This document shows positions 1 through 64,000 of a DNA stretch of 64,000 nt, piece by piece. Every line of letters starts with the position of its first letter. Within the stretch, counting starts at the first letter, position 1. Origin of the DNA: Neolewinella aurantiaca (lineage in GTDB: Bacteria; Bacteroidota; Bacteroidia; Chitinophagales; Saprospiraceae); assembly GCF_008014675.1 (NCBI RefSeq), contig NZ_VOXD01000011.1, positions 62,001 to 126,000 of the forward strand. Reading direction: 5' to 3'. Both the position numbers and the translations under genes were made by a program. The notes under the pieces were generated by a model that was given only the letters and a program-made list of their open reading frames with translations, was not told the origin of the DNA and searched no databases.

Positions 1-22
1 CCCCTTTCCGCATTCTTAAAAT

Positions 23-565
23 GTGAAGTTTATTATCTACGACATCGAAGCCACCTGCTGGGAAGGTCGCCCTCCCGGAATGGTTCAGGAAACCATTGAA
101 ATAGGAGCTTGCGAACTCGACCGGTTTGGTCGCATTCAGGATTATTTCAGCCGTTTGGTTCGCCCGGTCCTCCATCCGACCATCAGCCATTTTTGCCGGA
201 ACCTGACCAAAATTGATCAGGTAGAGCTCAATCGTGCCCAGGGCTTCAACCGTGTCATCGAAGATTTTCAGGATTGGATCGGTGTGCACGATTCCGAATA
301 TATTCTTGCAAGTTGGGGGAAGTTTGACCCTCAGCAGTTGGCAGCCGATTGCCGTTTGCACAAAATGGATGACTACTGGCTCGACGAGCACATCAACCTA
401 AAGGCACAGTATCAGGACATCAAGGGGCTCCCCAAGAAACGCGGTCTCAAATCTGCCGTTAAGCACGAGGGCTATGAGTGGGAGGGCGAGCAGCACCGGG
501 CTCTTACCGATGCTAAAAACACCGTGAAGGTGTTTCAGTCGCTTATCGATATGTGGCAGTACTGA
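23..565 (+). CDS. DEDDh-type 3'-5' exonuclease (ERI1/KapD-like)
   Basis: A 180-residue protein with the RNase T/ERI1-like exonuclease fold. The DEDDh catalytic set is visible: D7 and E9 in the opening strand (YDIEAT), D102 in SWGKFD, and H158/D163 in HRALTDA. Family members remove nucleotides from RNA or DNA 3' ends with two metal ions; this length and the ERI1-like opening favour a small RNA-trimming enzyme, but the substrate cannot be read from sequence. The start is GTG, because the overlapping ATG two bases upstream is followed at once by a stop. It is a single gene that converges on the dihydroorotase gene, with a hairpin between them. Confidence 0.85.
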   Translation: MKFIIYDIEATCWEGRPPGMVQETIEIGACELDRFGRIQDYFSRLVRPVLHPTISHFCRNLTKIDQVELNRAQGFNRVIEDFQDWIGVHDSEYILASWGKFDPQQLAADCRLHKMDDYWLDEHINLKAQYQDIKGLPKKRGLKSAVKHEGYEWEGEQHRALTDAKNTVKVFQSLIDMWQY

Positions 566-584
566 ATCTGGCTGAAACACAAGA

Positions 585-614
585 AGTGCCATCGTTGGTA
601 TTGACGATGGCACT
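585..614. terminator. Hairpin between convergent genes
   Basis: An 11-bp perfect stem (AGTGCCATCGT paired with ACGATGGCACT) and an 8-base loop lie between the exonuclease stop and the dihydroorotase stop. There is no clean T tract on either side, so it is a probable bidirectional terminator or mRNA-end stabiliser. Confidence 0.55.
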
Positions 615-659
615 CCTGTTGGTTCTAAGTCCGTTGTCCTGATAGTATTGCTATACGCG

Positions 660-2006
660 TTAGTCTCTGGTAAAGTCGAGGCGCATCCCTTTAACTTCTT
701 CGAAGAATAAGCCCCGGTCATAGGCCAGGTGCCCCGAAACGATTGTTTGCCGGACGCGACCTTCAAACGATTCTCCTTCCAGCGGAGACCATCCCACTTT
801 GTAGAAAATGTTGTCTTGGGCAACGGTCCAGTCTTCTTTGGGGTCATAAATGATGATGTCGGCGTACATCCCTTCGTCAAGAAAGCCACGGCGGTCCACC
901 TCAAAACAAATGGCCGGGGCATGACACATTTTTTCGATCACGCGCTCCAGAGTTATGTCTCCTTTCTGTACGAGCCGCATCATCATATCCAGCGAATGCT
1001 GCACCAAAGGAAGTCCACCGGGGGCTTTGAAGTAATCACTGCGGGCCTTCTCCTCTGCAGTATGAGGAGCGTGATCGGTAGCGATCACATCGAAGCGGTT
1101 GTCGAGCAGCGCCGGCAAGAGCGCTTTCCGGTGGTGCTCCGCTTTGATGGCCGGGTTGCACTTTATTTTATTACCAAGCCTCAGGTAATCGTCGGCGTTG
1201 AAGGTAAGGTGGTGAACACACACTTCGGCGGTGATTCTCTTTTCTTCCAGCGGGATGTCGTTGCGGAACAGGGCAATTTCATCTTCAGTGCTTATATGAA
1301 GGATGTGGAGACGGGTATTGTGTTTTTTGGCCAGTTCCACGGCGAGGCTGCTGGATTTATAACAGCCGGCAGCTGAGCGGATGTTGGGATGTTCCGTGAC
1401 CGGGATGTCGTCTCCGTATTTCTCTTTAGCCGCCGCTGCGTTGCTCCGGATGGTGGCTTCATCTTCGCAGTGGGTCGCTATCAGGAGCGGACAATCAGCG
1501 AATAGTGCATCCAGTACCTGGCGGTCATCGACCAGCATATTTCCGGTACTGCTACCCATGAAAATCTTTAGTCCGCAGACGGTTTTAGGGTCGGTGCGTA
1601 GCGCTTCTTCGCGGTTGTCGTTCGAGGCACCCATGTAAAAACTGTAATTGGCAGGGCTCACCTGAGCAGCCTTGTCGTACTTCGCTTGCAGCAGTTCCTG
1701 CGTCAGCGCAGCCGGCTTTGTATTTGGCATCTCCATGAAGGTAGTGGTGCCTCCGGCCACGGCAGCGCGACTTTCTGTTTTTATGGTCGCCTTATGCGTA
1801 AGGCCCGGCTCCCGGAAATGAACCTGATCGTCGATGATGCCCGGAAGAACAAGACAGCCTTCGGCGTTGATCTCTTGATCGGCATGCCGGTCTATGGAAG
1901 AGCCAACGGCTTCGATAAATCCGTTTTTAACGAAGATGTCTCCGGTAAATCGTTTTCCCCGGTTGACGATCGTGCCGCCTTTAATTAGAATGGTTCCCTT
2001 GCGCAT
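660..2006 (-). CDS. pyrC: Dihydroorotase (Bacteroidota class I type)
   Basis: A 448-residue amidohydrolase that interconverts carbamoyl-aspartate and dihydroorotate in pyrimidine synthesis. Family marks are visible: VLPGIIDDQVHFREPG near residue 60, the EMPNT segment, GLKIFMGSSTGNML, ATHCE, HILHIST and ATDHAPH, followed by the C-terminal composite sandwich strand of amidohydrolases. The usual first metal-ligand His of the HxH motif is Gln61 here (DDQVH), while His63 is kept. The same Gln is, from memory, found in the Porphyromonas gingivalis enzyme, so it appears to be lineage-typical. ATG at 2006 was chosen over an in-frame TTG seven codons upstream. Stand-alone gene; other pyrimidine genes are not in the window. 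Confidence 0.88.
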   Translation of the reverse strand: MRKGTILIKGGTIVNRGKRFTGDIFVKNGFIEAVGSSIDRHADQEINAEGCLVLPGIIDDQVHFREPGLTHKATIKTESRAAVAGGTTTFMEMPNTKPAALTQELLQAKYDKAAQVSPANYSFYMGASNDNREEALRTDPKTVCGLKIFMGSSTGNMLVDDRQVLDALFADCPLLIATHCEDEATIRSNAAAAKEKYGDDIPVTEHPNIRSAAGCYKSSSLAVELAKKHNTRLHILHISTEDEIALFRNDIPLEEKRITAEVCVHHLTFNADDYLRLGNKIKCNPAIKAEHHRKALLPALLDNRFDVIATDHAPHTAEEKARSDYFKAPGGLPLVQHSLDMMMRLVQKGDITLERVIEKMCHAPAICFEVDRRGFLDEGMYADIIIYDPKEDWTVAQDNIFYKVGWSPLEGESFEGRVRQTIVSGHLAYDRGLFFEEVKGMRLDFTRD

Positions 2007-2125
2007 AGTGTCTGAATTTTCGCGCAAGTTAATGAATCGGCGGTTGAGTCGCTGTTGCTTTAACTCAACCGACGGCCAGGCTGTCCTGGAGCCACTGCAA
2101 TCAACCGTCGATCTGTATTTTTTTC

Positions 2126-2147
2126 GGGCGCCGGCGCGCAGGTGCAG
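2126..2147 (+). repeat. 22-bp dispersed repeat, single copy
   Basis: A copy of the family GGGCGC-Nx-CGCAGGTGCA, with two extra bases in the middle, in the 324-bp gap between the divergent dihydroorotase and barrel-protein genes. No other feature is evident in this gap apart from AT-rich DNA. Confidence 0.7.
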
Positions 2148-2330
2148 GGTGGGGTTGGAGAGAAGAGGTGCTCCGTTGGTAGATCTTAACCTCTCTTTAG
2201 TATATCAATCGCAAAATTTAAGATTTCAAAGTGCAACCTTCGTAAAGCGACAAACGCCCTTATAGTAAATTCAATCTCTGGAAAGGAACACGTAGTCTTT
2301 CCGGTTTATTCACCTTTCACTTACCTAAAC

Positions 2331-3017
2331 ATGATATCTATGAGACTCTTTACTTTACTCATCTGTGTATTCGCTTTTACGGCACTTTCCGCTCAATCGG
2401 TGAGTGTGGATGCCGATGGACCCGTCCTGGCGTACAAGACCGAGACCCAAACCACCAACATCAATGCATCTTATGCCTTAACCGGTCGCGAACGCACTCT
2501 ACTTGGTGACCTCGACCTGAGTGGTGCATGGGGTGGCCCTACTTACAATTACTCCGCTACCGGAGACGATTGGGCGCTGCTGCGTGGTGGCTTCGGTGGA
2601 TTGGAGTTCTCGGATGAACTCTTCATCGGCTACGGCGGCTGGAAAAGCCGCGAAGAGCACACCGTCGATAACCCGACGAGTCTCTCCCCGAAGTTCGACT
2701 ACAAGCACAGCGGCCTCATCATCGCCTACTCACCCTTTGCTTACAACGCTATTCATCCGCGAATCACTACTGTTTTCGGTCCCGGCCGGTTTGAGATTCT
2801 TGACGACTCGGTCCCCGGATTCACCGGCGAACGCGACGATCGCTTCCTCGCCGGTCAGGCCACAATTGGTCTGGAACTCAATCTTTTCCAGTGGTTCCGG
2901 TTGGGCATCGACGGTGGTTACCGCTTCGCTTCCGGCATCGATAATGAACTTGTTACGGCCGATGATGTTTCGGGTGCTATCATCCAGGCTGAAGCACGTT
3001 TTGGTTTCAGCTGGTAA
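2331..3017 (+). CDS. Secreted, probably outer-membrane beta-barrel protein
   Basis: A 228-residue protein of unknown function. Residues 1-21 form a signal peptide (short hydrophobic stretch ending LSAQ). The rest alternates hydrophobic and polar residues with many Gly, Tyr, Trp and Phe (for example GGFGGLEF, GYGGW, FRLGIDGGYRFASG) and ends in a terminal aromatic strand, AEARFGFSW. This pattern fits a small 8-10 strand outer-membrane barrel, but no named family is recognised. Two in-frame ATGs (2331 and 2340) are possible starts; both keep the signal peptide. It converges on the metalloprotease gene. Confidence 0.7.
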   Translation: MISMRLFTLLICVFAFTALSAQSVSVDADGPVLAYKTETQTTNINASYALTGRERTLLGDLDLSGAWGGPTYNYSATGDDWALLRGGFGGLEFSDELFIGYGGWKSREEHTVDNPTSLSPKFDYKHSGLIIAYSPFAYNAIHPRITTVFGPGRFEILDDSVPGFTGERDDRFLAGQATIGLELNLFQWFRLGIDGGYRFASGIDNELVTADDVSGAIIQAEARFGFSW

Positions 3018-3189
3018 CGAAGAATAGTAGAACCGGTACAATGGCTAACTCCTTGTTTTGCCGCTGGTTCTTCCCCAATTGAATGTGTGTGATTTACAAT
3101 GGTGGAAGTGGGGCAACAGCCTTGCTCCCGCCATTTTTAATTGCTATCCGTGTGAGGGCAGAAAGCCGGACATCAGTACCTGCCCTGGT

Positions 3190-3224
3190 AAAAAAGCCCC
3201 GCCGGACACATAGTCCGACGGGGC
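3190..3224 (-). terminator. Rho-independent terminator of the metalloprotease gene
   Basis: GCCCCG/CGGGGC stem extended by CGGA/TCCG with one mismatch. Read on the minus strand, the stem is followed by six T residues. It lies just after the minus-strand metalloprotease stop. Confidence 0.8.
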
Positions 3225-3260
3225 AGTTGAGTATAGGTACTAATGCAACACTTTATGCAA

Positions 3261-5723
3261 TTACCTCGCAACCGTGAATTTTGTGGTTGCGGAATATCCT
3301 GACGCTGCGTTTAAACGAACGAAGTACGTTCCTGCAGGGAAGTCATTCACGGGCAGCGCAACGCGCTGCTCTCCGGCCACAAGGCTTACCTCCATATTTC
3401 GTACAGTACGGCCAGTCATGTCGATTACCTGTACGGTGGCGACAGTGGCTTCCACCATCGCTAAGTTCAGATTCACAATGCTCGAAGCTGGGTTAGGGAA
3501 TACATCGAGAGATTCAGCAGCAGGAACCAGTGTTTCCTCCTGCGGGATAATCGGTTCGTTGCCGGGGATCAGCGCTACGCAGGCAGCTCCTTCGTAAATT
3601 CGGATGTTGCGGAAGTAAGAATTTCCGTTTCGGGGCGCACCATCGTGGTCACACACGAAGAAAATCCGGTCGAATGTACCCGTGTAGTACTGACCTACAG
3701 GGATCGAGTAAGCTTTCCAGTTCCCGATGGTATTATAATCTTTGAAGTCTCCGTAGCCCCAGGTTTGGGTTCCGAAAAGCTGGAAAGCATAATTGGAGCT
3801 GATGGTATTGTTGTTATCGAAACCAATGCCATGTATTTCTCCTTGCCGGGAAGAACCAAACTCAAATTCAAGTACGGTGTTTGGCGTAACGGTGTAGTCA
3901 ATCATTACGTCTTTCCAGGCGTTGTTCTGTATTGATATTCCCGTCGAGTTACTCAGGACGGTAACGTTACCCTTGTCCTGATTGCCTCCGTAGGTAGTGG
4001 GCACGTTGACCTGAAAATCAAGAGCGTCACAGGAGGTATCTCCTCCGCCACCACCGGAGCCTCCTCCGTCGTCGCTAGTGTTGGCACAGAATTGTTCTGT
4101 GGTTGAGGTGGTAAAATTGCCACCTGTAGCAACGTCCGTGCCGTTCAGGTTAATGGTATAGGCACCGTTTCCGTAAGAGCAGCAAATACCGTCGCCGTAA
4201 GTATCGGTAATGGTAAAGGTGTAGCAATCGTCTTCGAGGCAGAATTCCTCCGTATAGCTGGTGTTTCTTTGGCTGTAACCACCGCCTGATGCAACAGTGC
4301 TTCCGGCAGAATTAGTGAGCGTCCAGGCTGTTTCACCGGGGTAGTTGTCGGTGCGGATGGTAACCGTTACTTCGTTTTCGGTACAGTTCGTTCCGTTGTC
4401 GCCGCCGCCGTTATCGCCACCGCCACCGGTGCTGCAGCTGGTCAGGCAACTGCCGCTATAGGCCCGGTTACGGATAAGGTTGCCGGGCTGCGTACCGAAA
4501 CCGTTGTTGAGGTTCACTCCTGCACTCGTCAGGTGGCAATAGCTCATAATAGTACCGCCGCCGCTGGGCAGACCAACCGAACTGGAGCAACCTCCTTCGG
4601 TTGCGTAACAACCGTCGATGGCCGTGTTATTGTTGTTCCAAACACAGGCGTGGGTGTGTTGTGAACCAAAGTTGTGGCCAAGCTCATGGGCCAAAACGTT
4701 GACCGACCAGCTGTAGCTCGGAACGGCGTTGTAGTTGTTGTCGATAGAGCTAAAGCCGTACGCATAGCTCGGAGCACACAAAACATTGACGTAAGCCACA
4801 CCTCCACTCGCCTGAAACGACACAAGGTGAGCGATGTCTCCGTTGAAATTTGTACGGGTGGAGCGGAAAGCACTAAGGTTGTCGCTGCTGCTGTTGGCAT
4901 TGAAAGGATCCTGACTTGACCAGACGTACAGCTCACTGAGAACGAGGTTGATGTTTTCGTTGGCGTAGAGTACCGCAACCTGGTTGAACAGCCCGGTCAG
5001 GAAGCTCGTAACGTTGGCAACGCTGCCGCGTTGCTGGAAGATAGAATAATCGGCTTCCAGGTAAAGGTTGACGCAGTTGTTGGCGTCTTTCTGACTCGGA
5101 TCAAGGTCGATAAGGTCCTTGGGCGAATAAGGGATATTAGAGTCCGGAGTTTCACAGACGCCCAGGTCGGGAGCAGGCAGGTCATGATCGTTGTAAATGA
5201 CGTGACGAACTTCGTCTTTGCCAGACATCTTACCCAGTACGAAATTGCCCGCATTGGTAGCGATCATACCACTGAGCTCATCTTCGAAAATGGACACTGC
5301 AACCAGACTTGTTTTGTCATCAGACACAATGCCCCGGTAATGAAGTCCGAGCGGCGATTTATTGTAGCTGTTGCTTCCACTTTCGGTCACCCGAAAGCCG
5401 TCGGCGAAGATGTCGGCCCGCACAAGGTCCACTTTTCCGATACCGCCGGGAATGGTTAATTCCAGACGGTCAGGAGCGCTCTTGCGCAAGTCGTTCATTC
5501 CGGTTTCGGAAAGTTCGAAAACAGTATAGTCTGCACCCACCTCATCGAGGGCTTTAACGAACGAACTGCTCTTTGCGGAAGTGAATATGTCGAAAGTTTC
5601 CTCGCTGCTTTGGGTAGCTGTAGCCTGCTCAACGAGGGCAGAAGGACGAAGATTTTGGGCGGTTAGCCCGGTTGCCAGCAGGCTGGTGCAAAGCACTGCC
5701 AGACAGAAAGTAATAAAGCGCAT
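3261..5723 (-). CDS. Secreted M12-type zinc metalloprotease with T9SS sorting domain
   Basis: An 820-residue exported protease. Layout: signal peptide 1-22 (ATGLTAQ); propeptide-like region to about 210; reprolysin/adamalysin-like catalytic domain about 215-425 with the zinc motif HELGHNFGSQH (H346, E347, H350, H356); a Gly/Asp-rich linker at about 432-445; a disulphide-type domain containing GDGICC; a second Gly-rich linker; a lectin-like beta domain; and a C-terminal domain of about 75 residues beginning LDVFPNPAS and ending in KFTVAR, the T9SS type A sorting signal. Such proteins cross the outer membrane by the type IX system and are anchored or released. Peptide substrates cannot be predicted. 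Single gene with its own terminator. Confidence 0.88.
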   Translation of the reverse strand: MRFITFCLAVLCTSLLATGLTAQNLRPSALVEQATATQSSEETFDIFTSAKSSSFVKALDEVGADYTVFELSETGMNDLRKSAPDRLELTIPGGIGKVDLVRADIFADGFRVTESGSNSYNKSPLGLHYRGIVSDDKTSLVAVSIFEDELSGMIATNAGNFVLGKMSGKDEVRHVIYNDHDLPAPDLGVCETPDSNIPYSPKDLIDLDPSQKDANNCVNLYLEADYSIFQQRGSVANVTSFLTGLFNQVAVLYANENINLVLSELYVWSSQDPFNANSSSDNLSAFRSTRTNFNGDIAHLVSFQASGGVAYVNVLCAPSYAYGFSSIDNNYNAVPSYSWSVNVLAHELGHNFGSQHTHACVWNNNNTAIDGCYATEGGCSSSVGLPSGGGTIMSYCHLTSAGVNLNNGFGTQPGNLIRNRAYSGSCLTSCSTGGGGDNGGGDNGTNCTENEVTVTIRTDNYPGETAWTLTNSAGSTVASGGGYSQRNTSYTEEFCLEDDCYTFTITDTYGDGICCSYGNGAYTINLNGTDVATGGNFTTSTTEQFCANTSDDGGGSGGGGGDTSCDALDFQVNVPTTYGGNQDKGNVTVLSNSTGISIQNNAWKDVMIDYTVTPNTVLEFEFGSSRQGEIHGIGFDNNNTISSNYAFQLFGTQTWGYGDFKDYNTIGNWKAYSIPVGQYYTGTFDRIFFVCDHDGAPRNGNSYFRNIRIYEGAACVALIPGNEPIIPQEETLVPAAESLDVFPNPASSIVNLNLAMVEATVATVQVIDMTGRTVRNMEVSLVAGEQRVALPVNDFPAGTYFVRLNAASGYSATTKFTVAR

Positions 5724-6077
5724 GATAGCGATGTTGGTTTGAATAAATGATATGAAGTAGCGGATCTCGCCCGTTGGCGAAACCGTTATTTACAAGGAGT
5801 ATGCTATGCTGGGATTAAAAAATGGTCAGTTCACAAAATATCTGCACACGATCACGGTGAAGTGATGTGCAGAAACTAATAGGTCATTATTGTGCTGAAC
5901 GGAAAGGAATGTTACTACAGATAAAATGGCCCGTGCAAGGGCAATAAACAGTGGGTAAAGTCTGAAATATTTTCCTTTAAACGGCACTTTTGCGGGATTA
6001 GTTGTGCAAACAGTGAAAAAACATCTGTGGCCCCGGGGGCATGGGGTTGTAGATGTATTGTTACATGACTACAAGGG
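5724..6077. other. Intergenic region, no feature recognised
   Basis: 354 bp between two minus-strand T9SS cargo genes. It must carry the promoter of the metalloprotease gene, but no convincing -33/-7 pair, RNA gene or copy of the dispersed repeat was found. Confidence 0.5.
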
Positions 6078-8063
6078 TTAGTGGATTAGGATCCGCCGGA
6101 CGAAATTTTTGCTGCCATCCGTCAGCCGCAACAAATAAGTTCCGGAAGGGAGGTCTGAAACATTGATCGTAGCCGTATTACCAGCTACCTTGTATTCAGC
6201 AATTTTGCCTCTCGAGGCACCGTAAAGTTGTACCGTGCCGGTGGCGGACTGAAGGCTGGCCGGGAACGCAACTCTTACCTGATCGTCGGCCGGATTGGGG
6301 GAGACTATAAGTTGGTTGTCCTGTTCTTCTCCGGTTGCATTTGATTCAAGGGTGAAGATTATCCAGTCGATGTTGAACGCTGCTCCTCCGGTAATATTCA
6401 GGCGCATCACCTGCTGGCCGGCTTCCAGCATTACTGGGCCTTCGGCACTTATTTCCTGATAATCATTCCAGCCTGCCGTTACTGGCGTAACGAAATTTAC
6501 GGTTGCGTCAGCAGGGAAGTTCAGCGTAAAGGCACTGGCTGCGTCGTCGGAGGCGATCCGAGCGTCAACCCTGTAGTTTCCGGCAGTTTCCACATCGACG
6601 GTATATTCAATCCATTCTCCCGCCGAGACGTAACCGAGTACATAGCCATCATCCGGACCTCCTCCGATGTCGACTCCTTCCGAGAGGCGGTATCCGCCGC
6701 CCTGATTGGCGGAATCGTTATCGTTATAGGCAACGTCCTGACCGCCGTTGTCGTAATCCTCTACTTCTATTTTGCCGGGAATCGCCTGGGGGGTATTGTT
6801 GTAGGGCGACTGGACGTCTGAGGAAAGCGTTAACCGCTGCGGATACCCGTGCGTCAGGCGGCCAGTCGCATCGTGGGTGTACAGCCGGTAAGTGAAAACA
6901 CCGTTGCTGTAGACGTCGGTATCAAGAAAAGACATGGCCGAAGGGGCCAGTCTGCCCACTTCAGCAAAGGTTCCATTTACGCCCTCGGCACGTTCTACCA
7001 CTATGCTGTCGTTGTCTGTAAGTCGGTTGTTCCAGTCCAACATCACAACCGGGTTTCCCTGGTCATCCTGTGTCGAAGTAACGACGATCTCATTGGGCGA
7101 ATCCTGATAATAGTGAATGAGGACATCTTTTACTTCAGGCCAGGTCTGGTCGGATCTGTTCAACACCCTGAAGTCGCCACCATCGTCCCAGGTGGAGGTG
7201 GCGAAGCCGTGTAAGTCTGCGAGTCCGAGGTACTCGCCGTACCAACGCATACGTGAGTTGAAGTCGGCATTTACTTTTGCGCCGTATTCGCTGATGTGAA
7301 CCGGAATGCCATACTGATCGGACCAGTCTTTTGCTGCCTGGAATTTGTTGGCCATTCCTGCGTAATCCGCCGGTGTGCCCCAGGTGCCCTGAGAGAGGCC
7401 CGCAAAATTCCACGGATCGTAGGAATGGTAATACCCCATGATGTAATCATCGTCCGGAATTTCAGCTCTGAAAAGTTCTTCTGCGTTGGAGTACTGGTTG
7501 CCGCCAAAGATCACTATTCTGGTAGGTTCCTGTTCACGGATTATTCCGAGTATCCGGGCGTTCAGGTCATCGACCTGAGCTACGGTAAGACCAAACGGCT
7601 CATTGATGATTTCATAGAGTAACTTGTCCGGTTTGTCCTGAAAACGGACAACGATCTGCCGCCAGATGGAGTCGTACCTGGCTTTGTTTTCCGTCGTATA
7701 GTTCTGTTTCAGCCAGTCTTCGTGGTGGCCGTTAAGGGTAATGTACAGCCCCCGGTCCAGGCCCCAGTCAACAACTTCTTCTACCCGGTCCATCCAGTCG
7801 GCATCGATTGTATACGGAGGGGTGTTCATGGTGTGTTCGTCCCAGCGAACAGGAACCCGGACATTCGTGAATCCCGCTGCGACGTATGCGTCGAAGTAAG
7901 CTTCCTGGGCAGGGCCGTTGTTCCACGCGCTTTCCTGCGGCGGCTCCAGAGTGTTGCCGAGGTTGATGCCCCGCCCCATACCTTCCAGGGCTTCAAAGGG
8001 AGTCAGTTGCGCGGTAAGGGTGGTGGTCGTCAGAAGGACCAGAAGGAATTGCAATAACTTCAT
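6078..8063 (-). CDS. GH5 cellulase with CBM6-like module and T9SS sorting domain
   Basis: A 661-residue secreted glycoside hydrolase. Signal peptide 1-19; GH5 barrel about 20-325 with GRGINLGNTLEPP, the acid/base Glu155 in INEPFG and the nucleophile Glu259 in HISEYGA; a fibronectin-like region about 335-420; a CBM6-type module about 430-575 (IEVEDYDNGG, YVSAGEWIEYTVDV, FNIDWIIF); and a T9SS C-terminal domain (VSPNPADDQVRVAF to the terminal His). It probably cleaves beta-1,4 glucans such as cellulose or related polymers outside the cell. No susC/D or other carbohydrate gene adjoins it. A mobile miniature element sits only 29 bp upstream of the start codon and may have changed its promoter or leader. 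Confidence 0.9.
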   Translation of the reverse strand: MKLLQFLLVLLTTTTLTAQLTPFEALEGMGRGINLGNTLEPPQESAWNNGPAQEAYFDAYVAAGFTNVRVPVRWDEHTMNTPPYTIDADWMDRVEEVVDWGLDRGLYITLNGHHEDWLKQNYTTENKARYDSIWRQIVVRFQDKPDKLLYEIINEPFGLTVAQVDDLNARILGIIREQEPTRIVIFGGNQYSNAEELFRAEIPDDDYIMGYYHSYDPWNFAGLSQGTWGTPADYAGMANKFQAAKDWSDQYGIPVHISEYGAKVNADFNSRMRWYGEYLGLADLHGFATSTWDDGGDFRVLNRSDQTWPEVKDVLIHYYQDSPNEIVVTSTQDDQGNPVVMLDWNNRLTDNDSIVVERAEGVNGTFAEVGRLAPSAMSFLDTDVYSNGVFTYRLYTHDATGRLTHGYPQRLTLSSDVQSPYNNTPQAIPGKIEVEDYDNGGQDVAYNDNDSANQGGGYRLSEGVDIGGGPDDGYVLGYVSAGEWIEYTVDVETAGNYRVDARIASDDAASAFTLNFPADATVNFVTPVTAGWNDYQEISAEGPVMLEAGQQVMRLNITGGAAFNIDWIIFTLESNATGEEQDNQLIVSPNPADDQVRVAFPASLQSATGTVQLYGASRGKIAEYKVAGNTATINVSDLPSGTYLLRLTDGSKNFVRRILIH

Positions 8064-8092
8064 AATATGGTGATCGACTTTAAGATTATAAC

Positions 8093-8217
8093 TATACTAC
8101 TGGACATTTTTGATTTTCCACCTCACCCTCCGTCCTTTTCAGCAAGGTTTGCCTAAGGCTCAGCGGAGAGGGAACCAAACCTCGAAGAAGCCGCGAAGCG
8201 AAATGTCCAGTAGTGTG
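8093..8217 (+). mobile_element. Miniature inverted-repeat element (MITE), copy 1
   Basis: A 125-bp element with 17-base imperfect terminal inverted repeats (left TATACTACTGGACATTT; right end, reversed, CACACTACTGGACATTT). It is flanked by a perfect 9-bp direct repeat, GATTATAAC, at 8084-8092 and 8218-8226. A second copy of the same length at 52033-52157 differs at 9 positions and has a different 9-bp duplication. It has no coding capacity, so movement would need a transposase supplied elsewhere. Confidence 0.9.
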
Positions 8218-8335
8218 GATTATAACCCAATTAATTGATTTACCCGGAGAATTTCAAAGGTACATACACTATTTTAAGATGCGCCGTTGGTGCTATACGC
8301 TCTACCGGCAGGCTGATGCCTGCTGTCATTTTCCT

Positions 8336-8441
8336 GATTTGGGCGCAGACGCAGGTGCAGTAGACGGACAACAGCATGCTGCTCCGCAAGCGATACCGGT
8401 CTTCCAACAACCTTCTTTGCACCCGCGGCCGCGCCCAAATC
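8336..8441. repeat. Inverted pair of the 22-bp dispersed repeat
   Basis: Left arm GGGCGC-AGA-CGCAGGTGCA at 8341-8359 and right arm TTTGCACCCGC-GGCCGCGCCC at 8416-8436 face each other. The arms extend outward by five more complementary bases (GATTT and AAATC). The DNA between them is not shared with the other pairs. The pair lies in the divergent gap before the gene at 8479. Confidence 0.8.
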
Positions 8442-8478
8442 TAAAAACACTTAAATTGCCATCAAAACAAAGCCAGAC

Positions 8479-8898
8479 ATGCTCGGAGATATTTGGAATG
8501 CTACTTTGAAAGGAATGAATGATCTTGCCGGATCAGTTGGCGAAGGCGCCAGAGAAAAGAGTCTGGCCCTGATCGAGGATTGGTTGGAAATTTTCCCTCA
8601 ACTGGCCGAATACGGGTTGGAAATTACCAGTTTCAGCATGGGCCTGGCCATTAGCCCGAGCCTGAACGTGGAATTGCTGGGCAAGCACGAAGACTGGTCT
8701 GACGAAGCGATCGCCAAACGTCTGGCCGATCACAAAGGTGAGCACTCCATTACCACCGTACTTTCGACCATCCGTACCGCTTATCGGCTACAAAAGAAAA
8801 CCCAGGCTCCGCTGCGAGATCCCTTGATCCTGAAAATTGTCGTTCGGATTTCTCCGGAAGTGCGGGTAGTACTGGGCCAGCCGATACTGGACGATTGA
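8479..8898 (+). CDS. Small conserved-looking cytosolic protein, function unknown
   Basis: A 139-residue soluble protein without signal peptide or membrane segment. The N-terminal half is predicted helical (GAREKSLALIEDWLEIFPQLAEYGLEITSFSMGLAISPSLNVELLG). The C-terminal part reads as a helix followed by two strands with a hydrophobic pattern (LILKIVVRISPEVRVVLGQPILDD). No family is recognised and no catalytic motif is visible. Codon use resembles the neighbours and the start ATG lies just after an A-rich leader, so it is judged a real gene. It could be the first gene of a unit with the DASS transporter 170 bp downstream. Confidence 0.65.
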   Translation: MLGDIWNATLKGMNDLAGSVGEGAREKSLALIEDWLEIFPQLAEYGLEITSFSMGLAISPSLNVELLGKHEDWSDEAIAKRLADHKGEHSITTVLSTIRTAYRLQKKTQAPLRDPLILKIVVRISPEVRVVLGQPILDD

Positions 8899-9068
8899 CC
8901 CGAAGAGGGTAGGGTAGCCCAAAATGAAAATTTCAGTGGCTTGTACCGCCCTGCACCAGCGGTGGTTCTTCCGGTTGTAAAAAGGAGCAGAGGAAGCGGA
9001 ACAATTGAAAATTTTGTAATATTACCGGTAAATGCCCAGCGATCAGGAGCAATGGTAATCATCTACGA

Positions 9069-10511
9069 ATGACAACAAAAAAATTGGCCGGCCTCGTTTT
9101 GGGCCCTCTATCCTTTGCTTTGATCCTCGTCTTTTTGCGCCCCGAAGGCCTGCCCTTCACCGGCACGGCGGTGCTGGCAACCACCGCCTGGATGGCAATC
9201 TGGTGGACCACCGAAGTCATCGCGATTGCCGTAACGGCAATGCTGCCGATCATCCTTTTCCCGCTGACCGGAGTGCAGAGCGTGAGCGAGATAACCAAGC
9301 CGTACGGCCATTACCTCGTGTTTCTGTTTCTGGGCGGGTTCATCATCGCGATGGCCGTAGAACGATGGAATTTGCACCGGCGAATCGCCCTGGGCATCAT
9401 CAATCTCATCGGCTCTAACCTGAAGATGGTAATTCTGGGAGCGATGGTTGCTACCGCCTTTTTGTCGATGTGGATATCCAACACCGCAACTTCGGTGATG
9501 ATGTTACCGATCGCGATGGCGATCGCCCAACAGATGGACGACGACCCATCAACGGAGGTGAACGAAAACAGTACTTTCGGCAAGGCACTGATGCTGGCGG
9601 TTGCCTATTCGGCTTCGATTGGTGGCATGGCTTCCCTGATCGGAACGCCGGTAAATTTCGTACTGGCCGGCCAGGTGCAGGAAGTATTCGGAATTCAGGT
9701 TGGCTTTATGGAATGGATGCGGATCGGTCTGCCCGTTTCGGTTGTCTTGTTGCTGATTTGCTGGTGGTATCTGACGCGGGTTGCCTTCACCTTTGAGAGG
9801 GACTCATTTGCCGGAGGGCGTGCTGAGATCAGACGGCTCCAAAAGGAACTCGGCCCTATGAGCCGCGAAGAAATGAAGGTGCTTTTGGTGTTCTCCGTAA
9901 CGGCAGCAGCCTGGGTGTTTCGGAAATCGCTGCTCGCTCCGCTGGTTCCGGGAATCAACGACACCGTTATCGCCATGATGGGAGCTACTGCTTTATTCCT
10001 TATTCCCGGCAAAGAAAAAGGCACCCCGTTGCTGACCTGGCAAGAGGCCGTAAGGCTGCCGTGGGGGGTGGTGCTGTTGCTTGGGGGAGGATTCGCTTTA
10101 GCATCCGGATTCGAAGCCGGCGGACTGGGCGAATACGTCGGGAACCACCTCAGCGTTCCCGAAGGAGTCAGCCTGCTCCTCGTTATGCTGATGGTAGTCG
10201 CAGCGGTTAACTTCCTGACCGAAATTACCAGTAATGTTGCGACCACTTCGATGCTGTTGCCGGTACTTGCCCTGGCGGCAGGTCCGCTCGGTGTCTCGGC
10301 CGCTTCGCTCATGATTCCGGCAACCCTTGCTGCAACCTGTGCTTTTATGTTGCCCGTCGCAACTCCGCCCAATGCTGTGGTCTTCGGGTCCGGATACCTG
10401 ACAATTCCTGATATGGCAAAAGCAGGTCTCTGGATGAACCTGATCTCCATCCTTGTCATTTCAATCGCTTGCTACTTTGTCCTTCCTTTACTGCCGGGCC
10501 TGAACTTCTAA
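9069..10511 (+). CDS. DASS-family (SLC13) sodium:carboxylate symporter
   Basis: A 480-residue inner-membrane protein with about eleven hydrophobic segments. It has the two pseudo-symmetric signature loops of the divalent anion:sodium symporter family: SNTATS at residues 137-142 and SNVATT at 388-393, each within a hairpin region that binds Na+ and the substrate carboxylate. IGTPVN follows the first repeat and ATPPNAVVF the second. Family members import succinate, malate, citrate or sulphate with sodium; the exact substrate cannot be chosen from sequence. It is followed 65 bp later by an M24 peptidase in the same direction. Confidence 0.88.
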   Translation: MTTKKLAGLVLGPLSFALILVFLRPEGLPFTGTAVLATTAWMAIWWTTEVIAIAVTAMLPIILFPLTGVQSVSEITKPYGHYLVFLFLGGFIIAMAVERWNLHRRIALGIINLIGSNLKMVILGAMVATAFLSMWISNTATSVMMLPIAMAIAQQMDDDPSTEVNENSTFGKALMLAVAYSASIGGMASLIGTPVNFVLAGQVQEVFGIQVGFMEWMRIGLPVSVVLLLICWWYLTRVAFTFERDSFAGGRAEIRRLQKELGPMSREEMKVLLVFSVTAAAWVFRKSLLAPLVPGINDTVIAMMGATALFLIPGKEKGTPLLTWQEAVRLPWGVVLLLGGGFALASGFEAGGLGEYVGNHLSVPEGVSLLLVMLMVVAAVNFLTEITSNVATTSMLLPVLALAAGPLGVSAASLMIPATLAATCAFMLPVATPPNAVVFGSGYLTIPDMAKAGLWMNLISILVISIACYFVLPLLPGLNF

Positions 10512-10576
10512 ACGGATAACCTTTAGCTGTTCATGGTCTGTTTCTAATTATTTTACTCATCTAAAATTTTCTCAAA

Positions 10577-11899
10577 TTGAAATACTTGTTGATCCTCTTT
10601 TTTGCTCTCACCCCCTTCCTCACCTCTTCCGCTCAACCGGAGATGCCGGCCATCCTCTCGCTTGAGCAGCAGGGGAAGCTCCACGATAGTTGGTTGAGCG
10701 AGCGGGCAAAAACCGTTCTGCCGATGCTGATGAGCAGAGAGGGTGTTGCTATGTGGATCATCATCAGCCGCGAGTACAACGAAGACCCGGTTCTGAAGAC
10801 GATGCTGCCCAGTAAATGGATGGGGGCACGGCGGACTACGATGCTGGTGATCTACGACGACGGAGAGGGTAGTGAGCTCGAAACCCTGGCCTGCGCCCGC
10901 TACGACGTCGGTGATGTTTTCAAGAAGGCATGGGACCCCGAAAAGCAGCCCGATCAGTGGGCTGCGCTGCGGGAGATCATCGAAGAACGTAACCCGGACC
11001 GAATAGCCGTGAACCGGAGCGAAGACTTCGGCCTGGCGGATGGCATCAGTTCATGGCATTACGACAAGCTCCGGGAGACCCTTCCTGAGCACCTGCGTTC
11101 GCGCCTGATCAGCGGCGAGAAGCTGGCCATCGGCTGGTTGGAAACCCGCCTGCCGTCGGAAATGACCGTGTACCGCCAGGTGATGGGCGTGGCGCACACC
11201 ATCATCGCTGAAGCCTTCAGCAATAAAGTCATCACACCGGGCGTGACCACGACCGATGACGTAGTGTGGTATATGCGTGAACGGGCCAATAAACTTGGCC
11301 TGGGGATATGGTTTCACCCAACGGTGGATGTACAACGCGCCGAAAACCAGGAATTGTACGCCTTTAGCGGCCGGCCCGATGCTACGGTGATTATGCCGGG
11401 AGATCTGTTGCACTGCGACTACGGAATCACGTACTGTGGCCTCAATACCGACACTCAGCACAATGCCTACGTCCTGAAACCAGGCGAGACCGAAGCCCCC
11501 GATTACCTCGTGCGGGCGTTCGGAAAAGGAATGCGTACGATGGACATCCTGACCGAGCAGTTTGAGAACGGTCGGACGGGCAACGAACTTCTGGCGCGGG
11601 CGCTGGTGCAGGGAAAGGATGAGGGCCTCAGACCAACCATCTACACCCACCCGATCGGCTATCATGGTCACGGTGCAGGCCCTACTGTCGGTCTTTGGGA
11701 CCAACAGGAAGGAGTACCCGTACGAGGAGATTACCCCCTGCACCCCAATACCGCCTACAGCATCGAGCTGAACACTAAAGTCAGAATCGACGCATGGGAT
11801 AAGGACATCAGAATGATGATGGAAGAGGATGGTTTCTGGGACGGAGAAAAGTTCCGGTACATCGACGGACGACAAACAGAACTGTACCTGGTACGGTAG
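10577..11899 (+). CDS. M24 family (Xaa-Pro aminopeptidase-like) metallopeptidase, exported
   Basis: A 440-residue protein with signal peptide 1-19 (LTSSAQ) and a pita-bread peptidase fold in the C-terminal half. All five metal ligands can be placed: D281 (HCDYG), D292 (NTDTQH), H365 (HGHGAG), E397 (SIELN) and E435 (QTELYL). The N-terminal domain at about 30-190 is the creatinase-like lobe. The likely role is periplasmic removal of N-terminal residues from proline-containing peptides. The start is a TTG at 10577, chosen because it alone gives the full signal peptide (KYLLILFFALTPFL); no in-frame ATG lies nearby. Confidence 0.85.
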   Translation: MKYLLILFFALTPFLTSSAQPEMPAILSLEQQGKLHDSWLSERAKTVLPMLMSREGVAMWIIISREYNEDPVLKTMLPSKWMGARRTTMLVIYDDGEGSELETLACARYDVGDVFKKAWDPEKQPDQWAALREIIEERNPDRIAVNRSEDFGLADGISSWHYDKLRETLPEHLRSRLISGEKLAIGWLETRLPSEMTVYRQVMGVAHTIIAEAFSNKVITPGVTTTDDVVWYMRERANKLGLGIWFHPTVDVQRAENQELYAFSGRPDATVIMPGDLLHCDYGITYCGLNTDTQHNAYVLKPGETEAPDYLVRAFGKGMRTMDILTEQFENGRTGNELLARALVQGKDEGLRPTIYTHPIGYHGHGAGPTVGLWDQQEGVPVRGDYPLHPNTAYSIELNTKVRIDAWDKDIRMMMEEDGFWDGEKFRYIDGRQTELYLVR

Positions 11900-11945
11900 G
11901 TACAAAGAATTTCAGTTTAAATACCTTTTGCTTTAATTTAGCTTT

Positions 11946-12590
11946 ATGGACAAAGATGTAATCATAATTGTCAGTTTAATTCTGATCGGGTTAGCCATGA
12001 TTGTTTGGGGCATCTTATACCAGGCTCGCCACAACAAAACGTTGCGGGATACGCAACGAATCATCACTGATCTTGAGTTGTTGCGCCTCTTCGAGCGCCA
12101 GCCCGGGGGGATTTTGTCCGCAAAGATGGTTGCTGATAAAACGGGCCTGACTGCAGCCGAGGCTTCATCCCGGCTGTCGGGCCTGGCTCACGGCGGCTTA
12201 CTTCTCGTAGGCTCTAACCCTTCGGGCATGAAGCAGTTCTATGAATTGTCGGCTCCGCTCGAGGAGCGTCCCGGTATCCAATTGTCGGGGGAACCGTTCC
12301 TGACCATCGAAGATCTGCAGGAGATCTTTATCGCCTACGATTACAAGGTGAGCCCACACGACCTGATGGTTGCGACGGGATTGCCCTGGAACATCCTTGC
12401 CCGGGAAATGAAGTACTTCCGGCAGCAGGGTATAACCGAACTGATTCATATCCCGCGCCCGGGAGACAGCTTCAAGCAGTACATCCTGCAAGAAGAGTAC
12501 CATCGGTCCGGGAAATTGGATATTGAAGGCCGTACCCGCCTCAACGAAAAGGTAAAGCAGGTACTGTACGATGAGCGGTTTCTTGTCTGA
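11946..12590 (+). CDS. Membrane-anchored winged-helix-like protein, function unknown
   Basis: A 214-residue protein with one N-terminal transmembrane helix (about residues 5-26, IIIVSLILIGLAMIVWGI) followed by a cytosolic part. Residues about 45-100 (LLRLFERQPGGILSAKMVADKTGLTAAEASSRLSGLAHGGLLLV) read as a winged helix of the MarR/ArsR style. A second helix-turn-helix-like stretch follows at about 120-160 (DLMVATGLPWNILAREMKYFRQQG). It may be a membrane-tethered DNA-binding or scaffold protein. No regulon or partner is visible, and the family is not recognised. Confidence 0.7.
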   Translation: MDKDVIIIVSLILIGLAMIVWGILYQARHNKTLRDTQRIITDLELLRLFERQPGGILSAKMVADKTGLTAAEASSRLSGLAHGGLLLVGSNPSGMKQFYELSAPLEERPGIQLSGEPFLTIEDLQEIFIAYDYKVSPHDLMVATGLPWNILAREMKYFRQQGITELIHIPRPGDSFKQYILQEEYHRSGKLDIEGRTRLNEKVKQVLYDERFLV

Positions 12591-12701
12591 AACCCGGAAA
12601 CTGAGCAAATTCTTAAAAGGGGTTAAAATTGGTTTAAAGCGTGTTTCAGTCCGGATGAATTCTGTCGCACTGTGGTTATTACAGTAACCAAATGCTGATT
12701 C

Positions 12702-13151
12702 ATGATGCGCCAAATTCTGCTTGCTTCGTTACTGACTCTTCTTTTTCTACCTGTATCCGCCCAGCGTGGCCGCGGCCCGGCGCTCGACGGCGTTTGGTTG
12801 GAGACCAGCCTGGACCGCTACGGGCAGCCGCTGCCCGTGGAACGGCAACCCAAGCGAACTACTCTCTTTCTGGAACCGGATGGCTACTTTGAGGAAATTC
12901 GTCCCGGAACCAACCGCTATGCCGATGACCGGCGTTTCATTGGTCGCTGGGATGCGGACTATCGCCTGGGCCACCTCACCCTCACGGTTGATGCTCCGCG
13001 GAGGGTCTCGGCCAGCCCTTACCGCTACAATCGTGGTTCGCGGCGTGCTTACAGTCAAAGAATACCTTATACTATTGTGTTCAGCGACCGGGATGAATTG
13101 GTGCTCCGTGACCGGCGCGACGGGCGTAAGCGTTTCTTTGTGCGGGAGTAG
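12702..13151 (+). CDS. Secreted small protein, lipocalin-like pattern, function unknown
   Basis: A 149-residue exported protein: signal peptide 1-20 (LFLPVSAQ), then an Arg-rich, beta-rich body. The opening LDGVWLETSLDRYGQPL and the pattern TTLFLEPDGYFEEI, FIGRWDADYRLGHLTLTVD, IVFSDRDELVLRDRRDGRKRFF resemble the small lipocalin-like/META-type domains often annotated in Bacteroidota, but no firm family can be given. Two adjacent ATGs (12702 and 12705) are possible starts. It is very basic after the signal peptide, which could suit binding of envelope polymers (inference). Confidence 0.65.
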   Translation: MMRQILLASLLTLLFLPVSAQRGRGPALDGVWLETSLDRYGQPLPVERQPKRTTLFLEPDGYFEEIRPGTNRYADDRRFIGRWDADYRLGHLTLTVDAPRRVSASPYRYNRGSRRAYSQRIPYTIVFSDRDELVLRDRRDGRKRFFVRE

Positions 13152-13283
13152 TCCCGTTCTGTAGTCTCTTCTGGTGGCCGTTCTTCGATGGAGAGCCACG
13201 GCAGCCAGGACGAAGGCTGTAATCGCTCATTTCCCGATGGCATCCATTCAAGTATCCAAACGATCTTATTCAGATGGTCTTGC

Positions 13284-13291
13284 TATCTTTG
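13284..13291 (+). promoter_or_regulatory. Bacteroidota -7 element before ferredoxin gene
   Basis: TATCTTTG matches TAnnTTTG, 22 bp upstream of the ATG. No clear -33 box is seen, so confidence is moderate. Confidence 0.5.
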
Positions 13292-13313
13292 CGCTCCCCA
13301 AAGCATAGTCCAA

Positions 13314-13649
13314 ATGACAGAAGACGGAAACGTACTCATAACTGTAGTCGACCGACAAGGCGAAGCCCACGAACTGGAAGCTCCGACTGATATGAACATG
13401 AACCTCATGGAAGTTTGTAAAGCTTATGAGCTACCTGTGCAGGGAACCTGCGGTGGTATGGCGCTGTGCAGTACCTGCCACTGTTATGTTCTTTCGGAAA
13501 CTGAATTGCCCGAAATGGGGGAAGACGAAGAAGACATGCTGGATCAGGCTTTCTTCGTTGAAGATAATTCACGCCTAGGTTGTCAGTTACGCATCACCGA
13601 CGAACTGGATGGCCTGAGGGTACAATTGGCCCCCGAAGCGGAGGAATAA
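13314..13649 (+). CDS. [2Fe-2S] ferredoxin (adrenodoxin/plant fold)
   Basis: A 111-residue electron carrier. Cluster ligands fit C46-x5-C52-x2-C55 plus C90 (TCGGMALCSTCHC and SRLGCQ). The extra Cys57 two residues after the third ligand is not a usual ligand. Start ATG at 13314 follows a TATCTTTG promoter element; longer in-frame starts would translate the promoter and were rejected. A second, related ferredoxin lies 475 bp downstream beyond an initiator tRNA gene. It probably supplies electrons to Fe-S assembly or hydroxylases in the cytosol; the partner is unknown. Confidence 0.88.
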   Translation: MTEDGNVLITVVDRQGEAHELEAPTDMNMNLMEVCKAYELPVQGTCGGMALCSTCHCYVLSETELPEMGEDEEDMLDQAFFVEDNSRLGCQLRITDELDGLRVQLAPEAEE

Positions 13650-13691
13650 GCAGAAGGTTTTGAAATTTTCTTTTAGAAAAGTGAAATAAAC

Positions 13692-13722
13692 TTTTGCGGT
13701 TTCAAAAACGTTTGTATCTTTG
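13692..13722 (+). promoter_or_regulatory. Promoter of the initiator tRNA gene
   Basis: TTTTG at 13692-13696 and TATCTTTG at 13715-13722, separated by 18 bases, match the Bacteroidota sigma-ABfr type -33/-7 consensus. The tRNA begins about 50 bp downstream. Confidence 0.75.
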
Positions 13723-13773
13723 CGGTCCCTTAACGTAGGGGCTTTGCTTTTAACACAGCAAAAATGGTAACAT

Positions 13774-13846
<73 letters not shown>

Positions 13847-13851
13847 CTATT

Positions 13852-13886
13852 AGCCGTCGTTGACTTAGGTTGACGACGGCTTTTTT
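13852..13886 (+). terminator. Rho-independent terminator of the tRNA gene
   Basis: GCCGTCGT pairs with ACGACGGC (nine pairs with the flanking A:T), followed by six T residues. Confidence 0.92.
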
Positions 13887-13971
13887 ATGTCCCTGACCGA
13901 GGGTACGCACAAAGCTTGGTCCGGTTCTTTCAGAACCGACCGGGAGTAGGAGAGTGCCCCGTAAACCTTAA

Positions 13972-13990
13972 TTGCACCTGCGGCCGCGCC
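13972..13990 (-). repeat. 22-bp dispersed repeat, single copy
   Basis: TTGCACCTGCGGCCGCGCC, reverse orientation of the family, between the tRNA terminator and the second ferredoxin gene. Confidence 0.8.
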
Positions 13991-14092
13991 TGCTGGTAAT
14001 GACGTATGGCGAAATATTGAAGCTTATTTCCGGGCATGCTAAACGCTTTACCTAACTGGCGGGTTAACTTTTCATGATCAGCAATAAGTGTT

Positions 14093-14100
14093 TAGCTTTG
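14093..14100 (+). promoter_or_regulatory. -7 element before the fdx-iscX pair
   Basis: TAGCTTTG fits TAnnTTTG, 24 bp before the ferredoxin ATG. A weak ACTTTT lies about 20 bases further upstream. Confidence 0.5.
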
Positions 14101-14124
14101 CGCCCTTAAAATTTAAACTACTAC

Positions 14125-14466
14125 ATGGCCACCGTAAAATTTACCTTCGAGGATAAAAGCATTGATCCCAAAACGGTTGAAAACGTTCCTGCGGACATCA
14201 GTATTCTTGAAGTGACCGAAGAGAACGATATCCACCTTAACCATAACTGTGGTGAAGTTTGTGCCTGCAGCACCTGCCACATCTACGTACACAAAGGCGA
14301 AGACGCCCTGGAAGAAATCAGCGATAAAGAAGAAGATTTCATTGACCGGGCCATCAATCCCCGCATCGAAAGCCGCCTGGGTTGCCAGGCCGTTATCATT
14401 GATGAAGACGCTGTAATCGAGGTGGAAATCCCCGATCAGAAGCAAATCATCGGACACGAACACTAA
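14125..14466 (+). CDS. fdx: [2Fe-2S] ferredoxin, ISC type
   Basis: A 113-residue ferredoxin with C42-x5-C48-x2-C51 and C87 (NCGEVCACSTCH, RLGCQ), the pattern of the ISC-operon Fdx that gives electrons to cysteine-desulphurase/IscU during cluster assembly. HIYV and the acidic surface stretch EEISDKEEDFIDRA are also ISC-Fdx-like. An IscX gene follows 92 bp downstream on the same strand, which strengthens the ISC assignment. IscS, IscU, IscA, HscA and HscB are not in this window, so the rest of the pathway must lie elsewhere or be replaced by SUF. Confidence 0.88.
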   Translation: MATVKFTFEDKSIDPKTVENVPADISILEVTEENDIHLNHNCGEVCACSTCHIYVHKGEDALEEISDKEEDFIDRAINPRIESRLGCQAVIIDEDAVIEVEIPDQKQIIGHEH

Positions 14467-14558
14467 ATTGGTATTACGGCATTTTGACTGGCAGGCCTTT
14501 CACAACGGCCCGCCCAAATTGCTAACGAACCAAAGAAGCAACGAACTAAAATACCAAC

Positions 14559-14804
14559 ATGAGTTTTAAAGATTTCGACAATTTCCCCTTCGGCTGGGCC
14601 GACCACGAAGATATTGCAATGGCCCTCTACGATCGCTTCGGTGACGAAATGGACCAGGGAAAAATTTACCGTATCCGCTTCACTGATCTCCTGACGTGGA
14701 TTCTCGAAATACCCAATTTTACGGGTACTAAAGAAGGTTCCACCGAAGAGCACCTGGAGCAAATTCAGGCAAAGTGGGTTTACGAATGGCGGGAGAACCA
14801 GTAG
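14559..14804 (+). CDS. iscX: IscX-like iron-sulfur assembly accessory protein
   Basis: An 81-residue acidic protein matching IscX (YfhJ): FGWADHEDIAMALYDRFGDE aligns with the WxDxxxIxxxLYDxxPD opening, YRIRFTDLLTWILEIPNF with the RFTDMHxWICxLxxF core, and EEHLEQIQAKWVYEW with the last helix. IscX binds the cysteine desulphurase and iron and tunes cluster assembly. It is slightly longer than the E. coli protein (66 residues), with insertions before and after the RFTD core. The neighbouring fdx supports the call. Confidence 0.85.
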   Translation: MSFKDFDNFPFGWADHEDIAMALYDRFGDEMDQGKIYRIRFTDLLTWILEIPNFTGTKEGSTEEHLEQIQAKWVYEWRENQ

Positions 14805-14919
14805 GTTGAGACCCTATGGTCGGGGAACAGCAATCATGGCGCTCAGCGCAGATTGCTGTTTCCTGATTCGCAGGCCATCTGTTTCCTGACCCTGATTTCA
14901 GTTTTCTACCATTTAAGCT

Positions 14920-15459
14920 ATGAATGAACTCGAACGATTCGAACCGATAAACACCTTCATCTTCGACGTCGACGGAGTGCTTACCAACTCGCAGTTGCTG
15001 GTGTTGGAAAACGGAAAACTCCTGCGCCAGATGAGTGTCCGCGATGGCTACGCCATCAAACGGGCCATTGATATGGGCTATAAAGTTGCCATCATCACCG
15101 GTGGTAAAAGCGAAGGCGTGGTAAAACGCCTGCAAGGGCTGGGCGTGGTGGATATCTACTACGGTATCCGCGATAAAGTTGAAGCCTACCGGGAGTTCAT
15201 GTATCTCTACGATGACGAAATTTCCGACGAAAACGTCCTCTATATGGGCGATGATGTGCCGGATTACGACGTAATGCGCCTTGTCGGGTTCCCTACCTGC
15301 CCGAAGGATGCCTGCCCGGAAATTCTTTCTATCGCCAGCTACGTCAGCAACGCCAACGGCGGTGGCGGCGCAGTCCGCGACGTGATTGAAAGAACCCTGC
15401 GCCTGAATGGCCACTGGTTGCCTTCCGATGAAGACGAAGAGCTTCCGACAAGTGTGTAG
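14920..15459 (+). CDS. kdsC: 3-deoxy-manno-octulosonate-8-phosphate phosphatase (KdsC)
   Basis: A 179-residue HAD-superfamily phosphatase of the capless C0 type. Motif I is FDVDGVLT with D16 and D18; motif II is ITGGKSEGV; motif III/IV is YMGDDVPDYDVM. Family-specific parts are SVRDGYAIK and the C-terminal GGGGAVRDVIERTL tail that caps the neighbour's active site in the tetramer. It removes phosphate from KDO-8-P to make KDO for lipopolysaccharide. It stands 115 bp after iscX and may share its transcript. Confidence 0.93.
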   Translation: MNELERFEPINTFIFDVDGVLTNSQLLVLENGKLLRQMSVRDGYAIKRAIDMGYKVAIITGGKSEGVVKRLQGLGVVDIYYGIRDKVEAYREFMYLYDDEISDENVLYMGDDVPDYDVMRLVGFPTCPKDACPEILSIASYVSNANGGGGAVRDVIERTLRLNGHWLPSDEDEELPTSV

Positions 15460-15590
15460 GCAAAAGCCATAAGTCTATTGTGCTTGTGGCAACGTAGTTG
15501 GGGGCGGAATTACCTCTATTTTTAGCTCCTGCCCACCAAAACAAGAACATGTAGCATCTTGCGGGCACGTATACGCCCAATTAACATTAC

Positions 15591-16766
15591 ATGAAACCTA
15601 TTATACTGTTGTTTACCCTGGCGCTGGCCAGCTTTTTCGGCTGCTCCTCTGACTCGATAGAAACGCCTTTGCCGCCATCTGAATGGATTGTCGTTGGCAA
15701 CGATCGCGGCCTGCGCAACGAGTTTCTGGATATGGCGAATGTTGTTCGTCTGCGCGACAGCAGCCTGACTGTTTACCCGCTCGGAGCTCCCAACGTGGCG
15801 ATCGATTACCGCATCGAAGACAGTATTATTTATGGGAAAGAGGAACGCTGGCGGATGATCCGCCACAGCCAGGATTCGATCATCCTCCACGACTCACTAA
15901 AGAACAACAATTATTACCTGAGGCAACTCGTCGAGCGTGACTCGGTACCTGATTCTCTGTTGGTTGGTCGCGATTTTTCGTCGGGCTTTTTGGGGAGCAA
16001 TCGGTCGTACTTGTTTGAGAATACACCGGGTACAGACCAAAACTGCTACCTCTCGCGGGGCTATTTTGATATCTATGACTTCCCACAGGTGTCCTTGATT
16101 AAAGATGGTTACTGGCGGATCGATCATCGGTTCCGGCAGCCACTGCTGCTGATGACGACGGGCAATGTTCAACACTCTGTGATGCTGGTAGATTCGGTGT
16201 CTATGGCTTCCGGCATATCAGGAGTAATGGTAAATAATAATTCGCCCAACGGCCCTGAGCGCCGGCAGCGGTTTGTGCCCAATGCGACGGGTTACGAGTA
16301 CGAGACGATCGCTGATATGCTGGGGAGACTTGATCCTGCAGGAACAATAGTCACCGAGTTGTATGTTCCTGATTCCATGTCTCGGGCTATCCTCCGGTTT
16401 ACATCCAGTCAAAAAGATTTCGAAGATTTCCGGACGGCAAATGACTTTGAGGCAGAAAATCTCAGGCTTAGCGTCACCGGGAATCGTTACCGTTTGCACA
16501 CACCGGAGCAGACTCTGATTGAAGGCGACATTTCCTTGCATTCAACTGCACCTTATCTGGTGGTTGATGGTGGCTGCGCAAACCAGAATTACCTGCCGGT
16601 GCGTACGTCTGGTAACGATACTTTGGTCGTCACGGTACCGCTGCGGGTGGTGGTTACTGACGAGGCCCTGCCCAGAACCTCGTACCGCAACGGGAAGGAA
16701 ATCACCGTTGATGGTCAGCGGTACAAAGACACCGAGATCGACTTACGGATACCGGTTTTGCGGTAG
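15591..16766 (+). CDS. Lipoprotein of unknown function
   Basis: A 391-residue protein with a lipoprotein signal (ALASFFGCSS, lipid Cys18) followed by a beta-rich body. No domain family is recognised. Features visible are an N-terminal repeat-like part (EWIVVGNDRG, DSIIYGKEERWRMIRHSQDSIILHDSLKNNNYYLRQL), which resembles lipocalin-like strands that report on a ligand pocket, and a C-terminal half with TLVVTVPLRVVVTDEALP. It probably sits in the inner leaflet of the outer membrane. It is flanked downstream by an inverted pair of the dispersed repeat. Confidence 0.7.
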   Translation: MKPIILLFTLALASFFGCSSDSIETPLPPSEWIVVGNDRGLRNEFLDMANVVRLRDSSLTVYPLGAPNVAIDYRIEDSIIYGKEERWRMIRHSQDSIILHDSLKNNNYYLRQLVERDSVPDSLLVGRDFSSGFLGSNRSYLFENTPGTDQNCYLSRGYFDIYDFPQVSLIKDGYWRIDHRFRQPLLLMTTGNVQHSVMLVDSVSMASGISGVMVNNNSPNGPERRQRFVPNATGYEYETIADMLGRLDPAGTIVTELYVPDSMSRAILRFTSSQKDFEDFRTANDFEAENLRLSVTGNRYRLHTPEQTLIEGDISLHSTAPYLVVDGGCANQNYLPVRTSGNDTLVVTVPLRVVVTDEALPRTSYRNGKEITVDGQRYKDTEIDLRIPVLR

Positions 16767-16794
16767 CAGTCTGCCTTTGATGAGCCGGCCGATA

Positions 16795-16937
16795 GGGCGG
16801 CGGTGCGCAGGTGCAATGGAAGTTGAAGGGCATCGTTCGGTAACGAATAGCTGGGCATTCGATCACGGGCGGAGAAGCATTGATGCCTCCCGGAGCTACC
16901 AGTCCGTCTACCGTTCACTGCACCTGCGACCGCGCCC
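16795..16937. repeat. Inverted pair of the 22-bp dispersed repeat
   Basis: Left arm GGGCGGCGGTGCGCAGGTGCA at 16795-16815 (two bases longer than consensus) and right arm TGCACCTGCGACCGCGCCC at 16919-16937, in the 280-bp gap before the helicase gene. Confidence 0.78.
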
Positions 16938-17017
16938 AGAAAACACAAATAATTAGTACTGCTGTAATTTGTAAACAAATATCCGACTTTGTGTTGGGTC
17001 GGGTAAGCGGAGCATCG

Positions 17018-17025
17018 TATATTCG
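17018..17025 (+). promoter_or_regulatory. Putative -7 element of the helicase gene
   Basis: TATATTCG, a variant of TAnnTTTG, 21 bp before the ATG, with TTG about 21 bases upstream. The same variant precedes the acyl-CoA dehydrogenase gene. Confidence 0.4.
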
Positions 17026-17046
17026 CCGATTCAGAAAACAGCACAA

Positions 17047-19362
17047 ATGTCCGATTCCGTAAGCCAGCGGCCGCCCCACTACCTTGATGAACTTAACGAA
17101 GTACAACGCCAGGCAGCTACGGCGACGGAAGGCCCTGTGCTTGTCATTGCTGGTCCCGGTTCGGGCAAAACACGGGTGCTTACCTACCGCATTGCTCACC
17201 TGATCGAAAAAGGAACCGCACCGTGGGAGATATTAGCGCTGACCTTTACCAACAAGTCGGCCCGTGAGATGAAGGAACGGATCGTGAAGGTTGTAGGGCA
17301 GAAGGCTTCAGACATCTGGGCGGGCACCTTTCACAGCCTTTTTGCCCGTATTCTGCGCGTAGAGGCAAAGCACATCGGCTACCCGAGCAACTTTACTATC
17401 TACGACACCGACGATACCAAGAGCCTGATCAATTCGATCATCAAGGAGCTCAACCTCGATAAGACTGTATACCAGGCTAACGCGATCAAAAACCGGATTT
17501 CCAGCGCAAAATCGAGCCTGATCACGCCGAAACTCTACATGAACAATGCGGAGCTACTGACGCAAGATAAGCAGGCTAAAATGCCTTTGGTTCATAAGAT
17601 TTACGCCGCTTACGTGAGTCGTTGTAAAAAGGCCGGAGCGATGGATTTCGACGATCTGCTCTACCGTCTCTTTGAGTTGCTGCAGAATCACCCCGATGTG
17701 GCGAAAAAGTACCGCCGTAAGTTTAAATACGTACTTGTAGACGAGTTCCAGGATACGAATACACTTCAGTACGCTATTGTGAAAAAGCTGGTCTTGTACC
17801 CCAAGAGCCCGCGCAATATCTGTGTAGTCGGAGACGATGCTCAGTCCATCTATGCCTTCCGGGGAGCAACCATTCAGAACATTCTCGACTTTGAGCGGGA
17901 CTTTGCCGACCACGGTATCCAGACTTTCAAACTGGAACAGAATTACCGCAGTACCGAGCACATCGTTCAGGCGGCGAATGCGGTGATCAGCCACAACCGC
18001 CGGCAAATCCAGAAGAACATCTGGAGCCACAAGGGTGAAGGGCAGAAGATCAAAATTATCCGCGAGATGGATGATACCGGCGAAGGCCGCCGGGTTGCTG
18101 ATACGATTGTGGAGCAGAAAAGCCGTTACCACCTCAAGAACGAAGACATTGCAATCCTTTACCGGACCAACGCACAGTCTCGTATCTTCGAGGAATACCT
18201 GCGGAAGTTCAACCTGCCTTACCGGGTCTACGGTGGTCTGAGTTTCTACCAGCGTAAAGAAGTAAAAGATCTCGTTGCTTACCTGAGGTTGGTAGTGAAC
18301 CCGAACGACGAAGAGGCTTTCCGCCGCAGCATCAATAACCCCAAACGCGGAATTGGGGGGACCAGTCTGGAAAAAGTCGCCAGCCTCGCCGGCCAGCAGG
18401 GTATTACGCTCTTTGAAGCCCTTAAGCACGTTGCATTGCCAAAACGTACCCGCCACGCCGCCGATGGCTTTATCGAGCTGATCACCAAAGCCCGCGCCAA
18501 GGCCGATACCGCCAACGCCTACGAACTGGCCGAAACCGTAGCCCGCAAATCCGGCTTGCTGGACAACCTGCGCAAGGATGTCTCCATCGAAGGTATGGCC
18601 CGCCTTGAAAATTTCCAGGCCCTACTCGACGGCATTAAGTCATTCGTCGAGGAAGACACCCTGATCGATACGGACACCCTGCCGGACAAAACCCTGGCGA
18701 GTTACCTCCAGAACATCGCTCTGCTAACGGATTTCGACAGCAACGAAGAAAAGAATAATACCGACGTGATTACGCTGATGTCGGTGCACGCAGCCAAAGG
18801 GCTTGAATTTAAATCTGTGTTCGTTGTGGGGCTGGAGAAAGAGTTGTTTCCCAGTTTCATGAGTATGGGCACAATTGAAGGCATGGACGAAGAGCGACGC
18901 CTTTTCTACGTCGCCATTACCCGGGCCGAGCAGTTCCTCACCCTTAGCTACGCCAATACGCGTTACCGCTACGGTAAAATGAAGATGAACGAACCGAGCG
19001 TCTTCCTGACGGAAATCCCGGCCGAAGCCGTGGAAAACACGAGTTACAGCCGGCGCTCGGAAAAGTCCGAGTACGACCCGTTGGAGCGTCAGCGGGCCAA
19101 AGTTTCGGGGATCGTCCCGATCCGTAAGCGGGGGACCGCCAAATTCACGAAGCCTAAAATGGATCCCTCTAAGTTTAAACCCAATCCTCCTGCGGAGATT
19201 GAAGAGGGGCAAAACGTCATGCACCTCAAGTTTGGAGAGGGCAGGGTGGTGAAAATCGACGGAGGAGCAGACAATCGGATTGCAACAATCCATTTCAGCG
19301 GATTGGCCCAGCCGGAAAAGAGAATTATGCTGCGATTTGCTAAGTTGCAGGTGCTCGACTGA
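17047..19362 (+). CDS. UvrD/PcrA-type 3'-5' DNA helicase
   Basis: A 771-residue superfamily 1A helicase. Visible motifs: Q motif (LNEVQRQAA), Walker A AGPGSGKT (35-42), Ia LTFTNKSAREMKERI, Walker B LVDEFQDTN, III GDDAQSIYAFRGA, IV LEQNYRS, V VITLMSVHAAKGLEF, VI RRLFYVAITRAE. The C-terminal about 60 residues (VMHLKFGEGRVVKIDGGADNRIATIHFSG) are the Tudor-like domain that binds RNA polymerase in PcrA. It unwinds DNA in repair and transcription-coupled processes. Length and order are normal for the family. Confidence 0.93.
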   Translation: MSDSVSQRPPHYLDELNEVQRQAATATEGPVLVIAGPGSGKTRVLTYRIAHLIEKGTAPWEILALTFTNKSAREMKERIVKVVGQKASDIWAGTFHSLFARILRVEAKHIGYPSNFTIYDTDDTKSLINSIIKELNLDKTVYQANAIKNRISSAKSSLITPKLYMNNAELLTQDKQAKMPLVHKIYAAYVSRCKKAGAMDFDDLLYRLFELLQNHPDVAKKYRRKFKYVLVDEFQDTNTLQYAIVKKLVLYPKSPRNICVVGDDAQSIYAFRGATIQNILDFERDFADHGIQTFKLEQNYRSTEHIVQAANAVISHNRRQIQKNIWSHKGEGQKIKIIREMDDTGEGRRVADTIVEQKSRYHLKNEDIAILYRTNAQSRIFEEYLRKFNLPYRVYGGLSFYQRKEVKDLVAYLRLVVNPNDEEAFRRSINNPKRGIGGTSLEKVASLAGQQGITLFEALKHVALPKRTRHAADGFIELITKARAKADTANAYELAETVARKSGLLDNLRKDVSIEGMARLENFQALLDGIKSFVEEDTLIDTDTLPDKTLASYLQNIALLTDFDSNEEKNNTDVITLMSVHAAKGLEFKSVFVVGLEKELFPSFMSMGTIEGMDEERRLFYVAITRAEQFLTLSYANTRYRYGKMKMNEPSVFLTEIPAEAVENTSYSRRSEKSEYDPLERQRAKVSGIVPIRKRGTAKFTKPKMDPSKFKPNPPAEIEEGQNVMHLKFGEGRVVKIDGGADNRIATIHFSGLAQPEKRIMLRFAKLQVLD

Positions 19363-19387
19363 TCCGGTTCGTCCTCCGGGCGTGCAA

Positions 19388-19406
19388 TGCACCTGCGTAT
19401 GCGCCC
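19388..19406 (-). repeat. 22-bp dispersed repeat, single copy
   Basis: TGCACCTGCGTATGCGCCC just after the helicase stop codon, reverse orientation of the family. Confidence 0.75.
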
Positions 19407-19522
19407 GAAAAGGAGAAAAATGTCGGCCGATTTAAAAAATAGAATTTTTACGTGTAAATTAAAGCAATGAAATCGACCTTTTGTGCGTAAAATTGTTCCT
19501 CCAATAAACCAAGTAACCTGAC

Positions 19523-20167
19523 ATGTTGAAAAACGTAATGCTCTTCGCCGCCGCTCTGATGATTTTTGCGAGTTGCGCGAACACTGACACATCCCAAGAC
19601 ACTGTGGACACTTCGGAGCCGGACACCACTGCGCTGAGCGCAGTTCCCACCGATGGTGGTCAATCTATGGATGAAACCAAAGATGGCTACAAGTTGAACA
19701 TCGTGGATGGTACCATCAAGAGCCCACGCAAGGAGCTTGTTGGTAAGATTGGTGAGGTTCCTGTTGTGATCAATTACGGTAGCCCGGCGGTCAACGACCG
19801 TGTAATTTACGGCGACCTGGTTCCCTACAACAAAGTTTGGCGTACCGGAGCCAACGAAGCAACCCGGATCACTTTCCAGCGCGACGTGATGGTGGGCAAA
19901 AGCAACACCAAACTGACGGCAGGTACCTACGCTCTTTTCAGTCTGCCAAGCAGCAAAGACGACTGGACGATCATTTTCAATAAAGTAGCCGACCAGTGGG
20001 GAGCTTACGATTATGAAGAATCTTCAGACGCAGCCCGCGTAAAGGCTGAATCGATGCCAGCTCCGGAAAGAGCAGAACGTATGGACTTTGCTCTCGATGG
20101 TAATGACATCCAAATGATGTGGGATGACCTCGTGGTTGCTTTCCCCGTTACTACTGCAAGTAAGTAG
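19523..20167 (+). CDS. DUF2911 lipoprotein
   Basis: A 214-residue lipoprotein (MIFASCAN, lipid Cys18). The body is a typical DUF2911 domain: IKSPRKELVGKIGEVPVVINYGSPAVNDRVIYGDLVPYNKVWRTGANEATRI, TAGTYALFSLPS, WTIIFNKVADQWGAYDY. DUF2911 proteins are common in the Bacteroidota envelope; the domain is a beta sandwich of unknown function, and no catalytic residues are established. It converges on the gene at 20261 with a strong hairpin between. Confidence 0.85.
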   Translation: MLKNVMLFAAALMIFASCANTDTSQDTVDTSEPDTTALSAVPTDGGQSMDETKDGYKLNIVDGTIKSPRKELVGKIGEVPVVINYGSPAVNDRVIYGDLVPYNKVWRTGANEATRITFQRDVMVGKSNTKLTAGTYALFSLPSSKDDWTIIFNKVADQWGAYDYEESSDAARVKAESMPAPERAERMDFALDGNDIQMMWDDLVVAFPVTTASK

Positions 20168-20196
20168 GCTAACAGACAACAGACACAATCATTGTT

Positions 20197-20256
20197 CTTA
20201 CCCGTCAGGTCCGCAGCAAGAATGCTCCTAAAGCATCAGCGGACCTGACGGGTAAG
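20197..20256. terminator. Large bidirectional hairpin between convergent genes
   Basis: A perfect 18-bp stem (20197-20214 with 20239-20256, starting CTTACCCGTCAGGTCC) encloses a 24-base loop that itself can form an ATGCT/AGCAT stem. There is no long T tract. It ends 4 bp before the stop codon of the minus-strand gene. Confidence 0.75.
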
Positions 20257-20260
20257 TAGT

Positions 20261-21193
20261 TTAAAGCCGGCCTTTTGGCCGGCCCATGATGTCTTTTTTC
20301 TCTTCCGGCAGCACGCGTTCTACCGGCGCTTTTTCGTACTTGTGGTTAAAGACTTTCGAGATTTCATGCCAGCGCCCGTCGGTACCGTATTCCAGAGCAT
20401 GATAGCTACCGTCAGGAAGGCTGATCGGGCCACCATCGGGCCCTTGAGCAATGATGAGGTTTTCGTAGATTATACGTTTAGATTCGGGCTCGAAGCGCAT
20501 AGCAACATTAGCCTCTGCACTGTATTCCAGTACGAGCCGGGTATGGTCTTCCAGGAGGTGCCCTTCAGGAGTATAAACCGCGAAAACAGGCAGGCCAAAC
20601 ACCGGCTTCCCGGCGGGGTCAAGGTAGAAAACATCAAGGACTTTTTGGCGGCTAAGGGCCGCATGGCGGTTGTATCCGAAAAGGAAATAATAAGGCTTGC
20701 CCTGGTATGTTCCTCCGGGGATGATGTTGTAAATCACGTAGCCCAGCCAGTCCGTATTACTGGTGATCGCTGTTTCGGGATTTTGCCGCAGTTGATCGCC
20801 CCGGTCTATCAGGGGCATCAACTTCAACGCACTGGAATTGTACTGGATCGCACCGTAGTGGCGGTATTCGTCCCTGTTGACGTGAAGCTCCCAGGTGAAA
20901 AAGCGAAAGCTGCTGTCGGGTGCCATCATCACTTTAACTCCTTCGAGGCCGGAGAAGTCGAAGTTGAAGCTATTCGGTGTTTTGAGCGCTTCAACGAGGT
21001 CTTTTATCAGCGATTTACAGGCAAGGAAGCGGGCCTCATCCGAGCTGTCGGTATGCATGATGTATGACAGCTGAAGCAAATCCGATTCAGCTTTCTGGAG
21101 GTTAGAATTGTCGGCCGGACTCAATGGGCCGGCCTGAGAGAAGAGCGCTGCTGTGCAAAGCAGGCTAAGGAAAAAAGAGAATAGTGATTTCAT
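20261..21193 (-). CDS. Exported protein of unknown function
   Basis: A 310-residue protein with signal peptide 1-19 (AALFSQA). The mature part has an N-terminal helical region (residues 25-75), then a beta-rich domain with conserved-looking stretches: GVKVMMAPDSSFRFFTWEL, YRHYGAIQY, YYFLFGYNRHAALSRQKVLDVFYLD, GKPVFGLPVF and RLVLEYSAEANVAMRFEPESKRIIYENLI. The same overall pattern is seen in uncharacterised Bacteroidota periplasmic proteins, but no domain name can be given. The C-terminus (DIMGRPKGRL) is encoded by a GC-rich palindrome, GCCGGCCTTTTGGCCGGC. Confidence 0.72.
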   Translation of the reverse strand: MKSLFSFFLSLLCTAALFSQAGPLSPADNSNLQKAESDLLQLSYIMHTDSSDEARFLACKSLIKDLVEALKTPNSFNFDFSGLEGVKVMMAPDSSFRFFTWELHVNRDEYRHYGAIQYNSSALKLMPLIDRGDQLRQNPETAITSNTDWLGYVIYNIIPGGTYQGKPYYFLFGYNRHAALSRQKVLDVFYLDPAGKPVFGLPVFAVYTPEGHLLEDHTRLVLEYSAEANVAMRFEPESKRIIYENLIIAQGPDGGPISLPDGSYHALEYGTDGRWHEISKVFNHKYEKAPVERVLPEEKKDIMGRPKGRL

Positions 21194-21282
21194 GGGGATA
21201 CTTGAAGTGGCAGGTTCTGCCTGCTTGAACTCGATTCAGATATATTACGCTTCGGAGACGTGAAAAGTATATCTCAGACGGT

Positions 21283-21290
21283 TACATTTG
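21283..21290 (+). promoter_or_regulatory. -7 element directly before an SDR start codon
   Basis: TACATTTG ends only 4 bases before the ATG at 21295. With normal spacing transcription would begin at or next to the start codon, giving a leaderless mRNA. Confidence 0.55.
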
Positions 21291-21294
21291 TAAA

Positions 21295-22062
21295 ATGGTA
21301 ACAGTTGATTTTACGAACAAGACTGCTCTGGTTACGGGCAGCAGCAAAGGGGTGGGCGCAGCTACTGCCCGTATTCTGGCCCAGGCTGGCGCACGTGTGT
21401 GCGTTCATTATAAGGGCGATGTCGCAGGTGCAAAGACTGTTCTGGCGTCGCTCCCCGGAGCAGGACACACCCTTTTACAGGCAGATTTATCGAAACCTAA
21501 AGAAGCAAAGCGATTGGTGGACAGCGCCGCCATGAAAATGGGACGGTTAGATATTCTGGTGAACAACGCCGGCATCTTTCGGCCCCATCCCGTCGATGGG
21601 AGCATGGGCTTTGAGCAGTGGCTCGATACTTTCCACGAAACCATCCATACCAATCTCATCGGTCCCGCGGCAGCGGCTTTCGCCGCTATTCAGATCATGC
21701 GTAAGCAGGGCGTCGGTACGATTGTGAACGTGGGTAGCCGCGGTGCATTCCGCGGCGAGGCCGGCCAGGTAGGGTATGGGGCCGCAAAGGCCGGCCTGCA
21801 TTCCCTTTCTCAATCACTGGCTCAGGCCGTGGGCAAAGACAACATCACGGTTCATGCCGTAGCGCCGGGATTCATCGAAACGGCGATGGCCCGTCCTCAC
21901 CTACAGGGCGAAGCCGGAGAAGCAGTAAAGGCGCAAAGCCCTCTCAATCGGGTCGCTACGGTCGATGAAGTAGCACGCGCCATCCTTTACCTTGCCAGCC
22001 CCGAAGCACGTTTTACCACCGGTGCTGTGCTTGATATCAACGGAGCCAGTTATTTGAGGTAG
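21295..22062 (+). CDS. Short-chain dehydrogenase/reductase (FabG-like)
   Basis: A 255-residue classical SDR. NAD(P) motif TGSSKGVG (14-21), NNAG (90-93), catalytic Ser148, Tyr161 and Lys165 (YGAAK). The C-terminal part AILYLASPEARFTTGAVLDINGASYLR is typical of SDRs. The residue after beta-2 and the KG motif suggest NADPH preference, but this is inference. It could act in fatty-acid or secondary carbonyl reduction; no pathway neighbour helps. It precedes the maltokinase gene by 116 bp. Confidence 0.85.
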   Translation: MVTVDFTNKTALVTGSSKGVGAATARILAQAGARVCVHYKGDVAGAKTVLASLPGAGHTLLQADLSKPKEAKRLVDSAAMKMGRLDILVNNAGIFRPHPVDGSMGFEQWLDTFHETIHTNLIGPAAAAFAAIQIMRKQGVGTIVNVGSRGAFRGEAGQVGYGAAKAGLHSLSQSLAQAVGKDNITVHAVAPGFIETAMARPHLQGEAGEAVKAQSPLNRVATVDEVARAILYLASPEARFTTGAVLDINGASYLR

Positions 22063-22178
22063 CCGGCCGCTGCCCGGCAGGCCACCATTGCAACACTTCT
22101 TTACCGGCATCTGCCGGAAACCGGGCTGAAGAACCAACAAATTCCCCGTTTCCGCGCTACAATAAGAAACCAACCAGT

Positions 22179-23681
22179 ATGCAAGCCCCCCAAATCTTAG
22201 ACGAACGTTTCAAGGACCCTCGTTTTACCCACGCCATGCTTAACAGGTTACCAGAATACCTGGCCGGGCAGCGCTGGTTTACAAGTAAGGGAAAAGAAAT
22301 CGTTAAGTGTTCCATCGAAGATTCGCATACGGTTTCGGAGGACACCGCGCTGGTGGTGATCCGGGTCGATTTCGCTGACAAGAGCAAGGAGTTCTACCAG
22401 ATGCCACTCGCTCAGCTAGATCGGGTGGAGGACCAGAAAAAGTACCTGAAGTGTACGCCCAAAATGATCCTCCTCCGGGTTCCCGGCGGGCCGATTATCG
22501 TGGATGCTGTACCGTTGCCCGCCTTCCGGCGGGCCCTCTACGAGATGATTCGCAACGGGGTTGACACCAGCGACGGTATCACCTGCGAATGCGGTAAGCT
22601 ACTACGACGGGCGCCGGAAACCATGGACAGTGTCGTGCCGAGCATCGATACGAGCAATACGGCTATCATCTACGGTGATAAGTATTTCTTCAAACTCTTC
22701 CGCAAACTGGACCCGGGCCTTAATCCCGACCTCGAGCTCGTCCGTTACCTGTCCGAAAAAACGGATTTTGCTAACTGTCCTCCCTACGGAGGCAGCCTCG
22801 GTGTAGGTAAAATGACCGATCCCAACTACCTTAACCTCGGGATGCTGAGTGGGAAGGTCGACAACCGGGGGGATGCCTGGGAATACTTTCAGGAACTCAC
22901 AGCGCGCTACTTCGCTGGCGATGGCGAAGTGGACGAAGAGACCATCCGCCGGGCCCGACTCCTCGGTCAGCGTACCGCCGAGATGCACCACGCTCTGACT
23001 AAAGGAACCGGAGATATGCTGAAGCCGGCACCCCTCACGGCCGAATACAGGTCCGAAATCACCTTTGCCGCCCAAAAACTCCTCAGCCGCCAGGTCGCCG
23101 AACTACGCACTAAAGCTTCTGGCCTGGAACCTGAAATGAAGGCTGCCGCCCAACGTGTCCTCGACCTGGAACCGGCGCTCAATGAGCGCCTCGCCAGTCT
23201 CTCCGGACAGGAAATGGAACTCGACCTCATTCGCATCCACGCAGATTATCACCTCGGGCAGGTACTGGTTACCGATGATGATTTTGTTATCATCGATTTT
23301 GAAGGCGAGCCGCTGCTTAGTATCCCAGAGCGCCGCCGCAGGCGGCCCGCACTGAAAGATGTTGCCGGAATGGTCCGCTCTTTTCACTATGCAGCCAACG
23401 CTCAACTTCTCCTGAATCCGGAAACCTACGCAGGTCGTGATCAGGCTGTGCTTACTGCCCGGGCAAATGAATGGTACGAAACGGTTTCAGCAGCCTACCT
23501 CGCTGCCTATTTCGACGCTTGTGGTGAAGCTACTTTCCTCCCCGCTGCGGAAGCAGACCGGAAAACGCTGCTCGACCTTTTCGTGCTCGAAAAGGCCATC
23601 TATGAAGTAGCATATGAGCTTAATTCGCGGCCAGCGTGGCTTGGCGTTCCTTTGGGAGGAGTTCTCGGCGTTGCCGGGTAA
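22179..23681 (+). CDS. Maltokinase-like protein (trehalose/alpha-glucan metabolism)
   Basis: A 500-residue kinase of the aminoglycoside-phosphotransferase-like fold. N-terminal maltokinase cap with LPEYLAGQRWFTSKGKEI; catalytic loop HADYHLGQVL with D356 and H358; metal-binding IIDFEGEP with D373. Family members phosphorylate maltose at the reducing end to feed GlgE. In many bacteria this domain is fused to or next to trehalose synthase (TreS) and GlgE; here it stands alone, separate from any glycan gene in the window. The start ATG is followed by a typical cap sequence. Confidence 0.85.
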   Translation: MQAPQILDERFKDPRFTHAMLNRLPEYLAGQRWFTSKGKEIVKCSIEDSHTVSEDTALVVIRVDFADKSKEFYQMPLAQLDRVEDQKKYLKCTPKMILLRVPGGPIIVDAVPLPAFRRALYEMIRNGVDTSDGITCECGKLLRRAPETMDSVVPSIDTSNTAIIYGDKYFFKLFRKLDPGLNPDLELVRYLSEKTDFANCPPYGGSLGVGKMTDPNYLNLGMLSGKVDNRGDAWEYFQELTARYFAGDGEVDEETIRRARLLGQRTAEMHHALTKGTGDMLKPAPLTAEYRSEITFAAQKLLSRQVAELRTKASGLEPEMKAAAQRVLDLEPALNERLASLSGQEMELDLIRIHADYHLGQVLVTDDDFVIIDFEGEPLLSIPERRRRRPALKDVAGMVRSFHYAANAQLLLNPETYAGRDQAVLTARANEWYETVSAAYLAAYFDACGEATFLPAAEADRKTLLDLFVLEKAIYEVAYELNSRPAWLGVPLGGVLGVAG

Positions 23682-23746
23682 GTCACCACTCGCCGGTTCG
23701 ATGGATGTCGGGTACGGCACGAAACCGTTGGTTATGGTAAAGAACT

Positions 23747-26227
23747 TTACAACATCACCCCAACCGTAACGTAGAAGGTTCTTGGCGCACTGGGAATGAT
23801 CCCGGGGCCCGGATAACCGGTCGCGCGCCGGGTGAAGTAAGCCTCGTCCAGCAGATTACTTACGCCGCCTTCGAAACTGAACTTACGCCACCGGTAGCTC
23901 AAAGAGAGGTCCATCACACCATAGGCTGGAATCTCTCCAACAATGCCCGATTGATTGTCGTCCTGATCCTGTGGTGCATTGGAAGCATCGGTATACTGCT
24001 CCGATAAATAAGCGTACTGTAACGAGCCCAGTAGGTTGCCGTAGCCGAAGCGAAGCCCGGTCTTAAGGTTAAGTACCGGTATAAACTCAACCTCATTGCC
24101 CGCTACACCGGCAATATCGGAGGAGAGGTACTCGGAGCGGGTCAGGCTGGTGTTAGCGAAGAACGTTAGGGTGTAAGGGGTGCCGTCCTCATTTTTGGTG
24201 TTGAGCAGGTTGTAATCAATCAGTGTTTCGAGACCATAGATGAAAGCGTCTCCGATATTACTCCGCAGACGAATGATGCGTCCGGTAGGTTGCTCTGTAC
24301 CGGTTGCATCGATCTGGACTTCAGGGGTGAGCACTTCGCCGAGGCGACCGTTGTAGCGCAGGCCAAAGACGTTAGCCGTGTACGAAAAGCGGGAAATGCT
24401 GCCTCTGATTCCGGCATCTGCTGTGAAGCCACTCTCGTCCCGGATGTTCGGGTCTACCTGAAAACTGGGGTTTACGGTACGAATGTCGTTGAAGGTAACC
24501 GAGCGGTAATTCTGACTCACATTGGCGAAAAACTCCAACCGTTCCGAAGGGAGGTAACTAAGACCCAGGCCCAGAAGGACTTTATTGCGGGCAAAGTCGC
24601 GGTCGTCGGTAAACTCAGTGTCCCGGATTGGGTTGCCCGCCAGATCAAAGTCAATACGGCGGAATGAGCCCTCTGATTGAGTGTTGATGTATTCGTACCG
24701 GGCACCGGGCGTAATGCTTAGTTTGTCGGTCAGGTATAAAATATGCTCTCCGAAGAGCGCAACATTACGGTTCGGGAAAGTGAAGGCAGATTGATTGGGA
24801 TATTCCGGAAATTCATTTGTCGCCAGCATGAAGTCAGCATCAGATCCGTTGGTACCCGGTCCCTGTAAAGCACTGTTGTCGGCCTGGTAATACTTGGCTC
24901 CCAGGAGGAATACTGCGGACCGCTTGCCCAGTTTGTAGCGGTGAAGAATTCTCGCTTCTGCCCCCCAGTTGTTGAACTCACCAACGATGAGGTCGCGGGG
25001 TGCGGAGAGGTCGTCTATCTGAGAAACACGGTTCGTCCGAAAGCCTACAGCTCTGCGGGCCGCATCGAGCGCGAAAGCGCTGATCGAAAGATTTGTCCGG
25101 TCGTTCAGTTTGTGGTCCCAGCGTAGGTTGTAGAGTTCCCAGTCTACCTCAAACCAGTTGCGGGTGCGGTTGCTTTGCAACGGATCTGCGTAGAATTGGG
25201 CGTCGGTGAGCCCCCCGGCTTGCTGAGCGAGGTAATCGAGGTAGGTGTACTCAAAACTTATTTTGCTGTTCTCGGCAAGCTCGTAGTCGAGATGCAGATA
25301 GGCGTTGCGGCTGTCGAAACCTGAATTGGGCCGGAAGCCATCTCCCCGCTTGTAGTTGAAGTATCCGTAGTAACCGAGTTTTCCGACCGTGCCACTAAGG
25401 GAGTTGAAGCTGGTAAAAAGCCCGTTGGAGCCAATTGTTTGTCGGCTGATGAGTTCGATCTTTTTGCGGGGATTCGGCTTGCGAAACACGAAGTTGACCA
25501 GCCCGCCAAACTGCGTGCCATACTGCAAACTGGCCGCTCCCCGGATTACCTGAACCTCGCTTAATGCTTCGGCAGGCGGGGTATAGTAGCTTTCGGGGTA
25601 GCCGAGTACATCGGCACTAATGTCGTAGCCGTTCTGACGGGTATTAAAGCTGGCCGACCGGTTGGGGTCGAGGCCCCGGCCTCCGATGCTGAGCTGCAGG
25701 CCGGCATCGTCTGATTCATAAATGTTGAGCCCGGATACCTCGGCGTAAATCTGGCGCGCCTGGTTACTCGCCAGGTTGACCGTGAGTGCATCCAGGCGAA
25801 CAACCTCCGTTTTCTTCCCGGCGTAGATGGCCGTCCCCTCCACCGCACGGAGCCGCGAAAGGGAAGCTTTTTTCTTTCCTTCAGCAAGTACCGTTACGGC
25901 ATCGAGGTCGAGTTGAAGCGGTACTAGCCGGATGGTAACCGCTTGAACCGGCTGACTAAAGTCAATGCTTTCCTGACGACTACTGAAACCTGTACCGAGG
26001 ATGGTGAGGGTGAGTACGGGAGACTGGCTACTGATCGTTGCAATGCCTTTACGGTCGGTCGTGTACACTTGCCCGGTTTCTTCGGCAAAAATTTCGACTG
26101 CCGGCAGAGGCTGATTGTCTTCCTGATTCTGAATGGTGAGCGTAAGCGTATTCTGGGCGCAGACGCAGGTGCAAAGAAAGGTCAGGAGCAGGGTTAGGAG
26201 CACCGGAAATCGTTGCGGCGACAGCAT
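23747..26227 (-). CDS. TonB-dependent outer-membrane receptor with carboxypeptidase-like N-domain
   Basis: An 826-residue receptor. Signal peptide about 1-25 (LLTFLCTCVCAQ), then a CarboxypepD_reg-like domain (EDNQPLPAVEIFAEETGQVYTTDRKGIATI), a plug domain (SIGGRGLDPNRSASFNTRQNGYDISADVLGYPESYYTPPAEALSEVQVIRGAASLQYG) and a 22-strand barrel ending in the terminal aromatic TFYVTVGVML. The plug resembles FecA-like siderophore receptors. The end of the signal peptide (CTCVCAQ) is encoded by a copy of the dispersed repeat. The ATG at 26227 is preferred because it begins the signal peptide; a longer in-frame ATG exists 189 bp upstream. Last gene of the DUF4856-imelysin-HTTM unit. Confidence 0.85.
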   Translation of the reverse strand: MLSPQRFPVLLTLLLTFLCTCVCAQNTLTLTIQNQEDNQPLPAVEIFAEETGQVYTTDRKGIATISSQSPVLTLTILGTGFSSRQESIDFSQPVQAVTIRLVPLQLDLDAVTVLAEGKKKASLSRLRAVEGTAIYAGKKTEVVRLDALTVNLASNQARQIYAEVSGLNIYESDDAGLQLSIGGRGLDPNRSASFNTRQNGYDISADVLGYPESYYTPPAEALSEVQVIRGAASLQYGTQFGGLVNFVFRKPNPRKKIELISRQTIGSNGLFTSFNSLSGTVGKLGYYGYFNYKRGDGFRPNSGFDSRNAYLHLDYELAENSKISFEYTYLDYLAQQAGGLTDAQFYADPLQSNRTRNWFEVDWELYNLRWDHKLNDRTNLSISAFALDAARRAVGFRTNRVSQIDDLSAPRDLIVGEFNNWGAEARILHRYKLGKRSAVFLLGAKYYQADNSALQGPGTNGSDADFMLATNEFPEYPNQSAFTFPNRNVALFGEHILYLTDKLSITPGARYEYINTQSEGSFRRIDFDLAGNPIRDTEFTDDRDFARNKVLLGLGLSYLPSERLEFFANVSQNYRSVTFNDIRTVNPSFQVDPNIRDESGFTADAGIRGSISRFSYTANVFGLRYNGRLGEVLTPEVQIDATGTEQPTGRIIRLRSNIGDAFIYGLETLIDYNLLNTKNEDGTPYTLTFFANTSLTRSEYLSSDIAGVAGNEVEFIPVLNLKTGLRFGYGNLLGSLQYAYLSEQYTDASNAPQDQDDNQSGIVGEIPAYGVMDLSLSYRWRKFSFEGGVSNLLDEAYFTRRATGYPGPGIIPSAPRTFYVTVGVML
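26155..26176 (+). repeat. 22-bp dispersed repeat inside the receptor signal-peptide codons
   Basis: GGGCGC-AGA-CGCAGGTGCAAAG, a full consensus copy, inside the coding region of the TonB receptor. Read on the minus strand it gives LCTCVCAQ, exactly the h-region end and cleavage site. Confidence 0.85.
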
Positions 26228-26390
26228 AGTTTTTATTTTGGGTAATGGCGCTGTCCCGGGCTTTTTGTACAAGACCAACGATCCGCTGATCCCTGCCACA
26301 CTATACCCTGAGAGGGAGCGGCCTCCGGAGAAACCAATCGTGTTATTCTTTTCCACAGGAAAAGGGGCAGGGGGGCCGGGGACGTTGTGT

Positions 26391-27734
26391 CTACAATCCA
26401 TAAATAGTATCTTCAAAAGGCATCAGCCATTGTGTACGGGGCGTATCCTCGGTTATTGCCGACAGGTTGATATCGGGGTTCACATAAACCTGGCTGCCGC
26501 GTCCGTTCAGGGCTACGTAGCTCTCTGCGTAAACGGCAGGCAAAGGTCCGTCTTTTTCCTGATGCAGCGAAGCTAAATGATGAGCGAATTCAAGGATAAA
26601 GTCCGGTTGTGTCGCAAGTTGCTTGTTCTGGAAGGTGGTCAGGTAGTCGGCGGGGTTAACAATTTTACGTTTGCCCGTAGCTGGGTCTACTACTTTATAA
26701 GTAAGGTAGCCCGCTTTTTCCATCAGCATTACCCGCCAGCTGAAGCGGTAACCTTCTTCGGTCCAAAAGAGTTCTCCGGGATGAAGGAGATAACGCCACG
26801 GAAGCAGAAGATGGAGCACCAACACCACCCCGACAATTACCTTGCTCCAATCAACCCACTTTGCATCCAGCGGCCGCGCCTCCGAAACCTTGCTGTGGGC
26901 TTTACTCTCCGGCCACATGGCCGTCAGCCATTCTAGAATTCGGAGGTGGACCTTGGCGGGGAAGAATATCAGTGCGCTGACGATCATGATGTACGGGAAC
27001 ATTCCGATGGGAAAGAGCACACGGGTAAGCACGTGAAAAATGATTACGGCGACAAATGCAAGCGGACGGGTAGGGCGCCAAAGGAGGAAAAAGACAATGA
27101 AGAGATCGTACGCTGCGCCAGCCCACGAAAATGCATAGTGGACCCAAACCTGTTGCATCAGATCGCCCAGCAGCGGAATGTCGTACTTGGCCGGCAACCA
27201 GATCGACAACGGCTGGGCGTCGATCAGCCAGTCTGAATTCAGCTTGGCAAGCCCGGCGTAGAAGTACACGACCCCGACAAAGACTTTGAGGCAGTCTATC
27301 GTCCAGGAGGGGACAGTTGCGGCCTTATTCACTCCTTTATCTGCCGAGTAACAATTCGCAGCCGGGAGCCAAATCAGGACAAAACTGAGCAGCGTAATGA
27401 AGTAGTAATGGTTTAAATAGGTGGTTTTATCCATCAGCTCTATGTACGTGAAGCTGAGGAAAAAGAGTACGATAGCGATGCGGTATTTCCACCCGATCAT
27501 TACCATTATTGCCGAAACAAAAGCTATGACAAAGAGCAGATATGTCCAGTTGCCAGGGGGCTTGACCCATTCGAAGTAGCGGTAGCTAAAGAAATAATCA
27601 GGTTCGAGGTAGAGCTTCTCGATCCATCCATTCCACCAAAAGCGAATAAGGCTAAGGGCCATCATGAACCCAAAGCCTATTCGGAATACGGCAAGCGGTG
27701 CTGCCGAAGTCGACGAAGCGTAATTTGAAGCCAC
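26391..27734 (-). CDS. HTTM-domain (vitamin K carboxylase-like) membrane protein
   Basis: A 447-residue polytopic membrane protein. About seven hydrophobic helices between residues 10 and 330 include the HTTM core (LAVFRIGFGFMMALSLIRFWW, TTYLNHYYFITLLSFVLIWLP, FYAGLAKLNSDWL, VLTRVLFPIGMFPYIM). The C-terminal about 110 residues are soluble. HTTM proteins are distant relatives of vitamin K-dependent gamma-glutamyl carboxylase; whether this one carboxylates anything is not known. A copy of the dispersed repeat encodes EARPLDAK in a loop near residue 290. The start is GTG. It sits between imelysin and the TonB receptor. Confidence 0.82.
   Translation of the reverse strand: MASNYASSTSAAPLAVFRIGFGFMMALSLIRFWWNGWIEKLYLEPDYFFSYRYFEWVKPPGNWTYLLFVIAFVSAIMVMIGWKYRIAIVLFFLSFTYIELMDKTTYLNHYYFITLLSFVLIWLPAANCYSADKGVNKAATVPSWTIDCLKVFVGVVYFYAGLAKLNSDWLIDAQPLSIWLPAKYDIPLLGDLMQQVWVHYAFSWAGAAYDLFIVFFLLWRPTRPLAFVAVIIFHVLTRVLFPIGMFPYIMIVSALIFFPAKVHLRILEWLTAMWPESKAHSKVSEARPLDAKWVDWSKVIVGVVLVLHLLLPWRYLLHPGELFWTEEGYRFSWRVMLMEKAGYLTYKVVDPATGKRKIVNPADYLTTFQNKQLATQPDFILEFAHHLASLHQEKDGPLPAVYAESYVALNGRGSQVYVNPDINLSAITEDTPRTQWLMPFEDTIYGL
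26860..26880 (-). repeat. 22-bp dispersed repeat inside the HTTM coding region
   Basis: TTTGCATCCAGCGGCCGCGCC differs at two or so positions from the copy TTTGCATCCTGCGTCCGCGCC at 55850. It encodes a hydrophilic loop between membrane helices, where an insertion would be tolerated. Confidence 0.65.
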
Positions 27735-27839
27735 TGGCCTGCCGTAATTGGTTTTTTAAACATGATCCCTGCGCACTAAGATTGGATCTTGAATTGCGCA
27801 GCCCCAGTCCTCTATCTCCGACTCTTTGCCGTTTGGAAA

Positions 27840-28919
27840 TCAGTCACCATCGGCATCCACGTAATCTACGTTGATACTTAGTGCCTGCAGCATATCTACC
27901 TTCAGCAGAACGACGAGGCGTTGCATTTCATCGTAGAGCGTTAGCATAGCAACGTTGTCGGATTCAACCTGGTCCGAGAAGCTTTCACTAACCGATGCGG
28001 AGGCGGACCGGATAGCCAGAAACTGATCAGCTATTTTTGCACTCAGCAGTTCACCGTCCCTCGTTACGTTCAGTGCGTCGAGGTAATCAGCCAGGCCGTT
28101 ATCATTGAAGAAGGTTTCCGAAGCCGAAAGGGAGGCAAGGAACAGAGTTTTCGAGTTGCCGGAGTAAAGCGCTTCTGCCCGGTCGGCCAGTGGCATATCA
28201 CTGAATACACCAGCGGGAATGCCGACTTTCCCCGCACGGAGAAATTTCTCGTAATGGAAAATATAGTCGTTCACCGTACGGTCTACGCTGGCGGTAGCGG
28301 AGTTGCCATCGTTCTGGCCATAAGAGGCCACGTAAGCATCGGTCCACTCGCTCGCTGCGTTAGCGATGAGGTCACGTAGTGTGCTGGTGAGAGCGGCAAC
28401 GTATTCGCGGCGCGCGCTTGCTGCGGGGCCTGTTTCCAGCAGAAGTCCGGAGTTGGCGTACAGCAAGTAATCCAGCGCCGGAAAGCCCTGCGCTACGGTT
28501 TGGCTGGGCAGGTCGAGGTTGTAGTCGTCCGCTGCGATGTTCTGCTCAATGAGTTCAGTATCGGTGGGGTAAGTATTGGCCCGGAAGCGCAGGTTGATCT
28601 CTTCAGCCCGGCCCATAAGTAACGGACTCACGGACTGCCACGCGAGGTAAGCTGCCTGGTAGTCGGCACGCAGTGCGTCGAATGCCTCGGCCGTTGGGGC
28701 GGCGGCGAAGTCGAAAGCTGAGGTGGTGAGCTGCTCTGTGGTTGCCCCTGCTTCGTCATAGGCAGGAACGATCACATCGTTGGCCCACCCGGTGAGCATC
28801 GCCTGGCGATCGAAAGACGGAAGCATTGGCCCGTCGTCATCGGTTCCTCCGTTATTCGAGTCGCAGGCTGCGATCGTCAGGAACAGAATTGCTATCGGCA
28901 AAAGAAGTAAACGTTGCAT
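27840..28919 (-). CDS. Imelysin-family lipoprotein
   Basis: A 359-residue lipoprotein (LTIAACDS, lipid Cys19) with the all-helical imelysin/IrpA fold: MLTGWANDVIVPAYDEAG, LRADYQAAYLAWQSVSPLLMGRAEEINLRF, VAQGFPALDYLLYA, LRDLIANAASEWTDAY, and repeat 2 including NDNGLADYLDALNV. Imelysin-like proteins act in iron uptake, probably binding metal or a metal complex at the envelope. The classical GxHxxE motif is replaced by GFPALDY, as seen in many Bacteroidota members (from memory). Genes for DUF4856 proteins precede it and HTTM/TonB genes follow, which supports a metal-uptake locus. Confidence 0.88.
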   Translation of the reverse strand: MQRLLLLPIAILFLTIAACDSNNGGTDDDGPMLPSFDRQAMLTGWANDVIVPAYDEAGATTEQLTTSAFDFAAAPTAEAFDALRADYQAAYLAWQSVSPLLMGRAEEINLRFRANTYPTDTELIEQNIAADDYNLDLPSQTVAQGFPALDYLLYANSGLLLETGPAASARREYVAALTSTLRDLIANAASEWTDAYVASYGQNDGNSATASVDRTVNDYIFHYEKFLRAGKVGIPAGVFSDMPLADRAEALYSGNSKTLFLASLSASETFFNDNGLADYLDALNVTRDGELLSAKIADQFLAIRSASASVSESFSDQVESDNVAMLTLYDEMQRLVVLLKVDMLQALSINVDYVDADGD

Positions 28920-28951
28920 GATGCTTGGTTTAAGAAAGAATGTTAAACACC

Positions 28952-28994
28952 TGAAGGGGAAGCGTTCATGCTTAAGATGAAAGCTTCCCCTTCA
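28952..28994 (-). terminator. Hairpin between DUF4856 and imelysin genes
   Basis: A 12-bp perfect stem TGAAGGGGAAGC / GCTTCCCCTTCA with a 19-base loop; on the minus strand it is followed by a T-rich stretch. It could partially terminate or separate mRNA stability between the genes. Confidence 0.6.
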
Positions 28995-29013
28995 ATTGTT
29001 GAATGGTTAGGGC

Positions 29014-30204
29014 CTAGTTGGCCGCTGCTTCGAGGGAGAATCCTCCGCTAGAAGCGATTTCAGACGCGATGGTTTCAAGTGCTGCGGGGTCGATGTCCCA
29101 AAAGCCGTTACCATCAGCGTTGCGCAGTGTTGTTAGGTAACTTTCGGCAATATCTTCGCCGGCAGTTCCGTCAATGAAGCGAAGCGAGTAGACAAATCCG
29201 TACCCCTCGCTGAGGTCGTGGAATGCGCCACCCATATTACTGTCTTCGAGCGCTGCTTTACCCTGCATGAGGTAGTAAGCGGCACGTACGCGAATCACTT
29301 TAGAGAGCTCATCTTTGATGATACTTGCCTGAGCGTCACGCTCAGTATAGTCGGCAGCAACGATGGCCGCACGGCCACGACGGAAAGCAGCCTCGATGTT
29401 TGCAGCGGTATCGCTGAAGTCTTCATCATCGTTTACCCGCCCGAGGTACTTATTGAGGAAGTTGTCTGCGGAACCGAGGTCTGTAAGCGGCCCCGTTTCG
29501 TCTTCAGAAGCACCGAAGAGGTAGCCGTAAGCTTCATCCCAACGGTGCTCCATGGCGGTGTAAGACTCGTCGGTTTCAACGATTCCGGCAGTGTTGTCGG
29601 TGCGGCGGGTGCCTGAATCGAGTTGTAGCGGGCTGAGGTAGTGGTTGGCAATCTGATCGTACATAAGGCCGCCAATCAGGCTTTTCGCGAATGCCTGGTT
29701 GTACTCGAGGCCCCATGCGTTGACGTAACGTACGCTACTGCCATCAGCGATCTGACCAGGGGTTCCTGCTTCTGCCACCTCGCTCTGAGCGGGGAATACT
29801 TCGTTTACCTGTGCGCTGATCCAGCCGTCAAAGTCTTCTTTGATCTCAGCTGAAAGCACGCTGTTGGCAGCAAAAAGCTCTGAGCTGGCAGCAACTTTCG
29901 AACGGATAGATTTTGTAGAGGCATTCAGTTCAGCATCAGTGAAAGGGTTAGTCCCCTCAGCGTTGGTAAACATATTGTTGAGGCTCTCGGTGGTCTGGCT
30001 GAAGTCTGTAAACGAACTCACGAGTTCTTCCGCCATAGCAATACGTTCACTCTGGCCGGAGAAGGATACAGTAGACGCTCCATCACGCGAGAAAGCGTAC
30101 GTGGTCGGTACATCCAGGCTGGGGGTAATGTCATCATCGTCCTCACAGGAAGTAGCGAAGAAAAGCAAAAAAAGACCTGCAAAAAGGTAAAGTGAAGTTT
30201 TCAT
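29014..30204 (-). CDS. DUF4856 lipoprotein, paralog 1
   Basis: A 396-residue lipoprotein (LFFATSCEDDDD, lipid Cys20, then an acidic run that favours surface exposure). The body is helical: YAFSRDGASTVSFSGQSERIAMAEEL, NNMFTNAEGTNPFTDAELNASTKSIRSKVAAS, GSSVRYVNAWGLEYNQAFAKSLIGGLMYDQIANHYLS, ALEDSNMGGAFHDLSEGYGFVYSLRFI. This is the DUF4856 domain, commonly found beside imelysin in Bacteroidota. It is closely related to the upstream gene at 30423-31658 (a tandem duplication); the first 15 residues are identical. Exact role unknown; metal-related binding at the surface is inference from context. Confidence 0.85.
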   Translation of the reverse strand: MKTSLYLFAGLFLLFFATSCEDDDDITPSLDVPTTYAFSRDGASTVSFSGQSERIAMAEELVSSFTDFSQTTESLNNMFTNAEGTNPFTDAELNASTKSIRSKVAASSELFAANSVLSAEIKEDFDGWISAQVNEVFPAQSEVAEAGTPGQIADGSSVRYVNAWGLEYNQAFAKSLIGGLMYDQIANHYLSPLQLDSGTRRTDNTAGIVETDESYTAMEHRWDEAYGYLFGASEDETGPLTDLGSADNFLNKYLGRVNDDEDFSDTAANIEAAFRRGRAAIVAADYTERDAQASIIKDELSKVIRVRAAYYLMQGKAALEDSNMGGAFHDLSEGYGFVYSLRFIDGTAGEDIAESYLTTLRNADGNGFWDIDPAALETIASEIASSGGFSLEAAAN

Positions 30205-30256
30205 AGCGGAAGCCTTAAGATGGGGTTGTTTTTATCTGTACTAAATCTTAATAGCG

Positions 30257-30288
30257 CAAAGGTAACGTCAGGATATTGAGGTGCGCAA
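30257..30288 (-). promoter_or_regulatory. Promoter of DUF4856 paralog 1
   Basis: On the minus strand TTGCGCAC (-33 region, 30281-30288) lies 16 bases before TACCTTTG (-7, 30257-30264). The same pair in the same spacing precedes paralog 2. A common leader GTTTTTATCTG (plus strand) follows. Confidence 0.7.
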
Positions 30289-30422
30289 GCTTTTGGAACC
30301 TTATTTTGATATTGTCTTAATAAGAGATTGAGGACTTTTGGCCGGTGACACGCAAGTATCGGATTACGAGGTCTTCTAAATCTTCAGACACGCGCTAACT
30401 TCCCTGAATTTATTTCAATGAT

Positions 30423-31658
30423 TTAGTCACAGAAATAGGCGCTGGAAGGATAAATCCCGGCGATAACAGCACTTTCTTTAAGGTCGTTATTAATAACCCG
30501 GATGTCGTCGGCACTAAGCCCCCAGAAACCGAAACCATCTTCGTTGCGCAGTTCTTCGAGCAGGAAGTCAGATATAACCTCCATGTCGGCCGGAACGAAG
30601 TTGCCGGAATTCTGAGCGATAAAGCGGAGCGCGTAGATAAAGCCGTAGGCCTCACTAAGGGCATGGAAAGCACCACCCTGGTTAGCTGGCATGGCTTCCA
30701 GATCAGCGATGGCAGAGCAGAGGTAGTAATTGGCCCGCGCCGCGAGAACTTTGTTGAGTTCAGCCCGGATCATCACGGCGTGTTGTGGTACGATGTCGTC
30801 ATAACGGCCGGCTACGATGGCCGCCCGACCCGTTCGGAAGGAGCGTTCTGTGATGGTTGTAATGGCGGTGAAACTGCCTTGCTCGGCTACTCTGCCGAGG
30901 TATTCGTTGAGGAAACTGTCGGCTTCGCCTACGTCGGTGAGAGGCTCCGCAGGGGTAGCCGAAGCGCCGAAGAGGTAGCCGAAAGCTTCGTCCCAGTAGT
31001 GTTCCATAGTCGTGTAGGATTCTCCGTCTACGGTGATTTCGGCATCGTTATCGGCTTGGTTGGTCCCTTCGAAAAGTACGTCGGAACTGAGGTAGTGGTT
31101 GGCAATCTGATCGTACATCATCGCTCCGATCAGGGCTTTCGCAAACGCCTGGTTGTACTCGAGCCCCCAGGAACTAACATAACGAACACTACTGCCATCG
31201 GCCATCTGACCCGCCTGGCCAGCAGAGGCCAGTTGGTTGCGGTTGGGGAATACCTCATTTACCTGATTGAAGATCCAACGATCGAATTCAGCTTTTACCT
31301 CAGCGGCTTCAACGGAATTGTCGGAGTAGAGGTCACGGCTTGCCGCAACTTTTGAGCGAAGGGATTTCGTAGAGGCATTCAGTTCCGCATCAGAGAAGGG
31401 ATTGGTGCCTTCAGCGTTGGTGAACATATTATTGAGGTCTTCGGTCGTTTTATCGAAGTCCAGCATCGCAGCGGTGAGTTCTTCCGCCATTGCGATGCGA
31501 AGAGACTGGCCAGAAAATGAAACCGTAGATTGACCGTCGCGGGAGAATTCATACGTCTCAGGTACATCGATCGCCGGGGTATTGTCGTCATCGTCGTCAC
31601 AAGCGGCAACGGTAAAAAGCAGGAACAGTCCGGCAAAGAGGTAGAGGGAAGTCTTCAT
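30423..31658 (-). CDS. DUF4856 lipoprotein, paralog 2
   Basis: A 411-residue lipoprotein (LFTVAACDDDDD, lipid Cys20 and acidic sorting-like run). It shares most of its sequence with paralog 1 (FSRDGQSTVSFSGQSLRIAMAEEL, NNMFTNAEGTNPFSDAELNASTKSLRSKVAAS, SSVRYVSSWGLEYNQAFAKALIGAMMYDQIANHYLS). It differs in having a longer C-terminus ending ESAVIAGIYPSSAYFCD, with a Cys near the end. It is the first gene of the minus-strand metal locus and has its own promoter, identical in design to that of paralog 1. Confidence 0.85.
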   Translation of the reverse strand: MKTSLYLFAGLFLLFTVAACDDDDDNTPAIDVPETYEFSRDGQSTVSFSGQSLRIAMAEELTAAMLDFDKTTEDLNNMFTNAEGTNPFSDAELNASTKSLRSKVAASRDLYSDNSVEAAEVKAEFDRWIFNQVNEVFPNRNQLASAGQAGQMADGSSVRYVSSWGLEYNQAFAKALIGAMMYDQIANHYLSSDVLFEGTNQADNDAEITVDGESYTTMEHYWDEAFGYLFGASATPAEPLTDVGEADSFLNEYLGRVAEQGSFTAITTITERSFRTGRAAIVAGRYDDIVPQHAVMIRAELNKVLAARANYYLCSAIADLEAMPANQGGAFHALSEAYGFIYALRFIAQNSGNFVPADMEVISDFLLEELRNEDGFGFWGLSADDIRVINNDLKESAVIAGIYPSSAYFCD

Positions 31659-31723
31659 CTGAAAAATTTAGTGGTCTCGTTTTGGGGAGTGGTTGTTTTT
31701 ATCTGAACTAAGTCTTAATAATG

Positions 31724-31755
31724 CAAAGGTAGCCTTGCGGAGCCTTAGTGCGCAA
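31724..31755 (-). promoter_or_regulatory. Promoter of DUF4856 paralog 2
   Basis: TACCTTTG (-7) at 31724-31731 and TTGCGCAC (-33 region) around 31749-31755 on the minus strand, same layout as for paralog 1. Confidence 0.7.
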
Positions 31756-31797
31756 GTGGGGGTGTCGTTATTTGGATTACATCCAGACAAGCTGTTT

Positions 31798-31817
31798 GCG
31801 CGACCGCAGGTGCAAAG
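31798..31817 (+). repeat. 22-bp dispersed repeat, single copy
   Basis: GCGCGACCGCAGGTGCAAAG in the divergent gap between DUF4856 paralog 2 and the acyl-CoA dehydrogenase gene. Confidence 0.8.
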
Positions 31818-31871
31818 GGGGCTTAATTGAAGGTATTTCATTCCCGGGTAGCGAATTTTCGCTAAATGTTC

Positions 31872-31879
31872 TATATTCG
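31872..31879 (+). promoter_or_regulatory. Putative -7 element of the acyl-CoA dehydrogenase gene
   Basis: TATATTCG, 20 bp upstream of the ATG, as before the helicase gene. Confidence 0.4.
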
Positions 31880-31899
31880 CCCTATAACCGATCATCATC

Positions 31900-33696
31900 A
31901 TGCAATATATTTCCACACGTAACCTTCGTTTTGTCCTGAACGAAGTACTCGATCTTTCTAAAATCCGCAGCTTCGAAGCTCATGAAGCTTTTGATCACGA
32001 CGCCACAGAAATGACACTGGATGCGGCCAAGCAGTTGGCCGATCAGCATCTTTTCCCTTTTTACCGGGAAATGGATAAAAACAAGGCTTACTATAAGGAC
32101 GGCGAGGTACACGTACTTCCCGAAGTAGGGGAGAGCATGCGTACGCTTGGTGCGGGAGGATGGATCAGCGCCCTGTGGAACTACGACGAGGGCGGACAGC
32201 AAATGCCATCCGTGATCGGTAACGCCGCCGGACTCATCTTCCAGGCAGCCAACGGAAACATGGCTGCCTACAGTTTCCTGACTACGGGAGCCGCCAACCT
32301 CATCAGAACCTTCGGCTCTGATGAGCTCAAGGAGAGGTACCTCGCCAAAATGGCCGCCGGCGAATGGCAGGGAACTATGGCCCTTACGGAGCCTCAGGCT
32401 GGTTCTTCACTCTCAGACATCACCACCTACTACGAAGAGAACGAAGATGGAAGCTACAACATCAAAGGACAAAAGATCTACATTTCGGGTGGCGACCACA
32501 ACGCGACCGAGAACGTTGTTCACCTTCTCCTTGCCCGCCAGAAAGGCGGCCCCAAAGGAATGAAGGGCGTCAGCCTTTTTGTAGTCCCTAAATTCCTGCC
32601 GACCGACGACGGCCTGAAGGACAACAACGTTACCACCGCCGGAATCTATGGCAAAATGGGCCAGAAAGGCTACGTGGCCGCTCACCTCATGTACGGCGAG
32701 CAGGGACCAACGAAAGGCTTTCTGGTCGGCGAAGAATTCCGCGGACTGAACTGCATGTTCCAGATGATGAACGAAGCCCGAATCGGTACGGGCATCATGG
32801 CCGCGGGCTCCGCGTCGGCGGCGTACTACGCCAGCCTGCACTACGCTAAGGAGCGTCCGCAGGGGCGGCACCCCGGAAATAAGGACGTCAACGCACCGCA
32901 GGTCCTCATCGCTGAGCACGCCGACGTGCGGCGGATGCTCCTTTTCCAGAAAGCCGTCGTGGAAGGAAGCGTTCACCTGCTGCTGCAGTCGTCTCTGTAC
33001 GAAGACCTCAGTAAAGTGAGTGAAGACCCGGCCGAAAAAGAACGGGCTCACCTGCTTACCGAGCTGCTGACGCCTATTGCAAAGTCTTTCCCCAGCGAAT
33101 ACGGCAACGAATCGGTCAGCACCGGAATGCAGGTACTGGGCGGAGCCGGCTACTGCGATGATTTCCCGCTGGAGCAAATCTTCCGCGACATCCGCGTTAA
33201 CTCTATTTACGAGGGCACAACCACCATCCATGGCCTCGACCTGCTTGGCCGCAAAATGATGATGAAGGGCGGCAAACCGGTAGAATACCTCATGCAGGAG
33301 GTGCAGGGCACGATCAAACTGGCGATGGCTAACGAAACGACCAGGCCGCTGGCCGAAACCCTTGCCAAAAGTCTCGGCGGCGTAAAACAAGTAATGGACC
33401 ACCTCATGGGGATCGCCAGAACCGAAGACCCTAAGGTTTTCCTTGCCGACGCAACCATCTTCCTCGACTACTTCAGCCTCCACGTGATCGGATGGCTGTG
33501 GCTCAAAGAGGCGCTCGTAGCCGCCAAAACTCTGCCCGCCGCAGAAGGTCAGGATGATACAAACTTCTATAAGTCCAAGGTGGCTACCGCACGGTTCTAT
33601 TTCAACTACATCTTCCCCAAGGTATCAGCGCACAAGCGCACGCTGCTGGCTACGGAGCGTATTACTTTGGAGACTGGGGCGGATTTATTGGTGTAA
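31900..33696 (+). CDS. Acyl-CoA dehydrogenase (long, DmdC/FadE-like)
   Basis: A 598-residue flavoenzyme. N-terminal helical domain, FAD/acyl-CoA middle domain with TMALTEPQAGSSLSDI (around 159-174) and GQKIYISGGDHN, then C-terminal helices with the probable catalytic base Glu438 in IYEGTTTIHGLDLLGRK. The extra C-terminal helical domain (AC_dh-like, residues about 465-595) and total length place it with the FadE5/DmdC group rather than the short-chain enzymes. It oxidises an acyl-CoA to the 2-enoyl-CoA with electron transfer to ETF; chain preference cannot be read. Monocistronic, with a good terminator. Confidence 0.9.
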   Translation: MQYISTRNLRFVLNEVLDLSKIRSFEAHEAFDHDATEMTLDAAKQLADQHLFPFYREMDKNKAYYKDGEVHVLPEVGESMRTLGAGGWISALWNYDEGGQQMPSVIGNAAGLIFQAANGNMAAYSFLTTGAANLIRTFGSDELKERYLAKMAAGEWQGTMALTEPQAGSSLSDITTYYEENEDGSYNIKGQKIYISGGDHNATENVVHLLLARQKGGPKGMKGVSLFVVPKFLPTDDGLKDNNVTTAGIYGKMGQKGYVAAHLMYGEQGPTKGFLVGEEFRGLNCMFQMMNEARIGTGIMAAGSASAAYYASLHYAKERPQGRHPGNKDVNAPQVLIAEHADVRRMLLFQKAVVEGSVHLLLQSSLYEDLSKVSEDPAEKERAHLLTELLTPIAKSFPSEYGNESVSTGMQVLGGAGYCDDFPLEQIFRDIRVNSIYEGTTTIHGLDLLGRKMMMKGGKPVEYLMQEVQGTIKLAMANETTRPLAETLAKSLGGVKQVMDHLMGIARTEDPKVFLADATIFLDYFSLHVIGWLWLKEALVAAKTLPAAEGQDDTNFYKSKVATARFYFNYIFPKVSAHKRTLLATERITLETGADLLV

Positions 33697-33725
33697 ATAA
33701 TTCAAACAAGGAAATGAATTTTTGG

Positions 33726-33761
33726 GTAGTGCTGTCCGTTGTGGACGGCACTACTTTTTTT
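33726..33761 (+). terminator. Rho-independent terminator
   Basis: Stem GTAGTGCTGTCC / GGACGGCACTAC (one G:T pair) with a 5-base loop, followed by seven T residues. Confidence 0.9.
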
Positions 33762-33843
33762 ACCCCGACCGCATCCTAAAGGAAGGCTCTTTGTAGCAAC
33801 GCTTCCGGGATAAATTCTGAAAAGGGGTTTTCTCAGCTTCCGA

Positions 33844-35031
33844 TCAGAATATTCCCATGCCTGCAAATTGCTGCCCCAGCACCGCCTGGCTGTCTCCTTC
33901 GAGCCAGTCGTCGATAATGCTGGCGTAACATTGCCGGAAGTCTACCTGGTGAATAAGGTCAGCGTCCTGCAGTCGTGAAAGGTTGGGGGCATCGTTGTAG
34001 AACCCGGCTTTTTTAAGTTTTCCTCCCATCAGGAACAGGTTGTTGGCAGTGCCGTGATCGGTTCCGCCGCTTCCGTTTTGAGCCAACCGGCGACCGAACT
34101 CCGAAAAGGTCATGATGAGCACATCGTCGAAGAGGTTGTTGGCCTTCAGGTCGGAGACCAGCGCCGCAACACCTTGTGCGTACTGACCGAGAAGCCTTTG
34201 CTGGCGCCCTTTCTGACCAGCGTGGGTATCGAAACCACTAAGGCTGGCGTAGTAAATCTGGGTGGCCGTGTCGGCTGTAATGAGTTCGGCGATCTGCTTC
34301 AAGTCTTTGCCAAAAGCTACGTTAGGGTAATCGGCAGTGGCTTTATGTACCCTCGATTGCTCGTAGAGGTACGCTGCGGCATCGGTAGTTTCGGTGAGGG
34401 TTTTGTAGAGATAGCCAAGGTTTCCGCTTTGAGAAACCCCGGTAGCCTGCAGATTTTTCAGGCGGGTATTGTCGACGGCCTGCCGCAAGCGTTTGGCGTC
34501 GCTCATGGCAAATCCGTTGCTGATCTTTCCCTTCATCGCCAGGCTCAGCCCGTCGTTCACTTCCAGGGCATGGTAAGGTGGCTTTCCGACACAGGCACTG
34601 TCAAGGTAGCGACCGATCCAGCCACTCGACCAGTTCTCGGAGGCGGGGCTGCCCGTTTGCCAGATGTCCATCGACCTGAAATGAGACCGGTCGGGATTCG
34701 GGTAGCCGACGCTATTGACGATGCATAGCTCTCCCTGATCGTAAAGGTTTTGCAGCGGCGCGAGCGCAGGGTGCAAAGCTTGTTTTTCGTTGAGTCGTAT
34801 GACCTCATTTGCCTTGATCGCCAGCGACGGACGCTTCTGGTAGTAAATATCGTCGGCGTACGGAACAACCGTATTCAATCCGTCGTTGCCGCCCGACAAC
34901 TGTAGAACGATGAGGATTTTCCCGGATCGGGAAGCCGTAGTATAAGCTGAGGCCATGCTCCGCAGGAAGGCAGGAGTCATCATTGCGGTAGAGGCCAACG
35001 TGGAAGCCTGAAGGAAGGATCTGCGGTTCAT
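33844..35031 (-). CDS. DUF1501 protein, exported
   Basis: A 395-residue protein. NRRSFLQAS at residues 2-10 looks like a twin-arginine signal without the full S/T-RRxFLK spacing. The sulfatase-like DUF1501 core follows: LQLSGGNDGLNTVVPY (45-60), ALHPALAPL, SHFRSMDIWQTG, GFDTHAGQKGRQQRLL, MTFSEFGRRLAQNGSGGTDHGTANNLFLMG. Metal-binding Asp/His residues of the alkaline phosphatase superfamily are present (GGTDHG). Function unknown. It is always encoded beside DUF1800 genes, as here, 85 bp downstream of one. Confidence 0.87.
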   Translation of the reverse strand: MNRRSFLQASTLASTAMMTPAFLRSMASAYTTASRSGKILIVLQLSGGNDGLNTVVPYADDIYYQKRPSLAIKANEVIRLNEKQALHPALAPLQNLYDQGELCIVNSVGYPNPDRSHFRSMDIWQTGSPASENWSSGWIGRYLDSACVGKPPYHALEVNDGLSLAMKGKISNGFAMSDAKRLRQAVDNTRLKNLQATGVSQSGNLGYLYKTLTETTDAAAYLYEQSRVHKATADYPNVAFGKDLKQIAELITADTATQIYYASLSGFDTHAGQKGRQQRLLGQYAQGVAALVSDLKANNLFDDVLIMTFSEFGRRLAQNGSGGTDHGTANNLFLMGGKLKKAGFYNDAPNLSRLQDADLIHQVDFRQCYASIIDDWLEGDSQAVLGQQFAGMGIF

Positions 35032-35116
35032 GCTCGTGGTTTTTATCTGGATGGTTGAAGGACGACCGGTGAGAAATAATGGACGACAATCTGGTTTGCG
35101 CCCGGAATAATCCGGA

Positions 35117-36469
35117 TCAACAGAGTTGGTATTCGGGCAGCGACATCAGCCGGAGGGCAACCAGTGCCGCACTGGGTTTGGGACCGGTTTTGAAGTCGGG
35201 TGGGGGAGTAGCCAGCAGAAGCGTAACCAGAGAAGCAACACCTTGCTTTCCATCAACCTGCCCTGCATCCTGCGCCAGCGCCGCTAAAGGAGTCGTATTG
35301 ATCTCTGCGTTCAGTCGTTTTAGCTGCCTTTTATTTTCCTGCTCCAGTTCCGGAGCCAGCTCGAAGTTGAAATCGGCCGCCTGAAAAAGCGCAGCGGCAA
35401 GGTTCAGGCGCAGTAACAGCGTGGAGTTGTCGATCCAGGTGCGGCCGCCGGGCCACCCGGCGACGTTGGGCGGGCGAAATAAAACCTGCCCGAGAGCAAA
35501 TTGCAATCCGATGAGACCCTGGGTAGCGATGTTGCTGACTTCGAGCTGCCGCATCGTTCCCGCGAGCAATTCTACGGGAGATTTAATCTTGTTGCCGGTG
35601 TTTTCAGATGCGTAAAACCAGTCACTCGAGAAAACAGACCGCATCAGCGCGGCAATGTCGTAATCCAAACTGCGGAACTCGGCCGCCAGCGTATTTACAT
35701 GGCTTTCATCCACCGTATCGTTCACGAAATGACGGTAGACTTTCCGGCAAATAAAACGAGCAGTTTCTTCCTGTTCAAGGATGATGTCGATGATGTCTTC
35801 GCCGTTGAAGTTTCCGGTTTTACCCATGAAGGTTTTTGTGCCGTTATCGTGTTGGCGCGCGCGGAAAACGTATTCTCCCGCAAGGTTGCCAGACCAGCCC
35901 GTGAAGGCACGGGCAGCTTCTTTCACATCCATTTCGGTATAATGGCCGCGCCCGATGGTGAAGAGCTCCATCAGTTCGCGGGCGAAGTTTTCGTTGGGCG
36001 AGAATTTCCGATTCTGCTGGTTGTTAAGGTAGCGGATCATCGCCGGGTCGCGGGCAACGGCCAGTACGAGGTCCCGGAAGTTGCCCAGTCCGTGTGCCCT
36101 CAACGTGTTCAGCTGCCGGATGGCAAGTAAGCCCGCTTTCACTTCGCAGGCAAAATGGCCGTGCCAGAAAAAGCACATCCGCTCCAGCAAACTGCTTTCC
36201 CCGGGGGCTGCCATCCGGGAGAGCCAGTTGTGGTTGATGCTCATCATCGCCTGACGCTCCATCTTTTGCAGTTCCTTTCGTCGGGCGGCGGCCATCATCC
36301 CTCCCCGGGTGTATTCCGGATGGTCGCCTTCGGGCAATGGAGCCCGGGACTGCGCGCGGAGGAAGAGATCATCGATAGCCTGATCCAGCGACCAATTCCG
36401 CCTGTCCTGCCATTCAGATGGGCTGAGACCGAAGCCCGCGCGTCGGTATAAGTGAAGGAGCTTATTCAT
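35117..36469 (-). CDS. DUF1800 protein
   Basis: A 450-residue helical protein of the DUF1800 family (NKLLHLYRRAGFGLSPSEW at the start, MCFFWHGHFACEV, NENFARELMELFTIGRGHYTEMDVKEAARAFTGW, FMGKTGNFNGEDIIDIILEQEETARFICRKVYRHFV, PNVAGWPGGRTWIDNSTLLLR). The pair DUF1800-DUF1501 is conserved in many bacteria and is thought to act at the envelope, but the biochemical role is unknown. The start at 36469 (MNKLLHLYRR) is preferred, because the domain begins there; a longer in-frame ATG at 36550 would add 27 residues without family support. Confidence 0.85.
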   Translation of the reverse strand: MNKLLHLYRRAGFGLSPSEWQDRRNWSLDQAIDDLFLRAQSRAPLPEGDHPEYTRGGMMAAARRKELQKMERQAMMSINHNWLSRMAAPGESSLLERMCFFWHGHFACEVKAGLLAIRQLNTLRAHGLGNFRDLVLAVARDPAMIRYLNNQQNRKFSPNENFARELMELFTIGRGHYTEMDVKEAARAFTGWSGNLAGEYVFRARQHDNGTKTFMGKTGNFNGEDIIDIILEQEETARFICRKVYRHFVNDTVDESHVNTLAAEFRSLDYDIAALMRSVFSSDWFYASENTGNKIKSPVELLAGTMRQLEVSNIATQGLIGLQFALGQVLFRPPNVAGWPGGRTWIDNSTLLLRLNLAAALFQAADFNFELAPELEQENKRQLKRLNAEINTTPLAALAQDAGQVDGKQGVASLVTLLLATPPPDFKTGPKPSAALVALRLMSLPEYQLC

Positions 36470-36609
36470 GAACGAAGCTTTATGCTGACCAATAGACTGC
36501 CTGAGTCGGGTTTGGTTTAGTGCCTGTTCCCGATTTAACGTTTTGGTCAATTTTATCAGGAGATTACTTACTTTGTGATTTAAGTAGTGTGTACCCTTAT
36601 AATTGAAAG

Positions 36610-37551
36610 ATGATAAAATTTTCTGTCCTCTGTGTCCTCTGTGTCCTCATGATGCTGAGTTGCTCACAGCGCAACGTCGCTCCCGAAGGGCTTAGCCTGG
36701 CGAGTGGTAAGGTCGAGAGAGTTGAAGACTTCAACTCTAAATTTATTCCCGCGCGAAATGTAGACGTATGGTTGCCTGAAGAATACTCAGACACCAGGCA
36801 ATACGCAGTACTCTATATGCACGACGGACAAATGCTGTTTGACTCTACAACCACCTGGAATAAGCAGGACTGGGGCGTCGACGAAACGATGGCGAAACTC
36901 ATTGAGACGGGAGAAATCCGGGAGACCATCGTTGTCGGAATATGGAACACTGAGTTTCGGCATTCCGAATACTTTCCGCAGGAGCCCTTCGAAAACCTGC
37001 CCGAAACTTATCAGGATTCTCTTTTGAGCTCTGGTGGAGAAAACGGGGCGTCGTCATTATTTAAGCGTGAAGTTTATTCTGACAATTACCTCAGGTTTCT
37101 GGTGGAGGAATTGAAGCCTTTCATTGACAGCACGTATTCCACGCACCCCGGGATGGAAAATACCTTCGTTGCGGGCTCAAGTATGGGAGGATTGATATCA
37201 ATGTATGCAATTTGCGAGTATCCCGACGTCTTTTCCGGAGCCGCTTGCCTGTCGACACATTGGGTCGGGATTTTCGATACTCTCAACAACCCCATTCCCC
37301 TCCTGTTTTCCGACTATTTGGAAAAGCATTTGCCCGATCCCGGAAACCATAAAATCTATTTTGACTACGGAACAGAAACACTCGATGCGCTGTACGAGCC
37401 TTACCAAATCATGGCCGATTCTATCATGACAAAAGGTGGTTACAACGCGTCGAACTGGAAGACCCTGAAGTTTGACGGAGAAGACCACTCCGAAAGGGCC
37501 TGGAATAAGCGTCTGGATATCCCGCTTGAGTTCCTGCTCGGCAAGAAGTAA
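36610..37551 (+). CDS. Esterase-D/enterochelin-esterase-like lipoprotein
   Basis: A 313-residue alpha/beta hydrolase with a lipoprotein signal (LMMLSC, lipid Cys18). Esterase (PF00756-type) core: VDVWLPEEYSDTRQYAVLYMHDGQMLFD, IVVGIWNT, nucleophile motif GSSMGG with Ser191, a late acid/His region DGEDHSERAW. Relatives cleave esters of siderophores, glycan feruloyl or acetyl groups, or act as mycolyl-type transferases; the substrate here is unknown. The codons for the signal peptide contain a 9-bp tandem repeat (VLC-VLC-VL). The hydrolase precedes the SusC/D locus but a long gap separates them. Confidence 0.82.
   Translation: MIKFSVLCVLCVLMMLSCSQRNVAPEGLSLASGKVERVEDFNSKFIPARNVDVWLPEEYSDTRQYAVLYMHDGQMLFDSTTTWNKQDWGVDETMAKLIETGEIRETIVVGIWNTEFRHSEYFPQEPFENLPETYQDSLLSSGGENGASSLFKREVYSDNYLRFLVEELKPFIDSTYSTHPGMENTFVAGSSMGGLISMYAICEYPDVFSGAACLSTHWVGIFDTLNNPIPLLFSDYLEKHLPDPGNHKIYFDYGTETLDALYEPYQIMADSIMTKGGYNASNWKTLKFDGEDHSERAWNKRLDIPLEFLLGKK
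36624..36647 (+). repeat. 9-bp tandem repeat in a signal peptide
   Basis: GTCCTCTGT repeated 2.7 times, encoding VLC-VLC-VL within the hydrophobic core of the lipoprotein signal. Confidence 0.8.
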
Positions 37552-37581
37552 CACTAAGCACTGGTTAAACGTTGGGTTTTC

Positions 37582-37604
37582 GGGCGCGGACGCAGGATGC
37601 AAAG
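37582..37604 (+). repeat. 22-bp dispersed repeat, single copy
   Basis: GGGCGCGGACGCAGGATGCAAAG, with one extra A in the GGTGCA core, in the gap after the esterase gene. Confidence 0.8.
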
Positions 37605-37729
37605 ATGGTTTTTTAGTCTCCTTCTCTGGCGTCGGAGGCCCTCTCTCTGTGCTGAGCCGGGGGCGAAGCGTGATGGTGAAAGAGACCGACGTATGGTGGC
37701 CAACGGGGATTTTCAGGGTAAACACAATG

Positions 37730-37773
37730 TAAATCAGAGGTTATTTAACATTGAGCATGATTCCTCTGATTTA
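37730..37773. other. Inverted repeat in the region before susC
   Basis: TAAATCAGAGG and CCTCTGATTTA form an 11-bp stem with a 22-base loop. It could end the esterase transcript (weak, no T tract) or bind a regulator of the downstream susC gene. Confidence 0.45.
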
Positions 37774-37932
37774 ACCGGCGCTATTTCTTATTAGGAATAG
37801 CTAGGGATTGTGAGAGAATAAATTACATATTTTTTAAAGGCAATGTTAACTGTTTTAACCGAAATTGACCACTGATTAATTCCTGGAAGCTGATAGTACT
37901 AATGTGGTGTCAGCGGCCTTAATGTTGCGTTC

Positions 37933-37979
37933 GAAAATTCAAATACGAGCATGTACTTAGTGTACGGCACTTGATTTTC
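37933..37979 (+). promoter_or_regulatory. Possible structured leader of susC
   Basis: GAAAATTCAA and TTGATTTTC flank an inner GTAC/GTAC dyad (TGTACTTAGTGTACGG) about 28 bases before the susC ATG. The arrangement suggests an imperfect stem-loop in the mRNA leader. No exact riboswitch class is recognised and no -7 box was found downstream of it. Confidence 0.35.
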
Positions 37980-38006
37980 TGAAACGAAACACTAGATACA
38001 TATAAC

Positions 38007-41000
38007 ATGAAACAAAGATCACTTTTTAGAATGATCAGGGTTTTAACCTTGTTCCTGTTCGCTTTATCAGGGGGGATTTCTCACCTGCAGGCACAATCAA
38101 TAGTTACGGGTTCTGTTGTCGGTTTAGAGGACGGAGGCCCGTTGATTGGAGCAACCGTACAGGAAGTAGGGGCTGCCAACGGCACAATAACGGATGTTGA
38201 TGGTAATTTTTCCCTACGTCTTAATGAAGATGGCGCAACCCTCAAGGTGTCCTATATTGGCTACATTACGCAGGAAATTGTGGGTGCTTCTTCTCCGCTG
38301 ACCATTGCTTTGGTCGCTGATGATCGTACACTCGATCTCGTAACGGTTGTAGGATACGGTACCCAGAAGAAGAGCGACATCGTCAATGCTGTTGCTACCG
38401 CGGAAATGGATCGGGCAGTTTTAACGCCGACTTCGGACGTGAACGAGATGCTGCGCGGGCGCATCGCCGGACTCCAGGTAGATGTAGGTGGCGGAAGCCT
38501 CCGGCCTGGCGGAACGTCGGATATCATCTTTAGAGGCCGTGGTTCCATTGAAGGCAATGTGAGCGCTATTTACGTTGTTGACGGTATCATCAGAGACGGG
38601 GGCATTGAGGATATCGACCCTGACGATATCGAATCCATCGAGTTTCTTAAAGATGCTTCGGCTCAGGCGATCTACGGTTCACGGGGCGCTAACGGTGTGG
38701 TTTTGATCACCACCAAACGCGGTGAAGCAGGTAAGGTAAGTGTGAGTTACCACGGTTACCTTTCCACTAAGTCGCTGGAAAGAAACTTCGACGTTTACAG
38801 TGGTCAGGAATTTGCACAGCTGAGACGCGAGGCAGTAAGGTCTACCAATGCCGATGATGTCTACTCTCCGGATTCCGACATCTTTTCGGAACTGGAATTG
38901 GCGTCTATCGCAAACAATGAATTTGTCGATTGGGAAGATGAATTGGTTGATCAGGGCATGGTAAACAGTCATGCGATCAGTATCAGCGGGGGCTCAGAAA
39001 AGACAAAGGTCTTCGGTAGCCTCAACTACTTTAAAGAGGACGGAATTATTCCTACTTCCAGTTACACCCGCAAAACATTGCGCCTGAACGTGGACCAGCA
39101 GTTGAACGATAAGTTCTCCGTCAACTTCGACCTGAACATGTTGAATGACGATACGGAAAGGGCGGCAAACGTGAATGTAATCACTACTTCTCCTTTGGGC
39201 CTTGCCTATGACGCCAACGGTGACCTGACCCAGTTTCCGAGTGGAGAGGAGCTCTCGGCGATTAACCCTCTCTGGAACCTGAGAGAGCAGTCGAACGATA
39301 CCAAAGGGAACGATTTTGTGATTAATGTTACCCCTAATTGGCAAATCACCAAAAACCTTATGTACCAGTTGAAGACAAACTTCACCCGGCGGAACATTGA
39401 AGGTGGACAATACCAATCGTCGTTGAGTTCTGCGGGCGATGATGTGAACGGGATTGCAAGAATTAACAACCAGTTGAGAGAGTCTTACCTGGTAGAAAAT
39501 ATCCTAACCTACAATAAAGAATTCAACTACAACCACATCGTCAACCTGACCCTGGTTCAGTCTGCACAGGAAAACCAGTTCAGCCGAACATTTACGGAAG
39601 GGCAGGGCTTCACTAACGAAAGTCTGGGCTACGACGGAATTACGAACGCCATTGGAAACGTATCTGTAGTACGCGACAAAAACAGACAACGACTGGCGTC
39701 CTTTATGGGAAGGGCGCGGTACAACCTGATGAATAAGTATCTCTTCACGTTCACCGCCAGGGCGGACGGAGCATCGGTTAATTCTGCCGATAATAAGTGG
39801 AGCATCAACCCTGCCGGCTCATTTGCCTGGAAACTGCACAATGAAGATTTTTTAGACGGTAATGATGCTATTCAGGAATTGAAGTTCAGGACAAGCTATG
39901 GTTCACTCGTAAACGATTTGGGCCGCGCCTATACTTCGCTCTTTACAGCTCAGGGACAAAACTACATCTTCGATCAACAGTCTGCATCCGGCTATTCTCC
40001 TTCGGTGATTCTGCCCAATCCGGACTTGAAGTTTGAGCGGATAACGACATTCAACGTCGGGCTTGACTTTTCGCTGTTCAAGAGGTTTGTCGAGGGTAAC
40101 ATCAACTACTACGACGCCAGAACAACTGATTTGCTTCTGCGGCGCGGAGTACCCTCTACGACGGGCTATCAGTACACCTTCTTCAACGCAGGAGAACTGC
40201 AGAACAAGGGAGTTGAGCTTAGCCTGACGGCGAACATCATCAACAAAAAAGATTTCAGCTGGTCAGTGTCCACAAACTGGTCGAACAACAAGAACAAGAT
40301 TCTTGAACTGTACGACGACGGTGATGGTAACCCAATCCTGGAAGACGATACGTATAACTATTTCGTTGGGCAGGCCGTTGGCGCAATCTACCAGTATGAG
40401 TTTGACGGAATCTTCCAGGAAGGAGATGATTTCGACGGTGCTCCGCAGGCCAACCCCGAATCTATCCTGACGCAGGAGAACCTGCGGCCGGGTGACATCA
40501 GAATCAAGGACACCAACGGCGTTGATGCGGACGGAAACCGAACTGGCATACCTGATGGTAAAATCACTCCTGAGGATCGGGTATTTATTGATCCGAACCC
40601 GGATTGGTTCGGTTCCTTCTCTACCACTTTAGCCTATAAAGGCTTCGATCTGTTTGTTGATTTCTACGCAGTAAGCGGCGCAACGAAAGTCAATCCTTTC
40701 TTATCCGACTTCAATAACGGAGGAACCATTTCAGGTAAGTTGAATGGTATTCGGGTAGACTACTATACTCCGGAGAACCCCTCCAGTGAGTTCCCGAGAG
40801 CGAACTTTGACGCAACGCCACTTTACCTTAACTCACTTGCGGTTAAGGACGCTTCGTATTTACGTCTGCGAACGGTAAGCCTGGGCTACAGCCTGCCGGA
40901 TGCCCTCACTTCAAAACTGCGCATGGAGCAATTGAGAGTATACGTGACGGGTACCAACCTGTTCACCGACACCGACTACCTTGGATACAGCCCGGAGGTA

Positions 41001-41084
41001 AATATCAGAAGTACCTTCTCCAGTGCAGACACCGGCTACCCTGACGCTCAAAGTTTTACCGTCGGCCTGAGAGCTAAATTTTAA
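38007..41084 (+). CDS. SusC/RagA-family TonB-linked outer-membrane transporter
   Basis: A 1025-residue receptor: signal peptide 1-30 (GISHLQAQS), CarboxypepD_reg-like domain about 30-105 (GSVVGLEDGGPLIGATVQEVGAANGTITDVDGNFSL), TonB box/plug from about 110 (VVTVVGYGTQKKSDIVNAVATAEM, GRIAGLQV, DGIIRDGGIEDIDPDDIESIEFLKDASAQAIYGSRGANGVVLITTKRG), then the barrel ending SFTVGLRAKF. It imports oligosaccharide or peptide ligands captured by the SusD partner, encoded 18 bp downstream. No glycoside hydrolase, sulfatase or hybrid two-component gene adjoins the pair, so the substrate cannot be guessed. Confidence 0.94.
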   Translation: MKQRSLFRMIRVLTLFLFALSGGISHLQAQSIVTGSVVGLEDGGPLIGATVQEVGAANGTITDVDGNFSLRLNEDGATLKVSYIGYITQEIVGASSPLTIALVADDRTLDLVTVVGYGTQKKSDIVNAVATAEMDRAVLTPTSDVNEMLRGRIAGLQVDVGGGSLRPGGTSDIIFRGRGSIEGNVSAIYVVDGIIRDGGIEDIDPDDIESIEFLKDASAQAIYGSRGANGVVLITTKRGEAGKVSVSYHGYLSTKSLERNFDVYSGQEFAQLRREAVRSTNADDVYSPDSDIFSELELASIANNEFVDWEDELVDQGMVNSHAISISGGSEKTKVFGSLNYFKEDGIIPTSSYTRKTLRLNVDQQLNDKFSVNFDLNMLNDDTERAANVNVITTSPLGLAYDANGDLTQFPSGEELSAINPLWNLREQSNDTKGNDFVINVTPNWQITKNLMYQLKTNFTRRNIEGGQYQSSLSSAGDDVNGIARINNQLRESYLVENILTYNKEFNYNHIVNLTLVQSAQENQFSRTFTEGQGFTNESLGYDGITNAIGNVSVVRDKNRQRLASFMGRARYNLMNKYLFTFTARADGASVNSADNKWSINPAGSFAWKLHNEDFLDGNDAIQELKFRTSYGSLVNDLGRAYTSLFTAQGQNYIFDQQSASGYSPSVILPNPDLKFERITTFNVGLDFSLFKRFVEGNINYYDARTTDLLLRRGVPSTTGYQYTFFNAGELQNKGVELSLTANIINKKDFSWSVSTNWSNNKNKILELYDDGDGNPILEDDTYNYFVGQAVGAIYQYEFDGIFQEGDDFDGAPQANPESILTQENLRPGDIRIKDTNGVDADGNRTGIPDGKITPEDRVFIDPNPDWFGSFSTTLAYKGFDLFVDFYAVSGATKVNPFLSDFNNGGTISGKLNGIRVDYYTPENPSSEFPRANFDATPLYLNSLAVKDASYLRLRTVSLGYSLPDALTSKLRMEQLRVYVTGTNLFTDTDYLGYSPEVNIRSTFSSADTGYPDAQSFTVGLRAKF

Positions 41085-41102
41085 TTTTAAAATAATTAAA
41101 TT

Positions 41103-42713
41103 ATGAATACTTTAATGTATCGCGCGCGAACCCAAGGCCTGTTGGTGTTATCTCTGGCATTGGTCATTAGTCTTTCTTCCTGCGAGAGCTTCCTCGAGGA
41201 ACAACCAAGTACGCTGATTGATTCAGACTATATTTATACTACTGAGGAAGGCCTGAAATCTGGTGTAGTAAGCTTGTACAAATTCAACAGAGACCGGTAT
41301 GATCAGAGCACCGAAGATTTTATGGGTGCTACGCTGATGTCGTCCAGAAGTGATCTTGCTTTCAGCCGGACGGGTTATACAGGTCTTATGGGCAGGTACC
41401 AAAGAGGTGTTTCGCCGGTAGACCAGGGGGCAAATTTTGTCTCTTCTTTGTTCTGGAAGCACTTTTACAACATTACCAATAAAGCTACAGAAATCATCAA
41501 CGCTGCTGAGGCGATTGAAGACATCGATGAAGATGCGAGAAATACCATTCTGGCAGAGGCTCGGTTCTTCAGGGCTAACTCTTACTTCTACCTGTACCGG
41601 ATGTTCAACAACATTTACGTTACGACGGAGACGGTTACGGTAGACAATGCGTTCGATGTCGTAAACGATAAGTCTTCGGAGGAAGAGATATTTGCGCTGT
41701 TGAACAGTGACCTTGACTTTGCCGTCGAGCACCTGGAGTGGACCGGCGTTTTTGGCCGTGTCACCAAAGGAACAGCTAAACACCTCAAAGCCAAGGTGGC
41801 GATGTGGGAAGGTGATTGGGAGGAAGCCAAGAGCCAGGCACTGGACGTGATCGAAAGTCCGGACAGTCCACACAGTCTGGTTTCCAGTACTGCGGCAGTA
41901 TTTGACGGCGACAGAAACCACTCCGAAGCCCTGTTTGTCATCCAGGCTCAGGACGATCTGCTTGGCGGTGGCAACAATACTATGCTCAATGCCAATTACG
42001 TAACCCAATACTTCCAGATTGCGGGTATAGAAGCTAATGCAGAGCAGGGTGGCCGCGGTTTTTCGCGTATTCTGCCGAACCTTTACCTTCAGGGACTGCT
42101 GGCCGATGACCCGAATGATACGAGGGACGACAACACATACTTCAGGTTGAAATATTACTACACATCCGGGGATCGGATTGGTGAACAAGTAGATGACTAT
42201 GCGCCAATCACTGATCTGGACAATCCGAGTCCGACATTCGCCCGGTATTACCAGCGGCAGCATCCGTCCTGTATCAAATTTGCTCAGGAAGACGATAACC
42301 CCAACTCTTACCTTAACCGGAGCAACATCATGGTTTACAGGTTGGCCGAAACCTACCTGATCGCTGCGGAGGCGATCATGAGGTCTTCCGGTGATCCGTT
42401 GCCCTACATCAATGCCGTAAGAGAACGGGCGAATGCTGCCCCCCTCACAGTTGTGGACGAACAGGCCATTCTGGATGAACGTGCGCGGGAACTCGCCTTT
42501 GAAGGTCAACGATGGTTCACCCTGAAAAGAATGGGGCAGGAGGTCATTGACCGGCAGATTACCAGCTTTGCGGGAGACGGAGAATTTTTCCCCGATAACC
42601 TCGGTGAGAAAGATCCACGGACCAACTGGCGATCTCACTACATCAACTGGCCGATCGCGCAAATTGACCTGGACCTCCTGGGCCCGGGTTACCCACAGAA
42701 TGACGGCTACTAG
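41103..42713 (+). CDS. SusD/RagB-family nutrient-binding lipoprotein
   Basis: A 536-residue surface lipoprotein (VISLSSCESF, lipid Cys27). Typical SusD segments are visible: FLEEQPSTLIDSDYIYTTEEGLKSGVVSLYKF, the TPR-like helices AEARFFRANSYFYLYRMFN and KHLKAKVAMWEGDWEEAKSQALDVIES, and the C-terminal block YRLAETYLIAAEAIMRS, INAVRERANA, ILDERARELAFEGQRWFTLKRMG. It forms the lid of the SusC transporter and binds the ligand. It ends in a strong 21-bp hairpin terminator. Confidence 0.94.
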   Translation: MNTLMYRARTQGLLVLSLALVISLSSCESFLEEQPSTLIDSDYIYTTEEGLKSGVVSLYKFNRDRYDQSTEDFMGATLMSSRSDLAFSRTGYTGLMGRYQRGVSPVDQGANFVSSLFWKHFYNITNKATEIINAAEAIEDIDEDARNTILAEARFFRANSYFYLYRMFNNIYVTTETVTVDNAFDVVNDKSSEEEIFALLNSDLDFAVEHLEWTGVFGRVTKGTAKHLKAKVAMWEGDWEEAKSQALDVIESPDSPHSLVSSTAAVFDGDRNHSEALFVIQAQDDLLGGGNNTMLNANYVTQYFQIAGIEANAEQGGRGFSRILPNLYLQGLLADDPNDTRDDNTYFRLKYYYTSGDRIGEQVDDYAPITDLDNPSPTFARYYQRQHPSCIKFAQEDDNPNSYLNRSNIMVYRLAETYLIAAEAIMRSSGDPLPYINAVRERANAAPLTVVDEQAILDERARELAFEGQRWFTLKRMGQEVIDRQITSFAGDGEFFPDNLGEKDPRTNWRSHYINWPIAQIDLDLLGPGYPQNDGY

Positions 42714-42737
42714 ACCCGAAACAAGGAGCTGAACCTG

Positions 42738-42799
42738 AGAATTGTCGCTTTTCTTCCCTGGAATGGTAAATTACGGGAAGGAAAGCGACAATTCTGTTT
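42738..42799 (+). terminator. Terminator of the susCD operon
   Basis: A 21-bp stem (42738-42758 with 42775-42795, one G:T pair, beginning AGAATTGTCGC) with a 16-base loop. It is followed by GTTTG only, so the T tract is weak. Confidence 0.75.
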
Positions 42800-42834
42800 G
42801 TAGAGGGAGGTGCCGGCTCCTCAAAAAGCAGGTC

Positions 42835-42853
42835 TGCACCTGCGACCGCGCCC
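42835..42853 (-). repeat. 22-bp dispersed repeat, single copy
   Basis: TGCACCTGCGACCGCGCCC, in the 389-bp gap between susD and the arsenite exporter. The remainder of this gap holds the operon terminator and an AT-rich dyad ATTGTAATATTGCAAT (42946-42961) that might be an operator. Confidence 0.8.
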
Positions 42854-43102
42854 GATGAACCACCATAAATTCCGACGCCCTACCCAACGGATACAGCTTG
42901 TCGCCCACGTTCTGGTCGAACAGCGTTTTGAGCTTTCAATTATTGATTGTAATATTGCAATGAAACAATGAATGCCTTTTCACGTTGCTTTCAACAAAGC
43001 AAAAAAACATAAGGCAGGAGCGACAGGAATTCTGATTCTGGAGGATTATCGCGCCTGGTCTTTTTTATAATCTTGCTGCAACCGGACTTTTAAAAAATAA
43101 AC

Positions 43103-44167
43103 ATGGCAACTAAAAAGCTAAGCTTTCTCGACAGGAATTTGACGCTGTGGATATTCGTCGCGATGGCAATAGGCGTTGGACTAGGTTATTTCATACCTTC
43201 TTTCCCGAGTATTATCGATTCTTTCAGTAGCGGAACGACTAATATTCCAATCGCTATCGGTTTGATTCTGATGATGTACCCACCGCTGGCAAAGGTCAAC
43301 TATTCGCTGTTGCCCAAGGTGTTCAGAAACGTGAAGATTCTCTCAATTTCATTGATCCTGAACTGGATAATAGGACCTGTGTTAATGTTTCTGCTGGCAA
43401 TCACCTTCCTGCGCGACTATCCTGAATATATGGTCGGGCTGATACTTATCGGTCTGGCCCGTTGTATTGCGATGGTTCTGGTGTGGAATGACCTGGCCGA
43501 AGGAAGTACCGAATACGGTGCGGGCTTGGTGGCATTGAATAGTATTTTTCAGGTGTTTGCCTACAGTTTCTACGCATGGGTTTTTATCACTGTTCTTCCC
43601 CCTTACTTCGGTTTCGAAGGGGCTATCCTAGACATTTCGGTGGTTACGATCGCAGAAAGCGTTGCGATTTATCTCGGAATCCCGTTTGTGATGGGTATCC
43701 TGAGCCGATTGATTCTGGTGAGACTCAAAGGAGAAGAGTGGTATACTCAAACTTTCATTCCATTCATTTCGCCCATAACACTAATAGCTCTGCTTTTTAC
43801 CATCGTCGTTATGTTTTCTCTGAAGGGGGAACTGATCGTTAAGATCCCTATGGACGTTTTGATCATAGCTGTTCCTCTGCTGATTTACTTTACGCTGATG
43901 TTCATCATCGGCTTCTTCTTCACCAAAGCAACCGGAGCGGAATACGACAAAACTGCTTCGGTGGCCTTTACTGCGGCCGGGAATAACTTCGAATTGGCGA
44001 TCGCAGTCGCCATTGCGGTATTCGGCCTTAACTCAGGCCAGGCTTTTGCCGGAGTGATTGGTCCACTCGTAGAAGTGCCGGCGCTGATTCTGTTGGTGCG
44101 TGTTTCTTTCTGGCTACGCGACAAGTATTACGGAAACACGGTTAAAGGCCAAAATTCTCCGGAGTAA
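43103..44167 (+). CDS. arsB: ACR3-family arsenite (As(III)) efflux transporter
   Basis: A 354-residue membrane protein with ten predicted helices. ACR3 signatures: the conserved cysteine Cys121 in [35 protein letters not shown], and [10 protein letters not shown] near the C-terminus with the essential Glu. It exports arsenite with proton exchange and gives arsenic resistance. There is no ArsR, ArsC or ArsM gene beside it; the nearest regulator is an AraC protein 267 bp downstream. The gene symbol follows the common use of arsB or acr3 for ACR3 proteins. An AT-rich dyad lies about 140 bp upstream. Confidence 0.88.
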
Positions 44168-44434
44168 AGAGCCAGGAATGGAGCCGTATTAATTTTAATA
44201 CGTTTCAGAAAAGTACTCTTGTTTTGTTATCTGGTGGGCAGGCTGTAATTTAAAGTGACCGATACGTACAGTTTGCACGAGTGGACGGACGTCTGCGCTC
44301 CTGTAGGAACCAAATGCGGGCAAATAACAAGCAGCAAAGCGTATACCCCAGTCAACCAAAAGCAGTGCTTCAGGTATCCTCGCAACAGGATGATTGGATG
44401 CCGGGCAAGGTTAACGTCTTGAAACTGGTGAGGA
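44168..44434. other. Intergenic region with a small palindrome
   Basis: Holds CGTATTAATTTTAATACG at 44185-44202 (7-bp stem, short loop), which may end the ACR3 transcript or be an operator. No promoter element of good quality was found before the AraC gene. Confidence 0.4.
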
Positions 44435-45313
44435 ATGGAAGAAGAAATCCCGAAGATACTTTTTAATACAAGCCAGTCGCTGCAGATTGAGGTGATGACT
44501 TTCGAGCAGTTGTTCAGGAAAATATCTCAATCGAAAGACCACAATCCGTTCGCGCCGCATAAAATAGAGTTTTACCTGGTTCTTGTAGTAACCGAAGGCA
44601 GCTACACCCATTTTGTCGATTTCAATGACTACGCGTTAGCGCCGGGAAGTGCTATTTTCATAGCGAAGAACCAGGTCCATCATTTTACTGAAAAGCTAAC
44701 TGAAGCCGAAGGCTACGGGATTATTTTCAGCAGCACTTTCATGGAAGAGTATTACCTCTTGTCCGGTAACCGGAAGTTTAACCGGCTTTTCAATTATCAT
44801 ATTGAATCTCCCGTAATTCGAACGAATGAGCCCGAGGAAAATGTCTTTTCTGAAATTGCGGATCATTTGTACCGCGAATTCAAGTTTCCGAACAGCTTTG
44901 CAAAAGCTGAAATGCTGCGCACATTGCTTCACGTTCTATTGCTAAAGGCTGAAAGAACAAAAGAAATGTACTCCGGACGCGGTGCTAAAAAGCAATGGTT
45001 GGAAATCTTCAATTCGTTCAAGGACTTACTGGAAACGGACTATGAGTTCACCCGGAACTCGAGAGCGTATGCCTCTAAACTGCTGATTTCCTACAAATTC
45101 CTCAACGATGTAGTTAAGCAATTGACCGGCAAGACTGTAAAAGCATTTATCGACGACTTTGTCACCATGGAGATCAAGCGTTATCTGGTTTCTACTTCTT
45201 TGTCGGTGAAAGAAATCAGCTACAGAACCGGGTTTGAAGATTCGGCCAACATGGTTAAGTTCTTCAAAAGGAACGCGCAGACCACACCACTCAAGTTTCG
45301 AAGAGCAGTCTGA
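44435..45313 (+). CDS. AraC-family transcriptional regulator
   Basis: A 292-residue regulator. The N-terminal about 165 residues are a cupin-like sensor (FYLVLVVTEGSYTHFVDFNDYALAPGSAIFIAKNQVHHF). The C-terminal about 100 residues hold two helix-turn-helix motifs (SRAYASKLLISYKFLNDVVKQLTGK and SLSVKEISYRTGFEDSANMVKFFKRNAQTTPLKFRRA). It probably controls nearby genes (the ACR3 exporter or the methyltransferase-NmrA group) in response to a small molecule; the ligand is unknown. Orientation is the same as the neighbours. Confidence 0.87.
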   Translation: MEEEIPKILFNTSQSLQIEVMTFEQLFRKISQSKDHNPFAPHKIEFYLVLVVTEGSYTHFVDFNDYALAPGSAIFIAKNQVHHFTEKLTEAEGYGIIFSSTFMEEYYLLSGNRKFNRLFNYHIESPVIRTNEPEENVFSEIADHLYREFKFPNSFAKAEMLRTLLHVLLLKAERTKEMYSGRGAKKQWLEIFNSFKDLLETDYEFTRNSRAYASKLLISYKFLNDVVKQLTGKTVKAFIDDFVTMEIKRYLVSTSLSVKEISYRTGFEDSANMVKFFKRNAQTTPLKFRRAV

Positions 45314-45643
45314 TTTCAACTCGTCAAAGCCCTGTACGCGTTCTTGCCGGGAGCGCGTAACTACGGATCAGGACGTGACTCTGATCCGTAGACACCAACG
45401 GCCATTTTAGCAAGACGGTTCCACTTTTACCATTTTTGCTGTCGCTTTGATAGCAGTTCAGGCGGAGAAAGCCCATAGTTTTGCTGTACCAAATAACCAA
45501 AGAAATAATGAATCGTGCAGCAGCTGTCATTTTATCCCGGAGCCCGGGTAGCCCGGTAAGGGTAGGAGGATAGTAATCTTTTCCCGAGTTGATCGGGGAA
45601 TTCGGTCTCATTTGCTGTGCTGCCTTATTCAAAGACAATTACC
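45314..45643. other. Intergenic region with a terminator-like hairpin
   Basis: An 11-bp perfect stem CTACGGATCAG / CTGATCCGTAG lies at 45361-45391, about 50 bp after the AraC stop, without a T tract. The rest of the 330-bp gap shows no recognisable feature; a minus-strand frame here was rejected. Confidence 0.5.
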
Positions 45644-46273
45644 ATGACCGTAAATAAATCAGTTCAGATCGATAGCGTCCTCACGGAACTTCACCATGAT
45701 GCTCGATTCGACCATATCAAAATGCTAAAGGGTGCAAGCCGGAGTGTGTTCAGGCCTATGAAGCCGCAAGACTTCAAAGATGCATATCTCTCTATCTCTA
45801 AAAAGCAGGGGGAAGCTCTGACTGAGCTCATCAGGGCTAAAAACTTGCGTACTGTAGTAGAATTCGGAACCTCTTTCGGGATATCCACCTTGTACCTCGC
45901 CAAGGGCGTTTCCAGCACGGGCGGACGAATTGTTACCACAGAGCTCATAGCTTCGAAGGCCAGCAAAGCCAAAGAGAATTTCCGGAATGCGGGAGTCGAA
46001 GATTTAATTGAAGTAAGAGTTGGTAACGCCCTTGAAACCTTAAGAGACTTCAATGAGCCAATTGATCTCTTATTCCTCGATGGCTGGAAAGAATTGTACC
46101 TGCCCCTGTTCAGAATACTTGAAGGTAATTTCAGGTCGGGAACTGTCGTGTACGTAGACAACGCTGATATGGCGGATACAAAAGCCTTTCTGAGGACAAT
46201 TGCTGAAAGCAAAAAATATCACCTCCAACCCGAATTCAACGGGAAGGTAGTAATCATCACTATTCTTGCCTGA
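45644..46273 (+). CDS. Class I SAM-dependent O-methyltransferase-like protein
   Basis: A 209-residue methyltransferase of the O-methyltransferase (Methyltransf_24) type: motif I VVEFGTSFGISTLYLA, motif II-like TTELIASKASKAKENF, motif IV IDLLFLDGWKELYLPLFRIL, and GTVVYVDNADM. It probably methylates a small molecule; a link with arsenic cannot be shown, as the three conserved cysteines of ArsM are absent. ATG at 45644 was chosen over an in-frame GTG 27 bp upstream. Start of a short run of genes with the zinc-ribbon and NmrA-like proteins. Confidence 0.8.
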   Translation: MTVNKSVQIDSVLTELHHDARFDHIKMLKGASRSVFRPMKPQDFKDAYLSISKKQGEALTELIRAKNLRTVVEFGTSFGISTLYLAKGVSSTGGRIVTTELIASKASKAKENFRNAGVEDLIEVRVGNALETLRDFNEPIDLLFLDGWKELYLPLFRILEGNFRSGTVVYVDNADMADTKAFLRTIAESKKYHLQPEFNGKVVIITILA

Positions 46274-46316
46274 ACAACGGAGCAGACCCGCAACGCAGGC
46301 CTAAATCAATTATAAT

Positions 46317-46520
46317 ATGAGTCAAATAGCAACCTGCCCTACTTGTGGCAGTAAATCAAAGATCAAAGAAAAGGATGGAACCCTAACTTACGAAGCGCTT
46401 CAGGATGACGAAGTCATCCTGAAGGTGGGACAACTCAAAAAAGCGATGCAGAAGTTCAAAGAGAAGGCTGAGGCCCTGGAGCAAGAATTGGCTTCCATTA
46501 AATCGAAAAACAACCAATAA
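46317..46520 (+). CDS. Small zinc-ribbon plus coiled-coil protein
   Basis: A 67-residue protein. An N-terminal CPTCGSKSK is half of a zinc knuckle with only two cysteines visible, so a full zinc site would need dimerisation or other ligands. Residues 30-63 form an amphipathic coiled coil (LKVGQLKKAMQKFKEKAEALEQELASIKSKNN). It lies 43 bp after the methyltransferase and ends 1 bp before the NmrA-like ATG, so it is probably translated with it. Function unknown. Confidence 0.7.
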   Translation: MSQIATCPTCGSKSKIKEKDGTLTYEALQDDEVILKVGQLKKAMQKFKEKAEALEQELASIKSKNNQ

Positions 46521-46521
46521 A

Positions 46522-47373
46522 ATGAAAATCGCAGTAACATCAGCCAGCGGACAGCTCGGCGGAGCCATCGTTAAAGAACTAATCGACGAAATCGGAAAAG
46601 ACCAGGTGATTGCCATTGCGCGGACCCCCGCGAAAGCCAGTCATTTTGGCGTGGAAACCCGTGAGGGAGACTACAACAGCCGGGAGCACTTCAACCAGGC
46701 GTTAAAGGGAGTTGATGCCGTTCTTCTGGTTTCCGGAATGGACGATCCGCAGAAGAGGATTCAGCAACACCGGAATGTGATTGAGGCCGCGAAGCAAAAC
46801 GGGGTAAGTAAAATCGTTTACACCAGTATTGTAGGCGACGAAAACAAAACATCGTTTAGCGAGGTCGTCAGGAGCAACCGACAAACGGAGAAAGATATTC
46901 AGGCTTCCGGCCTGCAGTGGTCCATCGGACGCAATGGAATATATATAGAGCCGGACCTGGAGTATGTTGATCAGTATGTGGCAGAAGGTGAAATCCGTAA
47001 CTGTGCGGGTGACGGGAAGTGTGCTTACACGAGTAGACCGGAGTTAGGGCATGCGTACACCAAGATGCTTCTCGAAGAGAAGCATAACGGACAAATCTAC
47101 AATCTGGCAGGCAAATCGATTACTCAGGCTGAATTGGCTGAACTTCTCAATGCTGCTTACGGATCAGACCTCTCATATCACCCCGTTTCCGTGTCAGATT
47201 ACGCAAAAGAACGTAAGGCAGCCCTCGGCGAATTTATTGGAAGCGTAATAGCGGGCATCTACGAGGGGATTCAACTGGGGGTGAACGACGTAGCCTCCGA
47301 TTATTCTACAGCTGCCGGCAGGCCTCATCTGTCACCTGAAGAGATGATCGCTAATTTCCAGAAGGGACATTAA
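46522..47373 (+). CDS. NmrA/QorB-like NAD(P)-dependent reductase
   Basis: A 283-residue atypical SDR. N-terminal Rossmann motif SASGQLGGAIV (residues 7-17), then NmrA-like core (GVDAVLLVSGMDD, GVSKIVYTSIVGDE, LQWSIGRNGIYIE) and GKSITQAELAELLNAAYG. This matches the quinone oxidoreductase QorB/YtfG type, which reduces quinones with NADPH and protects against redox stress; the Rossmann start is clear but the substrate is inferred. It overlaps none of the neighbours and is one base after the zinc-ribbon gene. Confidence 0.85.
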   Translation: MKIAVTSASGQLGGAIVKELIDEIGKDQVIAIARTPAKASHFGVETREGDYNSREHFNQALKGVDAVLLVSGMDDPQKRIQQHRNVIEAAKQNGVSKIVYTSIVGDENKTSFSEVVRSNRQTEKDIQASGLQWSIGRNGIYIEPDLEYVDQYVAEGEIRNCAGDGKCAYTSRPELGHAYTKMLLEEKHNGQIYNLAGKSITQAELAELLNAAYGSDLSYHPVSVSDYAKERKAALGEFIGSVIAGIYEGIQLGVNDVASDYSTAAGRPHLSPEEMIANFQKGH

Positions 47374-47591
47374 CGGGCGTAGGCCGTAGCAAGGGGAATC
47401 TCAATCTCGTGAGTTCTATTTCGAATTGTTGCCCCAGGATGCGTCCGGTGAATTGTATGTTCTATTGAGGAGTTGTCGAAAGGTTTCTGACGGGCCTTCA
47501 ATTCAGGCCTTGAGAAGCTATCTTTGAAAGGTTAATCAGGAGCCTTTGGCTGCCTGATTTCCGTCTCTGACCTTCATAACCCATACAATAC

Positions 47592-48179
47592 ATGCCGTTT
47601 TTTAGCTACCTGGACGAGTATTCAGACATTACTGATATCACATTCCGCGACCGAAAAAGGTTTGCATCTCTGGATAAGTTCTCCCACCAGATTTTACGTG
47701 GCAAGTCGTCGTTGAGCGTATCCCAACGTGAAATAATTGCTGCTTACGTCTCCGGCCTCAACGAGTGCAACTTCTGCCAGGGCATCCACACTGAAGTCGC
47801 CAAGAATTTCGGTATCGATGAAAGACTTATTGTAGACCTGATCACCAATATTGACCAGGCAGATGTATCTCCTGAATTTCTGCAACTTCTCAAGTACATA
47901 AAGAAGCTGACACTGAGCCCCAGTAAAATTGTAGAAGAGGATGCTCAGGCCGTCTTTGCTGCTGGCTGGAGCGAGAAGGGGCTTCAAGATGCTATTTGCG
48001 TAGGGGCCTTATTCAACTTTTACAACAGGCTGCTCGACGGACACGGCATCAAAGGCGACAAAAACATGTACGAACTTGGGGCTGTCCACCTGACGAAGAG
48101 AGGCTACTCGGTACCCTGGTTTATCCGGTACATCCGAAAATTCATCCGTGAGAGCAGGGTAAAAAAACTGAAAGGGTAG
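47592..48179 (+). CDS. AhpD/carboxymuconolactone decarboxylase-like protein
   Basis: A 195-residue protein of the AhpD-like superfamily. The active site CxxC-x3-H motif is present: Cys59, Cys62 and His66 in NECNFCQGIH. The rest is all helical, and GARLFNFYNRLLDGHGI-like text (GALFNFYNRLLDGHG) matches peroxidase-related family members. It is probably a redox enzyme acting on peroxides or as disulfide reductase, perhaps partnering the NmrA-like reductase upstream. No partner AhpC gene is seen. Confidence 0.82.
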   Translation: MPFFSYLDEYSDITDITFRDRKRFASLDKFSHQILRGKSSLSVSQREIIAAYVSGLNECNFCQGIHTEVAKNFGIDERLIVDLITNIDQADVSPEFLQLLKYIKKLTLSPSKIVEEDAQAVFAAGWSEKGLQDAICVGALFNFYNRLLDGHGIKGDKNMYELGAVHLTKRGYSVPWFIRYIRKFIRESRVKKLKG

Positions 48180-48230
48180 TGGAGCAGGCGTAATAACCAC
48201 TGCTTGAGGTGCTTTCCACCCAACCCCAAC

Positions 48231-48268
48231 AAAAACGGCCCGCTTTCCGAGAAGGAGAGCGGGCCGTT
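48231..48268 (-). terminator. Terminator of typA
   Basis: An 11-bp stem AACGGCCCGCT / AGCGGGCCGTT; on the minus strand it is followed by five or more T residues. It lies 44 bp after the typA stop. Confidence 0.85.
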
Positions 48269-48311
48269 CTATAAGCAACTTAATGTGAAACCATAAGCCT
48301 CACATACATGG

Positions 48312-50117
48312 CTACATGTTGATTTTGTGTCCACGCTTACGCTCGGCTTCGCGAAGGAGAATCTTCCGCAAGCGGATAGATTCAGGAGTAGCTTCTACGT
48401 ATTCATCGCCCTGGATGTATTCCAGCGCTTCTTCCAGCGTGAACTTCCGTGGGGGAACGATGCGGGCTTTATCGTCCGCTCCGGAGGAACGCATGTTGGT
48501 CAGCTTCTTAGTCTTGGTAACGTTGATTACCAGGTCGTTGGCACGGTTGTTTTCTCCGATTACCTGACCTTCGTAAATCTCTTCACCAGCATCTACGAAG
48601 AAACGGCCGCGATCCTGAAGGTTGTTAATAGAGAAAGGAATGGCTTTACCGAGTTCCATAGAAATCAAAGATCCGTTCATACGCCCCGGGATTTCTCCTT
48701 TGTGCGGCTGGAATTCTTTGAAGCGGTGCGTCATGATAGCCTCACCCTGAGTAGCGGTCAGCATATTGGAACGCATACCGATGATACCACGAGATGGGAT
48801 TTCGAATTCAAGAACAACACGGTCGCCTTTTGGAGTCATGCTCAGCATCATTCCCTTACGCTGGGTTACCATGTTGATGGCTGTACCAGACATACTCTCA
48901 GGAAGGTCGATGGTCATTTCTTCGACGGGCTCATGCTTAACGCCGTCGATTTCTTTCATGATTACCTGTGGCTGGCCAATCTGGAGTTCGTATCCTTCGC
49001 GACGCATCGTTTCGATGAGTACGGAAAGGTGCATTACACCACGACCGTAAACCCGGAAGGTATCGGCGCTGTCCGTGTTCTCTACGCGCAGCGCGAGGTT
49101 GCGCTCAAGTTCGGCCTGCAGGCGATCGTGAATATGACGGCTCGTTACGAATTTACCCTCTTTACCGAAGAAAGGAGAGTCATTGATGGTGAAAGTCATG
49201 CTCAGCGTCGGCTCATCGATGGCGATGGTAGGCAGTGCTTCGGGGTTCTCGGCATCAGCGATGGTATCACCGATTTCAAAACCTTCGGCACCGAACACAG
49301 CACAGATATCTCCGGTCTGTACTTCTTCCACTTCTACGCGGCCGAAACCTTCGTATACGTAAAGGTTACGTGCTTTAGCGCGGGTCTCAACACCTTCACG
49401 GTTAATGAGCGTCAGCGACTGGTTTTGTTTCAGGGTGCCACGGTTGAGACGACCAATGGCCATCCGTCCGATGTACTTGCTGAACTCAATGCTGGTAACC
49501 AGCATCTGAGTGTTACCTTCTTCTGCCTGGTGCTCGGGAACGTGCTCGAGGATAGCATCGAGAAGGGGAACGATCGAATCGGTCTCTTTGCGCCAGTCGG
49601 TGCTCATCCAGCCGTTCTTTGCAGAACCGTAGATGGTAGGGAAGTCGAGCTGCTCTTCGGTAGCGTCGAGGCTGAACATCAGGTCGAATACCATTTCGTG
49701 CACTTCGTCCGGCGTACAGTTCGGCTTGTCAACCTTGTTAACTACCACGAGTGGGTTAAGGCCGAGTTTCAGCGCCTTGTCCATTACGAACCGGGTCTGA
49801 GGCATAGGACCTTCGAATGCATCAACGAGCAAGAGTACACCGTCGGCCATGTTGAGAACGCGCTCAACCTCACCACCGAAATCGGCGTGACCAGGGGTAT
49901 CAATAATGTTGATCTTCGTTCCCTTATAGTTAATGGAGACGTTCTTGGCCAGGATAGTGATGCCACGCTCACGTTCCTGATCATTGTTATCCATGATTAG
50001 CTCACCGGGCCGCTCGTGGTCGCCGAATAACTGACCTGCGAGGAGCATTTTATCAACCAGGGTAGTTTTACCGTGGTCTACGTGAGCAATGATGGCAATG
50101 TTTCTTATGGACTTCAT
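48312..50117 (-). CDS. typA: Ribosome-associated GTPase TypA/BipA
   Basis: A 601-residue translational GTPase. G1 AHVDHGKTTLVDKM, G2 ERERGITI, G3 DTPGHADFGGEV, G4 VVNKVDKPN; then the EF-G-like domain II, the domain III and V region with VEEMTIDLPESMSGT, and the BipA-specific C-terminal domain (MNGSLISMELGKAIPFSINNLQDRGRFFVDAGEEIYEGQVIGENNR). It binds the 70S ribosome and helps assembly and stress adaptation, notably at low temperature. Clear promoter and terminator on both sides suggest a single-gene unit. Confidence 0.95.
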   Translation of the reverse strand: MKSIRNIAIIAHVDHGKTTLVDKMLLAGQLFGDHERPGELIMDNNDQERERGITILAKNVSINYKGTKINIIDTPGHADFGGEVERVLNMADGVLLLVDAFEGPMPQTRFVMDKALKLGLNPLVVVNKVDKPNCTPDEVHEMVFDLMFSLDATEEQLDFPTIYGSAKNGWMSTDWRKETDSIVPLLDAILEHVPEHQAEEGNTQMLVTSIEFSKYIGRMAIGRLNRGTLKQNQSLTLINREGVETRAKARNLYVYEGFGRVEVEEVQTGDICAVFGAEGFEIGDTIADAENPEALPTIAIDEPTLSMTFTINDSPFFGKEGKFVTSRHIHDRLQAELERNLALRVENTDSADTFRVYGRGVMHLSVLIETMRREGYELQIGQPQVIMKEIDGVKHEPVEEMTIDLPESMSGTAINMVTQRKGMMLSMTPKGDRVVLEFEIPSRGIIGMRSNMLTATQGEAIMTHRFKEFQPHKGEIPGRMNGSLISMELGKAIPFSINNLQDRGRFFVDAGEEIYEGQVIGENNRANDLVINVTKTKKLTNMRSSGADDKARIVPPRKFTLEEALEYIQGDEYVEATPESIRLRKILLREAERKRGHKINM

Positions 50118-50174
50118 ATAGACTTTTTAACTCAGCCACTACTTCCAGGCTGGAAAATCTGCGCTAAGAGGCCG

Positions 50175-50182
50175 CAAAGATA
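50175..50182 (-). promoter_or_regulatory. -7 element of typA
   Basis: TATCTTTG on the minus strand, 58 bp upstream of the typA ATG, with TTTTAC about 20 bases further upstream in the -33 region. Confidence 0.6.
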
Positions 50183-50243
50183 CGGGTTTATGATTTAGAA
50201 AGCAGTAAAATAAATTATCTTTTACAACTTGGCCCAATAACGT

Positions 50244-50275
50244 AAAAACCCGCCCCAGCCTGAGCTGGAGCGGGT
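50244..50275 (-). terminator. Terminator of the M57 metalloprotease gene
   Basis: A 12-bp stem ACCCGCCCCAGC / GCTGGAGCGGGT (one G:T pair) with a 4-base loop. On the minus strand it ends in a five-T run. Confidence 0.85.
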
Positions 50276-50317
50276 AAATTTTTACGTAAAAATAATTTGG
50301 TGCTGAATCGCAACCTG

Positions 50318-51196
50318 CTAGTAGATGTATTCCAGTGCTACCCGGTCGTAGTAACCGAACTCGCCATCTTCGTTAGAACTGAAGCACGCGAGCATGATTG
50401 AGTTAGCGTCGTAGCCGGTTGGCGTACCCGGAATGTGAACCGCACCATCGGAGCCAGCGCTTTCGCCCGACTGACCGCAAGACTGACGGCTGAACCAATC
50501 CGTATGGCGTAAACCCATACAGTGTCCGATCTCGTGTGTCATCACGTGCTCGTTGGTGTTGGTGTTGTAGTTCTCCATGCCGTTGTAAATCTGGACCCAC
50601 TTGTAAGGCTGGCCTCCACTCGGGAAACCTGCCACACCACCAGCACCGTTGTTGCTTACGTTACGGTACACTACAATGTCGGCATTGGTGCTCGCCGCAA
50701 AACTGAGACTGAAGGTCTTGTTCGTGTTCAATGCATTGTAGTTGTTTACTGCCCACTGAAGCGCTGTCCGCATTTTGCTGGTAAGGTTGTAGCCGCTTCC
50801 GGTGTAGCCAACAACTGTAATGTAGTTGTCCGAAACAAGGTTGTTCGTGCGGTATTGCTTCTCTCCGTTGGCGTCCATGCTCTGAAGCTCGCGGAGTTGC
50901 TCTTCAGTTACGTCAACGTCTCCGTCGAGGCGCCACATGGTTTCTGTAGTTCCGTCCGGACGAGTCTCCGTGACTTTCTCCATAGAAGTGAAGTCGAGTG
51001 AATGGCCTTCAACGTGCTCCGCGATGGCATCGCCGAATTCGTAGGCAGGCATATTTGTATTGCCGTCTTCGTTGACGTCAACGATGAAAGCAAGGTCGGT
51101 GGTAGGAGCGAGCTGTTCGGTGATCGCATTGTCTGTGGTACAGCTCGAGAGGGCGAAGAGGCCGCAGGCGGCCATCGCAAATGATGTGAATTTCAT
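50318..51196 (-). CDS. M57-like (HEIGH) zinc metalloprotease lipoprotein
   Basis: A 292-residue lipoprotein (LFALSSCTT, lipid Cys19). The catalytic site HEIGHCMGLRH (His221, Glu222, His225, His231) with NYNTNTNEHVMT before it and the conserved downstream GYDANSIMLACF match the dual-action HEIGH metallopeptidase (M57) family. It could process secreted or surface proteins. ATG at 51196 is preferred because it begins the signal peptide; an in-frame start 69 bp upstream would not. Confidence 0.87.
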   Translation of the reverse strand: MKFTSFAMAACGLFALSSCTTDNAITEQLAPTTDLAFIVDVNEDGNTNMPAYEFGDAIAEHVEGHSLDFTSMEKVTETRPDGTTETMWRLDGDVDVTEEQLRELQSMDANGEKQYRTNNLVSDNYITVVGYTGSGYNLTSKMRTALQWAVNNYNALNTNKTFSLSFAASTNADIVVYRNVSNNGAGGVAGFPSGGQPYKWVQIYNGMENYNTNTNEHVMTHEIGHCMGLRHTDWFSRQSCGQSGESAGSDGAVHIPGTPTGYDANSIMLACFSSNEDGEFGYYDRVALEYIY

Positions 51197-51749
51197 GATT
51201 AAATGGTTTGAAAAAACAAGTATGTGAAACCCCGGTTTCCGTAGGTAAGGGCATAGTACTACCATTCATCAGGACGGCGCCTTCCTGACGGTGCAATACA
51301 ATCAACCCTCCGGTCAACGATGCCGGTAATTGATTACTAGATTAGTATTTTTATTTAGGAATTGTTGGTTTGTTCTCTTGGTATGAGCTAGTCAATGAAG
51401 TGGGTAGGAAATAGCCGAGCAACGCTTTGGGTAGTGTAATTAAGCGGCTCGTGATTGGCAAGATATAAAGAAATATATAAATTGCAAGTATTTTGCTAAA
51501 ATCTTTTTATGGCACCCGTTCTTCGGGTATTAGCTTGCTAGTTGTTCGTTTATGTCTGGCTTTCGGGGTACGGCAGAACATCATTCTTTTCAGGGGTGTG
51601 GGCATTTGCTGCGCCATTTGCTAGCCTTGGGAGTCGTAAATCGATGGTTTTCAACAGAGTGCTGTAAACTTGCAGGTAATTGTGAACGTACGTGGAATAA
51701 TCGGGGTTATTACTCCGATTCAATTTCGTTTCACTTCAACCCCAGAGTT
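51197..51749. other. Intergenic region with a near-perfect palindrome
   Basis: 553 bp between the M57 gene and the small membrane protein gene. It contains the 20-bp palindrome TCAGGACGGCGCCTTCCTGA at 51269-51288 (one mismatched pair), 73 bp upstream of the protease start and a candidate operator, then AT-rich DNA. No RNA gene is recognised. Confidence 0.45.
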
Positions 51750-52019
51750 ATGCCTATTCTGTTGCTTCTGCTTGGTGTGTTTTTTCCGCGCATCGTTATT
51801 GTGTTTCTTTTCTTTTTTACCGGGTGGTTCCGTGACGCTTTCGATGGCTACCTCCTCCCGATTCTCGGGTTCCTGTTTTTACCGATCACTTTACTTTGGT
51901 ACGGTATCGTTCAATACTTTTACGGAGGAGACTGGACGATGATTCCCACCATTGGAATGGTCGTTGCGGTCTTGCTCGACCTTGGCCTCATCGGAGGTGG
52001 CGCGCGCAGCCGGAGATAA
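51750..52019 (+). CDS. Small integral membrane protein
   Basis: An 89-residue protein, nearly all hydrophobic: three membrane segments (ILLLLLGVFFPRIVIVFLFFFTGWF; YLLPILGFLFLPITLLWYGIV; IGMVVAVLLDLGLIGG) and a short Arg-rich tail. The ATG at 51750 is preferred to an upstream in-frame start, which would add a hydrophilic stretch without family support. Function unknown; small proteins of this layout are common in Bacteroidota. The MITE copy starts 13 bp after its stop codon. Confidence 0.65.
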   Translation: MPILLLLLGVFFPRIVIVFLFFFTGWFRDAFDGYLLPILGFLFLPITLLWYGIVQYFYGGDWTMIPTIGMVVAVLLDLGLIGGGARSRR

Positions 52020-52032
52020 ACAACAATAGTAG

Positions 52033-52157
52033 TATGCAACTGGACATTTTTGGTTTTCCACCTCACCCTCCGCCCTCTCCAGCAAGCTTCGCCTAAGGCT
52101 CAGCGGAGAGGGAACCAAACCTCGAAGAAGCCGCGAAGCGAAATGTCCAGTAGTATG
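52033..52157 (+). mobile_element. Miniature inverted-repeat element (MITE), copy 2
   Basis: 125 bp, same length and orientation as the copy at 8093-8217, with 9 differences (about 93% identity). Ends TATGCAACTGGACATTT and, reversed, CATACTACTGGACATTT. A perfect 9-bp duplication CAATAGTAG flanks it at 52024-52032 and 52158-52166. The interior keeps a CCCTCTCC/GGAGAGGG stem that is degraded in copy 1. Confidence 0.9.
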
Positions 52158-52186
52158 CAATAGTAGGCCAGGTTGATAGATCATAC

Positions 52187-52269
52187 GGCGCGTACGCAGG
52201 TGCAAGGAAGGGAATAATCAGACCGTTCCCCAGGCCTGAAATTCCGCGCTTTGCACCTGCGTGCTCGCC
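52187..52269. repeat. Inverted pair of the 22-bp dispersed repeat
   Basis: GGCGCGTACGCAGGTGCAA at 52187-52205 and TTTGCACCTGCGTGCTCGCC at 52250-52269, facing each other, 30 bp downstream of the MITE. Confidence 0.8.
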
Positions 52270-52419
52270 TCGTCATTAGCCGAAAGGTGCCCATCGCTGT
52301 CGTCCCGTCTTAACAAATCTTAATTCTTCTTAACCCGACCGTAAGCAACCGGAAGGGAGAAAAAGCCGTGTTTAGCAGTAAGAAAGGTGATCATGCATCA
52401 CCTGATTAATTATCTAGTT

Positions 52420-53613
52420 ATGACACGCCTGATTCAAACCCCCATCTTTTTTTGCTTCGCTTTACTTGCGCTGCTGGTCACTTCCTGCGGATCGGTGGAG
52501 AAGCTTGTCGAAAGCGGACACTACGAAGAAGCCGTGCGGCTGGCCCAAAACCGCCTGACCGGTAAGCAAAAGAAAAATCCGAAATTCGTACTGGCCCTCG
52601 AGACCGCTTTCAATAAAATGATCGCTCAGGATATGGAGCGCGCCCGCCGCATGACGGTATCGGGCAACCCCAACTGGGCCGAAATTGCTTCTGTATACGA
52701 CAATATCCAGCGCCGCCAGGATGCTCTCACTCCTTTGCTTCCTTTGGTAGACAAAAATGGTTACCAGGCCGAATTCCGTTTCGCCCGCCTGGACGGACTA
52801 ATCTCCGAAGCCGAAGAAAAGGCCGCTCAGCAATACTATACCGAGGCGCTGAATCTGCTGTCAGAAGCCCGCATCGGCAATAAATCCGCCGGCAGAAAGG
52901 CTTTCGTCGCTTTTGGCAGGGTGGAGGAATACCGTGCCAACTACCGCGATACCGATGCCCTGCGGGCCGAGGCCCGCGAACTGGGTAAGGTCTTCGTCGC
53001 GGTACAAATGGTCAACGAAACCGGCGGATATCTGCCCCGTAACTTCGAACATGAATTGCTGCGCCCCGAAGGACCGGTACTGGACGATAACTGGAGGTTC
53101 TACGACTTCACGCCAGTTGCCGGCAAGGAGTACGACTACACCGCGCGCATCGTGATCGATAACATCCAGGTGAGCCCCGAGCGGGTCAACGAGCGCGCAT
53201 ATACCGACGAGAAGGAAATCACCGATGGCACTGAATACGTCCTCGATGCCAACGGGAACGTGGCTAAGGACACCCTGGGGAATGACATAACCCGTCCCCG
53301 CCTCGTTGTCGTTCGTGCCGATGTACTGGAGGTCCTCCAGACCAAAACCGCGCTGGTATCCGGTAGCCTCGAACTCTTTGACCTGCGCAGCCAGCGTGTT
53401 GTCGACCGCGACGAACTGACCGCAGAAGCAGTTTTCGAAAACTATGCGAGCACTTTCCGGGGAGATCGCCGTGCGCTTAGCCGGGATACCCGGCGCTATC
53501 TTGGCAACCAGCCCGTTCAGTTTCCTTCGGATGAATCTTTGATTCTGGAGGCTGCCGACGTCCTTAAGCCCCGCCTGACAGAGCGGCTTGAGCGCAGTTC
53601 GAGGGTGATCTGA
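52420..53613 (+). CDS. Lipoprotein with TPR-like helical repeats, function unknown
   Basis: A 397-residue lipoprotein (LLALLVTSCGS, lipid Cys23). The N-terminal 130 residues are helical and look like two or three TPR-type units (VEKLVESGHYEEAVRLAQNRL, AAQQYYTEALNLLSEARIG). The remainder is mixed, with a beta-rich part (YDYTARIVIDNIQVSPERVNERAYTDEKEI) around residue 240 and a C-terminal RLTERLERSSRVI. No named domain. It is probably an outer-membrane-associated assembly or scaffold protein (inference). The ATG at 52420 is preferred over a GTG 33 bp upstream. Confidence 0.72.
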   Translation: MTRLIQTPIFFCFALLALLVTSCGSVEKLVESGHYEEAVRLAQNRLTGKQKKNPKFVLALETAFNKMIAQDMERARRMTVSGNPNWAEIASVYDNIQRRQDALTPLLPLVDKNGYQAEFRFARLDGLISEAEEKAAQQYYTEALNLLSEARIGNKSAGRKAFVAFGRVEEYRANYRDTDALRAEARELGKVFVAVQMVNETGGYLPRNFEHELLRPEGPVLDDNWRFYDFTPVAGKEYDYTARIVIDNIQVSPERVNERAYTDEKEITDGTEYVLDANGNVAKDTLGNDITRPRLVVVRADVLEVLQTKTALVSGSLELFDLRSQRVVDRDELTAEAVFENYASTFRGDRRALSRDTRRYLGNQPVQFPSDESLILEAADVLKPRLTERLERSSRVI

Positions 53614-53699
53614 GTTCTTGGCGCAGAAAAGCAAGCTCAGCAGCGCGACCGGAGTAATCATGCCTGAGCATGATGATGGCATAGTTGTAGGTAACGCGT

Positions 53700-55715
53700 T
53701 TACCCTTCCTTGATTTGCTCCCGGAAAATCTGTGCAAACCGGCGGTGGCCGAGCAGGTAATAATGCAGGATGATACTGTCGGCAACGCGCCCGACTTCTG
53801 TACGGTCTTTCCCGATCTTTGCGGCAAGAATCTGGGCTTTGCGTTCCTTCCGTCTGTTTATCCAGAGGCCCAGGTTTTTATAGAAATGCATATGCGCCCA
53901 AAATATGGAGCCGATATGAGCGAAGTTTCCCTGGGTCAGGAACAGCCCTCCGGCAACGCCATCGAGGATCATCCGGACAGGAAGCCACCACACGAGGCGG
54001 CTGAAAGGTTCGTTCTTGAAACTCGTTGTCAGCGTATTGCGGAAGTTGAGGTAAGTCTTCCGGGGGGTATTGTAATTGAGCGTCCCGCCGCCAACGTGAT
54101 AGACCACCGAGGAAGGCTCGACCATGATCTTATACCCGGCGCGTTTCATCCGCCAGCAGAGGTCGATTTCTTCGGCGTGGGCGAAATACTCCGGTTCGAA
54201 ACCGCCCAAAGAGTGGAAGAGATCGGCCCGGCAGAAGAAAGCTGCTCCGGTAGCCCAGAAGATCTCTTTGCGGCCATCATATTGTCCTTCGTCCCGTTCG
54301 GTATGGGTGAAGATGCGGCCCCGGCAGAAAGGGTAACCCAGGTAGTCGAGATAGCCGCCGGCTGCGCCGGCGTACTCAAAACGATTGTGGTCCGCTTCGG
54401 CGAGAACCTTGGGCTGTATGGCCCCGATCGTTTCATCCTGAAAGAGGCGAGTGATGGTCGTGATCCAATCGGGAGCAACCCGAACGTCGCTGTTTAGGAG
54501 GACGTAAATATCCGCCTTGACCTGCATCATGGCCATGTTGTAGCCATTGGCAAACCCGTAGTTTTCGGGCAATTCGATCAGTTCTACGCCGGGATGGTTT
54601 GTCTTCATCCATTCGACAGAATCATCGGTACTGAGGTTGTCGGCAACAATCACCCTGGCGTAGGGCGGCAGACTGGTGATGACGGTCGGGAGGTACTCTT
54701 CGAGATAGCTTCGTCCGTTATAATTGAGGATAACCACGGCGGTGTCCGGCGCGTAGTTCAGGCTCGGATCGGGGACTTCTGCAGGTGCAGCCAGGGCCTG
54801 GCGGGCAGCAATTTCATCCATTGCCAGTTGGGCCTGCAAGTCTTCGAGGCTCGCGAGCTCTTTGTCGCCGCGCAGATGGTCTACAAAAATAACGGTGATG
54901 GCCTGTCCGTAGATGTCTTCGTCAAAATCGAAGATGTTGAGTTCAATCACGACTCCGCGACCATCGTTAAGGCTGGGGCGGTCTCCGATGTAGAGCATTC
55001 CTTCCAGTTCGCGGTTCAACCATTTTGCCCGAACGGCATAGATGCCGTTTTGAGGGATGAGTTTAAGGCGGTGGAAAGGTTTGATATTGGCGGTCGGGAA
55101 GCCGATGGTCCGTCCGATCTTCTTGCCTTCGACGACGGTGCCGGTTATTTCATACGGCTTACCGAGCAGGGTTTCGGCTTCTTTTACCCTGCCGTTGAGC
55201 AGGGCGTTGCGGACCTTAGTGGAGCTCACCGTTATGTCGTTCACTTCCTGAGCGTCAATCTCGATTACTTCGTAGCCGAGTTCCTTACCATGGTGCCGCA
55301 AATAAGCGAGGTCACCCTTACGGTCTTTACCGAAACGGTGATCGTAACCGATGACGATACGTTCAGGACTGAAGTGTTTGACCAAAAAATTGCGGATGTA
55401 ATCTTCCGGGGTTTGCCGACTGAACTCTTTTGTAAAAGGAACGACGACGAGGTGATCGATGCCGGCGGCTTCGCAGCAAGCCGCTTTCTCGGGCGTGGTG
55501 GTCAGCAAGCGAAGCGTGTCGTCTTCGGGGCGGAGAACAGAACGTGGGTGTGGGTCGAAGGTAATTACTACCGATTCACCACCTCTTCGTTCTGCCAGCC
55601 GGCGGATGCGGGCCAGAAGTTGTTGGTGGCCCTTGTGTACGCCATCGAAGCTTCCGATCGTGATGATCGCTCGCCTGAAACGGGGTAAATTTTCTAACTG
55701 GTAGTGGACTTTCAT
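53700..55715 (-). CDS. Fusion: RibF (riboflavin kinase/FMN adenylyltransferase) + family 2 glycosyltransferase
   Basis: A 671-residue two-part protein in one open frame. Residues 1-307 are a complete RibF: FMN adenylyltransferase domain with GSFDGVHKGH (His27, His30), GYDHRFGKDRKGD, VSSTKVRNAL; riboflavin kinase domain with GRTIGFPTANI (201-211) and PQNGIYAVRAKW. Residues 308-324 are a linker (APAEVPDPSLNYAPD). Residues 325-671 are a GT2 enzyme of the rhamnosyltransferase-like type with AVVILNYNG, ADNLSTDDS, LLNSDV, GFEPEYFAHAEEIDLCWRMKRAG, and a C-terminal tail. Fusing flavin synthesis with sugar transfer is unusual. ATG at 55715 begins the RibF domain. Confidence 0.88.
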   Translation of the reverse strand: MKVHYQLENLPRFRRAIITIGSFDGVHKGHQQLLARIRRLAERRGGESVVITFDPHPRSVLRPEDDTLRLLTTTPEKAACCEAAGIDHLVVVPFTKEFSRQTPEDYIRNFLVKHFSPERIVIGYDHRFGKDRKGDLAYLRHHGKELGYEVIEIDAQEVNDITVSSTKVRNALLNGRVKEAETLLGKPYEITGTVVEGKKIGRTIGFPTANIKPFHRLKLIPQNGIYAVRAKWLNRELEGMLYIGDRPSLNDGRGVVIELNIFDFDEDIYGQAITVIFVDHLRGDKELASLEDLQAQLAMDEIAARQALAAPAEVPDPSLNYAPDTAVVILNYNGRSYLEEYLPTVITSLPPYARVIVADNLSTDDSVEWMKTNHPGVELIELPENYGFANGYNMAMMQVKADIYVLLNSDVRVAPDWITTITRLFQDETIGAIQPKVLAEADHNRFEYAGAAGGYLDYLGYPFCRGRIFTHTERDEGQYDGRKEIFWATGAAFFCRADLFHSLGGFEPEYFAHAEEIDLCWRMKRAGYKIMVEPSSVVYHVGGGTLNYNTPRKTYLNFRNTLTTSFKNEPFSRLVWWLPVRMILDGVAGGLFLTQGNFAHIGSIFWAHMHFYKNLGLWINRRKERKAQILAAKIGKDRTEVGRVADSIILHYYLLGHRRFAQIFREQIKEG

Positions 55716-55768
55716 TCGTGTTGGGGCAAAAGCAATCTTCAATATCATCCCTGCTTCCGGAGTAGGCA

Positions 55769-55870
55769 GGGGCGAAAACGCGGGTGCAAGGTAAGAACGT
55801 AGGAGCAAAGGTTCGCATAGCGGCTGATTCATGCCCCAAAAACCAATTCTTTGCATCCTGCGTCCGCGCC
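55769..55870. repeat. Inverted pair of the 22-bp dispersed repeat
   Basis: GGGGCGAAAACGCGGGTGCAAG at 55769-55790 and TTTGCATCCTGCGTCCGCGCC at 55850-55870, between the divergent RibF-fusion and Mrp genes. Confidence 0.75.
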
Positions 55871-55908
55871 ACGAAACCATAAGCTGCTCAATAATGTTTG
55901 CTCCCACG

Positions 55909-57021
55909 ATGGAAGAAAGCAAAATCGTACGCGCCCTGGCCACAGTCCAGGACCCCAACACCGGCCAGGACCTGATTACCGCCAATATGGTATTGCACCT
56001 GAAGGTGGAAGCCCCTAATGTATCTTTTACGCTTCAGTTGCCTAAACTGGATGCCGACTACAAGCAACAGCTGAATTTTGCTTGTCAGGAGGCTATTCTG
56101 GGCGTTTACCCCGAAGCGAACGTGCACGTCCATATGCAGAACCCGGGAGCTACGCCCCAGGCCAAGGGCGGTGGCGGACCTCAAAAGGGCAATCCGCTGC
56201 CCCACGTAAAAAACATCATCGCAGTTGCCAGTGGCAAAGGTGGGGTAGGGAAGAGTACTGTTTCCGTCAACCTTGCCCTTGCCCTCCAGGAACTTGGCGG
56301 TGCCGTTGGCCTTCTCGATGCCGACGTCTACGGCCCCAGCGCGCCTACTATGCTGGGTCTTCAGGGGCAGAAGCCAAAGGTGGAAAAGGTTTATGGCAAA
56401 CCAAAAATCAAACCGCTTTTTGCCTACGGTATTCCCGTTATGAGTACGGGCTTCGTCGTCGAGCCGGAGCAGGCAGTGGTGCTGCGTGGCCCCCGCCTGA
56501 GCGGAATCATCAAGCAGTTCCTCGAAGAATGTGTCTGGCCGCCGCTGGATTACCTCATCATCGATCTACCTCCGGGGACGGGCGATGTACAGCTTTCACT
56601 CGTGCAAACGGTTTCGGTTACCGGTGTCGTCCTGGTGACTACGCCCCAGCAAGTTGCTTTAGCCGATGCCATCAAGGCAATGAATATGTTCTTCCTGCCC
56701 GACGTTCAGGTGCCCGTTCTTGGCGTCGTCGAAAATATGTCATGGTTTACGCCCAAAGAACTGCCCGACAATAAGTACTACCTCTTCGGTAAAGACGGTG
56801 GCAAGAGCCTTGCCCGGAAATCGAATTCGATGCTGCTCGGTCAGATCCCGCTCGTGCAGGGCATCCGTGAAGGCGGCGACGACGGCAAGCCAGCGTTCCT
56901 CAATAAAGAGGACGAAGTTACCCGGGAAGCCTGGCTCAATGTGGCTAAAAACGTTGCCCGGCAGACTGCGCTGCGCAACGAGATGATGGAACAGACTAAA
57001 GTGGTGGAGGTGAAGTCCTGA
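55909..57021 (+). CDS. Mrp/NBP35-family iron-sulfur carrier ATPase
   Basis: A 370-residue P-loop ATPase. N-terminal DUF59-like domain (VRALATVQDPNTGQDLITANMVLHLKVEAP, 8-37), then the Mrp domain with SGKGGVGKST (108-117), LLDADVYGPSAPTMLG, DYLIIDLPPGTGD, TTPQQVALADAIKAMNMF. Such proteins load Fe-S clusters onto targets. The CxxC usually seen after ENM is replaced by ENMSWFTPKELP, as in many Bacteroidota homologs (from memory). ATG at 55909 (MEESKIVRAL) fits homolog length; an ATG 15 bp upstream is also possible. Confidence 0.88.
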   Translation: MEESKIVRALATVQDPNTGQDLITANMVLHLKVEAPNVSFTLQLPKLDADYKQQLNFACQEAILGVYPEANVHVHMQNPGATPQAKGGGGPQKGNPLPHVKNIIAVASGKGGVGKSTVSVNLALALQELGGAVGLLDADVYGPSAPTMLGLQGQKPKVEKVYGKPKIKPLFAYGIPVMSTGFVVEPEQAVVLRGPRLSGIIKQFLEECVWPPLDYLIIDLPPGTGDVQLSLVQTVSVTGVVLVTTPQQVALADAIKAMNMFFLPDVQVPVLGVVENMSWFTPKELPDNKYYLFGKDGGKSLARKSNSMLLGQIPLVQGIREGGDDGKPAFLNKEDEVTREAWLNVAKNVARQTALRNEMMEQTKVVEVKS

Positions 57022-57131
57022 AATTAAGACAGGCTATTGCCCGATGGGGGCAACAGGTTCTTAAAGTTAGCCATTCCGCACTGTCGGTGCACGAAGGGAA
57101 TTGCTTGAATTACAAGCAAGTATGCCTTCTG

Positions 57132-58160
57132 CTAAAACTCAAACAACGTCCCGGCTGCCCCCGGAGGCGTAGCGCCAATGTGGTGGTAAGCCTTCTCCGT
57201 CGCCTGCCGGCCACGGGGCGTACGCTGCAGGTAGCCTTCCATAATCAGGAAAGGCTCATGGACCTCTTCGATGGTGCCAGTATCCTCACCTACCGCCGTA
57301 GCGATGGTGGACACACCGACGGGGCCACCTTTGAACTTATTGATGATGGCGTCCAGGATTTTGTTGTCCATTTCGTCGAGGCCGCCTTCGTCGACGTTGA
57401 GGGCGGAGAGCCCGTAATCTGCGATCTTTTTGTCGATGGTCCCGTTTCCTTTGATTTGAGCGAAATCGCGGATCCGACGGAGCAGTGCGTTGGCGATACG
57501 GGGGGTGCCCCGGCTGCGCCGGGCAATTTCGATTGCGCCGTCTTCGGTAACGGGCACGTCCATGATCTGGCAACTTCGTTTGATGATCTTCACCAGCGTA
57601 GGCACATCGTAATAATCAAGCAGACAGTTAATGCCAAAGCGCGCCCGCATGGGCGCGGTGAGGAGCCCCATACGGGTGGTTGCCCCAACGAGGGTGAAGG
57701 GCTCGAGGCTGATCTGAACCGAGCGGGCGTTTGGCCCGCTGTCGATCATGATGTCGATCCGGTAATCCTCCATTGCGGAGTAGAGGTACTCTTCCACGAC
57801 GTTATTGAGACGGTGGATCTCGTCGATGAAGAGGACGTCGCCTTCGTTAAGATTGGTCAACAGGCCGGCAAGGTCACCCGCTTTTTCGAGCACCGGACCG
57901 GAGGTAAGCTTCAGTTCGGCTCCGAGTTCATTAGCGATGATGTGACTCAGGGTTGTTTTACCGAGGCCCGGAGGGCCGTGCAGCAGAACGTGGTCGAGGC
58001 TGTCGCCCCGCTGAACGGCGGCCTGAATAAAAATCTTCAGGTTCTCAACGATCTTGGGTTGACCGCTGAAGTCGTCCAGCGAGTCGGGGCGCAGGGCCCG
58101 CTCCATGGCGTTGTCTTCCGGTTGCAATCTTTCAGCGTTAGGATCGAGGTGCTCGTTCAT
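57132..58160 (-). CDS. ruvB: Holliday junction branch migration helicase RuvB
   Basis: A 342-residue AAA+ motor: [25 protein letters not shown], Walker [10 protein letters not shown], Walker [46 protein letters not shown] sensor, [17 protein letters not shown] and the C-terminal winged helix ([34 protein letters not shown]). It drives branch migration with RuvA in recombination repair. RuvA and RuvC are not adjacent. A -7 box lies only 5 bp upstream of the ATG. Confidence 0.96.
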
Positions 58161-58165
58161 AGTCG

Positions 58166-58173
58166 CAAATGTA
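58166..58173 (-). promoter_or_regulatory. -7 element directly before the ruvB start codon
   Basis: TACATTTG on the minus strand, with the ATG starting 5 bases later; the same arrangement as for the SDR gene at 21295. It suggests a leaderless mRNA or that the true start codon is further downstream. Confidence 0.55.
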
Positions 58174-58316
58174 CTAAATGTTTGGGGAGCTTGAAATATG
58201 ACGCTAATTGTTTTGTTGGAGGGGCGCGAAGCTGTACCTGGTACCCGACAACAATTGGAGGCGTGACTTAAACATATCCGGGGGTGCTGGGCGCTGACCG
58301 GCTTGTGCAGAATGTA

Positions 58317-58802
58317 TTACACCATCCGGGAGTGCCAGCTGTCTTCCAGTGGGCGTTCGAAAATCTGGCGTAATTCGCCGAGTTCTTTAACGAGCGGATC
58401 GAAGACGATCGTATCGTTTTCGAGGCTGCCATTTTTGTAGAGTTCCTTGAATTCCTCGCGGCCAACAGTGTGGATGTTCCCGTTTCCGTCGCGGTAGCTG
58501 AAGCGCATGCGGTTGAAAAAGTCTATCCCGAGTTCAGCGCCCAGTTCCTGAATGAAACGAACGGACCCATCGATAGAGCAACCGGATGCTTCGGCCTGGC
58601 TTTCATCTACTCCTACTACTAAAAAGCGGTTGTGCAGTACGTCGGCGGCGGCTTTGAGTTCGCGGCGGTGGCTTACCCAGCCAGCTACAAATTCCTGCAG
58701 TCGGGCTTTTATGGTCGTTGTTTCGGCATCCGTGAGGGCACGCTCCGAGCCATAAATCCAGATGCGGCTTTCGGGAATCAACTGGTCGAGAGGGGATTTC
58801 AT
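58317..58802 (-). CDS. Conserved Bacteroidota protein of unknown function
   Basis: A 161-residue cytosolic protein: SPLDQLIPESRIWIYGSERALTDAETTTIKARLQEFVAGWVSHRRELKAAADVLHNRFLVVGVDESQAEASGCSIDGSVRFIQELG, ending with a basic tail. This sequence type is often labelled an ABC transporter ATPase in Bacteroidota genomes, but it has no Walker motif and that label is doubtful. The VGVDES and GCSIDGSV stretches look like conserved functional positions. No neighbour gives a hint. Confidence 0.72.
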   Translation of the reverse strand: MKSPLDQLIPESRIWIYGSERALTDAETTTIKARLQEFVAGWVSHRRELKAAADVLHNRFLVVGVDESQAEASGCSIDGSVRFIQELGAELGIDFFNRMRFSYRDGNGNIHTVGREEFKELYKNGSLENDTIVFDPLVKELGELRQIFERPLEDSWHSRMV

Positions 58803-58827
58803 TTTGCGGCTTTTTTATCAGAAACCG

Positions 58828-58835
58828 CAAAGTTA
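58828..58835 (-). promoter_or_regulatory. -7 element of the unknown gene at 58317-58802
   Basis: TAACTTTG on the minus strand, leaving a leader of about 25 bases; no good -33 box. Confidence 0.5.
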
Positions 58836-58874
58836 CTTATTTGAAGGGCAATTGTTTCAGGAAATAGATTCTTT

Positions 58875-59040
58875 GGGCGCTAATCGCAGGTGCAGGGTAC
58901 GGTTTAACGGCAAGATCTCCTGGTGTTTTGGTCGGGAACCTGATTGAACGAAAAGGGCGGGGGAGAATCTGCCCCGCAGCACAACCCGCCGTTACTTCAG
59001 TCTGTGCCGGGCAACATACTTTGCACCTGCCGGCCGCGCC
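58875..59040. repeat. Inverted pair of the 22-bp dispersed repeat
   Basis: GGGCGCTAATCGCAGGTGCA at 58875-58894 and TTTGCACCTGCCGGCCGCGCC at 59020-59040, facing each other, with 125 bp between. Confidence 0.8.
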
Positions 59041-59048
59041 TGCTCATT

Positions 59049-60302
59049 TCACACCCTGCCCATTTTCCGGTCGACCCAGTTGAGCACGGGCTTGACGCTG
59101 AGGCCATGCAGGAAAATAGAAACCAGGATGGTGAAATTCACGATACTCCATACGGTATCAATTTCGGGGAAATTGTCGCTGTTGTGGGCGTAGGCCAGAT
59201 AGTACAACGAGCCAACTCCCCGGATGCCAAAGTAGCTGATGGCTACTTTTTCCACCGGGTTCAGCTTACTGGGGATGAAGGCGATGAGGCCACTCAGTGG
59301 CCGGATGACCAGTATAATCACGATGCCCAGCAGCGTACCCTGCCAGGTCAGGTCCGAAAGTCCTCCGGTCGCAATGATACCTCCGAAGGCGATGAGGAAG
59401 AATCCTAACGCTGCCTGTTCTACCTGATCGATGGCTTCGTAGCTCGCCTGCTGGGCTTTAACGTCCGATTCTTTTTGCTGCACGCTGGTGGCAGCAGCGA
59501 CGAAGACAGCCAGGAAACCATAGCCCTCCACTACTTCAGCACAGGCATACGTCAGCAGTACCGACGCGAGAATGAAGAATCCAGCTTCTACTTCCGTGTC
59601 GTACCTGGCGGCCATGTGGTTCCTGAAGTAAGAGAATAATTTCAGCAATGCTTTTCCCATTACGTAGCCGACCAGGGTGCCGACTACTATCCGGTAGCCA
59701 AAATCCCACCAGGCCCAGGTGGTCAGCGAGCTCGTTATGTCGGTTGCGGTAACGAGTGCTATGGCCAGATAGACGAAGGGAAAAGCCAGCCCGTCGTTCA
59801 GTCCCGCTTCAAGCGTGAGACCGAAGCGTACCTCGTCGTCGGCACCGTCGTCTTTTGGTGGTCCAACCTGTACGTTGGCGGCTAAAACAGGGTCGGTCGG
59901 CGCCATTACGGCGCCCAGTAAAATGGCCGAAGCGGGAGCCAGCCCGATCCAACCCCAGGCGATCACTGCAATGGCTGCAATTGTAATCGGCATGGCTATT
60001 CCCAACAGGTAAGCGCCGCTGGCCCAGGATTTCCATCCGGGCGAACGCCTCATCTTTAAGCCCGTTCCGGCCAGGGAGATGATGACGATCAACTCGGTGA
60101 AATATTCCATGAACTGACGATCAAGCTGTTTGTCCTCCGGGTTCATGAGCGGGAGCTCAAGCGGCAGGTTGAAGACAAGAAAGCCGAACGACACGTAAAT
60201 GATCGGCAGGCTGAGCAGCCGATTGCGGAGGAGGCCCGGAAGCAGGAAGGTTCCCATCAGGGCGAGGCCGGCGAGTAAGATCAACGCTAAGTGAGTAGTC
60301 AA
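59049..60302 (-). CDS. CPA1-family cation:proton antiporter
   Basis: A 417-residue membrane protein with about twelve hydrophobic helices. Typical CPA1/NhaP parts: LTGTGL-like SLAGTGLKM, ILLGAVMAPTDPVLAANVQVGP, LTLEAGLNDGLAFPFVYLAIALV (the acidic Asp of the transport site), YGFLAVFVAAATSVQQ, ISYFGIRGVGSLYYLAYA. It exchanges Na+ or K+ for protons to control pH and salt. The start is TTG (no ATG is in a better position). No regulatory C-terminal domain is present. Confidence 0.88.
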   Translation of the reverse strand: MTTHLALILLAGLALMGTFLLPGLLRNRLLSLPIIYVSFGFLVFNLPLELPLMNPEDKQLDRQFMEYFTELIVIISLAGTGLKMRRSPGWKSWASGAYLLGIAMPITIAAIAVIAWGWIGLAPASAILLGAVMAPTDPVLAANVQVGPPKDDGADDEVRFGLTLEAGLNDGLAFPFVYLAIALVTATDITSSLTTWAWWDFGYRIVVGTLVGYVMGKALLKLFSYFRNHMAARYDTEVEAGFFILASVLLTYACAEVVEGYGFLAVFVAAATSVQQKESDVKAQQASYEAIDQVEQAALGFFLIAFGGIIATGGLSDLTWQGTLLGIVIILVIRPLSGLIAFIPSKLNPVEKVAISYFGIRGVGSLYYLAYAHNSDNFPEIDTVWSIVNFTILVSIFLHGLSVKPVLNWVDRKMGRV

Positions 60303-60500
60303 TTTTTTTGCTTAAAGTAAAGGCAACAGGAATATCCCGATCTGCCGCAATTGTATGTATTGCTTAGGTCCGTTTCTTGTAGCGTGGGGCCCTGTCCCTA
60401 CGTTTTCGTTGTGCATCTTGTTACACACGAGTTCAAACCTCTATTTTTCTACATTGGTTCATTTTAACGATATTACCCGGAATAGCTCAGGCTCCTTATC

Positions 60501-61652
60501 ATGACACAACTCACAAATCAACGATTTCTTTTCCCCGAAAAAGCGGTTTCCGGCTACCTGAACGGTGCCAGCCGGTCTCCTCAGTTGAAAGCACTTGCCG
60601 CCGCGGCAAGACACGCCATCTGGTGGCGCGAGGAAAACGCCGGAATGCCAATCCCTGCCTTCTTCGAGACGGTAAGTCTGGTGAAAGCGGAATTTGCCCA
60701 ACTGATCAATTGCGCCGAGCCCGATCGCATTGCGGTGCTGCCGTCCACCAGCTACGGTATCGCTACGGCTGCCAAAAACCTGCCCCTGCAACAGGGGCAG
60801 AACATCATCGTCGCCGAAGATCAGTTCCCCAGTAACTACTATTCCTGGTTGGAGCGCTGCAAGGAAGTGGGCGCCGAACTTCGGGTCGTTGCCCGGCCCG
60901 AGCCGGGCGCAACGGATAGTTGGTCTGACCGTGTGCTTGCGGCCATCGATCACAAAACAGCCGCCGTAGCCATCGCTCAGGTGCACTGGGCGGATGGCAG
61001 CTTGTTTGACCTAGCGGCGATCCGCGACCGCACGAACGATGTCGACGCCTGGCTCATCATCGACGCAACGCAATCGGTCGGAGCCTTTCCCACCGATGTC
61101 TCCGCCCTTAAACCCGACGTGCTCTGCGCCGGCGGTTACAAATGGCTGATGGGCCCCTACGGTTGTGGCTACGCCTACTTCGGCGAGCGGATGGACGGCG
61201 GCACTCCGCTGGAGGAAAACTGGATCAACCGCGCCGGGAGCGAGGACTTTCGTAACCTCGTCAATTACCGCGAAGAATACCGGCCACTGGCCGGTCGCTA
61301 CTGCGTGGGGCAACAATCTAACTTCATCATGATGCCTATGCAGCTCGAAGGCCTGAAGCAGGTCAACGCGTGGGGAGCGGAAAACATTCAGGCGTACTGC
61401 AACGAGTTGTGGAGTGGAGTAGCGCCAATACTAGCGAACGTAGGCATTGAACTGCCGGAGGAGCGGGCACATCACCTCGTCGGGCTAAAGCTCACCGACG
61501 ATTTCGATCGGGATGTATTGTCCGCTGAATTCGAACGACGCGGACTTTCACTCAGCTACCGGGGCGACGCCATCAGGGTTTCTCCGGGTTGTTATAACCT
61601 ACCCGAAGAGCTCGCCGAACTTGCCGGAGCGTTCTTCAAGGCAGTCAAATAA
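60501..61652 (+). CDS. Class V aminotransferase-fold PLP enzyme
   Basis: A 383-residue PLP protein of the cysteine desulfurase/isopenicillin epimerase-like fold. Schiff-base Lys214 in GGYKWLMGPYG, Asp188 in IDATQSVGA, and substrate-binding SYGIATAAKN. The DQFPSNYYSW and QVHWADGSLFDL stretches match class V sequences that are not true cysteine desulfurases. The reaction is unknown; selenocysteine lyase or kynureninase-like activities are possible. It is divergent from the antiporter gene and converges on the TPR gene. Confidence 0.85.
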   Translation: MTQLTNQRFLFPEKAVSGYLNGASRSPQLKALAAAARHAIWWREENAGMPIPAFFETVSLVKAEFAQLINCAEPDRIAVLPSTSYGIATAAKNLPLQQGQNIIVAEDQFPSNYYSWLERCKEVGAELRVVARPEPGATDSWSDRVLAAIDHKTAAVAIAQVHWADGSLFDLAAIRDRTNDVDAWLIIDATQSVGAFPTDVSALKPDVLCAGGYKWLMGPYGCGYAYFGERMDGGTPLEENWINRAGSEDFRNLVNYREEYRPLAGRYCVGQQSNFIMMPMQLEGLKQVNAWGAENIQAYCNELWSGVAPILANVGIELPEERAHHLVGLKLTDDFDRDVLSAEFERRGLSLSYRGDAIRVSPGCYNLPEELAELAGAFFKAVK

Positions 61653-61700
61653 ACCGTAATCCTTGCTTCTGGTGGCTAAAATAGTCTGAAGCCAAAGGGC

Positions 61701-62954
61701 TTACTCTCCGAACGTCCGGCCGTGCTCCCGGGCCATCATTCCGTTGATGATGAACTGGTAGGCAAGCAAGCCGAAAAGCGCCAGATTGATGAGCAGCGAT
61801 GAACCGGCAGGGATCCCAATCAGCGCAAAGCCCACCAAAGCGGCTGTATATATGGTCAGGAGGAGCCGTGGTTGTTTGCGTTTCGGCCGCAAGAAGCTGC
61901 CCAGCGGGATGGTCAGCATCACGAACGCTGCGGCGAACAGCTGAAAGGTGGAGAAACCAGTCGCGAGCCAGGCGATGCCCGATAGCAGGGCAAGCCCCAG
62001 CGATCCACCAACAAGGCTCGCCATGAGTTTATCGTCTTTGTCGAGCAACAGCCGGCCGTACTTATTGGTCAGCAGGTAAAAGTTCATCAGCGGGTCAATG
62101 ATCCAGGTCAGCAGAAAAAGGAAGACCATGATGTAAACCAGCGGCATGATGTACGGAGCGTACTCGGGGTTGGAGACTGCCTGGCGGTTGAGGAAGTTCA
62201 CTCCGAACCACAGGCCGATCATGATGCCAAAACTCGCTCCGCCGGAGAGTTTCGACATGGCCTCCTGGTACTTGAAGTACATCCGATAGGGCCAGAACCT
62301 TGCCTTCAGCGCTTCCAGCATGGCGAAGCGGGCGAGTTGGTCGGTAGGGTTCAGGCTGAGGGCGTACTTGAGGCGCTCCAGCGCTTCGTCTACCTTGCCG
62401 TTCCGCAGGAGCTGGTATCCGTGGTTGGCGATGGTCGAACTGTCTTCGGGGTTGATGTGCAGCGCCTCCGAGATGGTGTCGTCGGTATCGGTTTTCCCAA
62501 GAAAACCACCGATGTAAATCTTCATGTTAAGCGCCTCGGTGTTCTGAGGGTTTACGGCGAGTGCTTCGTCAACGTAGTGGAGTGCCGCATCGTAATTGCG
62601 CTGGTCCAGCTTGGCTTTTGCCATCAGGGTATAAGCATCGTCGTCTTCGGCGTCCATTTCCATCAGCTGGCCGGCAAACTGCTCGGCAATCTTCGGTTTG
62701 CCGTCGTTCAGTTCAATAATAGCGGCCAGGCGGAGCACCATCGGGTTGTCGGGGTGCTCACTTAGTAGCGGACCGACCAGTTCCCGGGCGCGCTCCTTTT
62801 CCCCCATGTTAGAGAGTGTGTTTACGTAGTACAACTGCGCGATGGGCTCGTCCGGATGGTCAGCCAGGTAGGTCTCCAGCAGCGTCTTGCTCTCCGGCCA
62901 GCGGGCCTGGGACTGGAGGAGGTGGAGGCGTTCGATCAGGGCGTTTAGTTGCAT
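61701..62954 (-). CDS. TPR protein with C-terminal membrane segments
   Basis: A 417-residue protein. Residues 1-220 are TPR units (PIAQLYYVNTLSNMGEKERARELVGPLLSEHPDNPMVLRLAAIIELNDGKPKIAEQFAGQLMEMDAEDDDAYTLMAKAKLDQRNYDAALHYVDEALAVNPQNTEAL). Residues about 235-400 hold four to five membrane helices (GASFGIMIGLWFGVNFL, YIMPLVYIMVFLFLLTWI, LLSGIAWLATGF, LLTIYTAALVGFALIGIP). It is probably a membrane scaffold, and is followed in the same direction by the AAA+ gene upstream of it, so the two could form one transcript. No known name. Confidence 0.78.
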   Translation of the reverse strand: MQLNALIERLHLLQSQARWPESKTLLETYLADHPDEPIAQLYYVNTLSNMGEKERARELVGPLLSEHPDNPMVLRLAAIIELNDGKPKIAEQFAGQLMEMDAEDDDAYTLMAKAKLDQRNYDAALHYVDEALAVNPQNTEALNMKIYIGGFLGKTDTDDTISEALHINPEDSSTIANHGYQLLRNGKVDEALERLKYALSLNPTDQLARFAMLEALKARFWPYRMYFKYQEAMSKLSGGASFGIMIGLWFGVNFLNRQAVSNPEYAPYIMPLVYIMVFLFLLTWIIDPLMNFYLLTNKYGRLLLDKDDKLMASLVGGSLGLALLSGIAWLATGFSTFQLFAAAFVMLTIPLGSFLRPKRKQPRLLLTIYTAALVGFALIGIPAGSSLLINLALFGLLAYQFIINGMMAREHGRTFGE

Positions 62955-62986
62955 GGAGGAGAGTAAAAGGGGAACGAGGGAGGTAA

Positions 62987-63008
62987 GGGGCGGGGCCGCA
63001 GGTGCAGG
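62987..63008 (+). repeat. 22-bp dispersed repeat, single copy
   Basis: GGGGCGGGGCCGCAGGTGCAGG, a slightly degraded copy between the TPR gene and the AAA+ gene. Confidence 0.7.
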
Positions 63009-63034
63009 GGTGGGGACGGGGCGAGCCCCTTCGG

Positions 63035-64000
63035 TTACTTTAAATACTTGAGGATGTCATCGTACAACCCTCCTTTATTGGCAAACATAGCGTAATTCTT
63101 TGCGGTCGTGAACCACTCCGCAGTGGAAGGACGATGCTGGTCGGCTCCCCGCAGGAGGTCTTTTGTTGTGATGGGGCGGGGAACTCCGGTTTTGATGGCT
63201 TCTTCGAGGATACCTTCTACTGCAATATCGACGACAGCGTTAAGATCTGCTCCCGAAAAGTCTTTGGTCCGCTTGGCTACCTTGGCGAAATCAATTTTCT
63301 CGTTTGGCTTGTCGGCAACCTTGAGTTTCAGGATGGCCTCACGGCCAGCTGCGTCGGGCGGCGGAACGAAGATGATCCGGTCGAAACGGCCGGGCCGGCG
63401 AAAGGCCGTGTCCAGGTGCCAGGGTACGTTGGTTGCGCCAATGATGAGCAAGCCATCGTTGTTGGAACTGATGCCGTCCAGTTCGGAAAGGAACTGGTTG
63501 ATTACGTTGCGGCCTGCGCTTTGCTTCATGTCCGAACGCTTAGCGCCAAGGGCGTCGACTTCGTCGAAGAACAGAACGCACGGCTTCTTCTCGCGGGCGA
63601 GGTCGAAGTAGCTGGCCAGTTGTTTCTCGCTGTTCCCAACCCACATGTCCAGAATGTCGTTGAGGCCAACGCTGATGAAATTGGCATCTATTTGCCCGGC
63701 GGTAGCGCGGGCGATGAACGTTTTCCCACAACCCGGGGGGCCGTACAAAAGGATTCCTCCTCCTACTTTTTTGCCGTAGCTGCGGTAGAGCTCTGCGTGT
63801 TGCAAAGGTTGGATGATCTTAAGGTCGATCTCCCGTTTTACGGTTTCCATCCCACCAACATCGCTGAAGTCCATATTGGGCTTGCTGAGCAAGCGCTCGT
63901 CTTCATCGTCGTCCTCAAATTCGAAGTTGAAATCGTCGGCTTCAAACGTGGAAGGTTGGCGGAAGGCCTGGTCGAGCTCGTTATCGGCAAGAAGGATGTT
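63035..64000 (-). CDS. AAA+ ATPase (FtsH/katanin-like), 5' end cut by window edge
   Basis: At least 321 residues are present and the frame is open to the last base, so the N-terminus lies beyond the window. The AAA module shows GILLYGPPGCGKTF, VLFFDEVDALGAKRSD, GLLIIGATNVPW, RRPGRFDR and the helical lid with DFSGADLNAVV. Before it is a very acidic segment (ADDFNFEFEDDDEDERLL). The module resembles the ATPase half of VPS4/CDC48-like proteins, without a zinc protease domain after it. It probably unfolds or remodels a protein complex, maybe with the TPR protein downstream. Confidence 0.85.
   Translation of the reverse strand, partial: NILLADNELDQAFRQPSTFEADDFNFEFEDDDEDERLLSKPNMDFSDVGGMETVKREIDLKIIQPLQHAELYRSYGKKVGGGILLYGPPGCGKTFIARATAGQIDANFISVGLNDILDMWVGNSEKQLASYFDLAREKKPCVLFFDEVDALGAKRSDMKQSAGRNVINQFLSELDGISSNNDGLLIIGATNVPWHLDTAFRRPGRFDRIIFVPPPDAAGREAILKLKVADKPNEKIDFAKVAKRTKDFSGADLNAVVDIAVEGILEEAIKTGVPRPITTKDLLRGADQHRPSTAEWFTTAKNYAMFANKGGLYDDILKYLK

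What the first reader, a model, noticed from the sequence alone, without database searches (positions are those of the whole stretch)
2126..63008. About 19 copies of a short dispersed repeat (core CGCAGGTGCA) across 64 kb
Seen directly: copies of GGGCGC-N3-CGCAGGTGCAAAG at 2126, 8341, 8416(rev), 13972(rev), 16795, 16919(rev), 19388(rev), 26155, 26860(rev), 31798, 37582, 42835(rev), 52187, 52250(rev), 55769, 55850(rev), 58875, 59020(rev), 62987. Nearly all are intergenic. Density (one per about 3.4 kb) and both strands suggest an expanding extragenic repeat, like REP/BIME sequences, but not a known family to me.
Basis: partly seen in the sequence, partly recalled or inferred. Interest (0 to 1): 0.82.

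Follow-up and report, generated by a model that had tools for sequence, protein, structure and literature searches.

The report
Species-specific self-DNA tag in Neolewinella
A short DNA word is written well over a thousand times across this marine bacterium's genome, changes between species like a dialect, turns up in some phages too, and almost never recurs close by in the same orientation, which looks like a tag for recognising own DNA during gene exchange.

Summary
The repeat is real and far above chance: all 19 listed places hold it, and the genome has 1643 copies (<=2 mismatches) against 26 for the reversed control. The host belongs to Neolewinella. A REP-type mobile repeat is not supported. 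It is an asymmetric motif, T-rich-GGGCGCggmCGCAGG(A)TGCAArG plus a loose tail. In an aminotransferase gene it is present in 10 of 21 genomes of the genus and replaced without gaps in the other 11, so there it evolved by point mutation. The two congeners poorest in it carry own related high-copy 'dialects': 682 copies in G011, 439 in G001. Phage contigs carry it too. New rule: same-orientation copies almost never lie within 1.5 kb (0 seen, about 44 expected at <=1 mismatch; 4 against 60 at <=2), while opposite orientations do; it repeats with the G011 dialect. Best explanation: a DNA-uptake-sequence-like self tag, spread by biased DNA exchange, acting strand by strand. Uptake is untested, and no type IV pilus ATPase was found in the genus, so it would differ from known DUS/USS systems. 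New variant of a known kind.

The parts
2126..2149 (+). motif copy
8341..8362 (+). motif copy, inward pair with 8415-8436
8415..8436 (-). motif copy, inward pair with 8341-8362
13970..13991 (-). motif copy
16795..16818 (+). motif copy with longer spacer, pair with 16916-16937
16916..16937 (-). motif copy
19385..19406 (-). motif copy
21414..21435 (+). motif copy inside a gene (predicted gene 21295-22062); the G005 locus L113 has a near-identical site
26155..26176 (+). motif copy, in the signal peptide codons of the predicted gene 23747-26203 (-)
26862..26880 (-). motif variant CGCTGGATGCA inside predicted gene 26391-27665
31796..31817 (+). motif copy
37582..37604 (+). motif variant CGCAGGATGCA
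42832..42853 (-). motif copy
52186..52207 (+). motif copy, inward pair with 52249-52270
52249..52270 (-). motif copy
55770..55791 (+). motif copy, inward pair with 55852-55870
55852..55870 (-). motif variant CGCAGGATGCA
58875..58897 (+). motif copy, inward pair with 59019-59040
59019..59040 (-). motif copy (one mismatch in the core)
62988..63009 (+). motif copy

Best explanation
The repeat is a species-specific DNA tag that works like the DNA uptake sequences (DUS/USS) of Neisseriaceae and Pasteurellaceae. DNA carrying the local dialect is preferentially taken up or recombined by cells of the same species, so alleles with the tag spread (molecular drive) and the genome fills with copies wherever the sequence is tolerated: intergenic DNA, signal peptides, linkers, protein ends. 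SHOWN: high copy number, dialects, evolution by point mutation in place (one clean locus), presence in phage contigs, and a strand-specific spacing rule. INFERRED: that horizontal DNA exchange is the driver. INFERRED, more weakly: that each single strand is judged on its own, because a second copy on the same strand within about 1.5-2 kb seems to bring no advantage whereas one on the other strand does. That would put recognition on single strands (during import or RecA loading) and the effective piece length near 2 kb.
For: 1643 copies, balanced strands, reversed control 26. Copy numbers (<=1 mismatch) in 20 congeners run from 4 to 1491, and are 0-7 in 39 genomes of other genera. The two poorest congeners carry own dialects of similar layout: G011 T-rich-GGCTnnCAAAGTAGCAAnG, 682 copies, at most 1 in any of the other 60 genomes searched, G000 included; G001 GGCGRCGGRGCGCAGGTAR, 439 copies, 33 in its sister G007, 0-2 in the other 19 of the genus. 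Aminotransferase: 24 of the 30 fetched orthologues aligned, no gap within 14 codons of the site; motif with <=2 mismatches in 10 of 21 genomes of the genus (6 exact), other codons in 11. PssA loop: the motif in several species and the G011 dialect core at the same loop in G011. Same-orientation exclusion: 0 pairs under 1.5 kb (about 44 expected) in 804 kb of G000 at <=1 mismatch, 4 against 60 at <=2; 0 against 18 expected in 525 kb of G011 with its own dialect; 0 direct against 21 opposite pairs under 1 kb in the 80 named loci at <=1 mismatch, 1 against 26 at <=2. Ordinary short direct repeats show no such deficit. Phage contigs: 36 sites in 147 kb, with tape measure, terminase, portal and tail proteins in the three stretches checked; Pasteurellaceae phages likewise accumulate host USS (PMC6776037, passages). 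ComEC in all 21 genomes of the genus. Strands balanced in each of five contigs sampled. Neisseria benchmarks: about 34-42% of DUS in genes, DUS spacing matches conversion-tract length (PMC2397512, section 7).
Against: I found no uptake or transformation data for the genus. No type IV pilus ATPase (PilB/PilT type) was seen in any of 21 genomes of the genus, whereas Neisseria and Haemophilus take DNA up through such pili (introduction of PMC7965970, passages). ComEC is equally present in relatives without the motif (56 of 60 relatives in all). Uptake in Haemophilus is reported as independent of USS orientation (PMC1939737, passages), so the orientation-specific spacing is not what a textbook DUS predicts. 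Phage carriage would also fit a Chi-like or other self mark. Only two coding loci were compared in depth, and the PssA loop varies in length. Same-orientation exclusion is less clean in the small G005 set: 6 direct pairs under 3 kb against about 18 expected, 3 of them under 1.5 kb.
Confidence: 0.58

Rival explanations
1. A Chi-like polar recombination or nuclease-attenuation signal: an exonuclease-helicase that enters broken DNA stops degrading and loads RecA when it passes the motif in one orientation.
For: Orientation-specific by nature; a second same-orientation copy nearby would be redundant; phages would gain by carrying it; species-specific sequences are usual for Chi (recalled).
Against: Known Chi sites are 5-8 nt (recalled); this motif has about 15 strongly conserved positions. 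Strands balanced in each of five contigs sampled, so no sign of replication orientation. Strong intergenic enrichment.
Confidence: 0.16
2. Binding sites of a chromosome-organising or nucleoid protein spaced by selection.
For: High copy, both strands, near one per 3-4 kb.
Against: A double-strand binding protein has no obvious reason to tolerate a neighbour in opposite but not the same orientation at 100-1500 bp. Dialect replacement of hundreds of sites between congeners. Presence in phage contigs.
Confidence: 0.1
3. REP/RAYT-like or MITE-like mobile repeat. Copies spread by a transposase acting on single strands; same-strand neighbours are deleted by it.
For: Inward pairs under 250 bp enriched in G000: 17 against 3.7 expected. 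Y1_Tnp genes present, 4 in G000; 8 of 20 such genes examined have a motif copy within 600 bp. A possible 3-bp hairpin. A single-strand transposase could delete DNA between same-strand copies.
Against: Ungapped coding orthologues. Interiors of pairs differ in length (44 to 228 nt) and, by eye, in sequence, and some include gene starts and ends (homology of interiors was not tested formally). No fixed flanking of 20 Y1_Tnp genes. G018 has 1001 copies and no Y1_Tnp hit, though its assembly is fragmented.
Confidence: 0.06
4. A transcription or RNA element (terminator, leader or antitermination site), one per transcript strand.
For: Preferentially intergenic; 56 of 82 intergenic copies in the first sample have the gene on the GGCGC side reading away from the copy.
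Against: 22 of 42 genic copies are sense and 20 antisense; a coding copy deep inside a gene is conserved across species; no Rfam match at the motif.
Confidence: 0.05

Closest known systems
DNA uptake sequences (DUS) of Neisseriaceae
   Same: Hundreds to thousands of copies, more in intergenic DNA than in genes, dialects among related species (PMC3630211, abstract and passages), mean spacing of about 1.1-1.5 kb (PMC2397512, section 7)
   Different: Longer motif (about 15 strongly conserved positions plus T-rich flank and tail); no type IV pilus ATPase found in the host; same-orientation exclusion; different phylum; uptake function unproven
Uptake signal sequences (USS) of Pasteurellaceae
   Same: Core plus loosely conserved flank (recalled); two dialects, and phages of the hosts accumulate them (PMC6776037, passages)
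   Different: USS action reported independent of orientation (PMC1939737, passages); sequences unrelated (recalled)
Chi sites
   Same: Orientation-specific recombination signal, species-specific, carried by phages (recalled)
   Different: Chi is 5-8 nt and often oriented with replication (recalled); neither was seen here
REP/BIME sequences with RAYT transposases
   Same: Extragenic, high-copy, inward pairs
   Different: No obvious REP-type palindrome, no fixed RAYT flanks, point-mutational origin in coding DNA

Membership tests
DNA uptake sequence (DUS/USS) | Strong genomic over-representation of one short word | tested here: met
   1643 copies against 26 in control
DNA uptake sequence (DUS/USS) | Both strands, no replication-strand bias | tested here: met
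   825/818; balanced in each of five contigs sampled; no whole-chromosome test
DNA uptake sequence (DUS/USS) | Related dialects in related species | tested here: met
   three dialects in one genus
DNA uptake sequence (DUS/USS) | Evolves in place by mutation or conversion, not insertion | tested here: met
   aminotransferase, 24 rows without gaps near the site; only one clean locus
DNA uptake sequence (DUS/USS) | Accumulates in phages of the host | tested here: met
   36 sites in 16 stretches, each fetched by an exact match, so biased upward; phage genes in the 3 stretches checked. The hosts of these phages are inferred
DNA uptake sequence (DUS/USS) | Acts independently of orientation | tested here: not met
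   indirect: same-orientation exclusion only; this concerns spacing, not uptake itself
DNA uptake sequence (DUS/USS) | Type IV pilus machinery for uptake | tested here: not met
   only partial T2SSE matches (at most 84 of 370 positions, E 1e-5 or weaker, some just over the Pfam cut-off) in 20 of 21 genomes of the genus, none in the 55%-complete G010
DNA uptake sequence (DUS/USS) | Promotes DNA uptake or transformation | not testable with these tools
   needs a bench assay
REP/RAYT | RAYT gene flanked by the repeat | tested here: not met
   20 Y1_Tnp loci in six genomes: 10 sites within 600 bp of the domain, at 8 of 20 loci, both sides at one only
REP/RAYT | Palindromic hairpin | tested here: inconclusive
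   3-bp stem GCG(CNNN)CGC: 9 of 10 variant copies compensatory in G000, 8 of those 10 in coding DNA; not reproduced in G005 or the pooled species, 2 of 4 variants in G019
REP/RAYT | Copies move by insertion | tested here: not met
   ungapped orthologues at one locus
Chi | 5-8 nt, replication-oriented (recalled definition) | tested here: not met

The most novel reading that the evidence does not exclude
A self-DNA tag read on single strands: in Neolewinella each strand of a DNA piece of roughly 2 kb is admitted or used only if that strand carries the dialect, a sequence-specific DNA exchange system without type IV pili in a phylum where my searches found no such tag reported, with phages carrying the password.
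Probability: 0.3. Interest if true: 0.92.

Novelty: new variant of a known kind. Interest (0 to 1): 0.8.

Why it matters
Uptake sequences are described from two families in the papers seen here (for example PMC7811141, summary passage). A third, independent case in Bacteroidota, with dialects inside one genus and no pilus ATPase found, would let one ask what reads such tags, how dialects change over hundreds of sites, and whether they isolate species. The same-strand exclusion rule is a new quantitative clue to mechanism: it suggests that the unit judged is one strand of about 2 kb, and it can be tested at once on Neisseria and Haemophilus genomes.

Tried and rejected
(1) Promoter reading (TTTGCACC): conserved positions do not include the Bacteroidota -7 TA, a consensus that I recall. 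(2) Signal-peptide coding as the origin: 7 of 42 genic copies in 404 kb encode ...CTCVRAQ-type signal peptides in one frame, but most copies are intergenic or in other frames, so these are tolerated copies. (3) Transposon-like units with inward ends: interiors vary in length and, by eye, in sequence, and some include gene termini. (4) RAYT link. At the 16 loci outside G001, 10 sites lie within 600 bp of the domain, where I estimate about 6 from one site per 3.2 kb: a mild excess, not a fixed arrangement. (5) Polar, replication-oriented sites: an all-plus listing for two contigs of G019 was an artefact of the list; a fetched stretch of C1 holds an exact minus-strand copy that the list lacks. 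(6) Purge of direct repeats in general: direct repeats of 11-16 nt within 1.5 kb are more, not less, frequent than inverted ones. (7) Hairpin: suggestive in G000 only, so I do not build on it. (8) Mutual information inside the motif: no long-range pair stands out except positions 3 and 8. The bipA tree mixed strands and was not used; one search was. The expected pair numbers assume uniform density; clustering in intergenic DNA would raise them at short range. Direct pairs also fluctuate further out (17 against 28 at 4-5 kb, 42 against 28 at 5-6 kb).
Full report
Observation. The motif is in the window as described. All 19 listed places hold it. Three are a variant with one added A, and one further copy at 21414 lies in a gene. 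In the whole genome G000 (5,995,659 bases, 104 contigs; the window is C8:62001-126000) 1643 places match with at most two mismatches, 825 and 818 on the two strands; the reversed pattern gives 26.

Anatomy. A profile of 133 copies from 404 kb shows an asymmetric element: a weak T-rich flank, then GGGCGC-ggm-CGCAGGTGCA, ArG, a looser GKTT and a purine-rich GGAGC at variable distance. Copies were chosen by similarity to the core, which inflates its conservation. In the window the repeat finder lined copies up over 24 to 44 nt only. A near-fixed core with a loose tail suggests a recognised site, not copies of a decaying element.

Where it lies. By my own gene% of 804 kb is coding, yet 134 of 219 copies (at most one mismatch) are intergenic. 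The 42 genic copies in the 404 kb sample sit in signal peptides (7), linkers, C-termini and elsewhere, 22 sense and 20 antisense.

Who has it. In 20 congeners the count (at most one mismatch) runs from 4 to 1491; in 39 genomes of other genera it is 0 to 7. By matching contig lengths, G005 is N. persica, G002 N. agarilytica, G006 N. lacunae.

Dialects. The two poorest congeners are not without a tag. In 100 kb of G011 the most over-represented 10-letter word is CAAAGTAGCA. Its profile from 157 copies is T-rich-GGCTnnCAAAGTAGCAAtG, and GGCTNNCAAAGTAGCAANG occurs 682 times in G011 and at most once in any of the other 60 genomes searched with it. G001 has GGCGRCGGRGCGCAGGTAR 439 times, its sister species G007 33 times, the other 19 genomes of the genus 0 to 2 times. 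A two-protein tree puts G001 with G007 inside a nine-species clade with 4 to 447 copies of the G000 form; the place of G011 is unsure. In 100 kb each of G004 and G017, and 83 kb of G021 (another genus), no clear tag stood out. So the tag seems to have been rewritten at hundreds of places within one genus.

Point mutation, not insertion. In an aminotransferase gene the G000 copy spans codons for GAVAGAK. Of 30 orthologues fetched I aligned 24; none has a gap within 14 codons of the site. Ten of 21 genomes of the genus hold the motif with at most two mismatches, six exactly; eleven, and three outgroups, use other codons, mostly for similar residues. In a PssA loop (23 of 30 fetched orthologues aligned) G000, G003 and G002 hold the motif exactly, several others hold forms with one or two mismatches, and G011 has its own dialect core in the same loop; that loop varies in length, so it is weaker evidence. 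In a first comparison over all held sequence 13 local alignments at genic sites were ungapped and 11 gapped, many of the gapped ones in signal peptides or a C-terminal tail. The clean locus contradicts insertion of a mobile repeat there.

A strand-specific spacing rule. In 804 kb of G000 neighbouring copies (at most two mismatches) alternate in orientation: 60 direct, 95 outward, 94 inward of 249 (a few span unsampled gaps), p about 1e-16 against random orientation. Same-orientation pairs closer than 1.5 kb: none, about 44 expected at this density (at most one mismatch), and 4 against about 60 with two mismatches allowed; 4 against 14.6 at 1.5-2 kb; 31 against 28.7 at 3-4 kb. Opposite-orientation pairs are not excluded, and inward pairs under 250 bp are in excess, 17 against 3.7. 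With the G011 dialect in 525 kb: 0 against 18 under 1.5 kb with the strict pattern, 5 against about 35 with the loose one, and inward and outward pairs are alike. In 80 named loci: 0 direct and 21 opposite under 1 kb, or 1 and 26 with two mismatches. In smaller sets direct pairs under 3 kb are depleted but not absent: G005 6 against about 18, G019 1 against about 9, six pooled species 1 against about 8. Ordinary short direct repeats are not depleted, so this is not general deletion between repeats. The rule concerns one strand at a time.

Phages. A scan of IMG/VR found 16 stretches in 15 contigs with an exact long match; 12 of 16 hold two to four copies, 36 copies in 147 kb, 12 of them outside my open reading frames. 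Each was fetched by an exact match and several are relatives of one another, so the density is biased upward. Ten proteins of three stretches were scanned: tape measure, terminase and portal, tail and maturation protease families appear. Pasteurellaceae phages likewise accumulate the uptake sequences of their hosts (PMC6776037, passages read).

Mechanism. The set (many copies, dialects, in-place evolution, intergenic preference, phage carriage, spacing near conversion-tract size) is what biased uptake with recombination is held to produce in Neisseria and Haemophilus (PMC2397512 section 7; PMC1939737 and PMC7811141 passages). I commit to a DNA-uptake-like self tag at 0.58. The step from 'looks driven' to 'uptake' is inferred. 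The strand-specific rule is not described in those passages, and Haemophilus uptake is reported as independent of orientation. The simplest reading is that each strand is judged separately, so a second tag on the same strand adds nothing, while one on the other strand does. A Chi-like polar signal is the main rival.

Machinery. ComEC is in all 21 genomes of the genus but in 56 of 60 relatives overall. PilB/PilT-type ATPases were not found: only partial matches of at most 84 of 370 model positions in the genus, while three relatives show full-length ones. Natural competence is reported for Riemerella, another Bacteroidota genus, and R. columbina is said to prefer its own DNA (PMC7965970, passages).

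Possible hairpin. In G000 the positions flanking the variable triplet covary (G-C 128, T-A 6, C-G 3, C-A 1), but 8 of the 10 variants lie in coding DNA and other genomes do not clearly repeat it. I treat it as a lead.

Novelty. A full-text search for Lewinella with uptake sequence gave no paper. One for uptake sequences with Bacteroidota or flavobacteria matched 1,711 papers on any two terms; of the 15 shown only the Riemerella study concerns the subject. The library lacks most subscription journals, so this is not proof of absence.

Noticed in passing
window 8082-8222 and 52022-52162: Two copies of a 141-nt repeat, 89% identical, each close upstream of an inward pair of the motif.
   Followed up: no
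window 29014-30204 and 30423-31658: Tandem paralogous genes on the minus strand, 71-83% DNA identity in blocks, with near-identical 41-nt boxes upstream (30224-30264, 31691-31731).
   Followed up: no
window 3261-8063: Two adjacent secreted enzymes, an M12-type metalloprotease and a GH5 cellulase with CBM6, both with type IX secretion sorting tails.
   Followed up: no
L067 (G005) about 10026-10430 and 14344-14690: Long arrays built of CCCTGCAACaagagcgaagcga units, unrelated to the motif.
   Followed up: no
L056 (G001) about 3717-5520: Tandem array of about 93-bp units with GGAGCTCCAGCTCCAGG.
   Followed up: no
L375-L390 (IMG/VR): Phage contigs sharing near-identical motif surroundings in different samples, apparently related phages of Neolewinella-like hosts.
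   Followed up: partly
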